Assembly: GCF_000381925.1 (NCBI RefSeq)
Contig: NZ_KB907307.1
Coordinates: 1 to 64,000, forward strand
Length of the DNA stretch: 64,000 nt
Reading direction: 5' to 3'
Source of the DNA: Nocardia sp. BMG111209
GTDB lineage: Bacteria; Actinomycetota; Actinomycetes; Mycobacteriales; Mycobacteriaceae
Shown here: piece after piece, positions 1 to 64,000 of the stretch
How the letters are laid out: each line of letters begins with the position of its first letter
Position numbering within the stretch: position 1 is the stretch's first letter
Translations under genes and position numbers: made by a program
The notes under the pieces: model-generated
Seen by the model: only the letters and a program-made list of their open reading frames with translations
Databases searched by the model: none
Told to the model about the DNA's origin: nothing

Positions 1-353
<353 letters not shown>

Positions 354-513
354 ACGAAGGTGTTACGCGTCCACTGTGTAGTGTCTGAAACAACATACGA
401 ACCCCCGGATGTCTGGGTGGGTTCCGGTGTCGGGCAAGAGGTTTCGTTCCTGCTTGCCGGGTACCGGGGTTCATCGAGGACATGTGGTGTGGGGGTGTGG
501 ATAGTTTCATAGA
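354..513 (+). other. 23S-5S internal transcribed spacer
   Basis: About 160 bases between the two rRNAs, part of the primary rRNA transcript. The inverted segments GAACCCCCGG (399-408) and CCGGGGTTC (465-473), extending through GGGTACCGGGGTTCATC, could form a processing stem. I see no tRNA in it. Confidence 0.6.
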
Positions 514-632
514 GTTACGGCGGTTATAGCGGTGGGGAAACGCCCGGTCCCATTCCGAACCCGGAAGCTAAGCCTGCCAGCGCCGATGGTACTGCACTCG
601 CCAGGGTGTGGGAGAGTAGGACACCGCCGGAA
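514..632 (+). rRNA. rrf: 5S ribosomal RNA
   Basis: Classic actinobacterial 5S rRNA of about 118 bases. The terminal helix is formed by TTACGGCGG at the 5' end and CCGCCGGAA at the 3' end. The conserved CCCATTCCGAACCCGGAAGC loop lies at about 547-566, and GCGCCGATGGTACTGC follows. Ends are estimated from the closing helix and may shift by a few bases. Confidence 0.95.
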
Positions 633-641
633 CATACATCC

Positions 642-674
642 CGAAAAGGGGGCCCGATATGGGTCCCCTTTTCG
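642..674 (+). terminator. rRNA operon terminator hairpin
   Basis: Arms 642-655 (CGAAAAGGGGGCCC) and 661-674 (GGGTCCCCTTTTCG) pair along 14 positions with one G-T pair and a 5-base loop. It lies ten bases after the 5S 3' end and is followed by ACGTTT, so it probably ends the rRNA transcript. Confidence 0.85.
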
Positions 675-816
675 ACGTTTACGAACTTGTACCGCCCGGC
701 CACAGCCGTGTCCGGGCGTGATTGAATTTGAGGGGGGCGGGTCGTCGGCCCGCTCCACCGCACGTGGGGTCGAGCGCCGCGGTCGGGTACCGAGCAGGAA
801 CAAGAAAGGGATCACT

Positions 817-3660
817 GTGTCGGAGCACAACGACGGTCGGAAACCCTTCCGCCGGAGCAGTGCCGGTCAGGGATCGAGTGGCTCGGACAAGCCGATGCGC
901 AGGGACGACGACTCCCGTGGGGAGCGGCGCGACGAAGGATCCGGTGGCTTCCGACGTTCCGGTGGTGATCGAGGTCGCGACAACGATCGCGGTAATTACA
1001 GTCGGGGTGGTTCGGGCGAGCGCGGCGGCTACAACCGCTCCGGCGGAGACCGTAGCAACGGTCGCTCGGACGACAACCGTGGCGGTTTCAACCGCTCGGG
1101 TGGTGATCGTGGTGGCTACGGCCGGTCCGACGATCGCCGGGGTGGTTCCGACCGCTCCGGCGGTGAGCGAGGACAAGGCCGGCCCGACGATCGGCGCGGC
1201 GGGTTCGACCGCTCCGGCGGAAATCGCGGTTCCGGTCGTTCCGACGACAATCGCGGTGGGTTCAACCGATCCGGTAGCGACCGTGGTGGTTTCAACCGGT
1301 CCGGCGGTGGTGATCGTGGTGGTTATGGCCGCTCCGGCGAGCGACGCGACAATGTCGGCGGCTCCGACGATCGCCGCGGCTACGGCCGGCGCGACGAAGG
1401 CGGTCGTGGCGGTTTCGACAGGTCCGATGATCGGCGCGGCGACGACCGTCGCGGTGGTTTCGATCGGTCCGGTGGAGACCGGAATTTCGATCGTCCGCGT
1501 GGTGATCGCGGCGGCTTCGACCGTACGGACGACCGTCGTGGTGGTTCCGGTCGCCCGGACGATCGACGCGGTGGGTTCAACAGGTCCGAAGGACGTGGCT
1601 CGGAGCGCTCCGACGACCGTCGTGGCGGGTTCAATCGGTCCGACGACCGGCGTAGTGGTGGTTTCGACCGTTCCGCCGGCAACCGCGGTTCCGGTCGCTC
1701 CGACGACAATCGCGGTGGGTTCAACCGATCCGGTAGCGACCGTGGCGGTTTCAACCGGTCCGGCGGTGGTGACCGTGGTGGTTTCAACCGTTCCGGCGGT
1801 GAGCGCGGCGGGTTCAACCGGTCCGGTGGTGACCGTGAGGGCTTCAACCGGTCGGGTTCCGATCGGGGTGGCTTCAATCGGTCAGGGTCCGATCGCGGTG
1901 GATTCAACCGCTCGGGCGGCGACCGTGGTGGCTTCGATCGCTCCGATGACCGGCGCGGTGGTTTCAATCGTTCGGGTGGGGACCGTTCTTCCGATCGTCC
2001 GCGTGGCGATCGTGGGGGGTTCGACCGTTCCGATGATCGTCGTGGTGGCTACGGCCGCTCCGATGACCGGCGTGGCGGGTTCGACCGCTCGCAGGGGCGC
2101 GGCTCCGACCGGCCCGATGATCGGCGTGGTGGTTTCGACCGCTCAGGTGGGGACCGTTCTTCCGATCGTCCGCGTGGCGATCGTGGCGGGTTCGATCGTT
2201 CCGATGATCGTCGTGGTGGCTACGGCCGCTCCGATGACCGGCGCGGTGGGTTCGATCGCTCCGAGGGCCGTGGTTCCGACCGGCCCGATGATCGGCGTGG
2301 TTTCGATCGGCCCGATCGCGGACGCGACGGCCGGCCCGATGATCGACGGGGTTTCCGGCGCAGCGAGTCCGGCCGTCGATTCGACGAGGATCGCGAGTTC
2401 CGGAACGCCGACGAGACCGAACTCGACCGCGGACCCATCGATGACGCGGGCGATGTGGCGGAATTGGCCGGCGCTGATGCCGCCGATTCCGAAGCTGTCG
2501 TTCGTGACGACGTTGAGGACGATATCGCCGACGACGAGCTCGATGACGACGAGATCGCTCGCGAGGATGATCTCGACGAGGACGAACTCGATGATGACGA
2601 ACTCGACGGGGGCATCGCTCGCGCTGATGACGTCGAGGACGACGACGAATTCGATGACGACGATGAAGAATTCGACGAAGAGGACGAATTCGACGGGGAA
2701 GACGGCGAATTCGACGAGGACGACAGCGACCTCGACGAGGACGACGACGAAACCGGCGACGAGGAAGCCGAATTCGAGGCGGCCGACTCCGAGGTCGCTG
2801 TCGATCGGGAAGCGGCCGGAGGCGCCGACGATTACCAAGAGCGCCGCCGCGGCGGCGAGGGCGCCTATGTGGCCGGTGGCCGTGGCGACGAACGCCGCGC
2901 CGGACGGCCGGACGAGCCTCCGCTCCCGGATGACGTGCAGGCTTCCGACCTCGACTCGGCCATCCGCCGCGACCTGCTCAGCCTCGACAAGAACAACGCC
3001 GAGGCCGTCGCTCGTCACCTGGTGATGGCAGCGGATCTGATCGTCGACGAGCCCGAACTGGCACTGGCGCATGCGCGAGCCGCTCGTCAGCGCGCGGGCC
3101 GCATCGCCGTCGTCCGCGAAACCGCGGGCGTCACCGCGTATCACGCGGGTGAATGGGCCGAAGCGCTGTCCGAACTGCGTACCGCGCGCCGGATGTCCGG
3201 TGGCGCCGGTCTGCTCGCGGTGATGGCCGACTGTGAACGCGGCCTGGGCCGGCCCGAACGGGCTATCGAGCTCGGCCGCAGCGAAGAGGCCCGGCAGCTC
3301 AGCGGCGACGAGGCGGCGGAACTGCGCATCGTGGTTGCCGGCGCACGGATGGATCTGGGGCAGTACGACCAGGCCGTGGTCAGCCTGCAGACGCCGGATC
3401 TCGATCCGGTTCGCACCGGACCGGCCGCGGCTCGTCTCTTCTACGCCTATGCCGAGGCGCTGCTCGCCGCGGGACGTCGCGACGACGCATTGCAGTGGTT
3501 CCTCAACGCCGCGTCCGCGGACGTCGACGGCGAGACCGATGCCGAGTGGCGCGCCGAGGAACTGGGCATCGGTGACCCCGATGCGGAGGACCTCGATGCC
3601 GAGGAGCCCGAAACGCCTTCGGGCGCAGAGCAGTTCGACCGTACGGAAGACGAGCAGTAG
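817..3660 (+). CDS. RGG-repeat / acidic low-complexity protein with TPR-like C-terminal domain
   Basis: This 947-residue protein has three parts. Residues about 40-520 are a basic disordered region made of dozens of imperfect repeats of the type GGFxRSxxDRR, rich in Arg, Gly, Ser and Asp. Residues about 525-670 are extremely acidic, with long Asp/Glu runs. Residues about 700-947 form an alpha-helical, TPR-like domain (for example ALAHARAARQRAG and PERAIELGRSEEA). The C-terminal part and the position before the HAD phosphatase resemble Rv1691 of M. tuberculosis (recalled synteny), which lacks the long N-terminus. GTG at 817 is chosen because AAGAAAGGG lies just upstream (802-810) and the protein then starts after the 5S terminator; the open frame itself reaches back into the 5S gene. 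Function is unknown; RNA or ribosome association is only an inference from the RGG composition. Confidence 0.8.
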   Translation: MSEHNDGRKPFRRSSAGQGSSGSDKPMRRDDDSRGERRDEGSGGFRRSGGDRGRDNDRGNYSRGGSGERGGYNRSGGDRSNGRSDDNRGGFNRSGGDRGGYGRSDDRRGGSDRSGGERGQGRPDDRRGGFDRSGGNRGSGRSDDNRGGFNRSGSDRGGFNRSGGGDRGGYGRSGERRDNVGGSDDRRGYGRRDEGGRGGFDRSDDRRGDDRRGGFDRSGGDRNFDRPRGDRGGFDRTDDRRGGSGRPDDRRGGFNRSEGRGSERSDDRRGGFNRSDDRRSGGFDRSAGNRGSGRSDDNRGGFNRSGSDRGGFNRSGGGDRGGFNRSGGERGGFNRSGGDREGFNRSGSDRGGFNRSGSDRGGFNRSGGDRGGFDRSDDRRGGFNRSGGDRSSDRPRGDRGGFDRSDDRRGGYGRSDDRRGGFDRSQGRGSDRPDDRRGGFDRSGGDRSSDRPRGDRGGFDRSDDRRGGYGRSDDRRGGFDRSEGRGSDRPDDRRGFDRPDRGRDGRPDDRRGFRRSESGRRFDEDREFRNADETELDRGPIDDAGDVAELAGADAADSEAVVRDDVEDDIADDELDDDEIAREDDLDEDELDDDELDGGIARADDVEDDDEFDDDDEEFDEEDEFDGEDGEFDEDDSDLDEDDDETGDEEAEFEAADSEVAVDREAAGGADDYQERRRGGEGAYVAGGRGDERRAGRPDEPPLPDDVQASDLDSAIRRDLLSLDKNNAEAVARHLVMAADLIVDEPELALAHARAARQRAGRIAVVRETAGVTAYHAGEWAEALSELRTARRMSGGAGLLAVMADCERGLGRPERAIELGRSEEARQLSGDEAAELRIVVAGARMDLGQYDQAVVSLQTPDLDPVRTGPAAARLFYAYAEALLAAGRRDDALQWFLNAASADVDGETDAEWRAEELGIGDPDAEDLDAEEPETPSGAEQFDRTEDEQ

Positions 3661-3675
3661 AGAACCCGGAGTCAG

Positions 3676-4578
3676 GTGGATCCAGTGACGCGGTTACGAG
3701 AAGGGTTCGGTGCGCTGCTGCTGGACCTCGACGGCACGTTGTACCGCGGGAACGTGGTCGTTCCCGGTGCGCCGGAAGCGCTTTCGGGTGAATCGAGCGC
3801 GCAGATCCTGATGTACGTCACCAACAACGCCAGCCGCTCGGCGACCACCGTCGCCGAGCACCTGGCCGAAATGGGTTTCCGCGCAACCGAAGACGACGTC
3901 GTCACCAGTGCTCAGGCGGCCGCGCACGTACTCGCGGATCGGCTGGAACCGGGGGCGACGGTGCTGGTCGTCGGATCCGACGATCTGGCCGCCGAGATCG
4001 CCCGTGTCGGTCTCCGGCCGATTCGGCGATTCGACTCCGATCGGCCCGATGCCGTGGTGCAGGGCCATTCCCCGCAGACGGCGTGGCCCGACCTCGCGGA
4101 GGCGTCGTTCGCCCTGCGCGCGGGCGCCCTGTGGGTGGCGGCGAACACCGATGCGACGCTTCCCCTGGAACGCGGTCTCGCACCCGGCAACGGCGCCATG
4201 GTGGCGGCGTTGCGGGCCGCGACCGAGCTCGAGCCGATCGTCGCGGGCAAGCCGTACGCACCCTTGCTCGAGGATGCCCTGACCCGCGCCGGCACACGGT
4301 CGGCGCTGGTGGTCGGCGACCGCCTCGACACCGATATCGACGGCGCCCACTGCGTCGGTCTGCCATCGCTACTGGTCCTCACCGGGGTCAGCACGCTCAC
4401 CGATCTCCGCAAGCAACCCGCGGATCGGCTGCCGAGCTATGTCTCGGACACCCTCGACGCACTGAATCATCCTGTGGCAGAAGTGGACCCGATCGATCCC
4501 GATGCGGGCGACCTCGCCGACGAACTGGGCGAACTGCTCCGCCGCCACCCCGGACGCGCTGTCCCCGTGGCCTCCTGA
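3676..4578 (+). CDS. HAD-superfamily (class IIA, NagD-like) phosphatase, probable glycerol-3-phosphate phosphatase
   Basis: The 300-residue protein starts at GTG 3676, 15 bases after the preceding stop, so it is probably co-transcribed. HAD motif I DLDGT is at residues 17-21, the second motif is in MYVTNNASRS (about 52-61), and motif IV is VGDRLDTDIDGA (about 214-225) with the family-typical GLPSLLVLTG after it. The cap region between motifs is of the IIA type. The position matches Rv1692, which is described as a D-glycerol-3-phosphate phosphatase in phospholipid recycling; that substrate is transferred by homology and synteny, not shown here. Confidence 0.85.
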   Translation: MDPVTRLREGFGALLLDLDGTLYRGNVVVPGAPEALSGESSAQILMYVTNNASRSATTVAEHLAEMGFRATEDDVVTSAQAAAHVLADRLEPGATVLVVGSDDLAAEIARVGLRPIRRFDSDRPDAVVQGHSPQTAWPDLAEASFALRAGALWVAANTDATLPLERGLAPGNGAMVAALRAATELEPIVAGKPYAPLLEDALTRAGTRSALVVGDRLDTDIDGAHCVGLPSLLVLTGVSTLTDLRKQPADRLPSYVSDTLDALNHPVAEVDPIDPDAGDLADELGELLRRHPGRAVPVAS

Positions 4579-4807
4579 CCCGGGACTGCCGCCACTCGGT
4601 CGTGGCGCGTACCGCCACTTCGGTTGTCGCGGAACGGCAATCGACAGGGTCTGAACTCGGCCGCTCGAAGATGGCCTGCAACCAACGAACGTGGCGAACG
4701 GCCACTTTCATGGATCGGGCCGTGTTCACTCGAGGGTGCGTGCCGCTGGTGAACAGGTGTCGTATGACAAGTGTGTCCACTCGAGGGACGGGTGTCTGCG
4801 AGGTGCG
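4579..4807. other. Convergent intergenic region with CGCCAC/GTGGCG half-sites
   Basis: This 229-base gap separates the HAD phosphatase from the convergent DUF218 gene. Three alternating half-sites occur close together: CGCCAC (4590-4595), GTGGCG (4602-4607) and CGCCAC (4613-4618), able to form competing small hairpins. A related GTGGC-GAACG-GCCAC element lies at 4691-4705. They may end transcription from the left gene. No convincing small gene was seen. Confidence 0.45.
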
Positions 4808-5554
4808 TTACGCCGACACCATGGTCGTGAGGGGTGTCGGCGTCGCGGCGGTGTCGGCGCGGACGGTCCGGACGAGTATTCGCCCGGCGCGGCGACGTGC
4901 GACGGCGGCCAGTTCGTGTGCGGCCGTCGGCACCTTGAACCACCACTGCTCGAAAGGACGGTAGTCGGCGGCCGGAACGAGACGGGCGGCGAGGTCGGGT
5001 CGCTGGATCCGCAGGTAGCGACGGGCACGAGCGGCGTGCATCGGGTCCGACGCCAGCAGGATGCGGTCCGCGTGCTCGATCAGCGGGATGCTGAATTCGA
5101 TGTTCTGCCAGGTACTCCGGGCCCGGGTCTCGGTGACGATGCGGTCGGCGGGGATACCCAGCTCGTCGCGCGCGTAGCGGGCCATCACATCGGCCTCGGC
5201 CTGGGTGCGGCGTACCGCGCCGCCGGTGAAGACCACGATGCCGTGGCCGTCCCGATCCATCGAGCGCGCGGCGATGCGGCACCGCCAGCGTTGCATCGGA
5301 TGTGGGCGGCCGTCGGGCCGGGCAGGATAACCGAGCACCACGACCGCCTCGGTACCGTCGGATTCGGCAGCGGCCCAGGCCGATTCGCTGTCGAAGCCCC
5401 GCCGCGAGGCGCGCCGGTGCAACAATTCGGCGGCGAGGACAACGAACAACCCGGCCACCGCGCCGATCGTCATCGGGCCGACCGGCCGTGGGCCGCCACG
5501 CCCGGGCCGGGGGGAGGCGTCATCCGTCTTCTCCAGTTGCCGCATGCGGGCCAT
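4808..5554 (-). CDS. DUF218 / YdcF-SanA-like membrane-anchored protein
   Basis: The chosen start (ATG complement of 5552-5554; an alternative ATG is at 5545) gives 248 residues. A single N-terminal membrane segment (GAVAGLFVVLAAELL, about residues 31-45) is followed by the DUF218 fold: AVVVLGYPA, then FTGGAVRRTQAEADVM and IPADRIVTETRARSTWQNIE, which is the usual pattern of YdcF, SanA and ElyC proteins. Those relatives act in envelope integrity, but the biochemical activity is not settled. The open frame extends upstream to 5704, yet the added residues look like non-coding sequence. It is transcribed against its neighbours on both sides. Confidence 0.8.
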   Translation of the reverse strand: MARMRQLEKTDDASPRPGRGGPRPVGPMTIGAVAGLFVVLAAELLHRRASRRGFDSESAWAAAESDGTEAVVVLGYPARPDGRPHPMQRWRCRIAARSMDRDGHGIVVFTGGAVRRTQAEADVMARYARDELGIPADRIVTETRARSTWQNIEFSIPLIEHADRILLASDPMHAARARRYLRIQRPDLAARLVPAADYRPFEQWWFKVPTAAHELAAVARRRAGRILVRTVRADTAATPTPLTTMVSA

Positions 5555-5853
5555 TCTGCCAACCCCAGGACCGGTCGGGTGCGTGTTGCGCGGGAAGTTG
5601 CCGGGTCGTGAATGAGCCACGCCGAGAAATCGAGGAATGCCCGATTTCCGGACGTCCGGAAATGATTGCGGCCTCGGGAGGGTGGATGCCACGAGATTGC
5701 CCACACGGGTTTTCCGGTGCCCCGGGTCAACGGGCCGGAAGTGGTGCGGAATTCGCCCGATTCGCGGGATCGGGTCGGGCCGTTCGTTCGCACTCGCTGC
5801 ACGGCCCGTGGGACGTGTGTTCGAATGACCTCTCCGGTAGCGTTGACGACACC

Positions 5854-6141
5854 ATGACTACCCCGACACCTCGTCCGCCCGTCCCCGGTCCGTCCGGTCC
5901 TCGACCGGGCGCGCCGCTGCCCGGTCAGCACCTGCAGGCCGGAAATCCGGCGGAGTTCGCCGATCCGGAGCGTGTGCGCGCGGAGATCGGCGCCCTGATG
6001 TCGGAGCTTTCGGCGCGATCCGGGGCCGAGACCGTTGCGGGTGAACCGCCGTCCGGCACCGACATCACCCGCCGGGCCCGCATCCTCGAGCAGGCGCACG
6101 AGGTCCTGGTCCAGGCGCTGGCCACGGTGGACAAGGTCTGA
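5854..6141 (+). CDS. Small conserved protein of the tlyA operon
   Basis: The 95-residue protein has a Pro/Gly-rich N-terminus (about residues 1-35) and an amphipathic helical C-terminal half ending in ARILEQAHEVLVQALATVDKV-type heptads. ATG 5854 is chosen; the longer open frame to 5302 runs over the divergent gene. It ends one base before the tlyA start, so the two are translationally coupled. M. tuberculosis also has a very small gene (Rv1693) in this position. The role is unknown; a partner or accessory protein for the downstream genes is possible. Confidence 0.75.
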   Translation: MTTPTPRPPVPGPSGPRPGAPLPGQHLQAGNPAEFADPERVRAEIGALMSELSARSGAETVAGEPPSGTDITRRARILEQAHEVLVQALATVDKV

Positions 6142-6142
6142 G

Positions 6143-6970
6143 GTGGCCAGGCGCGCACGGGTGGACGCGGAACTGGTTCGACGCGGTCTCGCGCGTTCAC
6201 GGGAACACGCGGTCGAACTGATCGGCGCGGGCCGCGTCCTCATCAACGGCGCCGTCGCGTCGAAACCGGCGACCGCGGTGGAGACCGCCACGCCGCTGCT
6301 CGTCCGCGACGAACCGGACGAGGTGCAGTGGGCCTCCCGCGGTGCGCACAAACTCCTGGGCGCGCTCGAGGCCTTCGAACCGCTGGGATTGAGCGTCGGC
6401 GGTAAGCGGTGTCTCGACGCCGGCGCGTCCACGGGTGGTTTCACCGATGTGCTGCTGTCGCGCGGGGCCCGCGAGGTGGTGGCGGCGGACGTCGGGTACG
6501 GCCAGTTGATCTGGCGGCTGCGCACCGACGAGCGGGTGCGGGTGTTCGACCGTACCAACGTCCGCACCCTCACCGCGGACGCGATCGAGGGACCGGTGGA
6601 GCTGGTGGTGGCCGATCTCTCGTTCATCTCGCTCGGACTGGTGCTGCCCGCGCTGGCGCAATGCTGTGCGCCGGGCGCCGATCTGCTGCCGATGGTGAAA
6701 CCGCAGTTCGAGGTCGGAAAACAGCGAGTAGGCTCCGGCGGTGTGGTGCGTGATCCGGCCCTGCGCGCCGAGGCGGTGCGCACGGTCGCGGCCGCGGCGG
6801 CGGAACTGGGGCTGCACACGCGCGGGGCGGTGGCGAGCCCGCTGCCCGGCCCGTCCGGCAATGTGGAGTATTTTCTCTGGCTGCACCGGGCGGAGATCAC
6901 GTCCGGCGATTCCGGCACCGCCGAGATCGCCGAGCTGGTGCAACGGGCGGTGGAGGAGGGCCCACAGTGA
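6143..6970 (+). CDS. tlyA: TlyA-type 2'-O-ribose rRNA methyltransferase
   Basis: The 275-residue protein starts at GTG 6143. An S4 RNA-binding domain covers residues 1-60 ([27 protein letters not shown]). The FtsJ-like SAM domain follows, with [14 protein letters not shown] (92-105), [10 protein letters not shown] and [10 protein letters not shown]. The Lys-Asp-Lys-Glu catalytic set seems present (Lys in RGAHK, Asp in ADLSF, Lys in VKPQF, Glu in GNVEYF). Family members methylate 16S C1409 and 23S C1920, modifications tied to capreomycin susceptibility in mycobacteria. Length fits M. tuberculosis TlyA (268). The stop overlaps the nadK start. Confidence 0.95.
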
Positions 6971-7965
6971 AGCGGGAGATTCTGCTCGTGGCGCACACCG
7001 GGCGCACCGAGTTGGCCGAAGCCGCTCATCGAGTGGCGAAGATGTTCGCGGAGGCGGGAATCGGCCTGCGGGTACTCGCCGACGAGATGGCCGGCACCCG
7101 GCTCGAGGACGGTCCCGAAGTCGATTGCGACACCAGCATTCCCGAGGATGTCATGGTGTGGACCGTCGAGCACTGCGCGGAGGCGGCACTCGGCTGCGAG
7201 ATGGTGCTGGCCCTCGGCGGCGACGGCACCTTCCTGCGCGCCGCCGAACTGGCCCGGCCCGCACGGGTGCCGGTGCTGGGAATCAATCTGGGCCGCATCG
7301 GTTTTCTCACCGAGGCCGAGGGCGAGGATCTGGACGAGGCGCTGGCCCAGGTGATCCGCGGCGACTATCGCGTCGAACAGCGGATGACCATCGATGTCAG
7401 TGTCCGCGTCGACGATGTGGTGGTGGAACGCGGCTGGGCGCTGAACGAGGCCAGTATCGAGAACGCCATGCGGATGGGCGTTCTGGAGGTCGTGCTCGAG
7501 GTGGACGGCCGGCCGGTGTCGCAATTCGGTTGCGACGGTGTGCTGGTCGCGACGCCGACCGGGTCGACGGCCTACGCGTTCTCCGCCGGTGGGCCGGTGG
7601 TCTGGCCGGAACTCGCGGCGTTGCTGGTGATCCCGAGCAACGCCCATGCCCTGTTCGCGCGTCCGCTGGTGACCAGCCCGGATTCGCGAATTGCCGTGGA
7701 AACCGTTGCGACGGGCCACGATGCGATAGTTTTCCTGGACGGTCGGCGTACCCTCGCGCTGCCGCGCGGCGCCCGGTTCGAGGCCGTGCGCGGAGCCGAG
7801 CCGGTGCGGTGGGTGCGGCTGGATTCCACGCCGTTCGCCGACCGGATGGTGCGCAAATTCCAGTTGCCCGTGACAGGCTGGCGAGGTCGGCGGCCCGAGC
7901 GGGCGGGTGCGGAGATCGAACACCGCCGAACGGAGAGCACGAGTGCTGACAGAGATCCGGATTGA
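6967..7965 (+). CDS. nadK: NAD kinase
   Basis: The 332-residue protein begins at GTG 6967 within a GTGA overlap with tlyA. The ATP/NAD-kinase signature GGDGT is at residues 84-88, followed by [15 protein letters not shown], the NE of WALNEASI, and the glycine-rich [21 protein letters not shown] segment that binds NAD. It makes NADP from NAD with ATP or polyphosphate in the cytosol. Length is slightly above M. tuberculosis PpnK (307); the extra residues form an Arg-rich C-terminal tail. The last 23 bases overlap recN. Confidence 0.95.
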
Positions 7966-9733
7966 CGGTCTGGGCGTAATATCCAGTGCCACAGCGCAAT
8001 TCCACGAGGGCCTGACCTGCCTGACCGGCGAGACCGGCGCGGGCAAGACCATGGTCGTGACGAGCCTGCACCTGCTCGGCGGCGCGCGCGCCGATGCGGG
8101 CCGGGTTCGCCGTGGGGAGAGCCGCGCGGTGGTCGAGGGCCGGTTCACCGTCGACGAGGTGCACGCCGATGCCCGCGACGAGGTCGCGAAGGTGCTGGAA
8201 TCCGCGGGCGCGCATCGCGACGACGACGGCAGCGTGATCGCGGTGCGCACCGTCGGCAGCGACGGCCGGTCCCGGGCTCATCTGGGCGGCCGCAGCGTGC
8301 CCGCCGCGGTGCTGTCCGATTTCACCGCCCCGCTGCTGACCGTGCACGGCCAGAACGATCAGCTGCGGCTGCAACGTCCCGACCAGCAGTTGCACGCACT
8401 GGACCGGTTCGCCGGCGATGCGGTCGCGGGCCTGTTGCGCAAGTACCGGCTGGCCCGGCGCACCTGGTTACAGGCCCGCACCGAACTGCTGGAACGCACC
8501 GCGCGCAGCCGGGAACTGGCGCTCGAGGCCGACCGGCTGAAACATTCGCTGTCCGAGATCGACACGGTCGCACCGGCCGCCGGCGAGGACGAGCGGATCG
8601 TGGCGGAGGTGCGGCGCCTGTCCGATCTGGATTCGTTGCGGGAGGCCGCGTTCGGGGCGCACGACGCGCTGGCCGGTGCCGGTGACTCGCCGGGGGAGGG
8701 GTCCGGCGCGCTGGATCTGCTCGGCAGTGCGCGGGCCCGGCTGGAGAGTTCGGGCGATCCGGCGCTCGGCGATCTGGCGCCGCGCCTGGCCGAGGCGATC
8801 TCGGTGGTGATCGATCTGACCACCGAACTCAGCAGCTATCTGACCGATCTGCCCTCGGATCCGGGTGCGCTGGATTCGCTGCTCACCCGGCAGGCGGAGT
8901 TGAAGGCGCTGACCCGCAAATACGCGCCGGACATCGACGGCGTGATCGCGTGGGCCGACGATGCCCGCGAACGGCTGTCGTCGCTCGACGTCTCCGAAGA
9001 GGCGCTGGCGGCACTGTCCCGCGACGTCGAGACCGCCGCCGAACAGGTCCGCGAGGTCGCGAAGAAACTGACGACGGCCCGCACCAAATCCGCGAAGAAG
9101 CTGTCGGCCGCGGTCAGCGCCGAACTGGGCGGGCTGGCGATGGGCCGCGCGAAACTGGAGGTCGCGGTGCGGCCGATGCCGGCCGGTGCGCAGGATTCGG
9201 CGCCGATCACCGTCGACGGCAAGGATCTGCACGCCGGTGGCACCGGTGTGGACGAGGTCGAGTTCCGGCTCGCGGCGCATTCCGGGGCGCAGCCGATGCC
9301 GCTGAGCAAGAGCGCGTCCGGCGGTGAGCTGTCGCGGGTGATGCTGGCGCTCGAAGTGGTGCTGGCCAGTTCCGAGCAGGGCACCACGATGGTGTTCGAC
9401 GAGGTCGACGCCGGTGTCGGCGGCCGGGCCGCGGTGGAGATCGGCAAACGGCTGGCCCGGCTGGCCCGCACCCATCAGGTGATCGTGGTGACGCATCTGC
9501 CGCAGGTGGCGGCCTTCGCCGACACCCACCTCGTGGTGGACAAGGTCGACGACGGCAAGGGCGTCAACAGCGGTGTGCGCACCCTCGGCACCGGCGAGCG
9601 GGTGAAGGAACTCGCGCGCATGCTGGCCGGTCTCGACGACACCGAAACCGGCCGCGCGCACGCCGAGGAGCTGCTGGCCACCGCCGATGCCGAGAAGGCC
9701 GGCGGCCGGGCCCCGGCTCCCGCGGCCGGCTGA
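7943..9733 (+). CDS. recN: DNA repair ATPase RecN
   Basis: The 596-residue SMC-like ATPase starts at GTG 7943 inside the nadK coding end. Walker A GETGAGKT lies at residues 29-36. A central coiled-coil-forming region spans about 150-390. The C-terminal ATPase half has the signature [15 protein letters not shown], Walker [14 protein letters not shown] and a D-loop/His switch TLPQV-type segment ([13 protein letters not shown]). RecN bridges DNA ends and helps double-strand break repair by homologous recombination. Order tlyA-nadK-recN is conserved in actinobacteria. Confidence 0.95.
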
Positions 9734-9784
9734 TCCGCCTCCCGGCGCTGTACTCCACGGGCCGTCGCGTGGTCCACTGGGTGG

Positions 9785-10201
9785 ATGCCTGAGGAGGACG
9801 AGATCGTCGGCCTGTGGAGCGTCGAGGCCGGGTACTACTCGGCGATGGACGACGAGGTCTTCGCGTTCTGGTCCGACGGCGTGGGTTTCGTGGAGTTCGC
9901 CCGGCCCTATGTCTCGGATTGCGTGGATTTTCGCTGGACCCGGCTGGGGCCGGAAACGCTTCGACTGGAACCGTTCCGGCGCACCTATGTGGAGGACGGC
10001 GACGTGTTCGAGGGCGACGTGCCGCCGCCGGAGGACGCCACCTATCGGATCGTCCTGGAGGACCGGCCGCTCGAGGGCGACCGGATGTCAGTGATGTACC
10101 TGACGGCTTCGTTCGTGCTGTACGGGGATCAGGGCCACGGATTGGCCACGCGCACACCGTCGGATCGGCTGCGCGACGCGAATTGGCGGCTCGGGCAGTG
10201 A
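9785..10201 (+). CDS. Hypothetical acidic protein
   Basis: The 138-residue soluble protein starts at ATG 9785, 51 bases after recN. It is acidic and aromatic, with many Tyr, Trp and Phe in the first half (EIVGLWSVEAGYYSAMDDEV, FAFWSDGVGFVEF) and alternating hydrophobic residues that look like a beta-sheet fold. No signal peptide, membrane segment or known motif was recognised. The codon bias matches the neighbours, supporting a real gene. It could be a small beta-barrel, but that is only an impression. Confidence 0.65.
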   Translation: MPEEDEIVGLWSVEAGYYSAMDDEVFAFWSDGVGFVEFARPYVSDCVDFRWTRLGPETLRLEPFRRTYVEDGDVFEGDVPPPEDATYRIVLEDRPLEGDRMSVMYLTASFVLYGDQGHGLATRTPSDRLRDANWRLGQ

Positions 10202-10230
10202 CTTCCGGGGTCTCCGGGCAGTGACCTCCG

Positions 10231-10266
10231 CGGCGCGACGGCATCGGATTGCGTCCCGTCGCGCCG
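10231..10266. terminator. Bidirectional hairpin between convergent genes
   Basis: Arms 10231-10241 (CGGCGCGACGG) and 10256-10266 (CCGTCGCGCCG) are perfectly complementary with a 14-base loop. The hairpin lies between the ends of the 138-residue gene and the convergent SRPBCC gene, so it may serve both. Confidence 0.6.
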
Positions 10267-10275
10267 GACGGTGAC

Positions 10276-10698
10276 CTACTTCGCGACGGCCTTGCGCGCC
10301 GCCGACAGGATCGGGTTGATCAGGCCGCGCAGCGCCGCGACCATGATCCGGTCCGGCACCGGGATCTTCGGGAAGGACGCCATGCTGTAGGTGACCAGTG
10401 TGCCGCCGGGTGCGTCGGCGAAGGTGATGGTGCCGGTGTGGGTCTTCACCGGCGCGCCCGCCACGATCTTGTACTCGATCCGCTCACCGGGCACCAGCCG
10501 GGTGGTCTCCTCGATGACACCGACGCCGCCGAGACCGACCGCGTAGCGCGCGCCCACCCCGTTGGGCTCACCGCTGCCGGGCTTGCGCAGGGTGAAGTTG
10601 ATCGGCAGATACGCATTGAGACTGTCGCGCGCGGCGAACAGCTGGTACACGACCTCACGCGGGGCGGGGACGACGGTGTCGACCGTGGTGCTGGCCAT
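10276..10698 (-). CDS. SRPBCC-family (polyketide cyclase/START-like) protein
   Basis: The start (ATG complement of 10696-10698) gives 140 residues; AAGGAG lies just upstream on the minus strand. The opening VDTVVPAPREVVYQLFAARDSLNAYLP is typical of SRPBCC proteins, followed by the beta-strand-rich middle (GVGARYAVGLGGVGVIEETTR) and the C-terminal helix (DRIMVAALRGLINPILSAAR). Such proteins bind hydrophobic ligands in a helix-grip cavity; the ligand here is unknown. It is monocistronic, and a perfect inverted repeat lies right upstream. Confidence 0.8.
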   Translation of the reverse strand: MASTTVDTVVPAPREVVYQLFAARDSLNAYLPINFTLRKPGSGEPNGVGARYAVGLGGVGVIEETTRLVPGERIEYKIVAGAPVKTHTGTITFADAPGGTLVTYSMASFPKIPVPDRIMVAALRGLINPILSAARKAVAK

Positions 10699-10708
10699 GA
10701 CGTAGCTC

Positions 10709-10724
10709 CTTACTCGAGAGTAAG
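10709..10724. promoter_or_regulatory. Perfect inverted repeat CTTACTC-GA-GAGTAAG, probable TetR-type operator
   Basis: Two 7-base arms with a 2-base centre lie 11 bases upstream of the SRPBCC start codon. Size and symmetry suit a TetR dimer, and the place suits repression at the promoter or leader. The regulator is not obvious nearby. Confidence 0.6.
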
Positions 10725-10846
10725 TCGAAGCATATCGGGATGTAACCGGCCAAACGACTGCCGGTGACACGTGCGTCCAGGTGCATGTGCTATCAGTCGG
10801 CGCGCCTCCCGCATGCGGTGATAGCGCACGGCCATCATCGGAGCTC

Positions 10847-12073
10847 ATGAGGATGCCGACCCTGTCGCCGAGGAACGCCGACACGCTACCGGGCCTGACC
10901 GGCATCGCCCGCGTGGACCGCAACACCCGTCGGTTGCTCAAGCGGGTCGGTCCGGGCGACATCGTGGTGCTGGACGAGACGGACCTGGACCGGCTCACCG
11001 CCGACCGGCTCGTCGAGTCCGGTGTGGTGGCCGTGGTGAACGCCGCACCGTCGATCTCCGGACGCTACCCCAATCTGGGGCCGGAAGTGCTGGTGGCCAA
11101 CGGAATTCTGCTGATCGACGCGGTGTCGCCGGACCTGTTCGGCCGGATCAAGGACGGCACCCGGGTGCGCGTGCACGAGGGCGTGGTCTACGCGGACAAG
11201 CTCACCAAGAAGGAACCGGAGACGCTGTTCGAGGGCATGGTGCTCACCGACGCGGCGGTCGCCGAACGGATGATCGAGGCCCGGATGGGCCTGGTCGACC
11301 ATCTGGAAGCGTTCGCGGGCAACACCATCGAGTTCATCCGTACCGAAAGTGCGCTGCTGATCGACGGTCTCGGCGTGCCGAAGCTGGAACTGTCCATGCG
11401 CCAACGCCATGTGGTGGTCGTCGCCGACGGGCCGGAACACCGCGAGGATCTGGCGGCGCTGAAACCGTTCATCAAGGAGTACCTGCCGATCCTGGTCGGC
11501 GTCGGGCGGGGCGCGGACACGCTGGTCCGCGCCGGATACCGGCCCGATCTGATCGTCGGTGACCCGGAGGAGATCACGAGCCGGACGCTGGAGTGCGGCG
11601 CCGAGGTGATCCTGCCGGCCGATACCGACGGGCACGCCAAGGGTTTGGAGCGCATCCAGGATCTCGGCATCGGCGCGACCACCTTCCCGTCGTCGGGTTC
11701 GGCGGCGGATCTCGCTCTGCTGCTGGCCGATCACCACGGTGCGGCGATGATCGTCACCGTCGGCGCCGCGGCGGCGCTGGACGATTTCTTCGATCGCAGC
11801 CGGCGGCAGTCGAATCCGGCCACCTTCCTCACCCGGCTGAAGATCGGGCCCAAGCTGGTGGACGCGAAAGCCGTTGCGACGCTGTACCGGCACCGCTCGT
11901 CGATGTGGGCCGTGGCCCTGGTGGTGCTGGCCGCGCTGACCGCGATGATCGTCGCGGCGATGGTGGCGCACGCCGGCGGTCCCGCGGTCGATCACGTGCT
12001 CGGCGTCTGGCATCACATGCGGGTCTGGGTGCACGGCCTGCTCACCGACAGCAACCAGGTAGGGGGCACATGA
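10847..12073 (+). CDS. steA: SteA-like cell-division / envelope protein (Rv1697 family)
   Basis: The 408-residue protein matches the family of Rv1697 and corynebacterial SteA. Conserved features include PGDIVVLDETDLDRLTADRL, VNAAPSISGRYPNLGPEVL, LIVGDPEEI and the thiamin-pyrophosphokinase-like segment DTDGHAKGLERIQDLGIG. A single C-terminal membrane helix (WAVALVVLAALTAMIVAAMV, about residues 352-371) anchors it with most of the protein in the cytosol. SteA with SteB has been linked to activation of RipA-type peptidoglycan hydrolases at division. ATG 10847 is chosen; ATG 10853 is an alternative. The stop overlaps steB. Confidence 0.9.
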   Translation: MRMPTLSPRNADTLPGLTGIARVDRNTRRLLKRVGPGDIVVLDETDLDRLTADRLVESGVVAVVNAAPSISGRYPNLGPEVLVANGILLIDAVSPDLFGRIKDGTRVRVHEGVVYADKLTKKEPETLFEGMVLTDAAVAERMIEARMGLVDHLEAFAGNTIEFIRTESALLIDGLGVPKLELSMRQRHVVVVADGPEHREDLAALKPFIKEYLPILVGVGRGADTLVRAGYRPDLIVGDPEEITSRTLECGAEVILPADTDGHAKGLERIQDLGIGATTFPSSGSAADLALLLADHHGAAMIVTVGAAAALDDFFDRSRRQSNPATFLTRLKIGPKLVDAKAVATLYRHRSSMWAVALVVLAALTAMIVAAMVAHAGGPAVDHVLGVWHHMRVWVHGLLTDSNQVGGT

Positions 12074-13008
12074 TCTCGCTTCGTCAGCATGCCGTGTCGA
12101 TCGCGGCGATCTTCCTCGCCCTGGCGGTCGGGCTGGTGCTCGGCGCGCAGGCCCTGTCCGGTGGGCTGCTGGCCTCGCTGCGGTCGGACCACGCGCAGCT
12201 GCAGCAGCGCGCCGACGGGCTGGCGGCGACCAACGGCCGGCTCGCCGACCAGCTCACCGCGTCGGACGCCTTCCTCGCCCGCTCCGGCGGGCGGATCCTC
12301 GGCGGGATACTCGCCGAGCACACCGTGCTGATGTTCACCACCCCGGACGCCGACGCCAACGACGTGGACGCCGTCACCCGGGCACTGACGTCGGCGGGCG
12401 CGACGATGACGGGGAGGATCGCGCTGACCGACTCGTTCGTCGACTCCGGGCAGGGCGACCGGTTGCGCACCGCGGTCACGAACATGATTCCGGCCGGCGC
12501 GCAGCTGTCCACCGCCGCGGTCGACCAGGGCAGCCTGGCCGGGGATCTGCTCGGGGTGGCGTTGCTCACCGATCCGGCCGGCGGCGCGCAGCGGTCCACG
12601 CCGCAGGAGCGTGGCCTGATTCTCGACACGCTGCGCGGCGGTGGGTTCCTGACCGCCGGGGAGGTCCAGCCGGCGCAGCTCGCGGTGGTGGTGACCGGCG
12701 ACGGCGCGCGGGCCGCGGAGAACAACGAGGGCTCGATCGTGGCCCGCTTCGCCGGTGGCCTGCGCGGCCGGTCGGCGGGGGTGGTGCTGGCCGGGCGGCC
12801 CGGCTCGGCCGCCGACGCCGGGCCGATCGCGGTGGTGCGGGCCGACGGCCAGCTGGCCGCGGCGGTATCCACCGTCGACGACGCCGATCGGGAGATGGGC
12901 CGCATCACCACCGCGCTCGCCCTCGGTGAGCAACTCGCCAGTGGCAGTGGCCGTTACGGGGTCGGTCCCCGGGCGGGTGCTTTCACCGTCGCTGCCGTGC
13001 CGCACTGA
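12070..13008 (+). CDS. steB: SteB/MctB-like membrane protein (Rv1698 family)
   Basis: The 312-residue protein begins in an ATGA overlap with steA. An N-terminal membrane helix (AAIFLALAVGLVLGAQALSGG, about residues 11-31) is followed by a coiled coil (about 35-68) and a periplasmic domain. The family member Rv1698 has been called MctB (copper handling) and, in corynebacteria, SteB, the partner of SteA. Coupling to steA supports a joint envelope role; the copper role cannot be judged from sequence. The next gene, pyrG, has its own promoter candidate. Confidence 0.88.
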   Translation: MISLRQHAVSIAAIFLALAVGLVLGAQALSGGLLASLRSDHAQLQQRADGLAATNGRLADQLTASDAFLARSGGRILGGILAEHTVLMFTTPDADANDVDAVTRALTSAGATMTGRIALTDSFVDSGQGDRLRTAVTNMIPAGAQLSTAAVDQGSLAGDLLGVALLTDPAGGAQRSTPQERGLILDTLRGGGFLTAGEVQPAQLAVVVTGDGARAAENNEGSIVARFAGGLRGRSAGVVLAGRPGSAADAGPIAVVRADGQLAAAVSTVDDADREMGRITTALALGEQLASGSGRYGVGPRAGAFTVAAVPH

Positions 13009-13152
13009 CGGGCGTATTCACAGCATTCCCGGGCGTGGCAGCGCCGGTGCGGATGGGGGAGCCGGGGCCGGTGGGGCGGATGGGACGGACACCGATCCAG
13101 TCATCTCGTGGCAACCGCGCGTGGCGTGTGATTCATCGGCCGTTTTCCGTGT

Positions 13153-15592
<2,440 letters not shown>

Positions 15593-15596
15593 GTAC

Positions 15597-15625
15597 GGTC
15601 GCCCGGGCCGGATGCCCGGGCGACC
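15597..15625. terminator. Bidirectional terminator hairpin
   Basis: Arms 15597-15608 (GGTCGCCCGGGC) and 15614-15625 (GCCCGGGCGACC) are perfectly complementary with a 5-base loop. It lies between the convergent NUDIX and HesB-like genes. Confidence 0.75.
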
Positions 15626-15632
15626 GCCGAGA

Positions 15633-15929
15633 TCAGTTACCCGCGGCGCCCATCTGCGGAGCGAGGACGAAGGCGCTACGGCCGCTCTCGTCCATGCTCG
15701 TATCGAGCACCTTGTCGTCGAGGAATTCGGCCGCCTGTTCATCCAGGAAGACCTTGGATCCCGCGGTGTCGACGATCCGGTCGTGTTCGGCCGGGGCGGC
15801 GGCAACCGCGAGCTCGAGCGTCTGCGCACCGTCGTTGGTGGAGATCCGCAGGCCCGCATCCTCGGGCGTACCCGCCGTGGACGTCAACGAACGAACGGCC
15901 TCGACGGCAGTGGGAGTAAGCATCAGCAT
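15633..15929 (-). CDS. HesB/IscA-like protein without cysteines
   Basis: The 98-residue protein starts at ATG 15929 after AAAGGAGA. It follows the A-type Fe-S carrier pattern: LTPTAVEAVRSL, GLRISTNDG, DTAGSKVFLDEQAAEFLDDKVLDT. However, it has no cysteine at all, while canonical IscA/ErpA use one Cys in the middle and a CGC near the end. It therefore probably cannot carry an Fe-S cluster in the usual way. Cysteine-free relatives are common in actinobacteria and their role is not known. It is a single gene with its own terminator. Confidence 0.8.
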   Translation of the reverse strand: MLMLTPTAVEAVRSLTSTAGTPEDAGLRISTNDGAQTLELAVAAAPAEHDRIVDTAGSKVFLDEQAAEFLDDKVLDTSMDESGRSAFVLAPQMGAAGN

Positions 15930-16007
15930 GTTGTCATCTCCTTTCGGTCCCGCCTGGCGAGTATCCAGCGACGCTCCGGTGAAACCGATTCCGCCGGGAT
16001 CCTTCGC

Positions 16008-16370
16008 TCAACCGTGATGGGGAAGCCCCGCGACGGTGTGTTCGGCCTGCGCCAGCGCCTCGGCCAGCAACCGCAGGACATGGCCGCCGGACAGCCGGTA
16101 GAGGCGGGCGCGGCCGTCGGCACGCTGCTGCACCAGACCGACCAGACGTAGTTTCGACAGATGCTGGCTGGCGGCGGTGGGGGTGCAGCCGGCCGCCTCG
16201 GCGAGCGCGGTGACGCCGAGTTCGTCGTCCCGCAGCGCCCACAGCAACCGCAGCCGGGTCGGCTCGGCGAGCATGGACAACATGCGCACGGTCTGCTCGA
16301 CCTGCTGATCGGTGAGCCGTTCGTCGTGCCCGGCGGGCGTCGTCCGCGCGGTCGTCCTGCCCGTGGTCAT
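16008..16370 (-). CDS. ArsR/SmtB-family metal-responsive repressor
   Basis: The 120-residue winged-helix protein (ATG complement of 16368-16370; a GTG one codon earlier is possible) has LSMLAEPTRLRLLWAL, the recognition helix CTPTAASQHLSKLRLVGLV and the wing RADGRARLYRL. It lacks the Cys-Val-Cys metal site of ArsR in the third helix. His residues in the last helix and tail (SGGHV, AEHTV, LPHHG) are placed like those of the nickel/cobalt sensor NmtR. It is divergent from a His-rich metal exporter with a perfect inverted repeat between them, so it most likely represses that exporter until metal binds. Confidence 0.85.
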   Translation of the reverse strand: MTTGRTTARTTPAGHDERLTDQQVEQTVRMLSMLAEPTRLRLLWALRDDELGVTALAEAAGCTPTAASQHLSKLRLVGLVQQRADGRARLYRLSGGHVLRLLAEALAQAEHTVAGLPHHG

Positions 16371-16441
16371 CACGTCGCCCTTCCGTCACCGTCTGCCCAC
16401 CCAGTGTGGCACCCGCCGCGTACTGTCCCGGGCCATACTTT

Positions 16442-16467
16442 CTCATCTTCACGAATGCGAAGATGAG
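16442..16467. promoter_or_regulatory. ArsR operator: inverted repeat CTCATCTTC-N8-GAAGATGAG
   Basis: Two perfect 9-base arms (16442-16450, 16459-16467) lie between the divergent repressor and exporter genes. They end two bases before a TATATT -10 element (16470-16475) of the exporter, so a bound repressor would cover the -35 and spacer. Confidence 0.8.
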
Positions 16468-16469
16468 TG

Positions 16470-16475
16470 TATATT
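16470..16475 (+). promoter_or_regulatory. -10 element of the metal exporter gene
   Basis: TATATT lies 6 bases before ATG 16482, stands out from the GC-rich context, and has no Shine-Dalgarno sequence after it, implying a leaderless mRNA. Confidence 0.55.
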
Positions 16476-16481
16476 TCGGCT

Positions 16482-17186
16482 ATGAGTTTCGTCGCTCCCG
16501 CACTCCTCGCCGCGGCGGCGGGTGCGGGTTTCGGGCATGCGGTACTGCCGGATCATTGGGTGCCGCTCGCGGTGATGGCTCGTGCTCAGCGCAGTTCACT
16601 GCCCAGGGTGCTGCGACTGTCCGGCCTGGCGGGCGTGGCGCATGTGGCCCTCTCGCTGCTCCTGGGCGCGATCGTGATCGGCATCGGCCTGCAGTTCCGC
16701 GATGTGGTGGAGCGGCGGGAGAACCTCGTCGTGGGCGGACTGCTGATCGTCACCGGCCTGGCGCTCGCCGTGCTGGAACTCCGGGGCCGGGGGCACGGGC
16801 ACAGCCACGACGAACACGGTGCGCACGGGCACGCCGGTCATGAGCATGAGCACCAGCACGGGCATGAGCATGAGCACGCCGGTTCCGGTGACCGTGGCCG
16901 GGTGGGCCGGTTGCTCTCGGTCGCGGTGCCCTTCGGCGCGGCGGCCTCGCCGGATCTGACCATTCTCCCGATCTTCCTGGCGGCCGGCGCGGTGGGGACG
17001 ACCGCCGCGCTCGGCACCTTGATCGTTTTCGCCCTGGTCACGATCGCGACCATCGTGGTGGCGACGACGCTGGGCGCGCTCGCGGGATATCGGTTGCGCG
17101 GCGAGCGGGTCGACCGGAACGCGAACCTGATCACGGCCGCGGTCCTGGCGATCATCGGAATCCTGGTCGCGGGCAACATCTTCTGA
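16482..17186 (+). CDS. His-rich nickel/cobalt-type exporter
   Basis: The 234-residue membrane protein has about six membrane segments and a central cytoplasmic loop (about residues 104-134) packed with His in HGHSHDEHG, HEHEHQHGHEHEH. The N-terminal GFGHAVLPDHWVPLAVMA, with an H-x4-D-H pattern in the first helix, is typical of NicO/RcnA-type nickel and cobalt transporters. ATG 16482 is chosen over GTG 16467, which lies inside the operator. Divergence from an NmtR-like ArsR sensor supports metal efflux; the exact metal is not determined. Confidence 0.82.
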   Translation: MSFVAPALLAAAAGAGFGHAVLPDHWVPLAVMARAQRSSLPRVLRLSGLAGVAHVALSLLLGAIVIGIGLQFRDVVERRENLVVGGLLIVTGLALAVLELRGRGHGHSHDEHGAHGHAGHEHEHQHGHEHEHAGSGDRGRVGRLLSVAVPFGAAASPDLTILPIFLAAGAVGTTAALGTLIVFALVTIATIVVATTLGALAGYRLRGERVDRNANLITAAVLAIIGILVAGNIF

Positions 17187-17207
17187 GCGGTGCGGCCGCG
17201 CCGGTGA

Positions 17208-17747
17208 TCACCGGGGCCCGGTCAGCTCCCGCAGGCAGGGCCGCAGAATATCGAGGATCTGCTCCGGATCGGCGCCGGCGAGCGCGGACGGTCGCAGCAG
17301 ATGGCGGTTGAGCACGACGCCGAGGATGAGCGCGCCGATGAGATCGGCCCGCAGATTCCGATCCGGCGCGTCGATACCGGTGGCGAAGCGGGCCTGCTGC
17401 TCCTCGAGGGCGCGGCGCAGCTCGTCGGTGGCCTCGGGATGGGTGAGCATCGAGCGGAGCAGGGCCAGTGACGTGGTCGGCTCCTTCTCCAGCCGCGTGG
17501 ACAGCATGTCGAGCGCGTACTCCAGGGGGTCGCGCGATTCGGGGGCCGGAACGGCATCGCGCACGCAGGCGGTGAACAGCTGTTGTTTGGATCCGAAATG
17601 CTGCATCACCAGCGCCGGATCGACCGCCGCGGCGGCGGCCACGGCCCGGATGGTGGTGCGCTCGTATCCGCGTTCGGCGAAGATCTCGCGCGCGGCGTCG
17701 AGGATGCGATCACGACTGCGGCGGCCGCGTTCGGATTTGCTGATCAT
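17208..17747 (-). CDS. TetR-family transcriptional regulator
   Basis: The start ATG 17747, preceded by GGAG, gives 179 residues. The N-terminal HTH is clear (RILDAAREIFAERGYERTTIRAVA, DPALVMQHFGSKQQLF). The C-terminal part resembles the TetR_C domain of actinobacterial regulators. It is divergent from a small membrane protein gene, with an imperfect palindrome in its own leader, so self-control and control of the neighbour are likely. The ligand is unknown. Confidence 0.85.
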   Translation of the reverse strand: MISKSERGRRSRDRILDAAREIFAERGYERTTIRAVAAAAAVDPALVMQHFGSKQQLFTACVRDAVPAPESRDPLEYALDMLSTRLEKEPTTSLALLRSMLTHPEATDELRRALEEQQARFATGIDAPDRNLRADLIGALILGVVLNRHLLRPSALAGADPEQILDILRPCLRELTGPR

Positions 17748-17751
17748 TTCG

Positions 17752-17767
17752 CTCCACAAGTGTTGAG
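17752..17767. promoter_or_regulatory. Imperfect palindrome CTCnACA-nn-TGTnGAG, candidate TetR operator
   Basis: Twelve of 16 positions are symmetric. It lies immediately upstream of the tetR start and overlaps its ribosome binding region; a second TTGTTGAG half occurs at about 17792, before the divergent gene. Confidence 0.45.
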
Positions 17768-17800
17768 TTTCGGGCCCTGGTTTCTCTACGCTTGTTGAGT

Positions 17801-18250
17801 ATGAAGGACATCGTTTTCGTCGTGACGTTCGCCTCGTGCTGGTTCAGCGCGGGGTCCATCTGGATGGCGCAACACAATTGGATTCTGTTCCGGCGGGTCG
17901 GCCCGGCCGAGTTCGGTGCGTTCCACGCGGCCTGGCTGCGCGGACTGTATTGGGCGGGAGTGCCGATGGTGCTGCTAGCGCTGATCGGCAATGCCGCGCA
18001 ACTGCACTGGCGACCCGCGCACACCACGGTCGCACTCGTGGTGGCGGCGCTGGTATTACAGGTGCTCGTGCTGGTCGCCACCGCCGTGTGGTGGGGTCCG
18101 GCGCAGCAGCGGATGCACTTCGCCCGCCGGCCCGACGACAGCCTCGATCCCGGCTACCGGCGGCTGTGTGACGCCAATTGGCTTCGCGTGGTGGCTGTTT
18201 CGGCCGTCGCGGTACTGCAGGCCGTCCTGCTCGCCGAGGCGCTGCCGTGA
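17801..18250 (+). CDS. Small four-helix membrane protein
   Basis: The 149-residue protein has four predicted membrane segments: FVVTFASCWFSAGSIWMA, LRGLYWAGVPMVLLALIG, TVALVVAALVLQVLVLVATAV and WLRVVAVSAVAVLQAVLLA. The pattern, with WWGPAQQRMHFARRPDD between helices three and four, resembles DUF1772-like proteins. ATG 17801 is chosen; TTG 17792 is possible. It is divergent from the TetR gene and probably controlled by it. Function is unknown. Confidence 0.75.
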   Translation: MKDIVFVVTFASCWFSAGSIWMAQHNWILFRRVGPAEFGAFHAAWLRGLYWAGVPMVLLALIGNAAQLHWRPAHTTVALVVAALVLQVLVLVATAVWWGPAQQRMHFARRPDDSLDPGYRRLCDANWLRVVAVSAVAVLQAVLLAEALP

Positions 18251-18458
18251 CGACGCGGCGTCCGGCGGCAACCGTTCCGCTCGGCAGCGATCTCGCTCCG
18301 GCCGCCGACGCGAGCGGGTTTCGATCGGCGAGTTTGTCGGTGGTGGCTGCAATGATGATGCGATGACCGTCCTCCCCGCCCGCCCGGCTGCGCCGCCGCC
18401 CGGCTGCGCAGCAGTTTCCGGGCTACTACGGCCGGCGCTCCGATAGGCGGGTGGGCGG
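18251..18458. other. Intergenic region before xerD
   Basis: A 208-base gap. The stretch about 18370-18415 is C-rich with near-repeats of CCCGCCCG and CCGCCCGGCTGCGC. No gene or clear promoter was recognised; xerD probably starts from within it. Confidence 0.4.
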
Positions 18459-19382
18459 GTGCTGGCGCGGCAGATCGGGGCCTATCTCGACCACATGACG
18501 GTCGAGCGGGGCGCCGCGCGCAACACCCTCAGCGCCTATCGGCGCGATCTGGACCGGTATCGGGAATTCCTGACACAGCGCGGGATCGGCGGGCTGGCCG
18601 AGGTCGGCGAGGGCGATATCGGCGATTTCATGGTGTCGCTGCGGGCCGGTGAGCACGGATATCCGCCGCTGGCGGCCAGTTCCGCGGCTCGCGCGCTCGT
18701 CGCGGTCCGCGGGCTGCACCGCTTCGCCGCCGCCGAGGGCCTGGCCGCGGCCGATGTGGCCCATCCGGTGAAACCGCCCACCCCTGCCCGGCGGTTGCCG
18801 AAAGCCCTTCCCTACGACCAGATTTCCCGGCTGCTCGACGCGGCGGGCGGCGGGGTGTCCGACAGCGGGCCGCGCGGCCTGCGCGACCGGGCGATGCTGG
18901 AACTGCTGTACTCCACCGGCGCCCGGATCTCCGAGGTGGTCGGCCTGGATGTCGACGATCTCGATGCCGCCGACCGCGCGGTGCTGTTGCACGGCAAGGG
19001 CGGTAAGCAACGCATGGTCCCGGTGGGCCGTCCGGCGCTCGCCGCGGTGGAGGCCTATCGGGTGCGTGGCCGGCCCGCGCTGTCGGCGCACGGCCTCGGA
19101 AATCCCGCACTGTTCCTGAACGTTCGCGGCGGCCGGCTGTCCCGGCAGAGCGCGTGGCAGGTATTGCAGGACGCGGCGGGGCGCGCGGGTATCGCGGCGG
19201 CGGTGTCGCCGCACACGTTGCGGCATTCCTTCGCCACCCATCTGCTGGACGGCGGCGCGGATGTCCGTGTGGTGCAGGAGTTGCTGGGGCACGCATCGGT
19301 GACCACCACGCAGATCTACACCCTGGTGACGGTCAACACTTTGCACGAAGTGTGGGCCACCGCACATCCGCGGGCCCGTTGA
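18459..19382 (+). CDS. xerD: Tyrosine recombinase XerD
   Basis: The 307-residue protein has the N-terminal SAM-like core-binding domain (about 1-95, [20 protein letters not shown]) and the C-terminal catalytic domain. Catalytic residues are visible: Arg in STGARISE (about 156), Lys in GKGGKQR, His and Arg in [12 protein letters not shown], His in LLGHASV and Tyr 287 in TQIYT. With XerC it resolves chromosome dimers at dif. The length and the place next to the NUDIX/pyrG group and before parA-scpAB match Rv1701. Confidence 0.93.
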
Positions 19383-19713
19383 GTGCGAATACACACCGGT
19401 CGCCCGGAACACGGGTGTGTTCGGGAACGGTGGCGTTCACGACACGCCGACGCCGGGGGCGGAAGTGACGGATGATGTAATCCGTGCTCGGCCAACGGTG
19501 TCCAGCACTCCGGGACCGAATCGCGGAGCGACACGCTGATAGGGGCAGGCTCACAATGCGTGTCCGAGCGTCGCTCTTGCGCTTCTAGGCGGTAGCGTCT
19601 ATGAGGTCCCGGTGCGCTGCGGCGGTGCTGCACAACGCCCCCCGCCGGCGCTGGGCGACCGCCTTGCCGAGATGGGGGCGGGGCGAGGCAGGAATATCGA
19701 AGGAGCAGCGGAT
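19383..19713. other. Intergenic region between xerD and parA
   Basis: A 331-base gap. An imperfect hairpin at about 19403-19425 (CCGGAACAC / GTGTTCGGG, one mismatch) may end the xerD transcript. The rest presumably holds the parA promoter. AGGAG at 19701-19705 is the parA ribosome binding site. No tRNA or small gene was seen. Confidence 0.5.
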
Positions 19714-20685
19714 ATGACGACAGCCGATGCGTCGGAGCAGCCGATGCGAGCTGCGGCAGAACCGCTTTCGAATACCCGACCAGGCCAGCGGATCGAGCAA
19801 GCGGCCCAAACATTATGGGAGGCTAAAGACATCGTGGCGGACGGCACCGAAATCGGACCGACCGGACGCCCGTTGCGCGACATCCCCGCTCCACCCCCGG
19901 TGTCCCGCAACGGTGACGCACTGATCGTCGCCATGTGCAATCAGAAGGGCGGCGTCGGCAAAACCACATCCACCATCAACCTCGGTGCTGCGCTCGCGGA
20001 GTACGGCCGCAGAGTGCTGCTCGTCGATCTGGATCCGCAGGGCGCGTTGTCCGCGGGTCTCGGTGTCGCGCACCACGACCTGGATCTCACCGTGCACAAC
20101 CTGCTCGTCGGCGGCCGCGCCCGCGTCGACGACGTCCTGATGAACACCAAGGTCGAGGGCATGGATCTGCTGCCCAGCAACATCGACCTGTCGGCCGCGG
20201 AAATCCAGCTGGTCAACGAGGTGGGCCGGGAGCAGACCCTGGGCCGGGCGCTGGCACCGCTGCACGACCGCTACGACTACATCCTCATCGACTGCCAGCC
20301 GTCGCTGGGCCTGTTGACCGTGAACGCGCTGGCCTGTGCCGACGGCGTGATCATTCCGATGGAGTGCGAGTACTTCTCGCTGCGCGGACTGGCACTGCTC
20401 ACGGACACGGTCGAGAAGGTGCGGGACCGGCTGAACCAGCGTCTGACCCTGGACGGCATCCTGGTCACCATGTTCGATGCGCGACTGCTGCACTCCCGGC
20501 AGGTCATGAGCCGGGTCGTGGAGGTGTTCGGCGATCTGGTCTACGACTCGGTGATCGCACGCACCGTCCGGTTCCCCGACGCCAGTGTGGCGGGGGAGCC
20601 GATCACCACCTGGGCGCCGAAATCCGGCGGCGCCGAGGCCTATCGCGCGATGGCACGGGAAGTCATTCACCGGTCGGGCCGTTGA
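19714..20685 (+). CDS. ParA/Soj-family ATPase of the scpAB operon
   Basis: The 323-residue protein has an N-terminal extension of about 65 residues and then the deviant Walker A CNQKGGVGKTTSTIN (Lys of KGGVGKTT about residue 78). Walker A' is LLVDLDPQGALSAGLG and Walker B-like YDYILIDCQPSLG. Start ATG 19714 has AGGAG eight bases upstream. It is the Rv1708-type second ParA, not the parAB pair near the origin; no parB or parS is next to it. TTGA overlap with scpA suggests a shared role in chromosome segregation with condensin. Confidence 0.9.
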   Translation: MTTADASEQPMRAAAEPLSNTRPGQRIEQAAQTLWEAKDIVADGTEIGPTGRPLRDIPAPPPVSRNGDALIVAMCNQKGGVGKTTSTINLGAALAEYGRRVLLVDLDPQGALSAGLGVAHHDLDLTVHNLLVGGRARVDDVLMNTKVEGMDLLPSNIDLSAAEIQLVNEVGREQTLGRALAPLHDRYDYILIDCQPSLGLLTVNALACADGVIIPMECEYFSLRGLALLTDTVEKVRDRLNQRLTLDGILVTMFDARLLHSRQVMSRVVEVFGDLVYDSVIARTVRFPDASVAGEPITTWAPKSGGAEAYRAMAREVIHRSGR

Positions 20686-21518
20686 GCGAAACCGATAGAT
20701 CGGCCGGGTTCCATTTGCGGCTGAGCAACTTCGAGGGTCCGTTCGACCTGTTGTTGCAGTTGATCAGTCAGCGCCGCCTGGACGTCACCGAAGTGGCGTT
20801 GCACCAGGTCACCGATGAATTCATTGCGTACACCCGCCAGCTCACCGCGAGCCTGGGTCAGGACACGACGCTGCGTGCGGACAAAATCCTCGACCAGACC
20901 ACGGAATTCCTGGTGGTGGCGGCCACCTTGCTGGATCTCAAGGCGGCCCGGTTGCTGCCGTCCGGCGAGGTGACCGACGAAGAGGACCTGGCACTGCTCG
21001 AGGCCCGGGACCTGCTGTTCGCCCGATTGCTGCAATATCGGGCGTTCAAGCAGGTCGCCGAGCTGCTCGGCGAGCTGGAATCGGTGGCGCTGCGCCGTTA
21101 TCCGCGCGCGGTCTCGCTGGAGGACCGTTATCTCGCGCTGTTGCCGGAGGTTACGCTGGGGGTCGACGCTGCGGCTTTCGCGCAGGTCGCCGCGGCGGCC
21201 TTCCGGCCACGGCCCCAGCCCAGAGTCGGGCTGGACCACATTCACGCGCACGCCTTCTCGGTCGCCGAGCAGGCGGCGCTGGTGCTGGAGTTGCTGAAGG
21301 CGCGCGGAGCCGGCGCCTGGACCACGTTCGCGGAGGTCTGCGCGGGTTGCGACCTGCCGATCCAGATCGTGGCGCGATTCCTGGCGCTGCTGGAGTTGTA
21401 CCGAGGCAAGACGATCGAGTTCGAGCAGCCCGACCCGCTGGGTCCGCTGGCGATCAGCTGGATCGGGGAGATCGATGAGACGGCACCGCCGGTGGCGTTC
21501 GAGGAGGATTACGGGTGA
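20682..21518 (+). CDS. scpA: Segregation and condensation protein A
   Basis: The 278-residue kleisin starts at TTG 20682 in a TTGA overlap with parA. The N-terminal segment FHLRLSNFEGPFDLLLQLI and LDLKAARLLPS are diagnostic, and a C-terminal winged helix follows (about 200-265). ScpA joins the heads of SMC and binds ScpB. The stop overlaps scpB. Confidence 0.94.
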   Translation: MSETDRSAGFHLRLSNFEGPFDLLLQLISQRRLDVTEVALHQVTDEFIAYTRQLTASLGQDTTLRADKILDQTTEFLVVAATLLDLKAARLLPSGEVTDEEDLALLEARDLLFARLLQYRAFKQVAELLGELESVALRRYPRAVSLEDRYLALLPEVTLGVDAAAFAQVAAAAFRPRPQPRVGLDHIHAHAFSVAEQAALVLELLKARGAGAWTTFAEVCAGCDLPIQIVARFLALLELYRGKTIEFEQPDPLGPLAISWIGEIDETAPPVAFEEDYG

Positions 21519-22225
21519 CGATGACCGCCGACACCGACCAGCCGGGAAACGAACCGCTGCCGGATGCCGACGAGACGGAGACAGCTCCCGTCATCCCGGA
21601 AATTCTCGATGAACCGGAGTTCCGGGCGGCGCTCGAGGCCATGCTGCTGGTGGTCGACGCCCCCGCACCGACGCAACTGCTGGCCGCCGCCCTCGCCGAC
21701 GCCGAATCCCGGGTGGAACGGGTGCTGCGGGAGATGTCGGCGGAACTGACCGCCCGCGGCAGCGGCATCGACCTGCGCTTCGTCGGCGACGGCTGGCGGT
21801 ACTACACTCGTACCGACTATGCGCCCTATGTGGAGCGCATGTTGCTCGACGGGTCCCGGTCCAAGCTCACCCGGGCCGCCTTGGAGACACTCGCCGTCAT
21901 CGCCTATCGTCAACCGGTTACGCGAGCACGGGTGAGTGCCGTGCGCGGAGTGAACGTCGACGGCGTCATCCGCACTCTGGTGGCCCGCGGTCTCATCGCC
22001 GAGGCCGGGGCCGATCCGGAGACCAACGGCACGCTCTACGTCACCACCGAGCTGTTCCTGGAACGGATCGGACTCGCGTCGCTGGCGGATCTGCCGGCGT
22101 TGGCGCCGCTGTTGCCGGGCGTCGACCTGATCGATGAGATCAACGAGAGCCTGGATACCGACCCCCGGTACACCAAGCTCAGGAAACCCGCCGAGTCGGA
22201 TATCGACCTCGGCACCGAGGAATGA
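21515..22225 (+). CDS. scpB: Segregation and condensation protein B
   Basis: The 236-residue protein starts at GTG 21515 in a GTGA overlap. Two winged-helix domains are visible, with FRAALEAMLLVVDAPAP and the diagnostic SKLTRAALETLAVIAYRQPVTR-type segment, then VNVDGVIRTLVARGLI. It dimerises on ScpA in the SMC condensin complex. A short acidic N-terminal tail (about 1-35) precedes the domain. Confidence 0.94.
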   Translation: MTMTADTDQPGNEPLPDADETETAPVIPEILDEPEFRAALEAMLLVVDAPAPTQLLAAALADAESRVERVLREMSAELTARGSGIDLRFVGDGWRYYTRTDYAPYVERMLLDGSRSKLTRAALETLAVIAYRQPVTRARVSAVRGVNVDGVIRTLVARGLIAEAGADPETNGTLYVTTELFLERIGLASLADLPALAPLLPGVDLIDEINESLDTDPRYTKLRKPAESDIDLGTEE

Positions 22226-22265
22226 CAGGACTCCGGAGCGGAGCCTGCGAACAACCAGAGGAACT

Positions 22266-23801
22266 GTGAACACACCCGCTCGCCGAGATGGCACACCGGA
22301 TGACAGAAGACGTGGCGCCGAACCCAGAGGTGGTTCGGGCCGGGGACGCGGACCCGCGTCCCCACGAGGCGCTCGGGGGGAGCGCGGATACGGGGACGGC
22401 GATCGTCGCTACGGCGATACGCCACGCGGCGGATCCGGTGATCGCGGCCGCCGCGGGTCGGGGGATTCCGGCGGTTACGGCGACGCCGGCCGCGGCGGTT
22501 CCGGCCGGACCGGTTACGACCGCGACGGATACGGCAATGCCGGCCGCGGCGCGCGCGGTGGATCCGGCGGTGGCCAGGGCGACCGCAGCGGATCCGCGTC
22601 CCGCGACTACGGGCAGAACCGGTACGGCGACTCGTCGCGCGGCTCGTACGGCGACTCGGCCCGGGGGTCGTACGGCGACTCCGGCGGCCGCGGCGCTCGC
22701 GACGCCGACCGCGGCGGGTACGGATCGTCGCGCGGCGGCGGCTACAGCGACGACGCACGCGGTGGCCGGAGCGGCGATCGCGGCGCGTCCCGTGGCTCGG
22801 CCGGTGGCCGTGGCACGGTCGCGGGCCGTGGACGCCCGAATACGGGCCGGGACGGGTACGCCGAGGACGGCCGGTCCGGCCGCCCCGAGCGCAGCGGCGG
22901 CTCGACCGGATTCGGTAGCGGCCGCCCGGTCCCGCCGAAGCCGGCCCGCAAGACCAAGCCGGAGCGGCAGAAGCGCCAGCCGACCGTGCTGAGCTTCGCC
23001 AAGCCCGCGCGGCGGCAGAACGTCGACGCGGTCGCGGAGGTCCCGAGTCCGAAGAAGCTGCCCTGGGGTGAGGGCGAACGGCTGCAGAAGGTGCTGGCGA
23101 AGGCCGGTGTCGCCTCCCGGCGCGCCGCCGAGGAACTCATCGACGAGGGCCGGGTCGAGGTCGACGGAGCCGTCGTGCGCGAGCAGGGCCTGCGCGTCGA
23201 TCCGGAGACGGCGGTCGTGCGGGTCGACGGCGTGCGCGTCGTCGTGCGCGAGGAGCAGGTGTATCTCGCGCTCAACAAGCCGAAGGGCTGGCAGTCGACC
23301 ATGTCCGACGAGCTGAACCGTCCCTGCGTCGGCGATCTGGTCGCCGAGCGGGTGATGGCCGGGCAGCGGCTGTTCCACGTCGGCCGTCTCGACGCCGATA
23401 CCGAGGGCCTGCTGCTGCTCACCAACGACGGTGATCTCGCGCACCGGCTGATGCACCCGTCGTTCCAGGTGTCGAAGACCTATCTGGCGACCGTGCACGG
23501 CGAGGTGAAGCGCGAGACGAGCAAGCTGCTCCACCAGGGCGTCGAACTCGAGGACGGTCCCGCGAAGGTCGACCGGTTCCAGGTGCTGGAGTACGGCGAC
23601 GGCAAATCGCTGGTCAAGGTGGTGCTGCACGAGGGCCGCAAGCACATCGTGCGCCGCCTGCTGGCCGAGGTGGACCATCCGGTGATCGGTCTGGTCCGGA
23701 CGCATATCGGCCCGGTCGCACTCGGCGACCAACGGCCGGGCACCCTGCGGGTGCTCGGTCGCGACGAAATCGGAAAGCTGTACGAGGCGGTGTCGTTGTG
23801 A
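22266..23801 (+). CDS. rluB: RluB-type 23S rRNA pseudouridine synthase with long Gly/Arg/Asp-rich N-terminus
   Basis: The 511-residue protein starts at GTG 22266. Residues about 10-235 are low-complexity ([23 protein letters not shown] repeats). The enzyme core follows: S4 domain ([20 protein letters not shown], about 265-320) and pseudouridine synthase domain with catalytic Asp in [13 protein letters not shown] (about 375) and [10 protein letters not shown]. The M. tuberculosis counterpart is about 254 residues, so the N-terminus doubles the size. The stop overlaps the cmk start. The target is probably a helix in 23S domain V or its neighbour, by family. Confidence 0.9.
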
Positions 23802-24553
23802 ACGGCGGTGTGAAGACCGTGGGGGTCTACATGGGCAATGATGTTTCGGACCGATTGCTCGGATCGTCGCCGCTGGTCGTGGCGATGGACGGGCCTTCCG
23901 GTACCGGCAAGTCCAGTGTGTCCCGGCGGCTGGCGACGCGGCTGGGTGCCCGCTATCTCGACACCGGCGCGATGTACCGGGTGGCCACGCTGCGCGTACT
24001 GCGCACCGGCGCCGATCTGGCCGATCCGTCGGCGATCGCGGCGGTCGTGAAGGATCTGCCGCTGGCCATCGGCACCGATCCCAGCCGCGAGTCGATCGCG
24101 CTCGACGGCGAGGACGTCTCCGGTGAGATCCGCGGTAATGCGGTGACCAAGGCGGTGTCGGCCGTCTCGGCGGTGCCCGAGGTCCGCGAACAGCTGGTCG
24201 CGATGCAGCGCGAGCTCACCGCGGCCGCCGGGCGGATCGTCGTCGAGGGTCGCGACATCGGCACGGTCGTGCTGACCGACGCCGACGCCAAGATCTACCT
24301 GACCGCCTCCGCCGAGGCCCGCGCGTCCCGGCGCAATCAGCAGAACATCGCGGAGGGCCGTGGCGACGATTACGCGGCGGTCCTCGCCGACGTGCAGCGC
24401 CGCGACAACCTGGACTCGACCCGCGCGGTGTCGCCGCTGCGGGCCGCGGAGGACGCGGTACTGGTCGACACCAGTGACCTCAGTATGGACGAGGTCATCG
24501 ACGAGCTGTACAACGTTGTGGCGGAACGAATTTCGGTGGGAGGTCGCGAATGA
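23798..24553 (+). CDS. cmk: Cytidylate kinase
   Basis: The 251-residue protein has the P-loop [14 protein letters not shown], the CMP-binding [13 protein letters not shown], and [12 protein letters not shown] 23798 overlaps the rluB stop; ATG 23831 (MGNDVS) is the alternative and would remove 11 non-conserved residues. It phosphorylates CMP and dCMP. The C-terminus overlaps der in an ATGA. Confidence 0.94.
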
Positions 24554-25971
24554 CCGGAATCGAGACCGCCGACGGCACCTGGTCCGACGAATCCGATTGG
24601 GAGATCGCCGATTCGGTCGAGGGGGACGAGTTCGGCGATCACGTCCCGATGCCGACGCTGGCCGTGGTCGGCCGCCCGAACGTCGGCAAATCCACTCTGG
24701 TGAACCGGATCCTGGGCCGCCGCGAGGCGGTCGTGGAGGATGTGCCCGGCGTGACCCGGGACCGGATCTCCTACGAGGCGCAGTGGGCCGGCCGGAAATT
24801 CCTGGTGCAGGACACCGGCGGCTGGGAGCCCGACGCCAAGGGGTTGCAGCAGGCGGTGGCCCGGCAGGCCGAACTGGCGATGCGGACCGCCGACGCGATC
24901 CTGCTCGTCGTCGACGCGACCGTCGGCGCCACCTCGACCGACGAGGCGGTGGCGAAGACGTTGCGCCGCGCGCAGACTCCGGTGATCCTGGTCGCCAACA
25001 AGGTCGACGGCGAGCGACTGGAGGCCGAGGCCGCGGTGCTGTGGTCCCTGGGCCTCGGCGAGCCGCGTCTGGTCAGCGCCGCGCACGGCCGCGGCACCGG
25101 CGATCTGCTCGACGATGTGCTGGCGGTGCTGCCGGAAACCCCGCGCGAGGACATCGGTCCCCGGACCGGCGGTCCGCGCCGGGTGGCGCTGGTCGGCAAG
25201 CCGAACGTCGGCAAGTCGAGCCTGCTGAACAAGCTGGCCGGCGACGAGCGCTCGGTGGTGCACGACGTGGCCGGTACCACCGTCGACCCGGTCGATTCGC
25301 TGGTCGAATTGGGCGGTAAGACTTGGCGTTTCGTCGACACCGCGGGCCTGCGCCGCAAGGTCGGCAACGCCGCGGGCGCCGAGTACTACGCCTCGCTGCG
25401 CACCAAGTCCGCGATCGAGGCCGCCGAGGTGGCGGTCATGCTGATCGACGCGTCGGTCCCGATCACCGAGCAGGACCTGCGGGTGATCAGCATGGTGGTC
25501 GACGCCGGCCGGGCGCTGGTGCTGGCGTTCAACAAATGGGATCTCGTCGACGAGGACCGCCGCGAGCAACTGGAACGCGAGATCGACCGCGAGACGGTGC
25601 AGATCCGCTGGGCGGAGCGGGTCAACATCTCCGCCCACACCGGGCGCGCCGTGCAGAAGCTCGTGCCGGTGATGGAGACGGCCCTCGAGTCCTGGGACAA
25701 GCGGATTCCCACCGGGCGGCTCAACAACTGGCTCAAGGAGGTCCTCGCCTCCACGCCACCGCCGATGCGCGGCGGCCGGCTGCCCCGCGTCCTGTTCGCC
25801 ACCCAGGCGGCCACCCGTCCGCCGACGTTCGTGCTGTTCAGCACCGGCTTCCTGGAGGCCGGGTACCGCCGGTTCCTGGAGCGCCGGCTGCGCGAGGAGT
25901 TCGGCTTCGACGGGTCCCCGGTGCGGATCTCGGTCCGGGTGCGGGAGAAGCGCGAGCGCGTCAGGAAGTAG
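24550..25971 (+). CDS. der: Ribosome-assembly GTPase Der (EngA)
   Basis: The 473-residue protein has two tandem GTPase domains with P-loops GRPNVGKST (about residue 41) and GKPNVGKSS (about 217), DxxG switches (DTGGW, DTAGL) and NKxD motifs (NKVD, NKWD), then a C-terminal KH-like domain (about 390-473). Der helps assemble the 50S subunit. It is the last gene of the parA-scpAB-rluB-cmk-der run and is followed by a strong hairpin. Confidence 0.96.
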
Positions 25972-25989
25972 CAGATTCGGTTCGTGATC

Positions 25990-26020
25990 GGGAGATCCGT
26001 TGCCTGGCAACGGATCTCCC
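25990..26020 (+). terminator. Terminator of the parA-der operon
   Basis: Arms 25990-26003 (GGGAGATCCGTTGC) and 26007-26020 (GCAACGGATCTCCC) are perfectly complementary over 14 bases with a 3-base loop, followed by TTTCC. It starts 19 bases after the der stop. Confidence 0.85.
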
Positions 26021-26228
26021 TTTCCGTTCGCGGGAGTCCGGATACCGGCCGCTGAGTACCGTTCCGGGCCGGGGCGAAGTAATCGGATCGCGCTGACTGC
26101 AATTCTGTTGCGGGGCACGTCGTCCTGCGAATCTACAGCCGTGGCACCGCCGGCTAGGATGGCCGGGCGCGGTGACCCGGTACGGATTCGAGGTGGTGCG
26201 GGACGTGCACATCGGGGAGGTCGGCGAC

Positions 26229-27617
26229 GTGGGTAGTCACGAGTCCATTGCCGGGGCGATCGGGAATACACCGCTGGTGCGGTTGAATCGGGTGGCCGAG
26301 GGGCTCGAGGCCGCCGTCTACGTGAAGCTCGAATATCTGAATCCGCTGGGCAGCGTGAAGGATCGGGCCGCGCTGTCGATGATCGAGGCGGCCGAACGAT
26401 CCGGCGAGTTGCGGCCCGGCGGGACGGTGGTCGAGGCGACCTCCGGTAACACCGGCATCGCGCTGGCCGCGATCGCCGCCGCGCGCGGCTACCGATCGGT
26501 GGTGGTGGTCCCCGACAAGTCCAGCGCCGAGAAGGTCGCACTGTTGCGCGCGTACGGGGCGGAGGTCCATGTCTCGCCGGGCAGCCGCCCCGCACATCAT
26601 CCGGAGTTCGTGCGCAACGTGGCCCGGCGGCTGGCGGAGGAGATTCCGGGCGGCTGGCTCGCCGGCCAGTACGACAATCCGGCCAATCCGGCGGCGCACC
26701 GCGCCACCACCGGACCGGAGATCTGGACCCAGACCGCCGGTGCCGTCACACATTTCGTCGCCGGGGTCGGGACCGGCGGAACCGTCAGCGGTGCGGGCGA
26801 ATTCCTCAAGGCGGTGTCGCGGGGCGCGGTGCAGGTGATCGGCGCGGACCCGGAGACCTCCGCCTACGGCGGTGGCGACGGCCGGGCCTGGTACGTCGAA
26901 TCCGTCGGCCACCACCTGCATCCGGAGACCGAGGTCGACCAGTGGCCCTCCTCGTACCACCGGGACGTGGTGGACCGGATCGAACGCGTCGGTGATGCCG
27001 AGGCCCTGCGGGTGCTGCACCGGCTGTCCCGCGCGGAGGGCCTGCTGCTCGGTGGTTCCTCCGGTACCGCGATCGCGGCGGCGCTGCGAGTGGCCCGGCC
27101 ACTGGGCCCGGAATCGGTGGTGGTCGTGATCGCACCGGATTCCGGCCGTTCGTATCTGTCGAAGTATTTCGACGACGACTGGCTGGGCCGCCTGGGATTC
27201 CCGCTGCTGCGCGAGGGTACCGAGCCGACCGTCGGTGTGGCGCTGACGATTCCGCTCGACGGCCACGTCCGCACCGTGCCGTCCCGCGCCACCGTCGCCG
27301 AGGCGCGGGCACTGCTCGGCGGGGCACCGGCGTTGCCGGTGTTGTTGCAGCGCAAGGTCTCCGGACCGGCACAGATCGCGGAGGTGCTCGGCGCGGCGAG
27401 TGCGGTGACCCTGGACCGGGTCCCGGACACCGACCCGGTGACCGCGCACCTGAGCGCGCCGCTGCCGGTGGTGGGCACCACCGACCCCATTTCCCGTGCG
27501 GCCGAGCGAATTTCCGGATACGCCGGACCGGTGGTGGTCGCGCATGAGGGGCGCGGCGTCACCCTGGTCGACGCGACGGAGATCGCCGCCGCCGGGGTGG
27601 ACTACCGAGGCCGGTGA
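26229..27617 (+). CDS. Cystathionine beta-synthase / cysteine synthase-like PLP enzyme
   Basis: The 462-residue start is GTG 26229, with GGGGAGG eight bases upstream; the open frame extends to 26172. The PLP fold is typical: GNTPLVRLN, PLP Lys 44 in GSVKDRA, VEATSGNTGIALA, the phosphate-binding GVGTGGTVSGAG and LLGGSSGTA. Residues about 345-462 form a degenerate CBS-pair-like tail. Length matches M. tuberculosis Cbs (464), though this looks like a paralogue with SGSVKDR in place of SSKDR. It would join Ser (or acetylserine) with homocysteine or sulfide; which one is not decided by sequence. Confidence 0.85.
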   Translation: MGSHESIAGAIGNTPLVRLNRVAEGLEAAVYVKLEYLNPLGSVKDRAALSMIEAAERSGELRPGGTVVEATSGNTGIALAAIAAARGYRSVVVVPDKSSAEKVALLRAYGAEVHVSPGSRPAHHPEFVRNVARRLAEEIPGGWLAGQYDNPANPAAHRATTGPEIWTQTAGAVTHFVAGVGTGGTVSGAGEFLKAVSRGAVQVIGADPETSAYGGGDGRAWYVESVGHHLHPETEVDQWPSSYHRDVVDRIERVGDAEALRVLHRLSRAEGLLLGGSSGTAIAAALRVARPLGPESVVVVIAPDSGRSYLSKYFDDDWLGRLGFPLLREGTEPTVGVALTIPLDGHVRTVPSRATVAEARALLGGAPALPVLLQRKVSGPAQIAEVLGAASAVTLDRVPDTDPVTAHLSAPLPVVGTTDPISRAAERISGYAGPVVVAHEGRGVTLVDATEIAAAGVDYRGR

Positions 27618-27644
27618 CGGGTGCCCGGAAGGTGCTGTGCCGCC

Positions 27645-28328
27645 TCAGTTGCCACCGGCGGCCGCGGCCAGTGCCTTCACCACTTCGGCGGCGACGACGG
27701 CGTGGCCGGAGATGTTGAAATGAATGTTGTCGGCGGACATCACATTCCGGCGTTGGCCGACGGGATGCCACCACAGGTCGACCAGGATCGCGTCGTGCCG
27801 ATCGGCGACCCGGCGGATCACCTTGTTGATCCGATCCAGGCGATCACGGAACGGAGCCAGTGCGGGAACATCCATCGGGACCGCGTCGGCGATGGTCATG
27901 GTGGCGATCCGGGCGCCGATCTTGCGGCCCGCGGCGAAGATTCGCTCCAGATTGTCTTCGGCGGCTTCGTAATCGGGCTCGTCCGTCCAGAGATCGTTAC
28001 CGCCACACGCGACATACAACAGATCCGGCTCGAAAGCGATTGCCGCGTCGAGTTGTTCGTCCGCGACCTGACGGGTGGTGGCGTTGATCCGGCCGACATT
28101 GAGGAATTCGACCTCGCCGATCGCCGCCCGTAACACGCTGATCACCCGTGGGGCCCAATATACTTCGCGGTATCCGGGGCTGGCGTCGCCGGTGCCGCGG
28201 GCGGTACTGTCACCGACGAGGGCGATCCGCCGCCAGGGAGCGGTGCGCAACATCTCGACGGCAATGTCGTCGGCGAGGCAATCCGGATCGGTGTCCTCGG
28301 TGTAGCCCAGCCCGGTCGGATTCGCCAT
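27645..28328 (-). CDS. SGNH-hydrolase (GDSL-type) protein
   Basis: The start ATG 28328, with AGGAG upstream, gives 227 residues; there is no signal peptide. SGNH blocks are present: VGDSTARG (Ser about residue 41), VACGGNDLW and NIHFNISGH (Asp replaced by Asn before His). It would hydrolyse an ester or thioester in the cytosol. It is divergent from the SDR gene; the shared 279-base gap carries GAACG-type operators and the TAGGGG repeat. It may therefore belong to the polyketide cluster as an editing or release esterase, but that is inference. Confidence 0.8.
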   Translation of the reverse strand: MANPTGLGYTEDTDPDCLADDIAVEMLRTAPWRRIALVGDSTARGTGDASPGYREVYWAPRVISVLRAAIGEVEFLNVGRINATTRQVADEQLDAAIAFEPDLLYVACGGNDLWTDEPDYEAAEDNLERIFAAGRKIGARIATMTIADAVPMDVPALAPFRDRLDRINKVIRRVADRHDAILVDLWWHPVGQRRNVMSADNIHFNISGHAVVAAEVVKALAAAAGGN

Positions 28329-28400
28329 GACTTTCTCCTCTTGGTGCGTTGCCGCCGCGGAGCGATGCGCGGGGGTACCATCGATCATAGATCAAAGAAC

Positions 28401-28412
28401 GAACGTACGTGC
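28401..28412. promoter_or_regulatory. GAACG-TA-CGTGC element, candidate TetR site 1
   Basis: Matches the GAACG-NN-CGTKC motif found beside the TetR gene at 60121 and 60254. Thirteen of 14 bases around it equal the 60253-60266 site. It lies 73 bases upstream of the SGNH start. Confidence 0.5.
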
Positions 28413-28479
28413 GGTCGAACTTACCGGCCATCCGGTCGGTGGTCAAGGTTGGTGCAGGTCCGTTCGGCGTCCGCCCGGC

Positions 28480-28501
28480 TAGGGGGCGGATAGGGGTTTA
28501 C
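28480..28501 (+). promoter_or_regulatory. TAGGGG direct repeat (copy 1), candidate activator site of the SDR gene
   Basis: TAGGGG at 28480-28485 and again at 28491-28496, followed by TTTAC; period 11 bases. The same arrangement lies upstream of the first PKS and the MqnA operon. Confidence 0.6.
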
Positions 28502-28538
28502 CTGCGCAGTCGTTGCGGGCGAGCCTGGTCGCATCGGC

Positions 28539-28550
28539 GAACGGTCGTTC
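28539..28550. promoter_or_regulatory. GAACG-GT-CGTTC palindrome, candidate TetR site 2
   Basis: Arms GAACG/CGTTC with a 2-base centre, 57 bases upstream of the SDR start and nearly equal to GAACGATCGTTC at 60121-60132. Confidence 0.55.
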
Positions 28551-28607
28551 GGACTGGAATGCGCCTCTCGGCGCTCGTAGCTCGTCGACAGAATTCCAGG
28601 AGGAGCT

Positions 28608-29429
28608 GTGAAAGATCTCAAGGATCGGACCGTGCTGCTGACCGGTGCTTCCGGTGGCATCGGCAAACAGGTGGCCCGGTTGCTGGCGGCCCAGGGCGCG
28701 CACGTGGCGCTGGTCGGCCGGCAATCGGACATCCTCGGCACACTCGCCGAGGAACTGCGTGGCGCCGGGGTGAAGGCCGAGCCGGTGATCGGCGATCTGG
28801 CCGACCTCGAGTCGCTCGACGATCTGGTCGACCGGGCCGAGCAGGCGCTGGGTCCCATCGACGTACTGATCAACAACGCGGGTGTCGAACTCGCTGCCGC
28901 CTTGACGAGATACGAGCCGGCCGAACTGAATTGGATCCTGAACGTCAATCTGACCGCACCCATGCTGCTGACCCGGCGGGTGCTGCCGGGCATGGCGGAG
29001 CGCGGCCGCGGCCACGTCGTGTTCGTCTCCAGCGGCGCGGCCAAGGTGGCGCCGGCCTATCAGGCGCCGTACGCCGCCACCAAGGCCGGCCTCGCGGCCC
29101 TGTCGCAGTCGCTGCGCGCCGAGTACAGCAACACCCCGCTCGGCTTCTCGGTGGTGCTGCCGGGCTTCGTGAAAGGTGATGGCATGTACCAGGTTTGGGT
29201 CGACAAGGGGGTGAAGGCGAGCCCGATGCTCGGATCCACCACGGTGGACCGGATCGCCGGGAAGATCGTCGGCGCCATCCGCCGCGACAAATCCGAGGTG
29301 CTGGACATGGGAATGCCGGTGCGGTCGATGTTCGCGACCACACAGCTGTCGCCGGGCTTCGCCGATCGGCTGGCCCGGCGCATGTCCCCGGTCTTCCGCA
29401 CTCAGGCGAAGACGCGAGATCGGCTGTAA
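28608..29429 (+). CDS. Short-chain dehydrogenase/reductase
   Basis: The 273-residue protein starts at GTG 28608 after AGGAG. Rossmann motif TGASGGIGKQ (residues 13-22), NNAG in VLINNAGVEL, catalytic Ser in VSSGAAK and Tyr/Lys in YAATK are present. The C-terminal part (ASPMLGSTTVDRIAGKIVGAI) resembles a membrane-tending SDR group. It uses NAD(P)H to reduce or oxidise an alcohol. Two motif classes shared with the PKS operons in its promoter suggest it acts on the cluster product or a precursor. Alternatively it is lipid metabolism unrelated to the cluster. Confidence 0.88.
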   Translation: MKDLKDRTVLLTGASGGIGKQVARLLAAQGAHVALVGRQSDILGTLAEELRGAGVKAEPVIGDLADLESLDDLVDRAEQALGPIDVLINNAGVELAAALTRYEPAELNWILNVNLTAPMLLTRRVLPGMAERGRGHVVFVSSGAAKVAPAYQAPYAATKAGLAALSQSLRAEYSNTPLGFSVVLPGFVKGDGMYQVWVDKGVKASPMLGSTTVDRIAGKIVGAIRRDKSEVLDMGMPVRSMFATTQLSPGFADRLARRMSPVFRTQAKTRDRL

Positions 29430-29436
29430 CACAACA

Positions 29437-30780
29437 CTATCGGCACCGAGATCCTTGGAAGGCGCCGAGATCGACACTGTCGGCCATCGCCTGGTGCCCC
29501 CGCGGATTGGGGTGCACCAGGGTGGGCGACACCAGATCCGGCCGCTGCGCGGCCGGATCTGCCGGGTCGCGCAGCACCGCGTCGAAGTCGATCACGTCGT
29601 CGGCCACGTGTTGCGTGCGAATCCAGGCATTCACCTGTTGCCGGACCGGATCGGAATTCGGTGATATACCGCCGGCGATGAACGACCGGACCGAGGGCGG
29701 AATCGTCGCCAGATGCAATCGGATACCTGCCGCGTGCAGCCGGTTCGCGATATCGGTGTACGCGGCGGCGAGCTGCTCCGGCGTCTGTGTCGGCGGAAAT
29801 GCGAGATCGTTGGTCCCCATCGCGAGAATGACATCGCTGATTCCCGCGGTATCGATCACGTCGCGCTGCAGTCGCGCCAGCGCACCGGGTCCGGTCTGCG
29901 GGATCGTTTCATCGAGGACCACCCGGTTCCCCCAGGTGCTCGAATTCAATACCGAGAGCGGAATTCCGGCAGCGTTCAAACGGCGCTGCAGAAAATCGGT
30001 GTACCGGAGATTGCGGTCCACGATTGCCGGATCCTGCGGTCCCTCGTAATATGTCGCACCCTCGTATCCGGTGCTGATCGAATCGCCCACCGTCACGACG
30101 CTGGAATATTGCGCGGGCGCCAGGACGTCCACGCCGAAGGCGAACAGCACGCTCGTGGTGTTCATGGTCAGCGCGGCCCCGGCCGGGTCGGTGGTCTGAT
30201 CACCGGAGCCGGGCGGCCCGTAGTAGCTGGTCGACAGGCCGACGATGTTCTCGGCCGCCAGGACCGACAGGCCGGGCACGAAGACGCTGACGGAAAGCGG
30301 TGTGAACGCGTCGAAATCGAGATCGATCGGGTCACTGACCAGGTCGGCGTCCGGCGCGGCGGTCACCGACGCCTGTCCGCCGAAGGTGACGTGGCGGAGC
30401 GTGTCGGGCCGCACGGACGACCCCTGATCCTGCTCGGCCAGCGTGACCGCGCCGAAGGTGACCGGCAGCGGATTGTGCCGGTTGGTGAGGTGCAGCCGCA
30501 GCGTCTGCCCGCCGAGGTGCGGCACGACCACGATCCGATATGTCTGGTCGAACAACGACCTGGTGGGGGTGAGGGCCATGTCGGAGACGGGCATGGCGTC
30601 CGACGGTGACATCAGCCAGCTGCCCACCCAGTGCGGACCGCCGCAGCCGCCGTCGGCCGGGTCGGCGTGCGCGGCCGACGCCGTCGCCGTGGCGAGCAGG
30701 CAGGCCAGCGCGAACGCCGGCAGTGCTGCTCGATATTTTTTCGGAATTCCCAGGCCGTGTGGATTTCCGGTGCGTTTCAT
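29437..30780 (-). CDS. Secreted SGNH/GDSL hydrolase
   Basis: The 447-residue protein has an N-terminal signal peptide (basic MKRTGNPHGLGIPKKYR, hydrophobic ALPAFALACLLATATA, cut near AHADPAD at about residue 40). An N-terminal beta-sandwich (about 50-220) precedes the SGNH domain: VTVGDSIST (Ser about 234), ILAMGTNDLAF and LVHPNPRGHQAMAD. It matches exported carbohydrate esterase-type lipases of actinobacteria. It is divergent from PKS1 with only 230 bases between. It ends 7 bases from the SDR stop (convergent), with no hairpin seen between. Confidence 0.85.
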   Translation of the reverse strand: MKRTGNPHGLGIPKKYRAALPAFALACLLATATASAAHADPADGGCGGPHWVGSWLMSPSDAMPVSDMALTPTRSLFDQTYRIVVVPHLGGQTLRLHLTNRHNPLPVTFGAVTLAEQDQGSSVRPDTLRHVTFGGQASVTAAPDADLVSDPIDLDFDAFTPLSVSVFVPGLSVLAAENIVGLSTSYYGPPGSGDQTTDPAGAALTMNTTSVLFAFGVDVLAPAQYSSVVTVGDSISTGYEGATYYEGPQDPAIVDRNLRYTDFLQRRLNAAGIPLSVLNSSTWGNRVVLDETIPQTGPGALARLQRDVIDTAGISDVILAMGTNDLAFPPTQTPEQLAAAYTDIANRLHAAGIRLHLATIPPSVRSFIAGGISPNSDPVRQQVNAWIRTQHVADDVIDFDAVLRDPADPAAQRPDLVSPTLVHPNPRGHQAMADSVDLGAFQGSRCR

Positions 30781-30788
30781 ACCAGTGA

Positions 30789-30898
30789 CCTAACTGTGTT
30801 CCGGCCCGGCTTCGGGCAGGGCAACGCGAATGACAGTGCGCCGCCGCGAGTATAGGCAGAACTCGCAGGCTTCGTCCGCCCCCGTTCCGACAGTTAGG
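30789..30898. promoter_or_regulatory. Divergent promoter region with inverted 9-base arms
   Basis: CCTAACTGT (30789-30797) and ACAGTTAGG (30890-30898) are perfect inverted copies 92 bases apart. The right arm overlaps the TTAGGGG direct repeat; the left arm faces the secreted SGNH gene, 8 bases before its ATG. This may let one regulator act on both promoters. Confidence 0.45.
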
Positions 30899-30915
30899 GG
30901 CCGTCTAGGGGTTAC
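30894..30915 (+). promoter_or_regulatory. TTAGGGG-N5-TAGGGGTTAC direct repeat (copy 2), candidate activator site of PKS1
   Basis: TAGGGG at 30895-30900 and 30906-30911 (11-base period), then TTAC. It lies about 95 bases before the PKS1 start. Outside the N5 it matches the copy before the MqnA operon at every position of 17. Confidence 0.65.
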
Positions 30916-31010
30916 CGCCATTCCGGCTCGGCGGCGACGATGGGATCGTTCGCGGCGTATGCAGTCGTTCCGCCGCGAAGACCGAACCCTGCCGAATTCT
31001 GGAGACGGGT

Positions 31011-34000
31011 ATGGCGACCGAAGAAAAACTGCGCACCTATCTGAAGCGGGCGGCTATCGACCTGCACAAGACCCGGCAGCGTTTGCAGGAACTGGAGTCG
31101 CGGACGGTGGAGCCGATCGCGATCATCGGCATGGCCTGCCGCTTTCCCGGTGGCGTGAGCTCGCCGGAGGAGCTGTGGCGGGTCGTGGCCGACGGCCGCG
31201 ACGTGATCTCGGAGTTCCCCGACGACCGCGGCTGGGATGTTGCCGGGCTGTACCACCCGGATCCCGACCACGAGGGCACCTCCTACGCCCGTGAGGGCGG
31301 ATTCCTGCGTGGCGCAGCCGATTTCGACGCCGCGTTCTTCGGGGTGAGCCCGAAGGAAGCGCTGGCGATGGAACCGCAGCAGCGGCACCTGCTGGAGGTG
31401 TCCTGGGAGGCGCTCGAGCGGGCGAACCTGGACCCGACCACGTTGCGCGGCAGCACGACCGGAGTGTTCACCGGCATCATCGAGGTCCAGTACGGGCCCA
31501 GCATCGCGCAGGACCGCAGCGGTCTCGCGGGGCTGCTGCTGATCGGGCGCACCACGAGCGTCGCGTCCGGCCGGGTGGCCTACGCGCTCGGGCTCGAGGG
31601 TCCCGCGGTGTCCATCGATACCGCGTGTTCGTCGTCGCTGGTGGCGATGCACGACGCGGCGCGTGCGCTGCGCTCCGGCGAGTGCACTCTCGCGCTGGCC
31701 GGCGGCGTGACGGTGATGCCGACGGCGGAGGCGTTCATCGCCTTCTCCCGGCAGCGGGTGATCTCGCCGGACGGGCGGGCCAAGCCGTTCTCCGCCGACG
31801 CCAACGGCACCGCATGGTCCGAGGGTGTCGGAATGCTTGTGCTGGAACGTCTTTCGGATGCCCAGCGGAACGGGCATCGGGTCCTCGCGGTCATCCGCGG
31901 CTCCGCGGTGAATTCGGACGGCGCCTCCAACGGGCTGACCGCGCCCAACGGCCCGTCCCAGCGGCGGGTGATCGAAGCGGCACTCAACAGCGCGAAACTG
32001 ACCACCGCCGATGTCGACGTCGTGGAGGCGCACGGTACCGGCACGCCGCTCGGCGACCCGATCGAGGCGCAGGCCCTGCTGGCCACCTACGGACGTGGCC
32101 GCCGGACGCCGCTGTGGCTCGGCTCGGTGAAATCGAATATGGGCCATACCAGCGCGGCCGCCGGTGTCGCGGGTGTGATCAAGATGGTCATGGCGATGCG
32201 CAACGAGACCGTGCCGCCGACGTTGCACGTGGGAGAGCCGTCCCCGCACGTGGATTGGACCGCGGGCGAGGTCCGGCTGGCCACCGAGGCGCAGGCCTGG
32301 CCCCGTGACGGCCGGCCGCGGCGCGCGGGGGTGTCCGCCTTCGGAATCAGCGGCACCAACGCACACGTGATCCTGGAGCAGTACGAGAAGCCCGCGCCCG
32401 TCGCGGAACCGGCCGACGGCGCGGAGGCCGCCGAGCCCGCGGAAACGACTGCGGTGCAACCGATATCGGTCGAGGAGCCGGCAGTGCCGCCGGTGCTCGG
32501 CTGGGTGCTGTCCGGCGGCACCGGGCCCGCGCGGGACGAGCAGGCGCGGCGGCTGGCGGCATTCGTCGCGGCGCACCCCGAGGCGACCGCGGAGGGCATC
32601 GGGTACGCGCTCGCGGCCGGCCGGGCCCGGCTGACGCACCGCGCGGTCCTGCTCGGTGCGGACCGCGCGGAACTGGTGACCGCGCTGGACGCCCTGAACG
32701 ACTCGCGCACCTCACCGAATGTCGTGGTGGGACAGGCACTTCCCGGCGCGAAGACGGCGTTGCTGTTCCCCGGTCAGGGTGCGCAGCGGGTCGGCATGGG
32801 CCGTGCCCTGTACGACCACTACCCGGTCTACGCGGCCGCCTTCGACGAGATGTGCGCGTACTTCGACGGCCGGTTCGATCCGCCGTTGCGGGAGGTGATC
32901 TTCGCCGAGCCCGACAGCGCCGCCGCGGGCCTGCTCGCGCAGACCTCCTACACCCAGGCCGCGCTGTTCTGTGTCGAGGTCGCGACCTTCCGGTTGTTCG
33001 AATCTTTCGGTGTGCGACCGGATCTGCTGATGGGCCATTCCATCGGTGAGGTGACCGCCGCCCATCTGGCCGGCGTCTGGTCGGCGGAGGACGCGGCGAA
33101 ACTCGTTGCGGCACGGGGCCTGCTGATGCAGGCGCTGCCCGAGGGCGGCGCCATGCTGTCGGTGCCGATGTCCGAGGCGGAGGTGACCCCGATGCTGGCC
33201 GGTCGCTCGGGCCGGATCGCCGTCGCGGCGGTCAACGGCCCCGCGACGGTGGTGGTCTCCGGGGACGAATCCGCGGTCGACGAGGTGGCGGCGGTGGTCG
33301 CCGAGCGCGGGCACACCGCGCGGCGGCTGCGGGTCAGTCATGCGTTCCACTCGCCGCGGATGGATCCGATTCTCGCCGACTTCGCCGGTGTCTGCGCGAG
33401 CCTGACCTATCACCCGCCGACGATTCCGGTGATGTCCAACGTCACCGGCGAACTCGCCGACCCGCAGCAGCTGTGCGATCCGGACTACTGGGTGCGGCAC
33501 GTGCGGGAGCCGGTCCGGTATCTCGCCGGCATCCGAGCGGCCCGGGAGTACGGCGCGACGGTGTTCCTCGAGGCGGGTCCCGGTACGACGCTGACGGCCC
33601 TGACCCGGGACGGCTTGGCCGACGAGGATACCGATCCGCTGACCGCGGCGCCCGCGCTGGACCCCAAACGCGAAGAGGCGCAGTCGTTCCACGCGGCGCT
33701 CGCGGCGGCCTTCGTCGCCGGCACCAACGTCGACTGGGCGGCGGCGCTGGCGGTCGGCCGGTCCCAGCACGTGGATCTGCCCACCTATGCGTTCCAGCGC
33801 AAGCGGTTCTGGCTCGACACACCGGTCGGCACCGGAGATCTCAGCGCCGCCGGGCTCGGCACGCTCGGACATCCGTTGCTGGCGGCCATGATTCCACTGG
33901 CCGCCGACGCCGGAATGGTGGCGACGGGCCGGCTGTCGGTGGCCGCGCAGCCGTGGCTGGCCGATCACGCGATGGCGGGAACCGTGCTGGTGCCCGGGAC

Positions 34001-37000
34001 CGCCTTCATCGAGATGGCATTGCGGGCAGCCGATCTGGTGGGCGCGACAGGGGTGTCGGAACTGGTGTTGCAGGCGCCGCTGGCGCTGACCGGCACCGGG
34101 GTCGATGTTCAGGTGGTCGTCGACGGCGCCGCCGAACCGAGCATCGCGATCTACTCACGGCCGCGCGACACCCCCGGTCCGGACTGGACCTGCCACGCCA
34201 CCGGTGCGCTGTCGGTCGGCGAGATCGACGTGCCCACAAGTGAATTCACCGCCTGGCCGCCGCGCGACGCGGTCGCGGTCGAGGTGGGCGAGGTCTACGA
34301 CCGGCTGTCCGAGGCGGGGTACGGCTACGGCCCGGCCTTCCACGGCCTGACCGCGATGTGGCGGCGCGGCGAGGAGCTGTTCGCCGAAGTGGAACTGCCC
34401 GAGCAGATCCGCGGCGAGGCGGCGGAATTCGGTATCCATCCGGTGCTGCTGGACGCGGCCCTGCACGCGATGGCGGCCGTGGCCGTCACCGGTGAGGAGG
34501 CGGGGCAGCCGGTGCGGCTGCCGTTCGCCTGGGAAGGTGTGTCGCTGCTCGCGGTCGGTGCGACCGCGCTGCGAGTTCATCTGGCGCCCAACGGAACCGA
34601 TCGGCTGTCGGTCACGGTGGCCGACACCGCGGGCAGTGTCGTCGCGGCGGTGTCCGCGCTGACCGTGCGGGCCCTGTCGGCCGACCGGCTCACCTCGGCC
34701 GCCGCGGGCGCCGCGGATCTCTACGCGGTGAACTGGGTGGCGATGCCGCAGAACGCGGCCGAGGGCAGCTGGGAGACCACGGAAACGGCGGCGGCACAGG
34801 CATTCCCGGTGGAGAGCTGGACCGGCGCACAGGGCGCGGCCCTGGTGCTGCGCTGCGAGTCCGGTTCCACCGGCGACACCGCCGGGACCGCGGCCCGCGC
34901 GCTTGCCACCGTGACCGGCGTGCTCGAGCGGGTGCGCGGCCTGTGGGCCGAGGACCGGCGGCCGGCGCCGACGGTCGTGGTGGTGACCAGCGGCGCGGTC
35001 GCCGTCGAGGGTGGCGAGGATGTCACCGACCTGGCCGCGGCCCCGGTCTGGGGCCTGCTGCGCAGTGCCCAGGCCGAGAATCCGGAACGGCTGGTGCTGG
35101 TCGACGTGGACGATCCCGGGGCGTACCGCGCCGCCGTGGCCGCCGCGCTCGCCCTGGACGGGGAGCCGCAGGTCGCGGTCCGGGGTGGCGTCGCGCACGT
35201 GCCGCGGTTCGCGCGGGCCGGAACCGACAGCGTCGGCGGCGCGGAGCTGATCGGCGCCGGCCCCTGGCGACTGGGCTCGCTGGGCAAGGGCACGCTCGAC
35301 GGCGACAACATCGTGCTGCGGGCGGACGAGACCGCCGGGGCCGCACTGGAACCCGGGCAGGTACGGGTCCGGCTGCGGGCCACCGGCATGAACTTCCGCG
35401 ACGTGCTGATCGTGCTGGGCATGTATCCCGATCCGGACGCCCCGATCGGCGGCGAGGGCGCGGGCGTCGTGGTCGACGTGGCCGCCGACGTCACCGAATT
35501 CGCGCCGGGGGACCGGGTGATGGGCCTGTTCGCCGGCATCGGCGATACGGTGGTGTCGGATCGCTCGATGGTGGTGCCGATGCCGGAGGGCTGGACCTTC
35601 GATCAGGCCGCGGCGGTGCCGGCGGTGTTCGCCACCGCGTACTACGCCCTGGTCGATCTGGCCGCGGTGCGCGAGGGTGAGACCCTGTTGATCCACGCCG
35701 CCACCGGCGGTGTCGGTATGGCCGCGACCCAACTGGCCCGGCACCTCGGTCTCGAGGTCTACGCGACGGCCAGCCTGCCGAAGTGGGACACCCTGCGCGG
35801 CATGGGTTTCGACGATCGGCACATCGCCAATTCGCGGACGCTCGATTTCGAGGCGGAGTTCCTGGCGGCGACCGGCGGCCGGGGCGTGGACATCGTGCTC
35901 GACTCGCTGGCCGGCGAATTCGTCGACGCCTCACTGCGTCTGCTGCCGCGCGGCGGCCGGTTCGTCGAGATGGGCCAGACCGATGTCCGTGACCCCGACG
36001 AGGTGGCCACCGACCATCCCGGAGTGACCTACCGCGGCTTCGTGCTGATGGAGGCCGGTCCGCAACGGTTGCACGACATCCTCTCGGAACTGCTGAAGCT
36101 GTTCGAATCCGGTGTGCTGCAGCCGCTTCCGGTGACGCCGTGGGATCTGCGGCGGACGCCGGAGGCGTTCCGGTACCTCAGTCAGGCTCGGCACGTCGGC
36201 AAGAACGTGCTCACCGTGCCGGTCCCGCTGGATCCGGCGGGCACCGTGGTCGTCACCGGCGGCACCGGCGTGCTGGGAGCGGCGGTCGCGCGGCATCTGG
36301 TCCAGGCGCACGGCGCCCGGAATGTGCTGCTGCTCAGCCGTAGTGGCGCCGCGGCCGCGGGTGCGGCCGAACTCGACGCGGAGCTCACCGAACTCGGCGC
36401 GCGGGTGCGGATCGCCGCCTGTGACACCGCCGATGCGCAGGCGCTGCGGACCGTCCTCGCGGCGGTGCCGCCGGAGCATCCACTCACCGCCGTCGTGCAC
36501 GCCGCGGGCGTGATCGACGACGCCCTGTTCACCGATCTCACCACCGAGCAGGTGGCGACGGTGTTCCGGGCCAAGGCGGCCGCGGCCTGGAATCTGCACG
36601 AGGCGACCGCCGGACTGGAACTGTCCGCGTTCGTGCTGTACTCGTCCGTCGCCGGTGTGCTCGGTGGCCCCGGGCAGGCCAACTACGCGGCGGCCAACGT
36701 GTTCCTGGACGCCCTGGCGGCGCACCGGCACCGGCTCGGACTGCCGGCGTCCTCGCTGGCCTGGGGCATCTGGGAACAGGCCAGCGGCATCACCGGACAT
36801 CTGTCGGACCAGGACTTCGCCCGCATGCGGCGCGACGGACTGCTGCCGATCCCGACCGCGGACGGCCTGGCGATGCTGGACGGCGCACTGCGGCTGGGAC
36901 ATTCGCTGACCGTCGCCGCCAAACTGGACGTGCCCGCCATCCAGGCGGCCGGCGCCCAGGACGCGACGCTGCTGCCGCCGGCGCTGCGCGGGCTGCTGCG

Positions 37001-37553
37001 CGGCGTGCGCCGCACGGCCGACAGTTCGGTGGCCGATGCCTCCGCGAAACTCGCGGGGACACTGAGCGGTCGCAGCCGCGGCGATCAGGAAGCGTTGGTA
37101 CTGGCGACGATTCGCAGCCACGCCGCGGCCGTGCTCGGCCACGAGTCGCCGGAGGCGATCGGGCAGGACCAGGCCTTCACCGATCTCGGCTTCGATTCGC
37201 TGGGCGCGGTGGAATTCCGCAACCGCCTGAAGACCGCGACCGGGCTGAAGCTCGCGACCACGGTGGTGTTCGACTATCCGACACCGCTGGCGCTGGCCCG
37301 CTACATCCGCGACGAGATCGCCCCCGCGGTCGATCCCACCGCGGTGATCAAGGCCCAGATCGCCTCGCTCGCCGACAGTTGCGACGAGGCCCAATTGGAT
37401 CCGGATGCGGTGGCGGACATCACGGCCCGCCTGGACGAGTTGCTGCTGCGCCTGCGCGGCGGCGAACTCGACGGGATCCTCGACGATTTGGACACCGCCG
37501 GTGACGACGAACTGTTCGAGTTCATCGACCAGCCGGCTCCGCCGACCGCCTGA
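31011..37553 (+). CDS. Type I polyketide synthase, one module KS-AT-DH-ER-KR-ACP (PKS1)
   Basis: The 2180-residue protein starts at ATG 31011 after GGAG. Domains: N-terminal docking coil ([19 protein letters not shown]); KS about 36-460 (Cys 206 in DTACSSS, His in EAHGTGT and NMGHT); AT about 555-880 (Ser 677 in GHSIGE, malonyl motif HAFH); DH from about 950 ([19 protein letters not shown]); ER about 1430-1740 ([15 protein letters not shown]); KR about 1745-1990 ([29 protein letters not shown]); ACP (Ser in LGFDSLG, about 2063). All active residues look intact, so it is a fully reducing module. The C-terminus ends in a class 1-type docking tail (DDELFEFID), although no matching downstream PKS is in the window and no thioesterase is fused. 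It heads a five-gene operon. Confidence 0.96.
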
Positions 37554-37568
37554 CCCGGGAGATTCACG

Positions 37569-38444
37569 ATGGCTCTGAAGTTTTCGGCACTGCTGCGCGG
37601 CGCGCTGGCGGTGGCCGCGTTGACCGCGGCCACGGTGCCACCGCTCGCGGCGGCCGACGCCGACACCATGACGCCCGAGGTGGTTCCCGTCTCGGACCGG
37701 CAGTGCTCGGCCGGCGAGCGCGCGGCGAGCCTGGTCGCCGATCGGCAACGGGTACTGGACCGGCTCGGGCATCTGCGGGTGCTCAACGGTCCCGACGACG
37801 TGATGCAACTGGCGGCGCTCGGCGCGTGGGGCCCGGATTCGCACGGCTGGGTGCAGTATCACGACGTCGGGGTCGGCCTGCTGAATCTGCCACGCTCCCT
37901 GGACATCATCGCCCGCGGGATCGACGGCGTCACGGCCGGGACGACCGCTCGCGACTCGGTGGTCAGCGGGGAGCCCACCGGCCTGTTCTACCGGTCGCTG
38001 GCGCCGAATCCGGTCTACGACGACGCCTACACACCCTCGTTCCCCTACGAGCTCGTCGGCTGGTTCTACGGCGCCGTCTACACCCCCGGGATCACGCCGA
38101 TCGAGAACGGGCTGTGCGTGTATCCCACCGACTGGGGTTTCCACGAGCGCGGCGTGCACGCCTTCCCGAATTTCGACATGGTGATGCAGCCGCCGGATGA
38201 GCCGTGGATGGGGCAGAACCCCGGCACGATTCCGCTGGCGCTGCCGAATCCCCCCGGCCTGGTGCATCCGCGGGCCTGGGATCTGCACATCTGGCTGGTG
38301 CCCGGCAGCGACACCCCGATCACCGGCGGTCTCGACACCGCGCAGGAGATCGCGGGTCACGACGGCGGTATCCCCGAGTCGTTCCCGTATCCGCAGGGAC
38401 CGACGGCGGTGGGGCCGGATCTGCCCGAGCACCACGGACATTGA
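37569..38444 (+). CDS. Secreted protein of unknown function in the PKS operon
   Basis: The 291-residue protein starts at ATG 37569, 15 bases after PKS1. An N-terminal signal peptide (LLRGALAVAALTAATVPPLA, cut near ADA about residue 30) is followed by a soluble domain rich in Trp, Tyr, Pro and Gly (HGWVQYHDVGVGLLNLPRS, YELVGWFYGAVY, PTDWGFHERGVHAFPNFDM, WDLHIWLVPG). Two Cys (DRQC, NGLC) could form a disulfide after export. The tail ends EHHGH. I do not recognise the family. The position inside the operon suggests work on the exported product or protection outside the cell. Confidence 0.75.
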   Translation: MALKFSALLRGALAVAALTAATVPPLAAADADTMTPEVVPVSDRQCSAGERAASLVADRQRVLDRLGHLRVLNGPDDVMQLAALGAWGPDSHGWVQYHDVGVGLLNLPRSLDIIARGIDGVTAGTTARDSVVSGEPTGLFYRSLAPNPVYDDAYTPSFPYELVGWFYGAVYTPGITPIENGLCVYPTDWGFHERGVHAFPNFDMVMQPPDEPWMGQNPGTIPLALPNPPGLVHPRAWDLHIWLVPGSDTPITGGLDTAQEIAGHDGGIPESFPYPQGPTAVGPDLPEHHGH

Positions 38445-38457
38445 CGGGCGGGGCCGG

Positions 38458-40218
38458 ATGACGAGCGAAACGGCAATCGAGACGACGGTACTGATCGTCG
38501 GCGCGGGGGTCGGCGGGCTGACCGCGTCGATCTTCCTGTCCAACCTGGGGGTCGATCATCTGCTGGTCGAGCAGCGGCCGGAACCGGCGCGACTTCCCAA
38601 GGCGCACTACATGAATCACCGGACGATGGAGATCTTCCGGCAGCACGGGATCGCCGGGGACTTCGAATCGGCGGGGGCGCCGCTGGACAAGTTCGGCAAG
38701 GTCTGCTGGCAGACCACCCTGGCCGGCAAGGGCCCGTTCGACGGCCGGGTGATCTACGAGATGGACGCCTTCGGCGGCGGCGACCTGCGGGAGTACTGGT
38801 CGGCCGCGAGTCCGGTCGCGGCGACGAATCTGCCGCAGATCCGCTCGGAACCGTTGCTGCGCAGCGCCGCCGAGCGGCGGGCCCCCGGACGGGTCCGGTA
38901 CGGGCACGAATTGATCGACTGGACCGAGCAGCCGGATCGGCTGGTCGCGACGGTGCGCGACACGGCGGGTGAAACCCACACGGTGGCGGCGAAATACCTG
39001 ATCGCCGCCGACGGCGGCCGGACCGTCGGCCCGCGGCTGGGCGTGCGGTTCGACGGCTGGCCGAGGTTCCACCACGTCACCACGGTGCATTTCAGCGCGG
39101 ATCTGTCCCGCTGGCAGCGCGACGGGGCGCTGCTGACCTACTTCGTGAATCCCAAGCAGCCGTCGTTGTCCGGGGCGACGCTGGTAGAAATGGGGCCCAC
39201 CTGGGGATGTTTCAGCGAGGAGTGGGGCCTGCACTTCACCACCGGCCCGGACGATCCGGCCCGCTCCGATCGCGAGGCGGTCCTGGCCCGCATCCGAGAC
39301 ACCCTCGGCATCGGGCAACAGCGGTTGCGGCTGCACAAGGTCAGCAACTGGACGGTCGACGCGGTCAACGCCCAGAGTTACCGCAGCGGAAGGGTTTTCC
39401 TCGCCGGGGACGCCGCGCACAAGCTGCCCCCGGCGGCCGGGCTGGGCCTCAACACGGCCGTACAGGACGTGCACAACCTGGCCTGGAAGATCGCCGCGGT
39501 GGAACGGGGGCACGCGGGTCCGGATCTGCTGGACACCTACGAACCCGAGCGCCGGCCCATCGGGCGCCGCAATCTGGACTGGGCCGTGGGCATCATCGCG
39601 AATTCGGAACTGGTCAGCGAGGCGGCGCTCGGGCTGGGCCCGCACGTGCCGGAGTGGATGCGGCCCACCTTCTTCAACACCTACTTCGAGGACTCGGCGC
39701 GGGGCCGGACCGCCCGGGCCCGCGCCGCCGAGGTCTTCCGCACCCATCGGATCGACTGCCAGGCACTGGATATCGAACTCGGCGCGGTCTACGAACAGGG
39801 CGCGCTGATCCCGGACGGCACACCCGCCCCGGCGACCGAACCGATGGGGGACAAGTTCTTTCCCGTCACCCGCCCCGGGCATCGGCTGCCGCACGCCTGG
39901 ATCGACCGCGACGGAACCCGCGAATCGACGCACGATTTCGTCGCGATCGACGGATACACGCTCATCACCGGGTCGGCCGGGCAGCCGTGGCGCGAGGCCG
40001 CGCGGCGGTTGCGCGAACGCACCGGAATACCACTGGAATCGGTCGTTCTCCCGGCCGGCGCCGACACCACCGGCGCCTGGGACCGATTGCGCGGCATCGG
40101 CGACGACGGCGCCCTGCTGGTCCGGCCCGATCACTACGTCGCCTGGCGCCGCACCGACGCGGTCGCCGATCCCGAGGCCGACCTGGCCCGGGTGATCCAA
40201 CGAATCACTCTCCGCTGA
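38458..40218 (+). CDS. FAD-dependent aromatic hydroxylase (PHBH/TfdB-like)
   Basis: The 586-residue start is ATG 38458, 13 bases after the secreted-protein gene; the open frame to 38197 overlaps that gene. FAD motif GAGVGGL (14-20), a DG-type motif near AADGGRTVGPRLG and the GDAAHKLPPAAGLGLN motif (about 317) are present. The C-terminal 150 residues form the thioredoxin-like domain of the phenol/2,4-dichlorophenol hydroxylase group. It would hydroxylate an aromatic ring with NAD(P)H and oxygen. An aromatic starter unit in this cluster fits such an enzyme. Confidence 0.88.
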   Translation: MTSETAIETTVLIVGAGVGGLTASIFLSNLGVDHLLVEQRPEPARLPKAHYMNHRTMEIFRQHGIAGDFESAGAPLDKFGKVCWQTTLAGKGPFDGRVIYEMDAFGGGDLREYWSAASPVAATNLPQIRSEPLLRSAAERRAPGRVRYGHELIDWTEQPDRLVATVRDTAGETHTVAAKYLIAADGGRTVGPRLGVRFDGWPRFHHVTTVHFSADLSRWQRDGALLTYFVNPKQPSLSGATLVEMGPTWGCFSEEWGLHFTTGPDDPARSDREAVLARIRDTLGIGQQRLRLHKVSNWTVDAVNAQSYRSGRVFLAGDAAHKLPPAAGLGLNTAVQDVHNLAWKIAAVERGHAGPDLLDTYEPERRPIGRRNLDWAVGIIANSELVSEAALGLGPHVPEWMRPTFFNTYFEDSARGRTARARAAEVFRTHRIDCQALDIELGAVYEQGALIPDGTPAPATEPMGDKFFPVTRPGHRLPHAWIDRDGTRESTHDFVAIDGYTLITGSAGQPWREAARRLRERTGIPLESVVLPAGADTTGAWDRLRGIGDDGALLVRPDHYVAWRRTDAVADPEADLARVIQRITLR

Positions 40219-40239
40219 AACGGAAACGGAGTCACAATC

Positions 40240-41514
40240 ATGGCCGACACGTCCTACGACACCATCGTCATCGGCGGCGGGCCCGCCGGGTGCGCGTATG
40301 CGCTGACCATGCTGCGGCGTGGCTACTCGGTGCTGCTGCTCGAGAAGGTCGAGTTCCCGCGATTCCACATCGGGGAGTCGTTCCTGCCCTACACCACCGA
40401 GATCCTGGACCAGCTGGGCCTGCTGGACGCGGTGATGGCCAAGCCCTACGCCTACAAGCCGGGCGTGGAGCTGACCGGTATCGCCGGCAGCGTGCGGCGC
40501 ATCGACTTCGGCGAGATCGGTGACGACCGGCGCACCTGGGCGATCCAGGTCGAGCGGGCCGAATTCGACAAGACGCTGCTGGACGAGACGGCCGCGGCCG
40601 GGGTGACCGTGCTGGAGGAGGCCACCGTCACCGGCGTCGACGTCGCCGCGGGCCGGGTCACCGGCGTCACCTATACCGTGAACGACGAAACACACCACGC
40701 CACAGCGCAATTCGTCGCCGATGCGTCCGGCCGGGCCGGCGTGATCGCGAAGCGGCTGAATCTGCGGGTGGCCGACAGCCGGCTGAAGATGGCCGCGGTG
40801 TTCAAGCACTACGGCGATCTCGACGAGAGCCAGAACCCGGGCGTCGAGGGCGACACCCAGCTCGGCATCCATCCCGACGGCTGGATGTGGGGAATCCCGT
40901 TGCGGTCGGACGCCATCAGCATCGGCGCCGTCGCCCCGATGGCGATCCTGCAGTCGGACCGGCCGGAGCGGGTCTTCGACGAGCATCTGGCCCGGCTGCC
41001 ACGCATCCAGCAGCGGTTGCGCGGGGCCACCGTGATCCGGGAACTCAAGGGCGAGCGCAACTTCGAGTACCACTCCGAAGTCCTCGCCGGGCCGGGCTTT
41101 TTCCTCGTCGGTGACGCCGGCAGTTTCACCGATCCGGTGTTCTCCGGCGGTGTGCTGCTGGCGCTGGCCACCGGCCGCAAGGCCGGGGAGCTGGCCGCGG
41201 ATCGCCTGGACGGCAAGCTGTCCGAGACCGAGATCGCCGATACCTACAACGCCTTCTTCAAGACCGGATACGAGACCTACTACCGGCTGATCTGCGCGGT
41301 GTACGACCACCGGCAGCCGATCATGGGCCAGGTGATCCTGGACCTGGCCGCCGATCTGGATCCGAAGTGGCACGTGCGACTGGTCAGCGGTGACTTCTGG
41401 ACCGGCGAGAGCCCGTTGGTGAATCGGCTGCGGGCGGAGAAGGACTGGAGTCTGTTCGCGAAGTTCGATCTGCTCACCGATTGTCCGATCTATCCCGGCG
41501 CAGTCGTGGCCTGA
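40240..41514 (+). CDS. Flavin-dependent halogenase
   Basis: The 424-residue protein has GGGPAG (12-17) for FAD, FHIGES (42-47), a Lys at 73 in AYKPG that lines up with the catalytic Lys of PltA/CmlS-type halogenases, and the halogenase signature WxWxIP as WMWGIP (215-220). GDAGSFTDPVFSGGV closes the FAD site. The size, about 100 residues shorter than tryptophan halogenases, points to a phenolic or carrier-bound substrate. It would use reduced flavin, oxygen and chloride (or bromide). A reductase partner is not in the operon. Alternative: a related geranylgeranyl-reductase-like flavoprotein, less likely because both WxWxIP and the Lys are present. Confidence 0.8.
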   Translation: MADTSYDTIVIGGGPAGCAYALTMLRRGYSVLLLEKVEFPRFHIGESFLPYTTEILDQLGLLDAVMAKPYAYKPGVELTGIAGSVRRIDFGEIGDDRRTWAIQVERAEFDKTLLDETAAAGVTVLEEATVTGVDVAAGRVTGVTYTVNDETHHATAQFVADASGRAGVIAKRLNLRVADSRLKMAAVFKHYGDLDESQNPGVEGDTQLGIHPDGWMWGIPLRSDAISIGAVAPMAILQSDRPERVFDEHLARLPRIQQRLRGATVIRELKGERNFEYHSEVLAGPGFFLVGDAGSFTDPVFSGGVLLALATGRKAGELAADRLDGKLSETEIADTYNAFFKTGYETYYRLICAVYDHRQPIMGQVILDLAADLDPKWHVRLVSGDFWTGESPLVNRLRAEKDWSLFAKFDLLTDCPIYPGAVVA

Positions 41515-41529
41515 CCGAAAGGAGCCGGG

Positions 41530-42903
41530 ATGCCGTCCTTCCTGGATCTGACGATCCATTTCTTCCTGCAGATGGTGGTGATCCTCGCCGCCTACCGCTT
41601 GGTGTGGCAGTTGTTCAAGCGGCTGGGGCAGGTGCAGGTGGTCGCCATCATGGCGGCCGGATTCCTGCTCGGGCCTTCGGTTTTCGGCGCGGTGTGGCCG
41701 AGTGCGCAGCACTGGTTGTTCCCCACCACGCTGTCGATCGGCGGCCAATCGATCCCGCATCCGTCGCTGACGGTCGTGTACGTGCTCGGCCAGCTCGGCC
41801 TGGTGCTGTACATGTTCCTGGTCGGAACGTCGTTCCGGACGAGCATTCTCAGTGACCACATCAAGGTCGCCGGGATCACGGCCTCGGCCGGCGTGATCGT
41901 GCCGATGGCGCTCGGCGGCCTCACCGGGTACCTGCTCGTCGGCCAGGGTGACTACTTCACCGGCAAGGTACACGCCTGGCAGGGCGGGCTGTTCCTCGCC
42001 GCGGCCATCGCCATCACCTCGTTCCCCATGCTGGCGTGGATCATTCACGATTCCGGGCTGCACAACACCCGGCTGGGGACGATGGCGTTGTCCTGCGCGG
42101 CCTCCGACGACGCGGTGTCCTGGATCCTGCTGGCCACCGTCGTCGCCACGACCAAGAGCAATATGAACGGGGCGATCCTGGCGCTGGCCGGCGGTGTCGG
42201 CTTCGTGGTGTTCATGCTCGTGGTCGGCTCCCGGGCGCTGCGGCGGCTGGACGCGTGGGGTGAACGGGAAATGCGTTCGGGCACAGCGCTTCCTGTCGGG
42301 CCGTTCATCGCGATGCTGCTGGTGCTGCTGGCCAGCGCCTGGTTCACCGACTGGGTCGGGGTGTACTCGGTGTTCGGCGCCTTCATCGCGGGTGTCGTGA
42401 TGCCACGCGGCCGGCTGCTGGACGCGGTGCGGGAGCGGACCGAACCGATCGTGTCGCATCTGCTGCTGCCGGCGTTCTTCATCTTCACCGGGTTGAACAC
42501 CAAGTTGAGTCTGCTGTTCCATCCGGCGACGCTGATCGTCGTCGGCGTGGTGCTGGTGATCTCGTTCGTGGGCAAGTTCGGCGCGGTGACCCTTGCGGCT
42601 CGCTGGCAGGGGATGAGCTGGCGGGAAGCGGGTTCGATGGGTTCGCTGGCCAACGCCCGCGGCCTGATGGAACTGGTCCTGCTGAATGTCGGTCTGACCC
42701 AAGGCCTGATCAACCAGTCGCTGTACACGATCCTCGCGGTCATGACGATCGTGACGACCTTCGTCGCCACGCCGATCTACCGGATGTTCGAGCGCAGTGC
42801 CTGGAAGAACGGCATGGTGTTCGGTGCGGACGGCGAAACCGCCAGAGGGGAGCCGACTTCGGTGGTCGCCGAAGGAAAGCCGCCTTCGGCCGTTTCCGCC
42901 TGA
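41530..42903 (+). CDS. CPA2-type cation/proton antiporter
   Basis: The 457-residue membrane protein starts at ATG 41530, preceded by AAAGGAG. About 12 membrane segments are visible, with the CPA2 signature SCAASDDAVSWILL (paired Asp) in the middle, VYSVFGAFIAGVVMP, and FFIFTGLNTKLSLL. It would exchange Na or K for protons. Being last in the PKS1 operon, it may counter ion effects of the product, as seen with antiporters in polyether ionophore clusters (analogy only). A strong hairpin ends the transcript. Confidence 0.88.
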   Translation: MPSFLDLTIHFFLQMVVILAAYRLVWQLFKRLGQVQVVAIMAAGFLLGPSVFGAVWPSAQHWLFPTTLSIGGQSIPHPSLTVVYVLGQLGLVLYMFLVGTSFRTSILSDHIKVAGITASAGVIVPMALGGLTGYLLVGQGDYFTGKVHAWQGGLFLAAAIAITSFPMLAWIIHDSGLHNTRLGTMALSCAASDDAVSWILLATVVATTKSNMNGAILALAGGVGFVVFMLVVGSRALRRLDAWGEREMRSGTALPVGPFIAMLLVLLASAWFTDWVGVYSVFGAFIAGVVMPRGRLLDAVRERTEPIVSHLLLPAFFIFTGLNTKLSLLFHPATLIVVGVVLVISFVGKFGAVTLAARWQGMSWREAGSMGSLANARGLMELVLLNVGLTQGLINQSLYTILAVMTIVTTFVATPIYRMFERSAWKNGMVFGADGETARGEPTSVVAEGKPPSAVSA

Positions 42904-42908
42904 ACAAA

Positions 42909-42952
42909 GCGACGACCGTGCCGCCCCGTACACCGGGCGGCACGGTCGTCGC
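42909..42952 (+). terminator. Terminator of the PKS1 operon
   Basis: Perfect 18-base arms (42909-42926, 42935-42952) with an 8-base loop, right after the antiporter stop (42903). No T-run follows, as is usual in these genomes. Confidence 0.88.
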
Positions 42953-43114
42953 ATGTCTGTGTGACACCGCGGTTGCGCAGGGGTGGTACGGCCACCGATG
43001 TTGCACAGCTGGTCTTCGCTCCCACGGCGCAGCTGCCGGGCACTCGAATCGGCACAACGGTGGTGGGCTCGGACGGTACAGCGGTTGCCGGCCTGTGCGA
43101 TACGGCCCGGCAGA
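42953..43114. other. Region between two convergent terminators
   Basis: About 160 bases between the two hairpins. No gene, repeat or promoter was recognised. Confidence 0.5.
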
Positions 43115-43160
43115 CACGAAGGCCCGGTCCGGCGTTCATCCGCCGGACCGGGCCTTCGTG
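43115..43160 (-). terminator. Terminator of the MqnA-PKS operon
   Basis: Perfect 20-base arms (43115-43134, 43141-43160) with the 6-base loop TTCATC, 6 bases beyond the stop of the FAD oxidoreductase gene. It is the strongest hairpin read in the window. Confidence 0.9.
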
Positions 43161-43166
43161 CTTCGG

Positions 43167-44417
43167 CTAACCGAGATATGCGCCCTGCCGGAGCAGTTCG
43201 CGCTGCACGACGGCCACCGGTGGATGCGTGCCGTGCAGCGCGAACATCGCGGCGCCGACCCCCGCGGCCTGCCCGGTCGCGAAGGCCGTACCCATGACCC
43301 GCAGCGACGCACCGGCATAGCGGTCGGCGTCGACGGTGCGTCCGGCGGCGAACAGATTGTCGGTGTCGATACTGTGCAGCACCCCGAAGGGGATGTCGTA
43401 ATACCCGTCGCCGGCGATGAACTGCCACTGCGGCGCCAGCCCGGGGCCGGGATGGTATTCGATCGGCCAGGCGCCCAACGCGATCCGGTCCTCGTGCCGG
43501 TCACCGGACAGCACCTCCGCGGTGCTGAGCCGATAGCGGCCGATGACGTGACGCGACTCCCGGGTACCGATCTCCGGCCCGGTGCCGACGATGTACGCGT
43601 CCCCGCACCCGGGCAGGGTCCGCAGCACCGCCAGATACTCACCCGCCTGCCGGCGCGCACTCATCTCCGCCCGGGTGAGTTCCCCGGCGTCGCGCGCGTC
43701 GTAGCCCTCGTCGACGACATACGCCACGACGTCGCCGGAGATCGGCAGGCGCGCAACCAGTCCGCGCTCGGCCGACAGTGCCGCACCGCGCCGTTTGGCC
43801 CCGGCGATCGCGACGGCGAGCGTGTCGCGGGTGACGTCGGCGTGCGGCGGAATGCCACCGAACCGTACGCCCAGGGTGCCGTTCTGCACGTGGCCGTCGT
43901 TGCCGTACCGCACATGCGCCCCGGCGAAGGCCGCGAGATCCGCCTCCCCGGTGGCGTCGACCCAGGCGGCGGCCCGGATCGTGTGCACGCCTTGATGATC
44001 CGCGACCAGCGCGGTGTCGATGCCGCAGTCGCCGCGGGTGGCGTCGACCAGCTGGCTGTCCAGCCGCACCCGTACACCGGTGTCCACGCAGAGCTGATCC
44101 AGCACCCGTTTCACCGACTCCGGATCGAAAATGACGGTGACGGAGGTGAATCGGGTCGGCGCGGTGACCGCGGACCGGGCCCGCAGTGCCCACAGGATCT
44201 GCTCGGCCACCCCGAACACCACCTGCCGCGGCGGCTCCTGACGGGTGTAGATCCCGCAGTAGGTCAACACGTTTCGCATCGTCGCCGCGCCACCGAGGCA
44301 CGGGCCGCGTTCCACCAGCAGCGTGCGCGCGCCGGTATTGCGGGCCCCGACGGCGGCGGCCACCCCGGCCGAACCGCCGCCGGCCACGACGACGTCGTAC
44401 TCCTCAATCGGATTCAT
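43167..44417 (-). CDS. FAD-dependent oxidoreductase
   Basis: The start ATG 44417 gives 416 residues; the frame to 44648 overlaps PKS2. FAD motif GGGSAGVAAAVGARNTGA (12-29), ERGPCLGGAA and a second FAD segment near the end (NLFAAGRTVDADRY, VMGTAFATGQAAG) fit the FAD_oxidored family (PF12831). It is the last gene of the minus operon, 25 bases after PKS2. It could oxidise a late intermediate (dehydrogenation); substrate not predictable. Confidence 0.85.
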   Translation of the reverse strand: MNPIEEYDVVVAGGGSAGVAAAVGARNTGARTLLVERGPCLGGAATMRNVLTYCGIYTRQEPPRQVVFGVAEQILWALRARSAVTAPTRFTSVTVIFDPESVKRVLDQLCVDTGVRVRLDSQLVDATRGDCGIDTALVADHQGVHTIRAAAWVDATGEADLAAFAGAHVRYGNDGHVQNGTLGVRFGGIPPHADVTRDTLAVAIAGAKRRGAALSAERGLVARLPISGDVVAYVVDEGYDARDAGELTRAEMSARRQAGEYLAVLRTLPGCGDAYIVGTGPEIGTRESRHVIGRYRLSTAEVLSGDRHEDRIALGAWPIEYHPGPGLAPQWQFIAGDGYYDIPFGVLHSIDTDNLFAAGRTVDADRYAGASLRVMGTAFATGQAAGVGAAMFALHGTHPPVAVVQRELLRQGAYLG

Positions 44418-44442
44418 GGTCGCCTTCCCGATCGGTGTTCGA

Positions 44443-47400
44443 TCAGGCGCGCAGTCCGTCCGCGCGCCGGTCGATGAGGTCGAAGATCTCGTCGTCCCCG
44501 GCGATCTCGATGAGTTCGGCGGTGGCGTCGCCGCCACGATGCTGCATCGCGCCGGCGAGCCGGTCGGCCAGCCGCGCCAGATCCGCTCGGGCAGCGCCGG
44601 ATTCGATGAGCCGGTCCAGCAGCAACTCCGCCTCGGCCACCAGATCACCGGCGGGTTCCGGGCGGGCCAGCACGCTGTGCAGGTGGGTGGCGAGCGCGAC
44701 CGGTGTCGGATGGTCGAAGATCACCGTCGACGACAGCGTCACCCCGGTCGACCGGCGCAGCTGATTGCGCAACTCCACCGTGGTCAGCGAGTCGAAACCC
44801 AGGTCGACGAAAGGTTTTTCGTGATCGAGGGCCCGCCCGGCGCCGTGATCGAGCACCGTCGCCACGTGCTGCGCGATCAGGTCCAGCAACAGCCGATGTT
44901 GCTCGGTGGAGCTGCGCCCGACGAGCAGGCCCGCCAGATCCGCGGGCGCGGCGGCAGGCGCCGCCGCTCGACGGGAGCGCACGAGGCCACGCAGCAGCGG
45001 CGGCGGGTCCGCCACGGCGGCGATGTCGAGCAGGATCGGGACCGCCGTGGCGTGCCCGCCGCGCAGTGCCGTGTCGAACAGGCCCAGCGCGCGTTCGTGA
45101 CTGAGCGCGTGAAAGCCGCTGCGCCGCATCCGCGCCAGGTCGCGCTCGCCGAGATGCGCGCTGACCGTGCTCGATTGCGCCCACAGGCCCCAGGCCAGCG
45201 ACAGCGACGGGAGCAGCCGATGCCTGCGGTGGTCGGCGAGCGCGTCCAGGTAGGCGTTGGCCGCGGCGTAGTTGGCCTGCCCGGCCGTCCCGAGAACGCC
45301 TGCGGCCGAGGAGAACACGACGAATCCGGCGAGATCGTGCCCGGCGGTGAGCCGATGCAGCTGCCACGCGGTGGACGTCTTGGCGGGTAGCACCCGATCC
45401 AGATGCGCCGCGGACTGATCGGCGAACAGCGCGTCGTCGACGGTTCCGGCGGCGTGGATCACCATGGTGAGCGGATGTTCGGCGGGCACCTCGTCCAGCA
45501 GCCGCGTCAGCGCGCGGCCGTCGGAGGTGTCGCAGGCGGCGATGCGGACCTCCGCCCCGAGATCGCCCAGTTCCGCGGCGAATTCGGCCGCACCCGGCGC
45601 CGACGGCCCGGATCGACCGGCCAGCAACAGGTTCCGAGCACCGTAGGCGGTCACCAGATGCCGGGCCACCGCCTGCCCGATCATGCCGGTACCGCCGGTG
45701 ACGAGCACGGTGCCGTCGCGATCCAGCGCGGGCGGCCAGGTGAGTACCACCTTGCCGATGTGCCGCGCCTGCCCCAGGTGCCGCAACGCGGCGACCGCGT
45801 CGCGCACGTCCCAGCCGGTGAGCGGCGGCGGCGTGAGAATCCCGCGCTCGAACAGCGCCACCAGTTCGGTGAGCATCTCCCGGATCCGCTCCGGGTCCAC
45901 CTCGGTGATGAGGAAGGAGTGATAGTCGACACCGGGATGCGCCGCGGCGACCGCCGCCGGATCGCGGATATCGGTGACACCCATCTCCACGAACCGCCCA
46001 CCCGGCGACAGCAGTCGCAGCGAGGCGTCGACGAATTCGCCTGCCAGCGCGTCGAGTACGACGTCGATGCCGGCGGCGCGGAAGTCCTGTTCGAATTCCA
46101 GCGTCCGGGAGTTCGCGATGCGGTCGTCGCCGAGCCCGCGCTCGCGCAGCACCCGCCACTTGCCCGGACTCGCGGTGGCGTAGATCTCCGCCCCCCAGTG
46201 CCGGGCCAGCTGCATCGCGGCCGTCCCGACCCCACCGGTGGCCGCGTGGATCAGCACCGATTCCCCGGGGCGCAGCCCGGCCAGATCGGCCAGTCCGTGA
46301 TAAGCGGTGAGGAACACCACCGGAACCGCCGCCGCCTGCGCGTACGACCAGGCCGCGGGGATCACGGTCACCAGCCGGCGATCGGTCGTGACCGTCGAGC
46401 CGATCCCGTCGAACAGGCCCATCACCCGATCGCCCGGCGCCAGATCGTCCACCGCCGAACCGGTTTCGAGCACGATACCCGCGCCCTCACCACCGAGCGG
46501 GGCGCCGGGATCGGGATACATGCCGAGGCCGATCAGCACATCGCGGAAGTTCACCCCGGCCGCCCGCATGGCGATGCGGACCTGATGCGGTTCCAGCGCC
46601 GCGACCGGTTCCCGGTCCGGCTCGAGCCGCACCGAATCGATCGTCCCCGGTGCGCCGACGATCAGCCGCCACGGCTCACCGCGGATCAGATCCGGCCCGT
46701 CGACAGCCGGTGCGTGCGTGAGCCGCGGTGCATGCAACACCCCGCCCCGGACCGCCACATCGGGTTCGCCGGTCGCGAGCACCCGCGCGATCAACTCGTC
46801 GAGCCCGCGACTCTCGTGTGAAGCGGGATCCGAGTCCAGCAACACGATCCGTTCGGGGTGCTCGGCCTGAGCGCTGCGCAGCAGACCACGGACCGCGGCC
46901 GCGGCGAGGTCGGGATCCTCGGTCGCCGGGTCGATCGCCACCCCTGCGTGCGTGACGACGACCAGCGGCGCATCGGAAACCTCGGCGAGCAGCCGCTGCA
47001 CCCGATCCAGCACCCGCACCAGCAGCTCGCGCGCGGACGCCGGATCGCTTGCCCGCGCCGCAACGATTCCGTCCAGCGTCGGCGCGTCGATGTCGATCCG
47101 CGATGCGGAGTGGCCGGTCTGCGCCGGTCTGCCGCCGCCCGGCGGGTTCGGTGGCGCACCGGCTCCGATCGGTTCGTCTGCGCGGGCCCGGAGGATCTCG
47201 TCGACCCGCAACACCGTCGCGGCCGGTCCGCCGTAGGGGGCCGGTTCGTCGGTGATCGGAATCCAGTCGACCACGTAGAGGGGATCGCGACGTGCGCTCG
47301 GCCGGATCGCCGTTCTCGGCGCGGGACGCAATTCCAGGGCGTCGACGGTGGCGACCAGTCGGCCCTCGGGATCGGTGAGGGTGAGGGTGATCCGGTCCGC

Positions 47401-50400
47401 CGCCTCGGCCGACAGCCGCCCGCGCAGTTCGGTCGCGCCGATCGCGTCGACCGTGATCCCGTGCCAGGCGAACGGCAGTAGTGTTGCGCCGGAATCGTTT
47501 CCGTCGAGAGCCGCGGCCGCGTGCAGCGCCGCGTCCAGCAGGGCGGGATGGATGCGGTACCCGGTCACGTCGAGTTCCTCGGGAACCCGCACCCGGGCCA
47601 CCAGATCGGTTCCGTCGCGCCAGAGTTCGCGCAGGCCGCGGAACACCGGACCGTAGTCCAGGCCGGATTCGGCCAGCCGCCGGTAGATCTCGTCGGTGTC
47701 GATCCGGACCGCCCCCGGCGGCGGCCAGGTCGCGGCCTCGCCCACCGGGCGGACACCGGTGCCCGTGGTGACCACGGCCTCGGCGTGCACCGTCCAGACG
47801 TCGTCACCGGTCCGTGCCGCGATCGACACCGGGAAATTCCCGGCGCCGTCCGGCGGCTCGACGCGAACCTGGATCGCCACCGGATCCTCGGTCAGCGGGA
47901 GCGGGGCGTTCACCACCAGACCGACGATCCGGTCGGCGCCGACCTCCTCGGCCGCGCGCAGGACCAGATCGACGAAGGCGGTGGCGGGCAGCAGGATTCG
48001 CTCGCCCACCCGATGGTCGGCCAGCCAGTCGTGGCCGCCGGTGGACAGTCGCCCGGTCAGCACCGCGGACGCGCCGTCGGGTGCGGGCACCAGCGCCCCG
48101 AGCAGCGGATGCCCCGCGGGAGACAGCCCGGCACTGTGCACGTCGGCCCCCGCCGCCCCGGCATCCAGCCAGAACCGTTGCCGCTGAAAGGCATAGCCGG
48201 GGAGATCGACCACGGCCGCACCCGGCAGCCGCGCGGCCCAGTCCACCGGCGCACCGGCGACGAACGCCTCGGCGAGCGCGGTGGTCACGGATTCCGGTTC
48301 GGGCCGATCGCGGCGCAGCGTGGAGACGACCGTCGCGGTACCGCCCGAATCGGCCACCGCGGCGGAAAGAGCCGCTCCCGGACCGGTTTCCAGGAAGAGG
48401 GTGACTCGTCCCTTCTCCCGCAGCCAGCGCACCCCGTCGGCGAAGCGGACCGGTTCGGCGATGTGCCGGACCCAATAGCCGGGGGTGCACAATTCGTCGG
48501 GGTCGGCGAGTTCACCCGTGAGGTTGGAGACGATCGGGACGGCCGGCGGCCGGAAGGTGAGACCGGCGCAGACCGCGGCGAACTCGTCGAGCATCGGCCG
48601 CATCCGCGGCGAGTGGAAGGCATGGCTCACCCGCAGTCGCCGGGTCGAAAGACCCTGCGCCGCAGCGAGAGCGGCGATCTCGTCGATCGCCGGTTCGTCA
48701 CCGGACACCACCACCGCGGCCGGTCCGTTGATCGCGGCGATACCGGCCCGGCCGTTGCGCCCGGCCAGCAGCCCGACCACCGTGGCCTCGTCGGCCGCGA
48801 CGGCGAGCATCGCCCCGCCCGAGGGCAGTCGCTGCATCAACCGGCCGCGCGCGGCCACCAACCGGGCGGCATCGGCCAGTGACCACACACCCGCCAGATA
48901 GGCGGCGGTGACCTCACCGATCGAATGACCCAGCAGGAAAGCGGGTTCGACACCCCAGGACCGCAGCAGCTCGTACAGCGCCACCTCGACCGCGAACAGC
49001 GCCGCCTGGGTGCCGTCGGTCCGGTCCAGCAACGCCGCCTCGGCGGAATCGGGAGTGGCCCAGACGATCTCGCGTATCGGCCGATCGAGTTCGGGATCCA
49101 GTGCGGCACAGATCTTGTCGAAGGCGGCCGCGAACACCGGGTAGTCGGAATACAGTTGTGAGCCCATCCCGAGCCGCTGCGAACCCTGGCCGGGAAACAG
49201 CATCGCGACCCGGGTCTTCGCCGCCGCCTCGCCGATCACGACCCCCGCGGCGGGCTCGCCCGCCGCCAGAGCGGCCAGCCGCTGCGACAATTCGCCGCGA
49301 TCGTCGCCGACCACCACCGCGCGCGGCCCGAACCGCGCGCGAGTCGTGGCCAGCGACAACGCGATATCGGCGATATCGGCGTCCGGCCGCGCGGCCAGGT
49401 GATCGCGCAGCCGGCCGGCCTGATCGGCGACCGCCGCCGCCGACTGCCCGGACAACGGCCACGCGACCGGCAACAGCGGTGCGGGGGTGCCGGTTTCCGT
49501 GTCGGTGGCGGGGGACTGCTCCAGGACGATGTGCGCGTTGGTGCCGCTGATCCCGAACGACGACACCGCCGCGCGGCGCGGACCGTCGGTCCGCGGCCAC
49601 GGCTGCGGTGCGGTCGCGAGCCGCACCGGTCCGGCCGTCCAGTCGACGTGTGGTGACGGCTCGTCCACGTGCATCGTCGGCGGCACGATGCCGTGCCGCA
49701 TGGCGAGGATCGTCTTGATCACCCCCGCCACCCCGGCCGCGGCCTGGGTATGGCCCACATTGGATTTCACCGAACCGAGCCACAGCGGGCGGGTGCGGCC
49801 GCGGCCGTAGGTCTCGAGCAGCGCCTGGATCTCCACCGGATCGCCGAGGCGCGTTCCGGTGCCGTGTCCCTCCACCACATCGATATCGCCGGCCCGCAGC
49901 CCGGCCGATGCCAGCGCCTGCCGGATGACCCGTTGCTGCGCAGGCCCGTTCGGTGCGGTCAGTCCGTTGGAGGCGCCGTCGGAGTTGACCGCCGACCCGC
50001 GCATCACCGCGAGGATCCGGTGCCCGAGCCGCTGGGCCTCCGACAGCCGCTCCAGCACCAGCACGCCGACACCCTCGGCCCAGCCGGTGCCGTCGGCGGC
50101 GGCCGCGAACGCCTTGCACCGTCCGTCCGGCGCCAGCCCGCCCTGACGAGCGAACTCGGCGAACACCTTCGGCGTCGCCATCACCGTCACCCCACCGGCC
50201 AGCGCGAGCGAGCATTCGCCCTGCCGCAGCGCCTGCGCCGCCAGATGCATGGTGACCAGTGACGAGGAACAGGCGGTGTCGACGGTGACGGCCGGGCCGT
50301 GCAGGCCCAGTGCGTACGCCACCCGGCCCGACACCACACTGGCCAGACTGCCGGTGCGCAGATGACCCTCCACCCGCTCCGGCACCGTCGGCAACCGGTC

Positions 50401-50867
50401 CGCGTAGTCGTGGTACATCACGCCCGCGAACACCGCGGTCGGCGAACCACGCAGCGCCAGTGGATCCAGGCGCGCGTGTTCCAATGCCTCCCAGGACACT
50501 TCGAGCAGCAGGCGCTGCTGTGGATCCATCGCCAGTGCCTCGCGCGGCGAGATGCCGAACAGGTCGGCGTCGAAATCCAGTGCGTCGTCGAGGAATCCAC
50601 CGACCCGCGGATAGTCCCCGCGTTCGGACCGATCGTCGGTGTGCCAGCCGCGGTCGGCCGGGAAGTCGCCGATCGCGTCCCGGCCGTCGGCCAGCAGCCG
50701 CCACCAATCGTCCAGTGTCCGAACGCCGCCGGGGAACCGGCAGCTCATCCCGATGATCGCGATCGGCTCGTTGAGCCGGGCGGACAGCCGGGCGTTGTCC
50801 TGTCGCAGCCGGTCGCGCTCCACCAGTGTGGTGCGCAGCGCCGCGACGAGTTGGGGATCCGGTGCGG

Positions 50868-50871
<4 letters not shown>
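44443..50871 (-). CDS. Type I polyketide synthase, one module KS-AT-DH-ER-KR-ACP (PKS2)
   Basis: The 2142-residue protein starts in an ATGA overlap with PKS3. Domains: N-terminal docking coil of a different class ([20 protein letters not shown]); KS about 36-460 (DTACSSS Cys about 199, EGHGTGT instead of EAHGTGT, NVGHT); AT about 540-860 (GHSIGE Ser about 647, malonyl HAFH); DH from about 930 ([10 protein letters not shown], with Glu in place of Gly, HPALLDAAL); ER about 1400-1710 ([10 protein letters not shown]); KR about 1720-1960 ([29 protein letters not shown]); ACP (GFDSLT, Ser about 2025). The tail [11 protein letters not shown] is a class 1-type docking end that should fit PKS1. Fully reducing, if DH is active despite the changed Gly. 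Confidence 0.95.
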
Positions 50872-56234
<5,363 letters not shown>

Positions 56235-56250
56235 GATTCTCCTCCGCGGC

Positions 56251-58422
56251 TCAGGCCGGTCCGAGCTCGGCATCGAGCAGGGCGAACAGATCTCGATCGG
56301 TGGGGGCGCCGGCGGCCGCCGGCACCAGGGGTTCCTCGTCGGCGGCGAGGCGATTGAGCGCGCCACGCAACCGGATACGCAGTTCCGCGCGGACGGCGGG
56401 ATCCGCCGGTGCGTCGCGGACCGCGCGTTCGAATTCGGTCAGCCGGTCCAGTACCACCGGCCGGGCGTTGCCGGCGACGACCCGGGCGGTCAGGTGCCGG
56501 ACCAGCGCGTCGACGCTGTCGTGATCGAACAGCGTGGTGCTGGGCAGCCGCAGCCGCAACGTGTCGCCGAGGCGGCGGGCGAGTTCGACCGCCGCCAGCG
56601 AGCTCAATCCGATGTCCTGCAACCGATCCCCGGGCTCGACGACCGCGCGCGCACCACGGATGGTCCGCCCGATCGCGTCGGCCACCGCGTCGAAGACGAG
56701 GCGGTACTGCTCGTCGGGCGGCAGCGCCGCGAGCGTGTGCAGCCAGGCGGCCGGCGGATCCGCCACCGGCGCCGAGGCCACCGGGACGTTCGTCGCGGGT
56801 GCGGGTGCGGGTGCGGCGGCCACGGTGAAGACGCTCTCGTCCCCGTTCGCGAGAGCGGCGCGGATGACCGGCTTGTCGAGCTTGCCCATCGCGTTGCGCG
56901 GAACCCGTTCGGCCTGCACCACCCGGGTCGGCAGCTTGTAGCGGGCCAGCTCCGATTCGGCGAACCGGCGCAACTCGGCGAGGCCGGGCCTGGCCCGCGG
57001 ACCGGCCGGACCCGATGCGGCGCGTCCGGTGACGATCGCGACCACGCTCTCGCCCTCGTGCTCGTCCGCGATCCCGACCACCGCGACGTCCTCGACATCC
57101 GGGTGGCGGGCCAGCACCTGTTCGACCTCGGCGGAGTACACGTTGTCGCCGCCGACGATGATCATGTCCTTGCGGCGGTCGACGAGATACAGATAGCCGT
57201 CGGGATCCAGATAACCGATGTCACCGGTGCGGAACCAGCCGCCCGCGAACACCTCGGCGGTGGCCTCGGGCTGGTTGCGGTAGCCGCGGGCCACCGTCGG
57301 CGCGCGCAGGCAGACCTCGCCGCGCTCGCCCGGCGGCAGCGAGGCGGCGCCCGGGAGTTCGCCGGCGGGATCGATGACCCGTATTTCGGTGTAGGGCAAC
57401 GCGAGTCCCACCGAGCCCGGATGGGTGGCGATCCGGTCGGCGGGCAGGTACGCCGCGAACAGCGTCTCGGTCAGACCGTAGGCCTGTTGCAACGCGATGC
57501 CCCGCTCGCGGTAGCGCTCGATCAGCGGAGCGGGGGCGGGGGCCCCGGCGGTGACGGCGGTGCGCAGCGCGGACAGGTCCGCGTCGGCGAACCCGTCGTG
57601 GGCGGCGACCGCGGCGAACATCGCCGGTACCGCGAATACCGTTGTCACTCCGTAGGTTTCGAGGTCGGCGAGCATGTTCCCGGCCTCGAAGGCGCGGCGC
57701 AGCACGACCGTGCCGCCGCGCATCAGAGTGCGCAGCGCGAAGCAGCCCAGGGGTGCGGTGTGGAACAGCGGCGCCACCACCAGCGTGACGTCCAGCGGAG
57801 CGGCGGTGGCGACCATGTCCTGATTGACGCCGTTCCACCAGAGATTGCCGTATGTCAGTTCGACGCCCTTGGGGCGGCCGGTGGTGCCGGATGTGTAGGC
57901 CAGCATGGCGATTCGGCCGGGCTCGCAGTGCACCGGAGCGGGGGCCGCGGCGATCTCGGTCGCCGGCAACGTCTCCCACGGTGACGGGGGCGCCTCGCCG
58001 GGTGTCGCGGCCGGGTCGCCGGGGACCGTGAGCAACCGAGCCGGGCCGGGCGAGGCGGCCTCCGCAACCGGACGATACTCCGGTTCGGTGACGAGTGTGT
58101 GTGGCGCGCAATCGGACAGGACGATGGCGACCTCCGGCGCGGTCAGCCGCGAGTTGACCGGTACGAACACCGCGCCGAGCCGCGCGGCCGCGAGGAAGGT
58201 GGTCAGGAAGGTGACGCTGTTGCCGCCCAGGTACACCACCCGATCGCCTTCGCCGGTGCCACCCGCGGCGAGTGCGGCGGCCAGTCGCCGGGCCTGGTCG
58301 GCCAGTGCGGCATAGCCGTAGGTGCTGCCCTCGTAGACCAGCGCGACGCGGCGGCCGGTCTGCCGTGCCAGCCTGTCGATGTGGGCGGCGGGACTGAGTT
58401 CTGTCGTCGTCGGCACGATCAC
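56251..58422 (-). CDS. AMP-dependent acyl ligase fused to ACP: PKS loading protein
   Basis: The 723-residue protein starts at ATG 58422, 26 bases after MqnA. The adenylating domain (about 1-530) has [12 protein letters not shown] (about 175), [23 protein letters not shown] and the catalytic Lys in [10 protein letters not shown] (about 514). A linker rich in Ala/Pro follows, then an ACP with Ser about 606 in [12 protein letters not shown], with GLSS in place of GxDS. The end [18 protein letters not shown] is a docking tail. It activates a free carboxylic acid and loads it on its own ACP. The gene order right after MqnA suggests an aromatic acid as starter. Confidence 0.92.
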
Positions 58423-58448
58423 GATGAGCTACCTCTCCCGATATTCGG

Positions 58449-59330
58449 TTAGGCCGAGTCCAGCAGTGTCGCAGGCACTTTCACGCCGAAGCCGGTGCGC
58501 GCGGCGAATTCGGCGATGCCCTGCCGCTGGCGCGGGCCGAGCCGGAAGTCCAGCGCTTCGGTGTAGTACCGGTGCAGGGTGTCGGCGTCGAACTGTTCCC
58601 AGCGCGCGGTGCGCTCGCACAGCTCGTCCATCTCGGCGATGGCCCGATCGCGGGCGTCGAGCAGCGCGGAGTGCACCTGCCGCACCGTCTCCGGCTCCTG
58701 TTCGAGGAATGCGCGCCGGGCGGCGACCACGGCGAACACGAACGGCAGTCCGGTCCAGTCCCGCCACATCTGTCCGAGATCGTGGACCACCAGCCCGCGC
58801 GTCGGCGCGTAGTACAGGGCGGTGCGCAGCGCGACGTCGCCGATCAGCACCGCCGCGGGCGCCTGCGCGAACATGACGTCGAGATTCGGTGGGCTGACGA
58901 AGAATCGGGGCCGCACGCCGATGTGCTCGGCCAGCAGCAGCTGGGCCAGCCGGACCGAGGTGCGGCTGGTGGAACTCAGCGCGACCGGCACCCCGTCGAG
59001 CCGGTCCAGCGGCACCCGGCTGACGATCAGGCAGGACATCACCGGCCCGTCGCAGCCGATGGCGAGATCCGGTAGCATCACCAGATCATCTGCGTGCGTG
59101 AGAAATTCGACGAGACTGATCGGCCCGACATCGAGCGCGCCGGCGGCCAGTTCGGCGCTGAGGCGCTCCGGACTGCCGCGGACCAGATCCAGTTCGACGA
59201 GGCTGCCGGAGCGGGCCAGCCCCCACAGGATCGGTAACCAGTTGAGGAATTCGATGTGGCCGACCCGGGGCCGCCGGCGAAGGGGAGTGCGGCGTCCGGT
59301 CTGGACGTCGGGACCGGAAACTGAACGCAT
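58449..59330 (-). CDS. MqnA-like chorismate dehydratase
   Basis: The 293-residue protein starts at ATG 59330. After about 22 basic residues the MqnA fold begins: RVGHIEFLNWLPI, DLVRGSPERLSAELAAGALDVGPISLVEFL, then PVALSSTSRTSVRLAQLLL, AAVLIGDVALRTA and DLGQMWRDWTGLPFVFAVV, all typical of MqnA/MqnD-type proteins. MqnA removes water from chorismate to give 3-[(1-carboxyvinyl)oxy]benzoate in the futalosine pathway. No mqnB, C, D or E is in the window, and Nocardia relatives generally use the classical men pathway. Here it heads the PKS operon, which points to starter-unit supply. The TTAGGGG repeat lies 31 bases before the start. Confidence 0.88.
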   Translation of the reverse strand: MRSVSGPDVQTGRRTPLRRRPRVGHIEFLNWLPILWGLARSGSLVELDLVRGSPERLSAELAAGALDVGPISLVEFLTHADDLVMLPDLAIGCDGPVMSCLIVSRVPLDRLDGVPVALSSTSRTSVRLAQLLLAEHIGVRPRFFVSPPNLDVMFAQAPAAVLIGDVALRTALYYAPTRGLVVHDLGQMWRDWTGLPFVFAVVAARRAFLEQEPETVRQVHSALLDARDRAIAEMDELCERTARWEQFDADTLHRYYTEALDFRLGPRQRQGIAEFAARTGFGVKVPATLLDSA

Positions 59331-59361
59331 AGGCCAACTGTCGCCGACCCCGCCGTGCCGC

Positions 59362-59383
59362 GTAACCCCTACGAGTCCCCTAA
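59362..59383 (-). promoter_or_regulatory. TTAGGGG-N5-TAGGGGTTAC direct repeat (copy 3), candidate activator site of the MqnA operon
   Basis: On the minus strand TAGGGG occurs at 59382-59377 and 59371-59366 (11-base period), then TTAC, reading toward MqnA. Fixed bases match copy 2. Confidence 0.65.
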
Positions 59384-59430
59384 CCTCCGCGGCGGGCCGC
59401 CGGAACCGGACCGGCGGCCGGACGGAATCG

Positions 59431-60066
59431 CTAGGTGGTCAACGGAATTCGGTCGGGCTGAACGGCGTGTGCCCGCAGTGTGCGCCGCATCGCGGCATGG
59501 GCCCGCTCGAACACCTCGTTGTCGCCGAGGAGGGTTCGGTCGGTGGCGGCGCTGCGCTCGAAGGCCGACAGCTCGAATGCCAGCTGCGCCGGATCGGTGT
59601 CGGCGCGGATCTCGCCGAGCTGCTGGGCCTCGACGATGGTCTGCCGATGGAAGTCGTGCCACTGCCGCCAGACGGAGACGATCGCGTCCCGGACCCGTCC
59701 GGGCCGGGACCCGTACTCGGCGCCGACGGACAGGAAGAAGCAGGCCCCCCCGGCGACGGCGTCCTTGCTGGTGTGCTCCAGCCAGGCCTCGCACAGTGTC
59801 TGCAACCGGCCGATGCCCGACGGCTGTCGCAGGGCCGGGCCGATGACCTCGGTGATGAAACTGGCCTTGGCCTCCTCGATCGCGGCCAGTTGCAGTTCTT
59901 CCTTGGATCCGAACAGGCCGAACACCCCGCTCTTGCTGGCGCCGAGGGCGGTGGCGAGCCGGCCGATCGTGAGTCGATCCAAACCTTCCGCCGTGCCGAC
60001 CTGAACCGCCTCGCGCAGAATGGCGCGCCGGGTATCCTGCCCACGCATGGGCCGTGTCTCGGTCAT
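59431..60066 (-). CDS. TetR-family regulator of the export gene
   Basis: The 211-residue protein starts at ATG 60066 with AAGGAG eight bases before it; ATG 60048 is an alternative. The HTH is clear (RRAILREAVQVGTAEGLDRLTIGRLA, LGASKSGVFGLFGSKEELQL), and the C-terminal domain (ACFFLSVGAEYGSRPGRVRDA) matches the TetR_C_6-like group. It is divergent from the MFS gene. GAACG-type sites lie in its own promoter and in front of the MFS gene, and similar sites lie before the SDR. Confidence 0.88.
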   Translation of the reverse strand: MTETRPMRGQDTRRAILREAVQVGTAEGLDRLTIGRLATALGASKSGVFGLFGSKEELQLAAIEEAKASFITEVIGPALRQPSGIGRLQTLCEAWLEHTSKDAVAGGACFFLSVGAEYGSRPGRVRDAIVSVWRQWHDFHRQTIVEAQQLGEIRADTDPAQLAFELSAFERSAATDRTLLGDNEVFERAHAAMRRTLRAHAVQPDRIPLTT

Positions 60067-60120
60067 CCGCCGTACTCCTTCGTCACCGCCCGGTATGTGG
60101 GTTACCTGTCCATGTTAGCT

Positions 60121-60132
60121 GAACGATCGTTC
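60121..60132. promoter_or_regulatory. Perfect palindrome GAACGATCGTTC, candidate TetR site 3
   Basis: A fully self-complementary 12-base site, 54 bases upstream of the tetR start. Confidence 0.65.
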
Positions 60133-60252
60133 GGCCTGGTATCCGGCCTGTGTCCATCGTCCGAAGGGTTGATGTCGCGTATTTCCGCATTAGGCGCGGC
60201 CGGACCACTCCTTCCGCTGGGGTTTGCCGAGACCCGTTCACCTTGACCGGAG

Positions 60253-60290
60253 CGAACGTTCGTGCGTTAATGAACAAGCACGAACGTTCG
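60253..60290. promoter_or_regulatory. Long inverted repeat with two GAACG-TT-CGTGC sites (TetR sites 4 and 5)
   Basis: Perfect 13-base arms CGAACGTTCGTGC (60253-60265) and its complement (60278-60290) with a 12-base centre. Each arm carries the GAACG-NN-CGTKC motif, so two dimers could bind. It lies 59 bases before the MFS start. Confidence 0.7.
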
Positions 60291-60348
60291 GTTCAATTAC
60301 AGCAAGGGTCTGTGATGCGTTCTTCGACGACCAATCGGCAGGTGGACG

Positions 60349-61797
60349 ATGACTGACAGCGTTGCGAACGAACTACCCGCCGCGGTCGAGCCGCGGCGGG
60401 TACTGCTCATCACTTCGGTGGCCACCTTCGTGGCCTTCCTCGACATGTCCGTGGTCAACGTGGCGTTCACGGACATCACCCAGAGTTTCCCGGGTACCAA
60501 GTTGTCCACGTTGTCGTGGGTGGTGTCCGGTTACGCCGTGTTCTTCGCGGCGGTGCTGACCCCGGTCGGCCGGTATGCCGACGTCTTCGGGCGCAAGGCG
60601 GTGTTCGTCTGGTCGCTGCTGGGCTTCACCGTGGCCTCCGCGCTGTGCACCATCGCGCCCAATATCGAGTTCCTGATCGGTGCGCGCGCCTTACAGGGTG
60701 TCGCGGCCGGCGGCATGATCCCCGCCGCGCTGGGCCTGGTGCTCGGCTCGTACCCCGTCGAGCGCCGGGTGGCCGCGGTGGCGGCCTGGGCGGCGGCCTC
60801 CTCCGCGGCCGCCGCCTTCGGGCCCGCGCTCGGTGGCGTGCTGGTCTGGGCCTGGGATTGGCGTGCGGTATTCCTGATCAACGTGCCGGTGGGCCTGCTG
60901 GCCTTCGTGGCGGGTCTGTCGTGGCTGCCGGAGATCCGGCCCAGCCTGCGGGTCCGGCCCGATCCGCTCGGTGCCGTACTGGTCGGCATCGGTGTCGGCG
61001 CCGTCGTCATCGGGCTGACCCAGGGTGGCGAATGGGGCTGGGGCAGTGTGGCATTCCTCGGCACCACCATCGGCGGCCTGGTGTTGCTGGTTCTCGGCAT
61101 CCTCCGCTCGGTGCAGCATCCGGTGCCGGTGTTCGAGGTGAAGCTCTGGGCCGACCGCAAATTCGCGGCCGCCAGTGCCGTCTCGTTCCTGTTCGGCATC
61201 GCGATGTTCGCCTGGCTGCTGGCCTGCCCGCTGTGGACCATCGTGGTCTGGAAGTACTCGGTATGGGAAGCGGGCCTTGCGAATTCGCCAGGCGCCTTCA
61301 CGGCCGCGATCGGCGCCGGCATCGTCGGGCGGTCGAAGCATCCGGACATCCAGCGGATCGCGACCATCGCCGGCGCGGTGCTGTTCGGCATCTCCGCGGT
61401 GTTGTTCGCCGTCCTGCTGCACGAGCAGTCCCGCTTCCTGGCGGTGTGGTTGCCGGTCGGCCTGCTGTCCGGCCTGGCGATCGGACTGCTGATGACGGCG
61501 GTGTCCTCAGCGGCGGCAACCTCGTTGCCGCAGGCCAACTTCGCGTCCGGATACGGCATGAGCATGACGGCCCGGCAGATGGGCGGTGGCCTCGGTATCG
61601 CGGCCTTCGCGGCGATCACCGTCTCGGTGACGACCGGCTGGCTGGACGGCTTGCACGCGGTGTTCTGGTTCGCCGCGGCGGCCATGGTGCCGGTGATCGT
61701 GGCGGCGCTGCCGATGACCGGCGGACCGGACCCGGCGGCCGACACCCCGGCCGGCGAGGCCGGAGCACAGAACCCGTTGTCCGACAGCGTCATGTGA
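60349..61797 (+). CDS. DHA2-type MFS drug exporter
   Basis: The 482-residue membrane protein begins at ATG 60349. The first helix has FVAFLDMSVVNVAFTDI, motif A-like GRYADVFGRKAVF, RALQGVAAGGMIPAALGLV and a later helix with GMSMTARQMGGGLGIAAFAA, as in EmrB/QacA-like transporters. About 12-14 helices are present. It exports with proton influx. Divergence from TetR with a strong operator suggests induction by its substrate, possibly the cluster product. Confidence 0.9.
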   Translation: MTDSVANELPAAVEPRRVLLITSVATFVAFLDMSVVNVAFTDITQSFPGTKLSTLSWVVSGYAVFFAAVLTPVGRYADVFGRKAVFVWSLLGFTVASALCTIAPNIEFLIGARALQGVAAGGMIPAALGLVLGSYPVERRVAAVAAWAAASSAAAAFGPALGGVLVWAWDWRAVFLINVPVGLLAFVAGLSWLPEIRPSLRVRPDPLGAVLVGIGVGAVVIGLTQGGEWGWGSVAFLGTTIGGLVLLVLGILRSVQHPVPVFEVKLWADRKFAAASAVSFLFGIAMFAWLLACPLWTIVVWKYSVWEAGLANSPGAFTAAIGAGIVGRSKHPDIQRIATIAGAVLFGISAVLFAVLLHEQSRFLAVWLPVGLLSGLAIGLLMTAVSSAAATSLPQANFASGYGMSMTARQMGGGLGIAAFAAITVSVTTGWLDGLHAVFWFAAAAMVPVIVAALPMTGGPDPAADTPAGEAGAQNPLSDSVM

Positions 61798-61812
61798 CCT
61801 ATTTCATACGCG

Positions 61813-61838
61813 ACGCGGGCTCGCTGTGGAGCCCGCGT
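61813..61838 (+). terminator. Terminator hairpin after the MFS gene
   Basis: Arms 61813-61822 (ACGCGGGCTC) and 61829-61838 (GAGCCCGCGT) with a 6-base loop, 15 bases after the stop. Confidence 0.8.
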
Positions 61839-62234
61839 CCCCCGGTCTCGATCTTCTCGACCGGAAAGCTCGTGTGACGTCCGTGTGACGTCGGAAAATT
61901 TCATATGTTGGACCTCCAGGCGTATCGGCGAAACCGGTACGCCCGGATGTCGTTCGCGGTCACCGCAATTCCTGGATGCACAATTCGGAAAAATTACGGA
62001 CTTCCGCCCGGGTCTTGTTTCGGCTGAACCGATCGATGATATGTCACGACCATGTTTCGCCGGATCTGCCGCGTTCGGTCCGGGTGGATTTTTGCAGGCT
62101 GCCCCGTCGCTTCCGTAAACGCATCGTCCGGTTTGTGCGATTAGTATCTGCAAGCGGCGGACGACGAAGTCGCCCTTAGGTATCCGATGCCGGCCGCGTC
62201 AGTTGGCCGGTCGGCTGTGTACGGGGCGGGGGTT
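61839..62234. other. Long intergenic region before the LAL-like regulator
   Basis: About 400 bases with locally lower GC (GAAAATTTCATATG near 61894, AATTCGGAAAAATTACGG near 61982), which suits a promoter and long leader for the regulator gene. No gene of its own was supported. Confidence 0.45.
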
Positions 62235-64000
62235 ATGCCCATGGAACCTGTTGGACAAAATTCGGATTCGGATCGGAGGCCGGAACATACCGGTGGTACG
62301 GTCGGTGTTCCACAACGAGCGTGGTCGCAAACGTCGGCCCTCCTGTATTTACGTAGCGGTGGCGCGGCCCGGATGCGGGTCGCACAATTGCTGGCCGTGC
62401 TCGACGCACCCACATCGCTGTGGATCCTGGCCCGAATACTGGATGCGGACCGCGCGGCGGTGCGGGCGATCATCGGCGAACTCACCGCATCGAAATTGGT
62501 CGCCTACAGCCAGTTCCGGCATCGTGACATCCGGGACGCGGTGCTGCGCGAGATGCCGATCGCGCTGCGGCGGCGGCTGCACCAGCGCAGTGCCGAGGTG
62601 TTGTACGACTGTTCGGCGCCGGCCACCCAGGTTGCCGACCATCTGATCGGCGGTGCGGAGGTCCGGGTGTCGTGGGCGGTGTCGGTACTGCGCAACGCGG
62701 CGCGGCACGCGATCGCCGACGACGACACCGCCAGTGCCATCGAATATCTCGAACTGGCCTGCCGGGTGGCCGACAACGACGCCGATCGCGGCGTGATGCT
62801 GGTGCACCTGGCGGTGATCCGCTGGCGGCTGAGCCCGTCGACGTCGACGCGCAGCTTCGCCCGCCTGGTGACGATGGTGCACAGCGGTGCGATGCCCGCC
62901 TCGGGATTGGCCATGACGGCGCGCTATCTGCTGTACTCCGGTCGCGTGGAGGACGCGACCCGGGCCGTGCAGCTGCTCGACGACGCCGCGCTCACCACCG
63001 AGCCACTGGCCATGGTCAATCGGGCCACGCTGCATCAGTGGCTGCGCTGGTTCTATCCCGGCCTGGCCCCCGCGACCACCACCGAGCCGGACATCCGGAC
63101 CGGTTCCGCCGATCAGGATCGGATGCTGCGCCGATGCGGCTGGTACGAGTCCGACACGGCCGTGATGGGACTGCTGTCGGACGTGTTCACCCACGGCGCG
63201 TGCGACCATGCCATCGCGCGGTCCCAGCGGTTGCTGCGGGCGCACCGGCTCGACGACACCACGGTGTGCGCGTTGCTGACCGCACTGGATGTACTGGTGT
63301 ACGCCGACCGGCTGGAATCGGCTGCGTCGTGGTGCGATTCGCTCATGCTCGAGGCCAGTGCCCGGCAGGCCCCGGCCTGGCAGGCGATCTTCGGGATCTG
63401 GCGATCGGCGATGTATCTGCGCTCCGGCGCGGTCGAGGACGCCATCGGGCACGCGGTCACCGCCCTGAGCCGGGTGCGTGGCGACAGCCTGGGCACGTAC
63501 GGCGGGCTGGCGATGGCCTGCCTGATCGAGTCGGCGACCACCGCGGGCAGGCTGCGGGAGGCGGCCACCTATCTGGAAACCGAAGTGCCCGAGACCGTTC
63601 GGGTGTCCCGGGTCGGTCTGCATCACCTGCGCGCGCGTGGCCGGTATCGGCTGGCGGTCGGCGACCTCGACGGCGCCCGTGCGGATTTCCTGACCTGTGG
63701 CGAGCGGATGCGTGACTGGCACATGGACATTCCCGGCCTGATCGCCTGGCGCAACGACCTGGCCGAGGTCGACCTGGCCGCCGGCGACCTGTCCGGCGCT
63801 CGGCACTGGGCCGCCGAGCACCTGTCGTGGATCCGCAGTGCCGCAAAACATTCCAGCGGAGGGGTGTCGTTGCGGCTGATCGCGGCCACCAGTTCGCCCG
63901 CGCAACGGGTCGCACTGCTGCGAAAGTCGGTGCACATCGCGGCATCCGGTGCTCAGCTACTCGAAACCGCCACGGCCCTGGCCGATCTGGCGGACGCCTA
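62235..64000 (+). CDS. LAL/LuxR-like transcriptional regulator lacking the ATPase domain (partial, runs off the window)
   Basis: The frame stays open from 62187 to the window end; ATG 62235 (MPMEPVG) is chosen because GGCGGGGG lies just upstream, with ATG 62241 and 62187 as alternatives. The 588 visible residues start directly with a winged-helix segment (LWILARILDADRAAVRAII, then FRHRDIRDAVLREMPIALRR), the part that in MalT/LAL regulators follows the NACHT ATPase. TPR-like helical repeats follow (IEYLELACRVADNDADRGVM, LEDAT-like units). No Walker A is present. The C-terminal LuxR HTH, if any, lies beyond the window. Likely a pathway regulator of the cluster. Confidence 0.7.
   Translation, partial: MPMEPVGQNSDSDRRPEHTGGTVGVPQRAWSQTSALLYLRSGGAARMRVAQLLAVLDAPTSLWILARILDADRAAVRAIIGELTASKLVAYSQFRHRDIRDAVLREMPIALRRRLHQRSAEVLYDCSAPATQVADHLIGGAEVRVSWAVSVLRNAARHAIADDDTASAIEYLELACRVADNDADRGVMLVHLAVIRWRLSPSTSTRSFARLVTMVHSGAMPASGLAMTARYLLYSGRVEDATRAVQLLDDAALTTEPLAMVNRATLHQWLRWFYPGLAPATTTEPDIRTGSADQDRMLRRCGWYESDTAVMGLLSDVFTHGACDHAIARSQRLLRAHRLDDTTVCALLTALDVLVYADRLESAASWCDSLMLEASARQAPAWQAIFGIWRSAMYLRSGAVEDAIGHAVTALSRVRGDSLGTYGGLAMACLIESATTAGRLREAATYLETEVPETVRVSRVGLHHLRARGRYRLAVGDLDGARADFLTCGERMRDWHMDIPGLIAWRNDLAEVDLAAGDLSGARHWAAEHLSWIRSAAKHSSGGVSLRLIAATSSPAQRVALLRKSVHIAASGAQLLETATALADLADA

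Follow-up and report, generated by a model that had tools for sequence, protein, structure and literature searches.

Gene content and arrangement of the locus

The window, i.e. the whole stretch of 64,000 nucleotides of the Nocardia sp. BMG111209 genome that was analysed, contains a type I polyketide synthase (PKS) cluster of two convergent operons that spans roughly 29.4-64.4 kb; a stand-alone thioesterase lies beyond the window end (Table 1). The minus-strand operon encodes, in this order, an MqnA-like protein, an AMP-ligase-ACP, PKS1 and PKS2, with a flavoprotein gene of the FAD_oxidored family next on the same strand, and the plus-strand operon PKS3, a probably secreted protein, an aromatic hydroxylase, a halogenase and a CPA2 antiporter. 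In one other genome (G019) both halves form a single run on the same strand (PKS3, secreted-type protein, flavin hydroxylase, halogenase, CPA2, MqnA, ligase, PKS1, PKS2), which excludes a chance grouping of the two halves.

Table 1. Features of the PKS cluster and its immediate surroundings
Feature	Coordinates	Strand	Basis
Short-chain dehydrogenase (SDR)	28608..29429	+	PF00106
SGNH/GDSL hydrolase, probably secreted	29437..30780	-	PF13472; nearest PDB entries are SGNH hydrolases
PKS3, KS-AT-DH-ER-KR-ACP, N-terminal docking domain (PF08990), C-terminal docking-like tail	31011..37553	+	Pfam, motifs
Unassigned protein, probably secreted (N-terminal hydrophobic stretch, by eye)	37569..38444	+	No Pfam match
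Flavin aromatic hydroxylase	38458..40218	+	FAD_binding_3 + Rng_hyd_C
Putative flavin-dependent halogenase, CmlS/PltA-like	40240..41514	+	PF04820; CmlS 3i3l E 7e-52
CPA2 cation/proton antiporter	41530..42903	+	PF00999
FAD_oxidored flavoprotein, 416 aa	43167..44417	-	PF12831 E 1.3e-86; codon-position substitution pattern
PKS2, KS-AT-DH-ER-KR-ACP, predicted fully reducing	44443..50871	-	Pfam, motifs
PKS1, KS-AT-DH-KR-ACP, predicted alkene-forming	50868..56234	-	Pfam, motifs; ORF 50868-56366, likely start 56234
AMP-ligase-ACP loader, C-terminal docking-like tail	56251..58422	-	PF00501, PF13193, PF00550
mqnA-like gene encoding a chorismate dehydratase homologue, proposed to form the starter	58449..59330	-	PF02621 E 1.4e-68
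TetR regulator	59431..60066	-	PF00440, PF16925
MFS exporter, EmrB type	60349..61797	+	PF07690; TIGR00711 above cut-off
LuxR-type regulator	62187..64361 (window stops at 64000)	+	GerE Pfam match
Stand-alone thioesterase, follows LuxR	64358-65125 of contig 1, past window		Thioesterase Pfam match

All genes that the original prediction had named for the two operons are present according to their Pfam matches. Its gene list was incomplete in that the core flavoprotein gene had been missed; some genes are lost by GC3-based gene calling. Reading the gap at 42904-44442 as non-coding, or as a plus-strand ORF of 519 aa, was rejected: the ORF has no Pfam match, and the substitution pattern together with Pfam identifies the minus-strand flavoprotein. 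Homologues of the latter occur in nine of the 11 other PKS-linked genomes. The SDR gene is found in four of these 11, the contig of N. wallacei stopping beside the GDSL gene, so that the SDR position is not visible there; in this comparison absence of a gene means absence from the fetched stretches of 15-80 kb per genome. The SGNH/GDSL hydrolase gene also lies within the cluster of N. salmonicida (L046) and N. aurea (L047).

The aromatic hydroxylase, whose nearest PDB relatives are 2,4-dichlorophenol 6-monooxygenase and 2-hydroxybiphenyl 3-monooxygenase, is encoded in 11 of the 12 PKS-linked clusters. The halogenase carries GGGPAG, WMWGIP and FTDPVFSGG, corresponding to GxGxxG, WxWxIP and FxxPxxSxG, which we take to be the motifs of flavin-dependent halogenases; these signatures and the kinship to solved halogenases argue for the predicted function. 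It is present in seven of the 12 clusters; in N. salmonicida and N. aurea it is absent genome-wide, the best match having 29-32% identity. Among the fetched stretches the CPA2 antiporter occurs only in halogenase-bearing clusters, and both are optional cluster genes. That the flavoprotein replaces the halogenase in the other clusters is ruled out, because the window has the flavoprotein as well.

The probably secreted protein has at least seven homologues among the matches listed (7996 candidates scored), the four with a named source all being from Nocardia, and invariant H, W and D residues across 11 aligned sequences. Its family is wider than this list, because relatives with 41-43% identity in genomes G017 and G085 were missed. 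The AlphaFold model is of low confidence (mean pLDDT 58.4) and gave no useful Foldseek or VIA match.

The MqnA homologue and the menaquinone alternative

MqnA normally functions in making vitamin K (menaquinone). The best PDB matches of the window protein are Streptomyces coelicolor SCO4506/MqnA (2nxo, 7ahr; E 1.4e-104), and residues 18-287 of 293 align to 7ahr, i.e. nearly the full length. N30, S99 and Y255 are kept and invariant in all 14 aligned proteins; as read from the alignment, they correspond to the Asn, Ser and Tyr altered in the deposited S. coelicolor variants 7an7, 7an8 and 7an9, which we take as active-site targets. The proximity to a solved enzyme and the three intact residues support the predicted identity as a chorismate dehydratase homologue.

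Within the genus, PF02621 matches exceed the cut-off in 14 of 150 genomes, with one copy each; two weak matches below it (G072, G126) were left out of the 14, and any match is found in 16/150, again one per genome in all 16. Sampling across the family detected the gene in four of 401 genomes and in one of 31 genera. It adjoins PKS genes in 12 of the 14 genomes, and in 11 of the 14 it is directly 5' of the ligase-ACP gene, a divergent fused form included. Counter to this linkage, the loci of G024 and G129 (the latter with a partial match) show no PKS within the 20 kb fetched; in a tree of 38 chosen rows long branches lead to G115 and G024. Also at odds with it is the N. aurea SYSU K10002 assembly, in which the interval from mqnA to the flavoprotein gene contains neither ligase nor PKS1.

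It is conceivable that mqnA serves a menaquinone or a naphthoquinone moiety by a futalosine-type route and that its proximity to PKS genes is incidental. A precedent is the macrolide PKS cluster of PM100117, which carries gonM1-gonM4 (PMC4763440), and outside Nocardia a S. caniferus protein (P0070) is related to the window MqnA at 69%. However, the PF02621 match is the only one in a genome-wide search of the window genome, and a second is likewise lacking in the 13 other genomes over the cut-off, hence there is no MqnD. MqnE is absent over the cut-off from the window genome (TIGR03700, best 282.7 vs 434.55 bits), whereas MenD is present over it. The sub-cut-off TIGR03700 matches, two of which are located in very long open frames, are presumably FbiC-like. 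Because MqnA is the sole MqnA/MqnD-family protein, MqnE is not found over the cut-off and MenD is present, a role in menaquinone synthesis is unlikely, and we regard this explanation as highly improbable.

Proposed starter loading and chain extension

The original prediction had proposed a chorismate-derived aromatic starter. Our data make an MqnA-derived aryl starter for the PKS a well supported hypothesis, because the sole MqnA homologue appears intact and is not accompanied by MqnD, because it neighbours PKS and ligase-ACP genes, and because two genomes, G017 and G085 (loci L030, L032), encode a homologue of the ligase-ACP as a fusion with a ketosynthase. The fusion implies that such ligases feed a PKS.

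The identity of the loaded acid is approached through the relatives of the ligase, and the check whether it aligns best with fatty-acyl ligases gave a mixed outcome. On the one hand, among NCBIfam models a generic long-chain-fatty-acid ligase subfamily scores best, although its 429.4 bits stay under the cut-off of 476, and many ligase matches with a named source are labelled fatty-acyl-CoA synthase or acyl-CoA synthetase. On the other hand, the top two solved relatives, near-identical over the aligned segment, are deposited as a fatty-acyl-CoA synthase (8weu) and a feruloyl-CoA synthetase (8wev). Three sites have A, G and Y in all 27 ligases of the window type and G, N and W in all 75 shorter acyl-CoA synthetases; the former group was picked by hand from the best matches and consists of ligase-ACP or ligase-ACP-KS proteins, with known gene context for five (P0140, P0141, P0142, P0170, P0192), and the latter comprises later matches of <580 aa. 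A, G and Y are shared by the solved feruloyl-CoA synthetase, a relative that is also deposited as fatty-acyl-CoA synthase. A search with ligase P0161 at E 1e-150 among 200 genomes of the order returned the window genome as the single match. Contigs of equal length for P0029/P0154 and for P0091/P0161 give a hint of possible linkage outside Nocardia.

The ligase-ACP might load a fatty or other non-aromatic acid, with the MqnA product being used elsewhere, for instance for building an ester or amide. The database labels favour this explanation, but the agreement of the three residues with the feruloyl-CoA synthetase rather than with the 75 acyl-CoA synthetases, the position of mqnA beside the ligase gene and the frequency of the aromatic hydroxylase in the PKS-linked clusters speak against it, and we consider it unlikely.

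Under the aryl-primed reading, MqnA would dehydrate chorismate to 3-[(1-carboxyvinyl)oxy]benzoate, and the ligase-ACP would adenylate the ring carboxylate of this compound, or of the 3-hydroxybenzoate that remains once the enolpyruvyl group is lost, and load its own ACP. Priming with an unaltered 3-[(1-carboxyvinyl)oxy]benzoyl group, whose enolpyruvyl ether would be carried through extension and later removed or rearranged by the FAD_oxidored protein and the probably secreted protein, is a rather doubtful variant; to our knowledge, enolpyruvyl aryl ethers occur only among shikimate-type and futalosine intermediates. PKS1 would add one malonyl unit and leave an alkene, and PKS2 and PKS3 would add fully reduced units, resulting in at least aryl-CH=CH-(CH2)4-CO-. 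The core flavoprotein and the aromatic hydroxylase, joined by the halogenase in the sub-lineage of the window, may then decorate ring or chain, while the LuxR and TetR proteins would act in regulation and the MFS and CPA2 proteins in export or ion balance.

The KS, AT and ACP catalytic motifs are present in every module of PKS1-3, and all three ATs have the malonyl-type HAFH motif; together with the module domains, this agrees with the predicted malonyl-type extension and reduction levels (one alkene, two saturated units). The predicted length of three units is not settled, because PKS3 keeps a docking-like C-terminal tail and all three modules lack a thioesterase domain; such a terminal release domain is frequent in modular type I PKSs, though not found in all of them. 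If PKS3 were to dock onto itself, PKS1 or an unlinked PKS, the line would run through more than three extensions or act iteratively. The omega-aryl alkyl chain would then be longer, which is compatible with aryl priming. The N-terminal docking domain of PKS3, its tail ending in DDELFEFID and resembling that of PKS2, the lack of Pfam TE domains in PKS1, PKS2 and PKS3, and the variation of module number among related clusters are in line with such an elongation; no more PKS genes are found among the flanking genes scanned, however, and the stand-alone thioesterase could free a short chain. We regard the longer chain as a possible, less probable outcome.

Comparison with known aryl-primed systems and significance

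Gene content, domains, motifs, conservation and the lack of a second MqnA/MqnD-family gene are observed directly. It is quite probable that the cluster in the window makes a reduced polyketide with an aryl starter, for which we infer substrates, step order and product from sequence. We rate it as a variant of the aryl-primed type I PKS, itself an established class. The phenolic glycolipids of mycobacteria reportedly start from a p-hydroxyphenylalkanoate, via chorismate lyase, the ligase-ACP FadD22 and Pks15/1. By description, they resemble the proposed system in the chorismate-derived hydroxybenzoate, the ligase-ACP loader and the reducing PKS, and stem from the same bacterial order, but belong to the para rather than the meta series, employ chorismate lyase instead of MqnA and lack a halogenase. 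Chorismatases yield 3-hydroxybenzoate directly, whereas the MqnA product would still bear the enolpyruvyl ether. A meta-substituted benzoate starter from chorismate, as proposed here, is also reported for the unantimycins (PMC7170507) and cuevaenes (PMC3999817), whose 3-hydroxybenzoate-primed systems use a chorismatase. In the venemycin synthase VemG/VemH, an adenylation domain likewise loads a hydroxybenzoate onto a short type I PKS, and 3-hydroxybenzoic acid is accepted at half rate; in contrast to our cluster, the natural starter is 3,5-dihydroxybenzoate and a cyclising TE yields a pyrone (PMC6941969).

The PM100117/PM100118 (gon) cluster of Streptomyces caniferus shares with the window an MqnA homologue inside a type I PKS cluster, and an AMP-ligase and an ACP are proposed as aromatic-acid loaders. 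There, gonM1-gonM4 are named chorismate dehydratase, dehypoxanthine futalosine cyclase, aminofutalosine synthase and 1,4-dihydroxy-6-naphthoate synthase, MqnA being proposed to lead to a naphthoate moiety with MqnC, MqnD and an MqnE-like protein (PMC4763440); in the window, a lone mqnA would supply a monocyclic starter. No described product for such a cluster was found in the open-licence literature, and the accessible part of a Nocardia source (PMC7413640) contains no matching cluster.

If correct, our interpretation would mean that a menaquinone enzyme was freed from its own pathway and alone supplies a PKS starter, and that a further path from chorismate to meta-substituted benzoates exists besides the chorismatases. 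An mqnA adjoining a ligase-ACP gene in a genome without mqnD provides a handle for genome mining, and the cluster draws attention to two unassigned core proteins, the flavoprotein and the probably secreted protein without recognised family. Finally, it points to a halogenated product that may be sought in Nocardia.

The mqnA gene and menaquinone biosynthesis

Along residues 18-287 the MqnA-like protein of the window matches S. coelicolor MqnA (7ahr; E 1.4e-104). In the deposited variants 7an7, 7an8 and 7an9 an Asn, a Ser and a Tyr of the wild-type protein are altered (alignments with the N. aurantia protein); at all three sites the window protein carries the wild-type residue (N30, S99, Y255), invariant in 14 aligned proteins. 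PF02621 has exactly one match in this genome and, because MqnD belongs to the same family as MqnA, the single match indicates that MqnD is absent. No MqnE was found over cut-off, and MenD is present over cut-off. Taken together, these observations make mqnA look like an orphan with no part in menaquinone biosynthesis.

PF02621 exceeds the cut-off in 14 of 150 genomes of the genus, one copy each, two further genomes with weak matches below cut-off being outside the 14. In a family-level sample four of 401 genomes match at E 1e-20, all in the genus of the window (1 of 31 genera); at order level 109 of 397 match, the window among them, all others at 62% identity or less. The nearest named relatives are from N. 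aurantia RB56 (94%), Nocardia sp. alder85J (92%), N. transvalensis (77%) and N. wallacei (74%). In the tree, ten Nocardia rows with MqnAs of the window type group as one clade (support 99/99), and the forms from genomes G017/G085 and G115/G024 fall outside it, on long branches of unsure placement, so that the trait may have more than one origin or be ancient.

Linkage of mqnA with ligase and PKS genes

Contig 1 of the 9.14 Mb genome begins with the window, and chromosomal genes of ordinary kinds (for a CTP synthase, a NUDIX protein, an integrase, a cytidylate kinase, a Der-type GTPase and a PLP enzyme) lie left of the cluster, as seen from a scan of ten window proteins, of which nine are encoded in the left 28 kb. 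Two convergent operons, with flanking regulator and transporter genes, make up the cluster. The minus strand carries TetR, mqnA, ligase-ACP, PKS1, PKS2 and a flavoprotein gene, in that order; the plus strand carries PKS3, a probably secreted protein, an aromatic hydroxylase, a halogenase and a CPA2 antiporter, then MFS and LuxR, after which a stand-alone thioesterase gene follows beyond the window end. PKS3 and a GDSL hydrolase gene are divergent. Gene content and domains bear out the chorismate-linked type I PKS cluster with halogenase described in the original prediction.

Features of the cluster and of comparison loci
Feature	Sequence	Coordinates	Strand	Domains or remarks
PKS3	window	31011-37553	+	KS-AT-DH-ER-KR-ACP
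Probably secreted protein	window	37569-38444	+	
CPA2 antiporter	window	41530-42903	+	
FAD_oxidored gene	window	43167-44417	-	PF12831, E 1.3e-86 (Pfam); fills 1.5 kb between operons
PKS2	window	44443-50871	-	KS-AT-DH-ER-KR-ACP
PKS1	window	50868-56234	-	KS-AT-DH-KR-ACP
Ligase-ACP	window	56251-58422	-	
mqnA	window	58449-59330	-	
mqnA and flavoprotein gene	L009 (N. aurea SYSU K10002)	10891-14280		
Ligase-ACP-KS fusion	L030 (Nocardia)	10113-13565		
Ligase-ACP-KS fusion	L032 (Nocardia)	6825-9956		
Partial mqnA-like match	L036 (G129)	~9866-10339		

At 12 of the 14 mqnA loci, window included, the flanks that were fetched contain PKS genes, and a ligase-ACP gene adjoins mqnA in 11 of the 14. No PKS genes were found in the fetched 20 kb at the loci of G024 and G129; the G129 match is partial, lies about 2 kb from a transposase fragment gene and is possibly a decaying copy. 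In the N. aurea SYSU K10002 assembly the ligase gene and PKS1 are absent and the flavoprotein gene comes straight after mqnA, although P0150, a protein from another N. aurea record, is a ligase of the window type; the gap reflects either a true deletion or an assembly collapse. Next to mqnA in G017 and G085, ligase, ACP and KS are fused in one protein, which is direct sequence evidence for priming of a PKS by such ligases. The number of modules varies between clusters: in the stretches fetched from G017 and G085 a single PKS3-like module accompanies the fused KS, and G115 has two modules, one close to the contig end. In G019 the entire set forms one gene run on a single strand. Genome context thus lends good support to the predicted route, in which MqnA would supply an aromatic starter to the PKS by way of the ligase-ACP.

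A best alignment of the ligase domain with fatty-acyl ligases had been named as evidence against this route, and by name its neighbours are mostly fatty-acyl-CoA synthases or acyl-CoA synthetases, which bears that objection out in part. The residue pattern differs, however: all 27 compared ligase-ACP proteins carry A, G and Y at sites 223, 226 and 315 (P0002 numbering; P0140 numbering is two lower), whereas all 75 shorter acyl-CoA synthetases carry G, N and W. A, G and Y also occur, by alignment, in the solved feruloyl-CoA synthetase 8wev and the near-identical 8weu. These sites, which we take from such enzymes generally to lie near the acyl pocket, make us lean towards an aromatic acid as substrate, short of proof.

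PKS modules and tailoring genes

HAFH is found in all three ATs, and the KS, DH, ER, KR and ACP motifs are present. The DH motif of PKS1 and PKS2 lacks the often-seen glycine ([22 protein letters not shown]), which we do not take as inactivating. The minimal product would be aryl-CH=CH-(CH2)4-CO-. Judged by eye, PKS1 and PKS3 begin with the same type of docking N-terminus and PKS2 with a different one, and PKS2 and PKS3 share a similar acidic C-terminal tail; under docking rules, these ends would fit the order ligase-PKS1-PKS2-PKS3, leaving the PKS3 tail without a partner. Given this partnerless tail, and since none of the three modules contains a thioesterase domain, the chain may be longer than this minimum.

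The aromatic hydroxylase, present in 11 of the 12 PKS-linked clusters (none in the 27 kb fetched from G115), is nearest to 2,4-dichlorophenol 6-monooxygenase and 2-hydroxybiphenyl 3-monooxygenase, both of which act on free phenols. This favours loss of the enolpyruvyl group before the hydroxylase step. The boldest reading, of low probability, is that the enolpyruvyl ether is retained through loading. The halogenase (40240-41514) is CmlS-like, with all three halogenase motifs, and recurs (82-94%) in six of the 11 other PKS-linked genomes, seven of 12 with the window. It seems to travel together with the antiporter, which is found in six of these seven clusters (the N. wallacei contig ends beside the halogenase) and, within the fetched stretches, in none of the five clusters without a halogenase.

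The probably secreted protein, encoded in 11 of the 12 clusters, has at least seven homologues, and all four with a named source are from Nocardia. Several His, Trp and Asp are among its invariant residues; it matched no Pfam family, and its low-confidence model has no recognised fold.

The flavoprotein gene was absent from the gene list of the original prediction. Compared with N. aurantia and alder85J, its substitutions cluster at one codon position (for example, counts of 27, 1 and 1 for a 200-base bin in the alder85J comparison), which marks it as coding. It is kept across mqnA clusters, with relatives (65-92%) in nine of the 11 other PKS-linked genomes; in the remaining two, N. wallacei and G019, the fetched stretches end before that spot. 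No close characterised relative was found: no curated family passed the cut-off among the 25 matches listed, and the solved structures that match, none of them closely related, do so only at the FAD-binding end.

Comparison with described systems

Chorismatase routes to 3-hydroxybenzoate starters are known, and in the mycobacterial phenolic glycolipids a ligase-ACP and a reducing PKS act on 4-hydroxybenzoate. No described compound or cluster with the present gene set was found in the open-licence papers searched. The nearest precedent found is the PM100117 cluster, in which mqnA likewise lies inside a PKS cluster; it differs in having further futalosine genes beside mqnA, which are proposed to lead to a naphthoate (PMC4763440). 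Three Streptomyces copies of mqnA (loci L010, L011 and L014) lie near thioesterase or PKS genes, and those of L010 and L011 group with the S. caniferus protein P0070 and probably belong to PM100117-type clusters. The Nocardia cluster is probably an aryl-primed type I PKS, and what is new in it is that the starter would be made by an orphan chorismate dehydratase.
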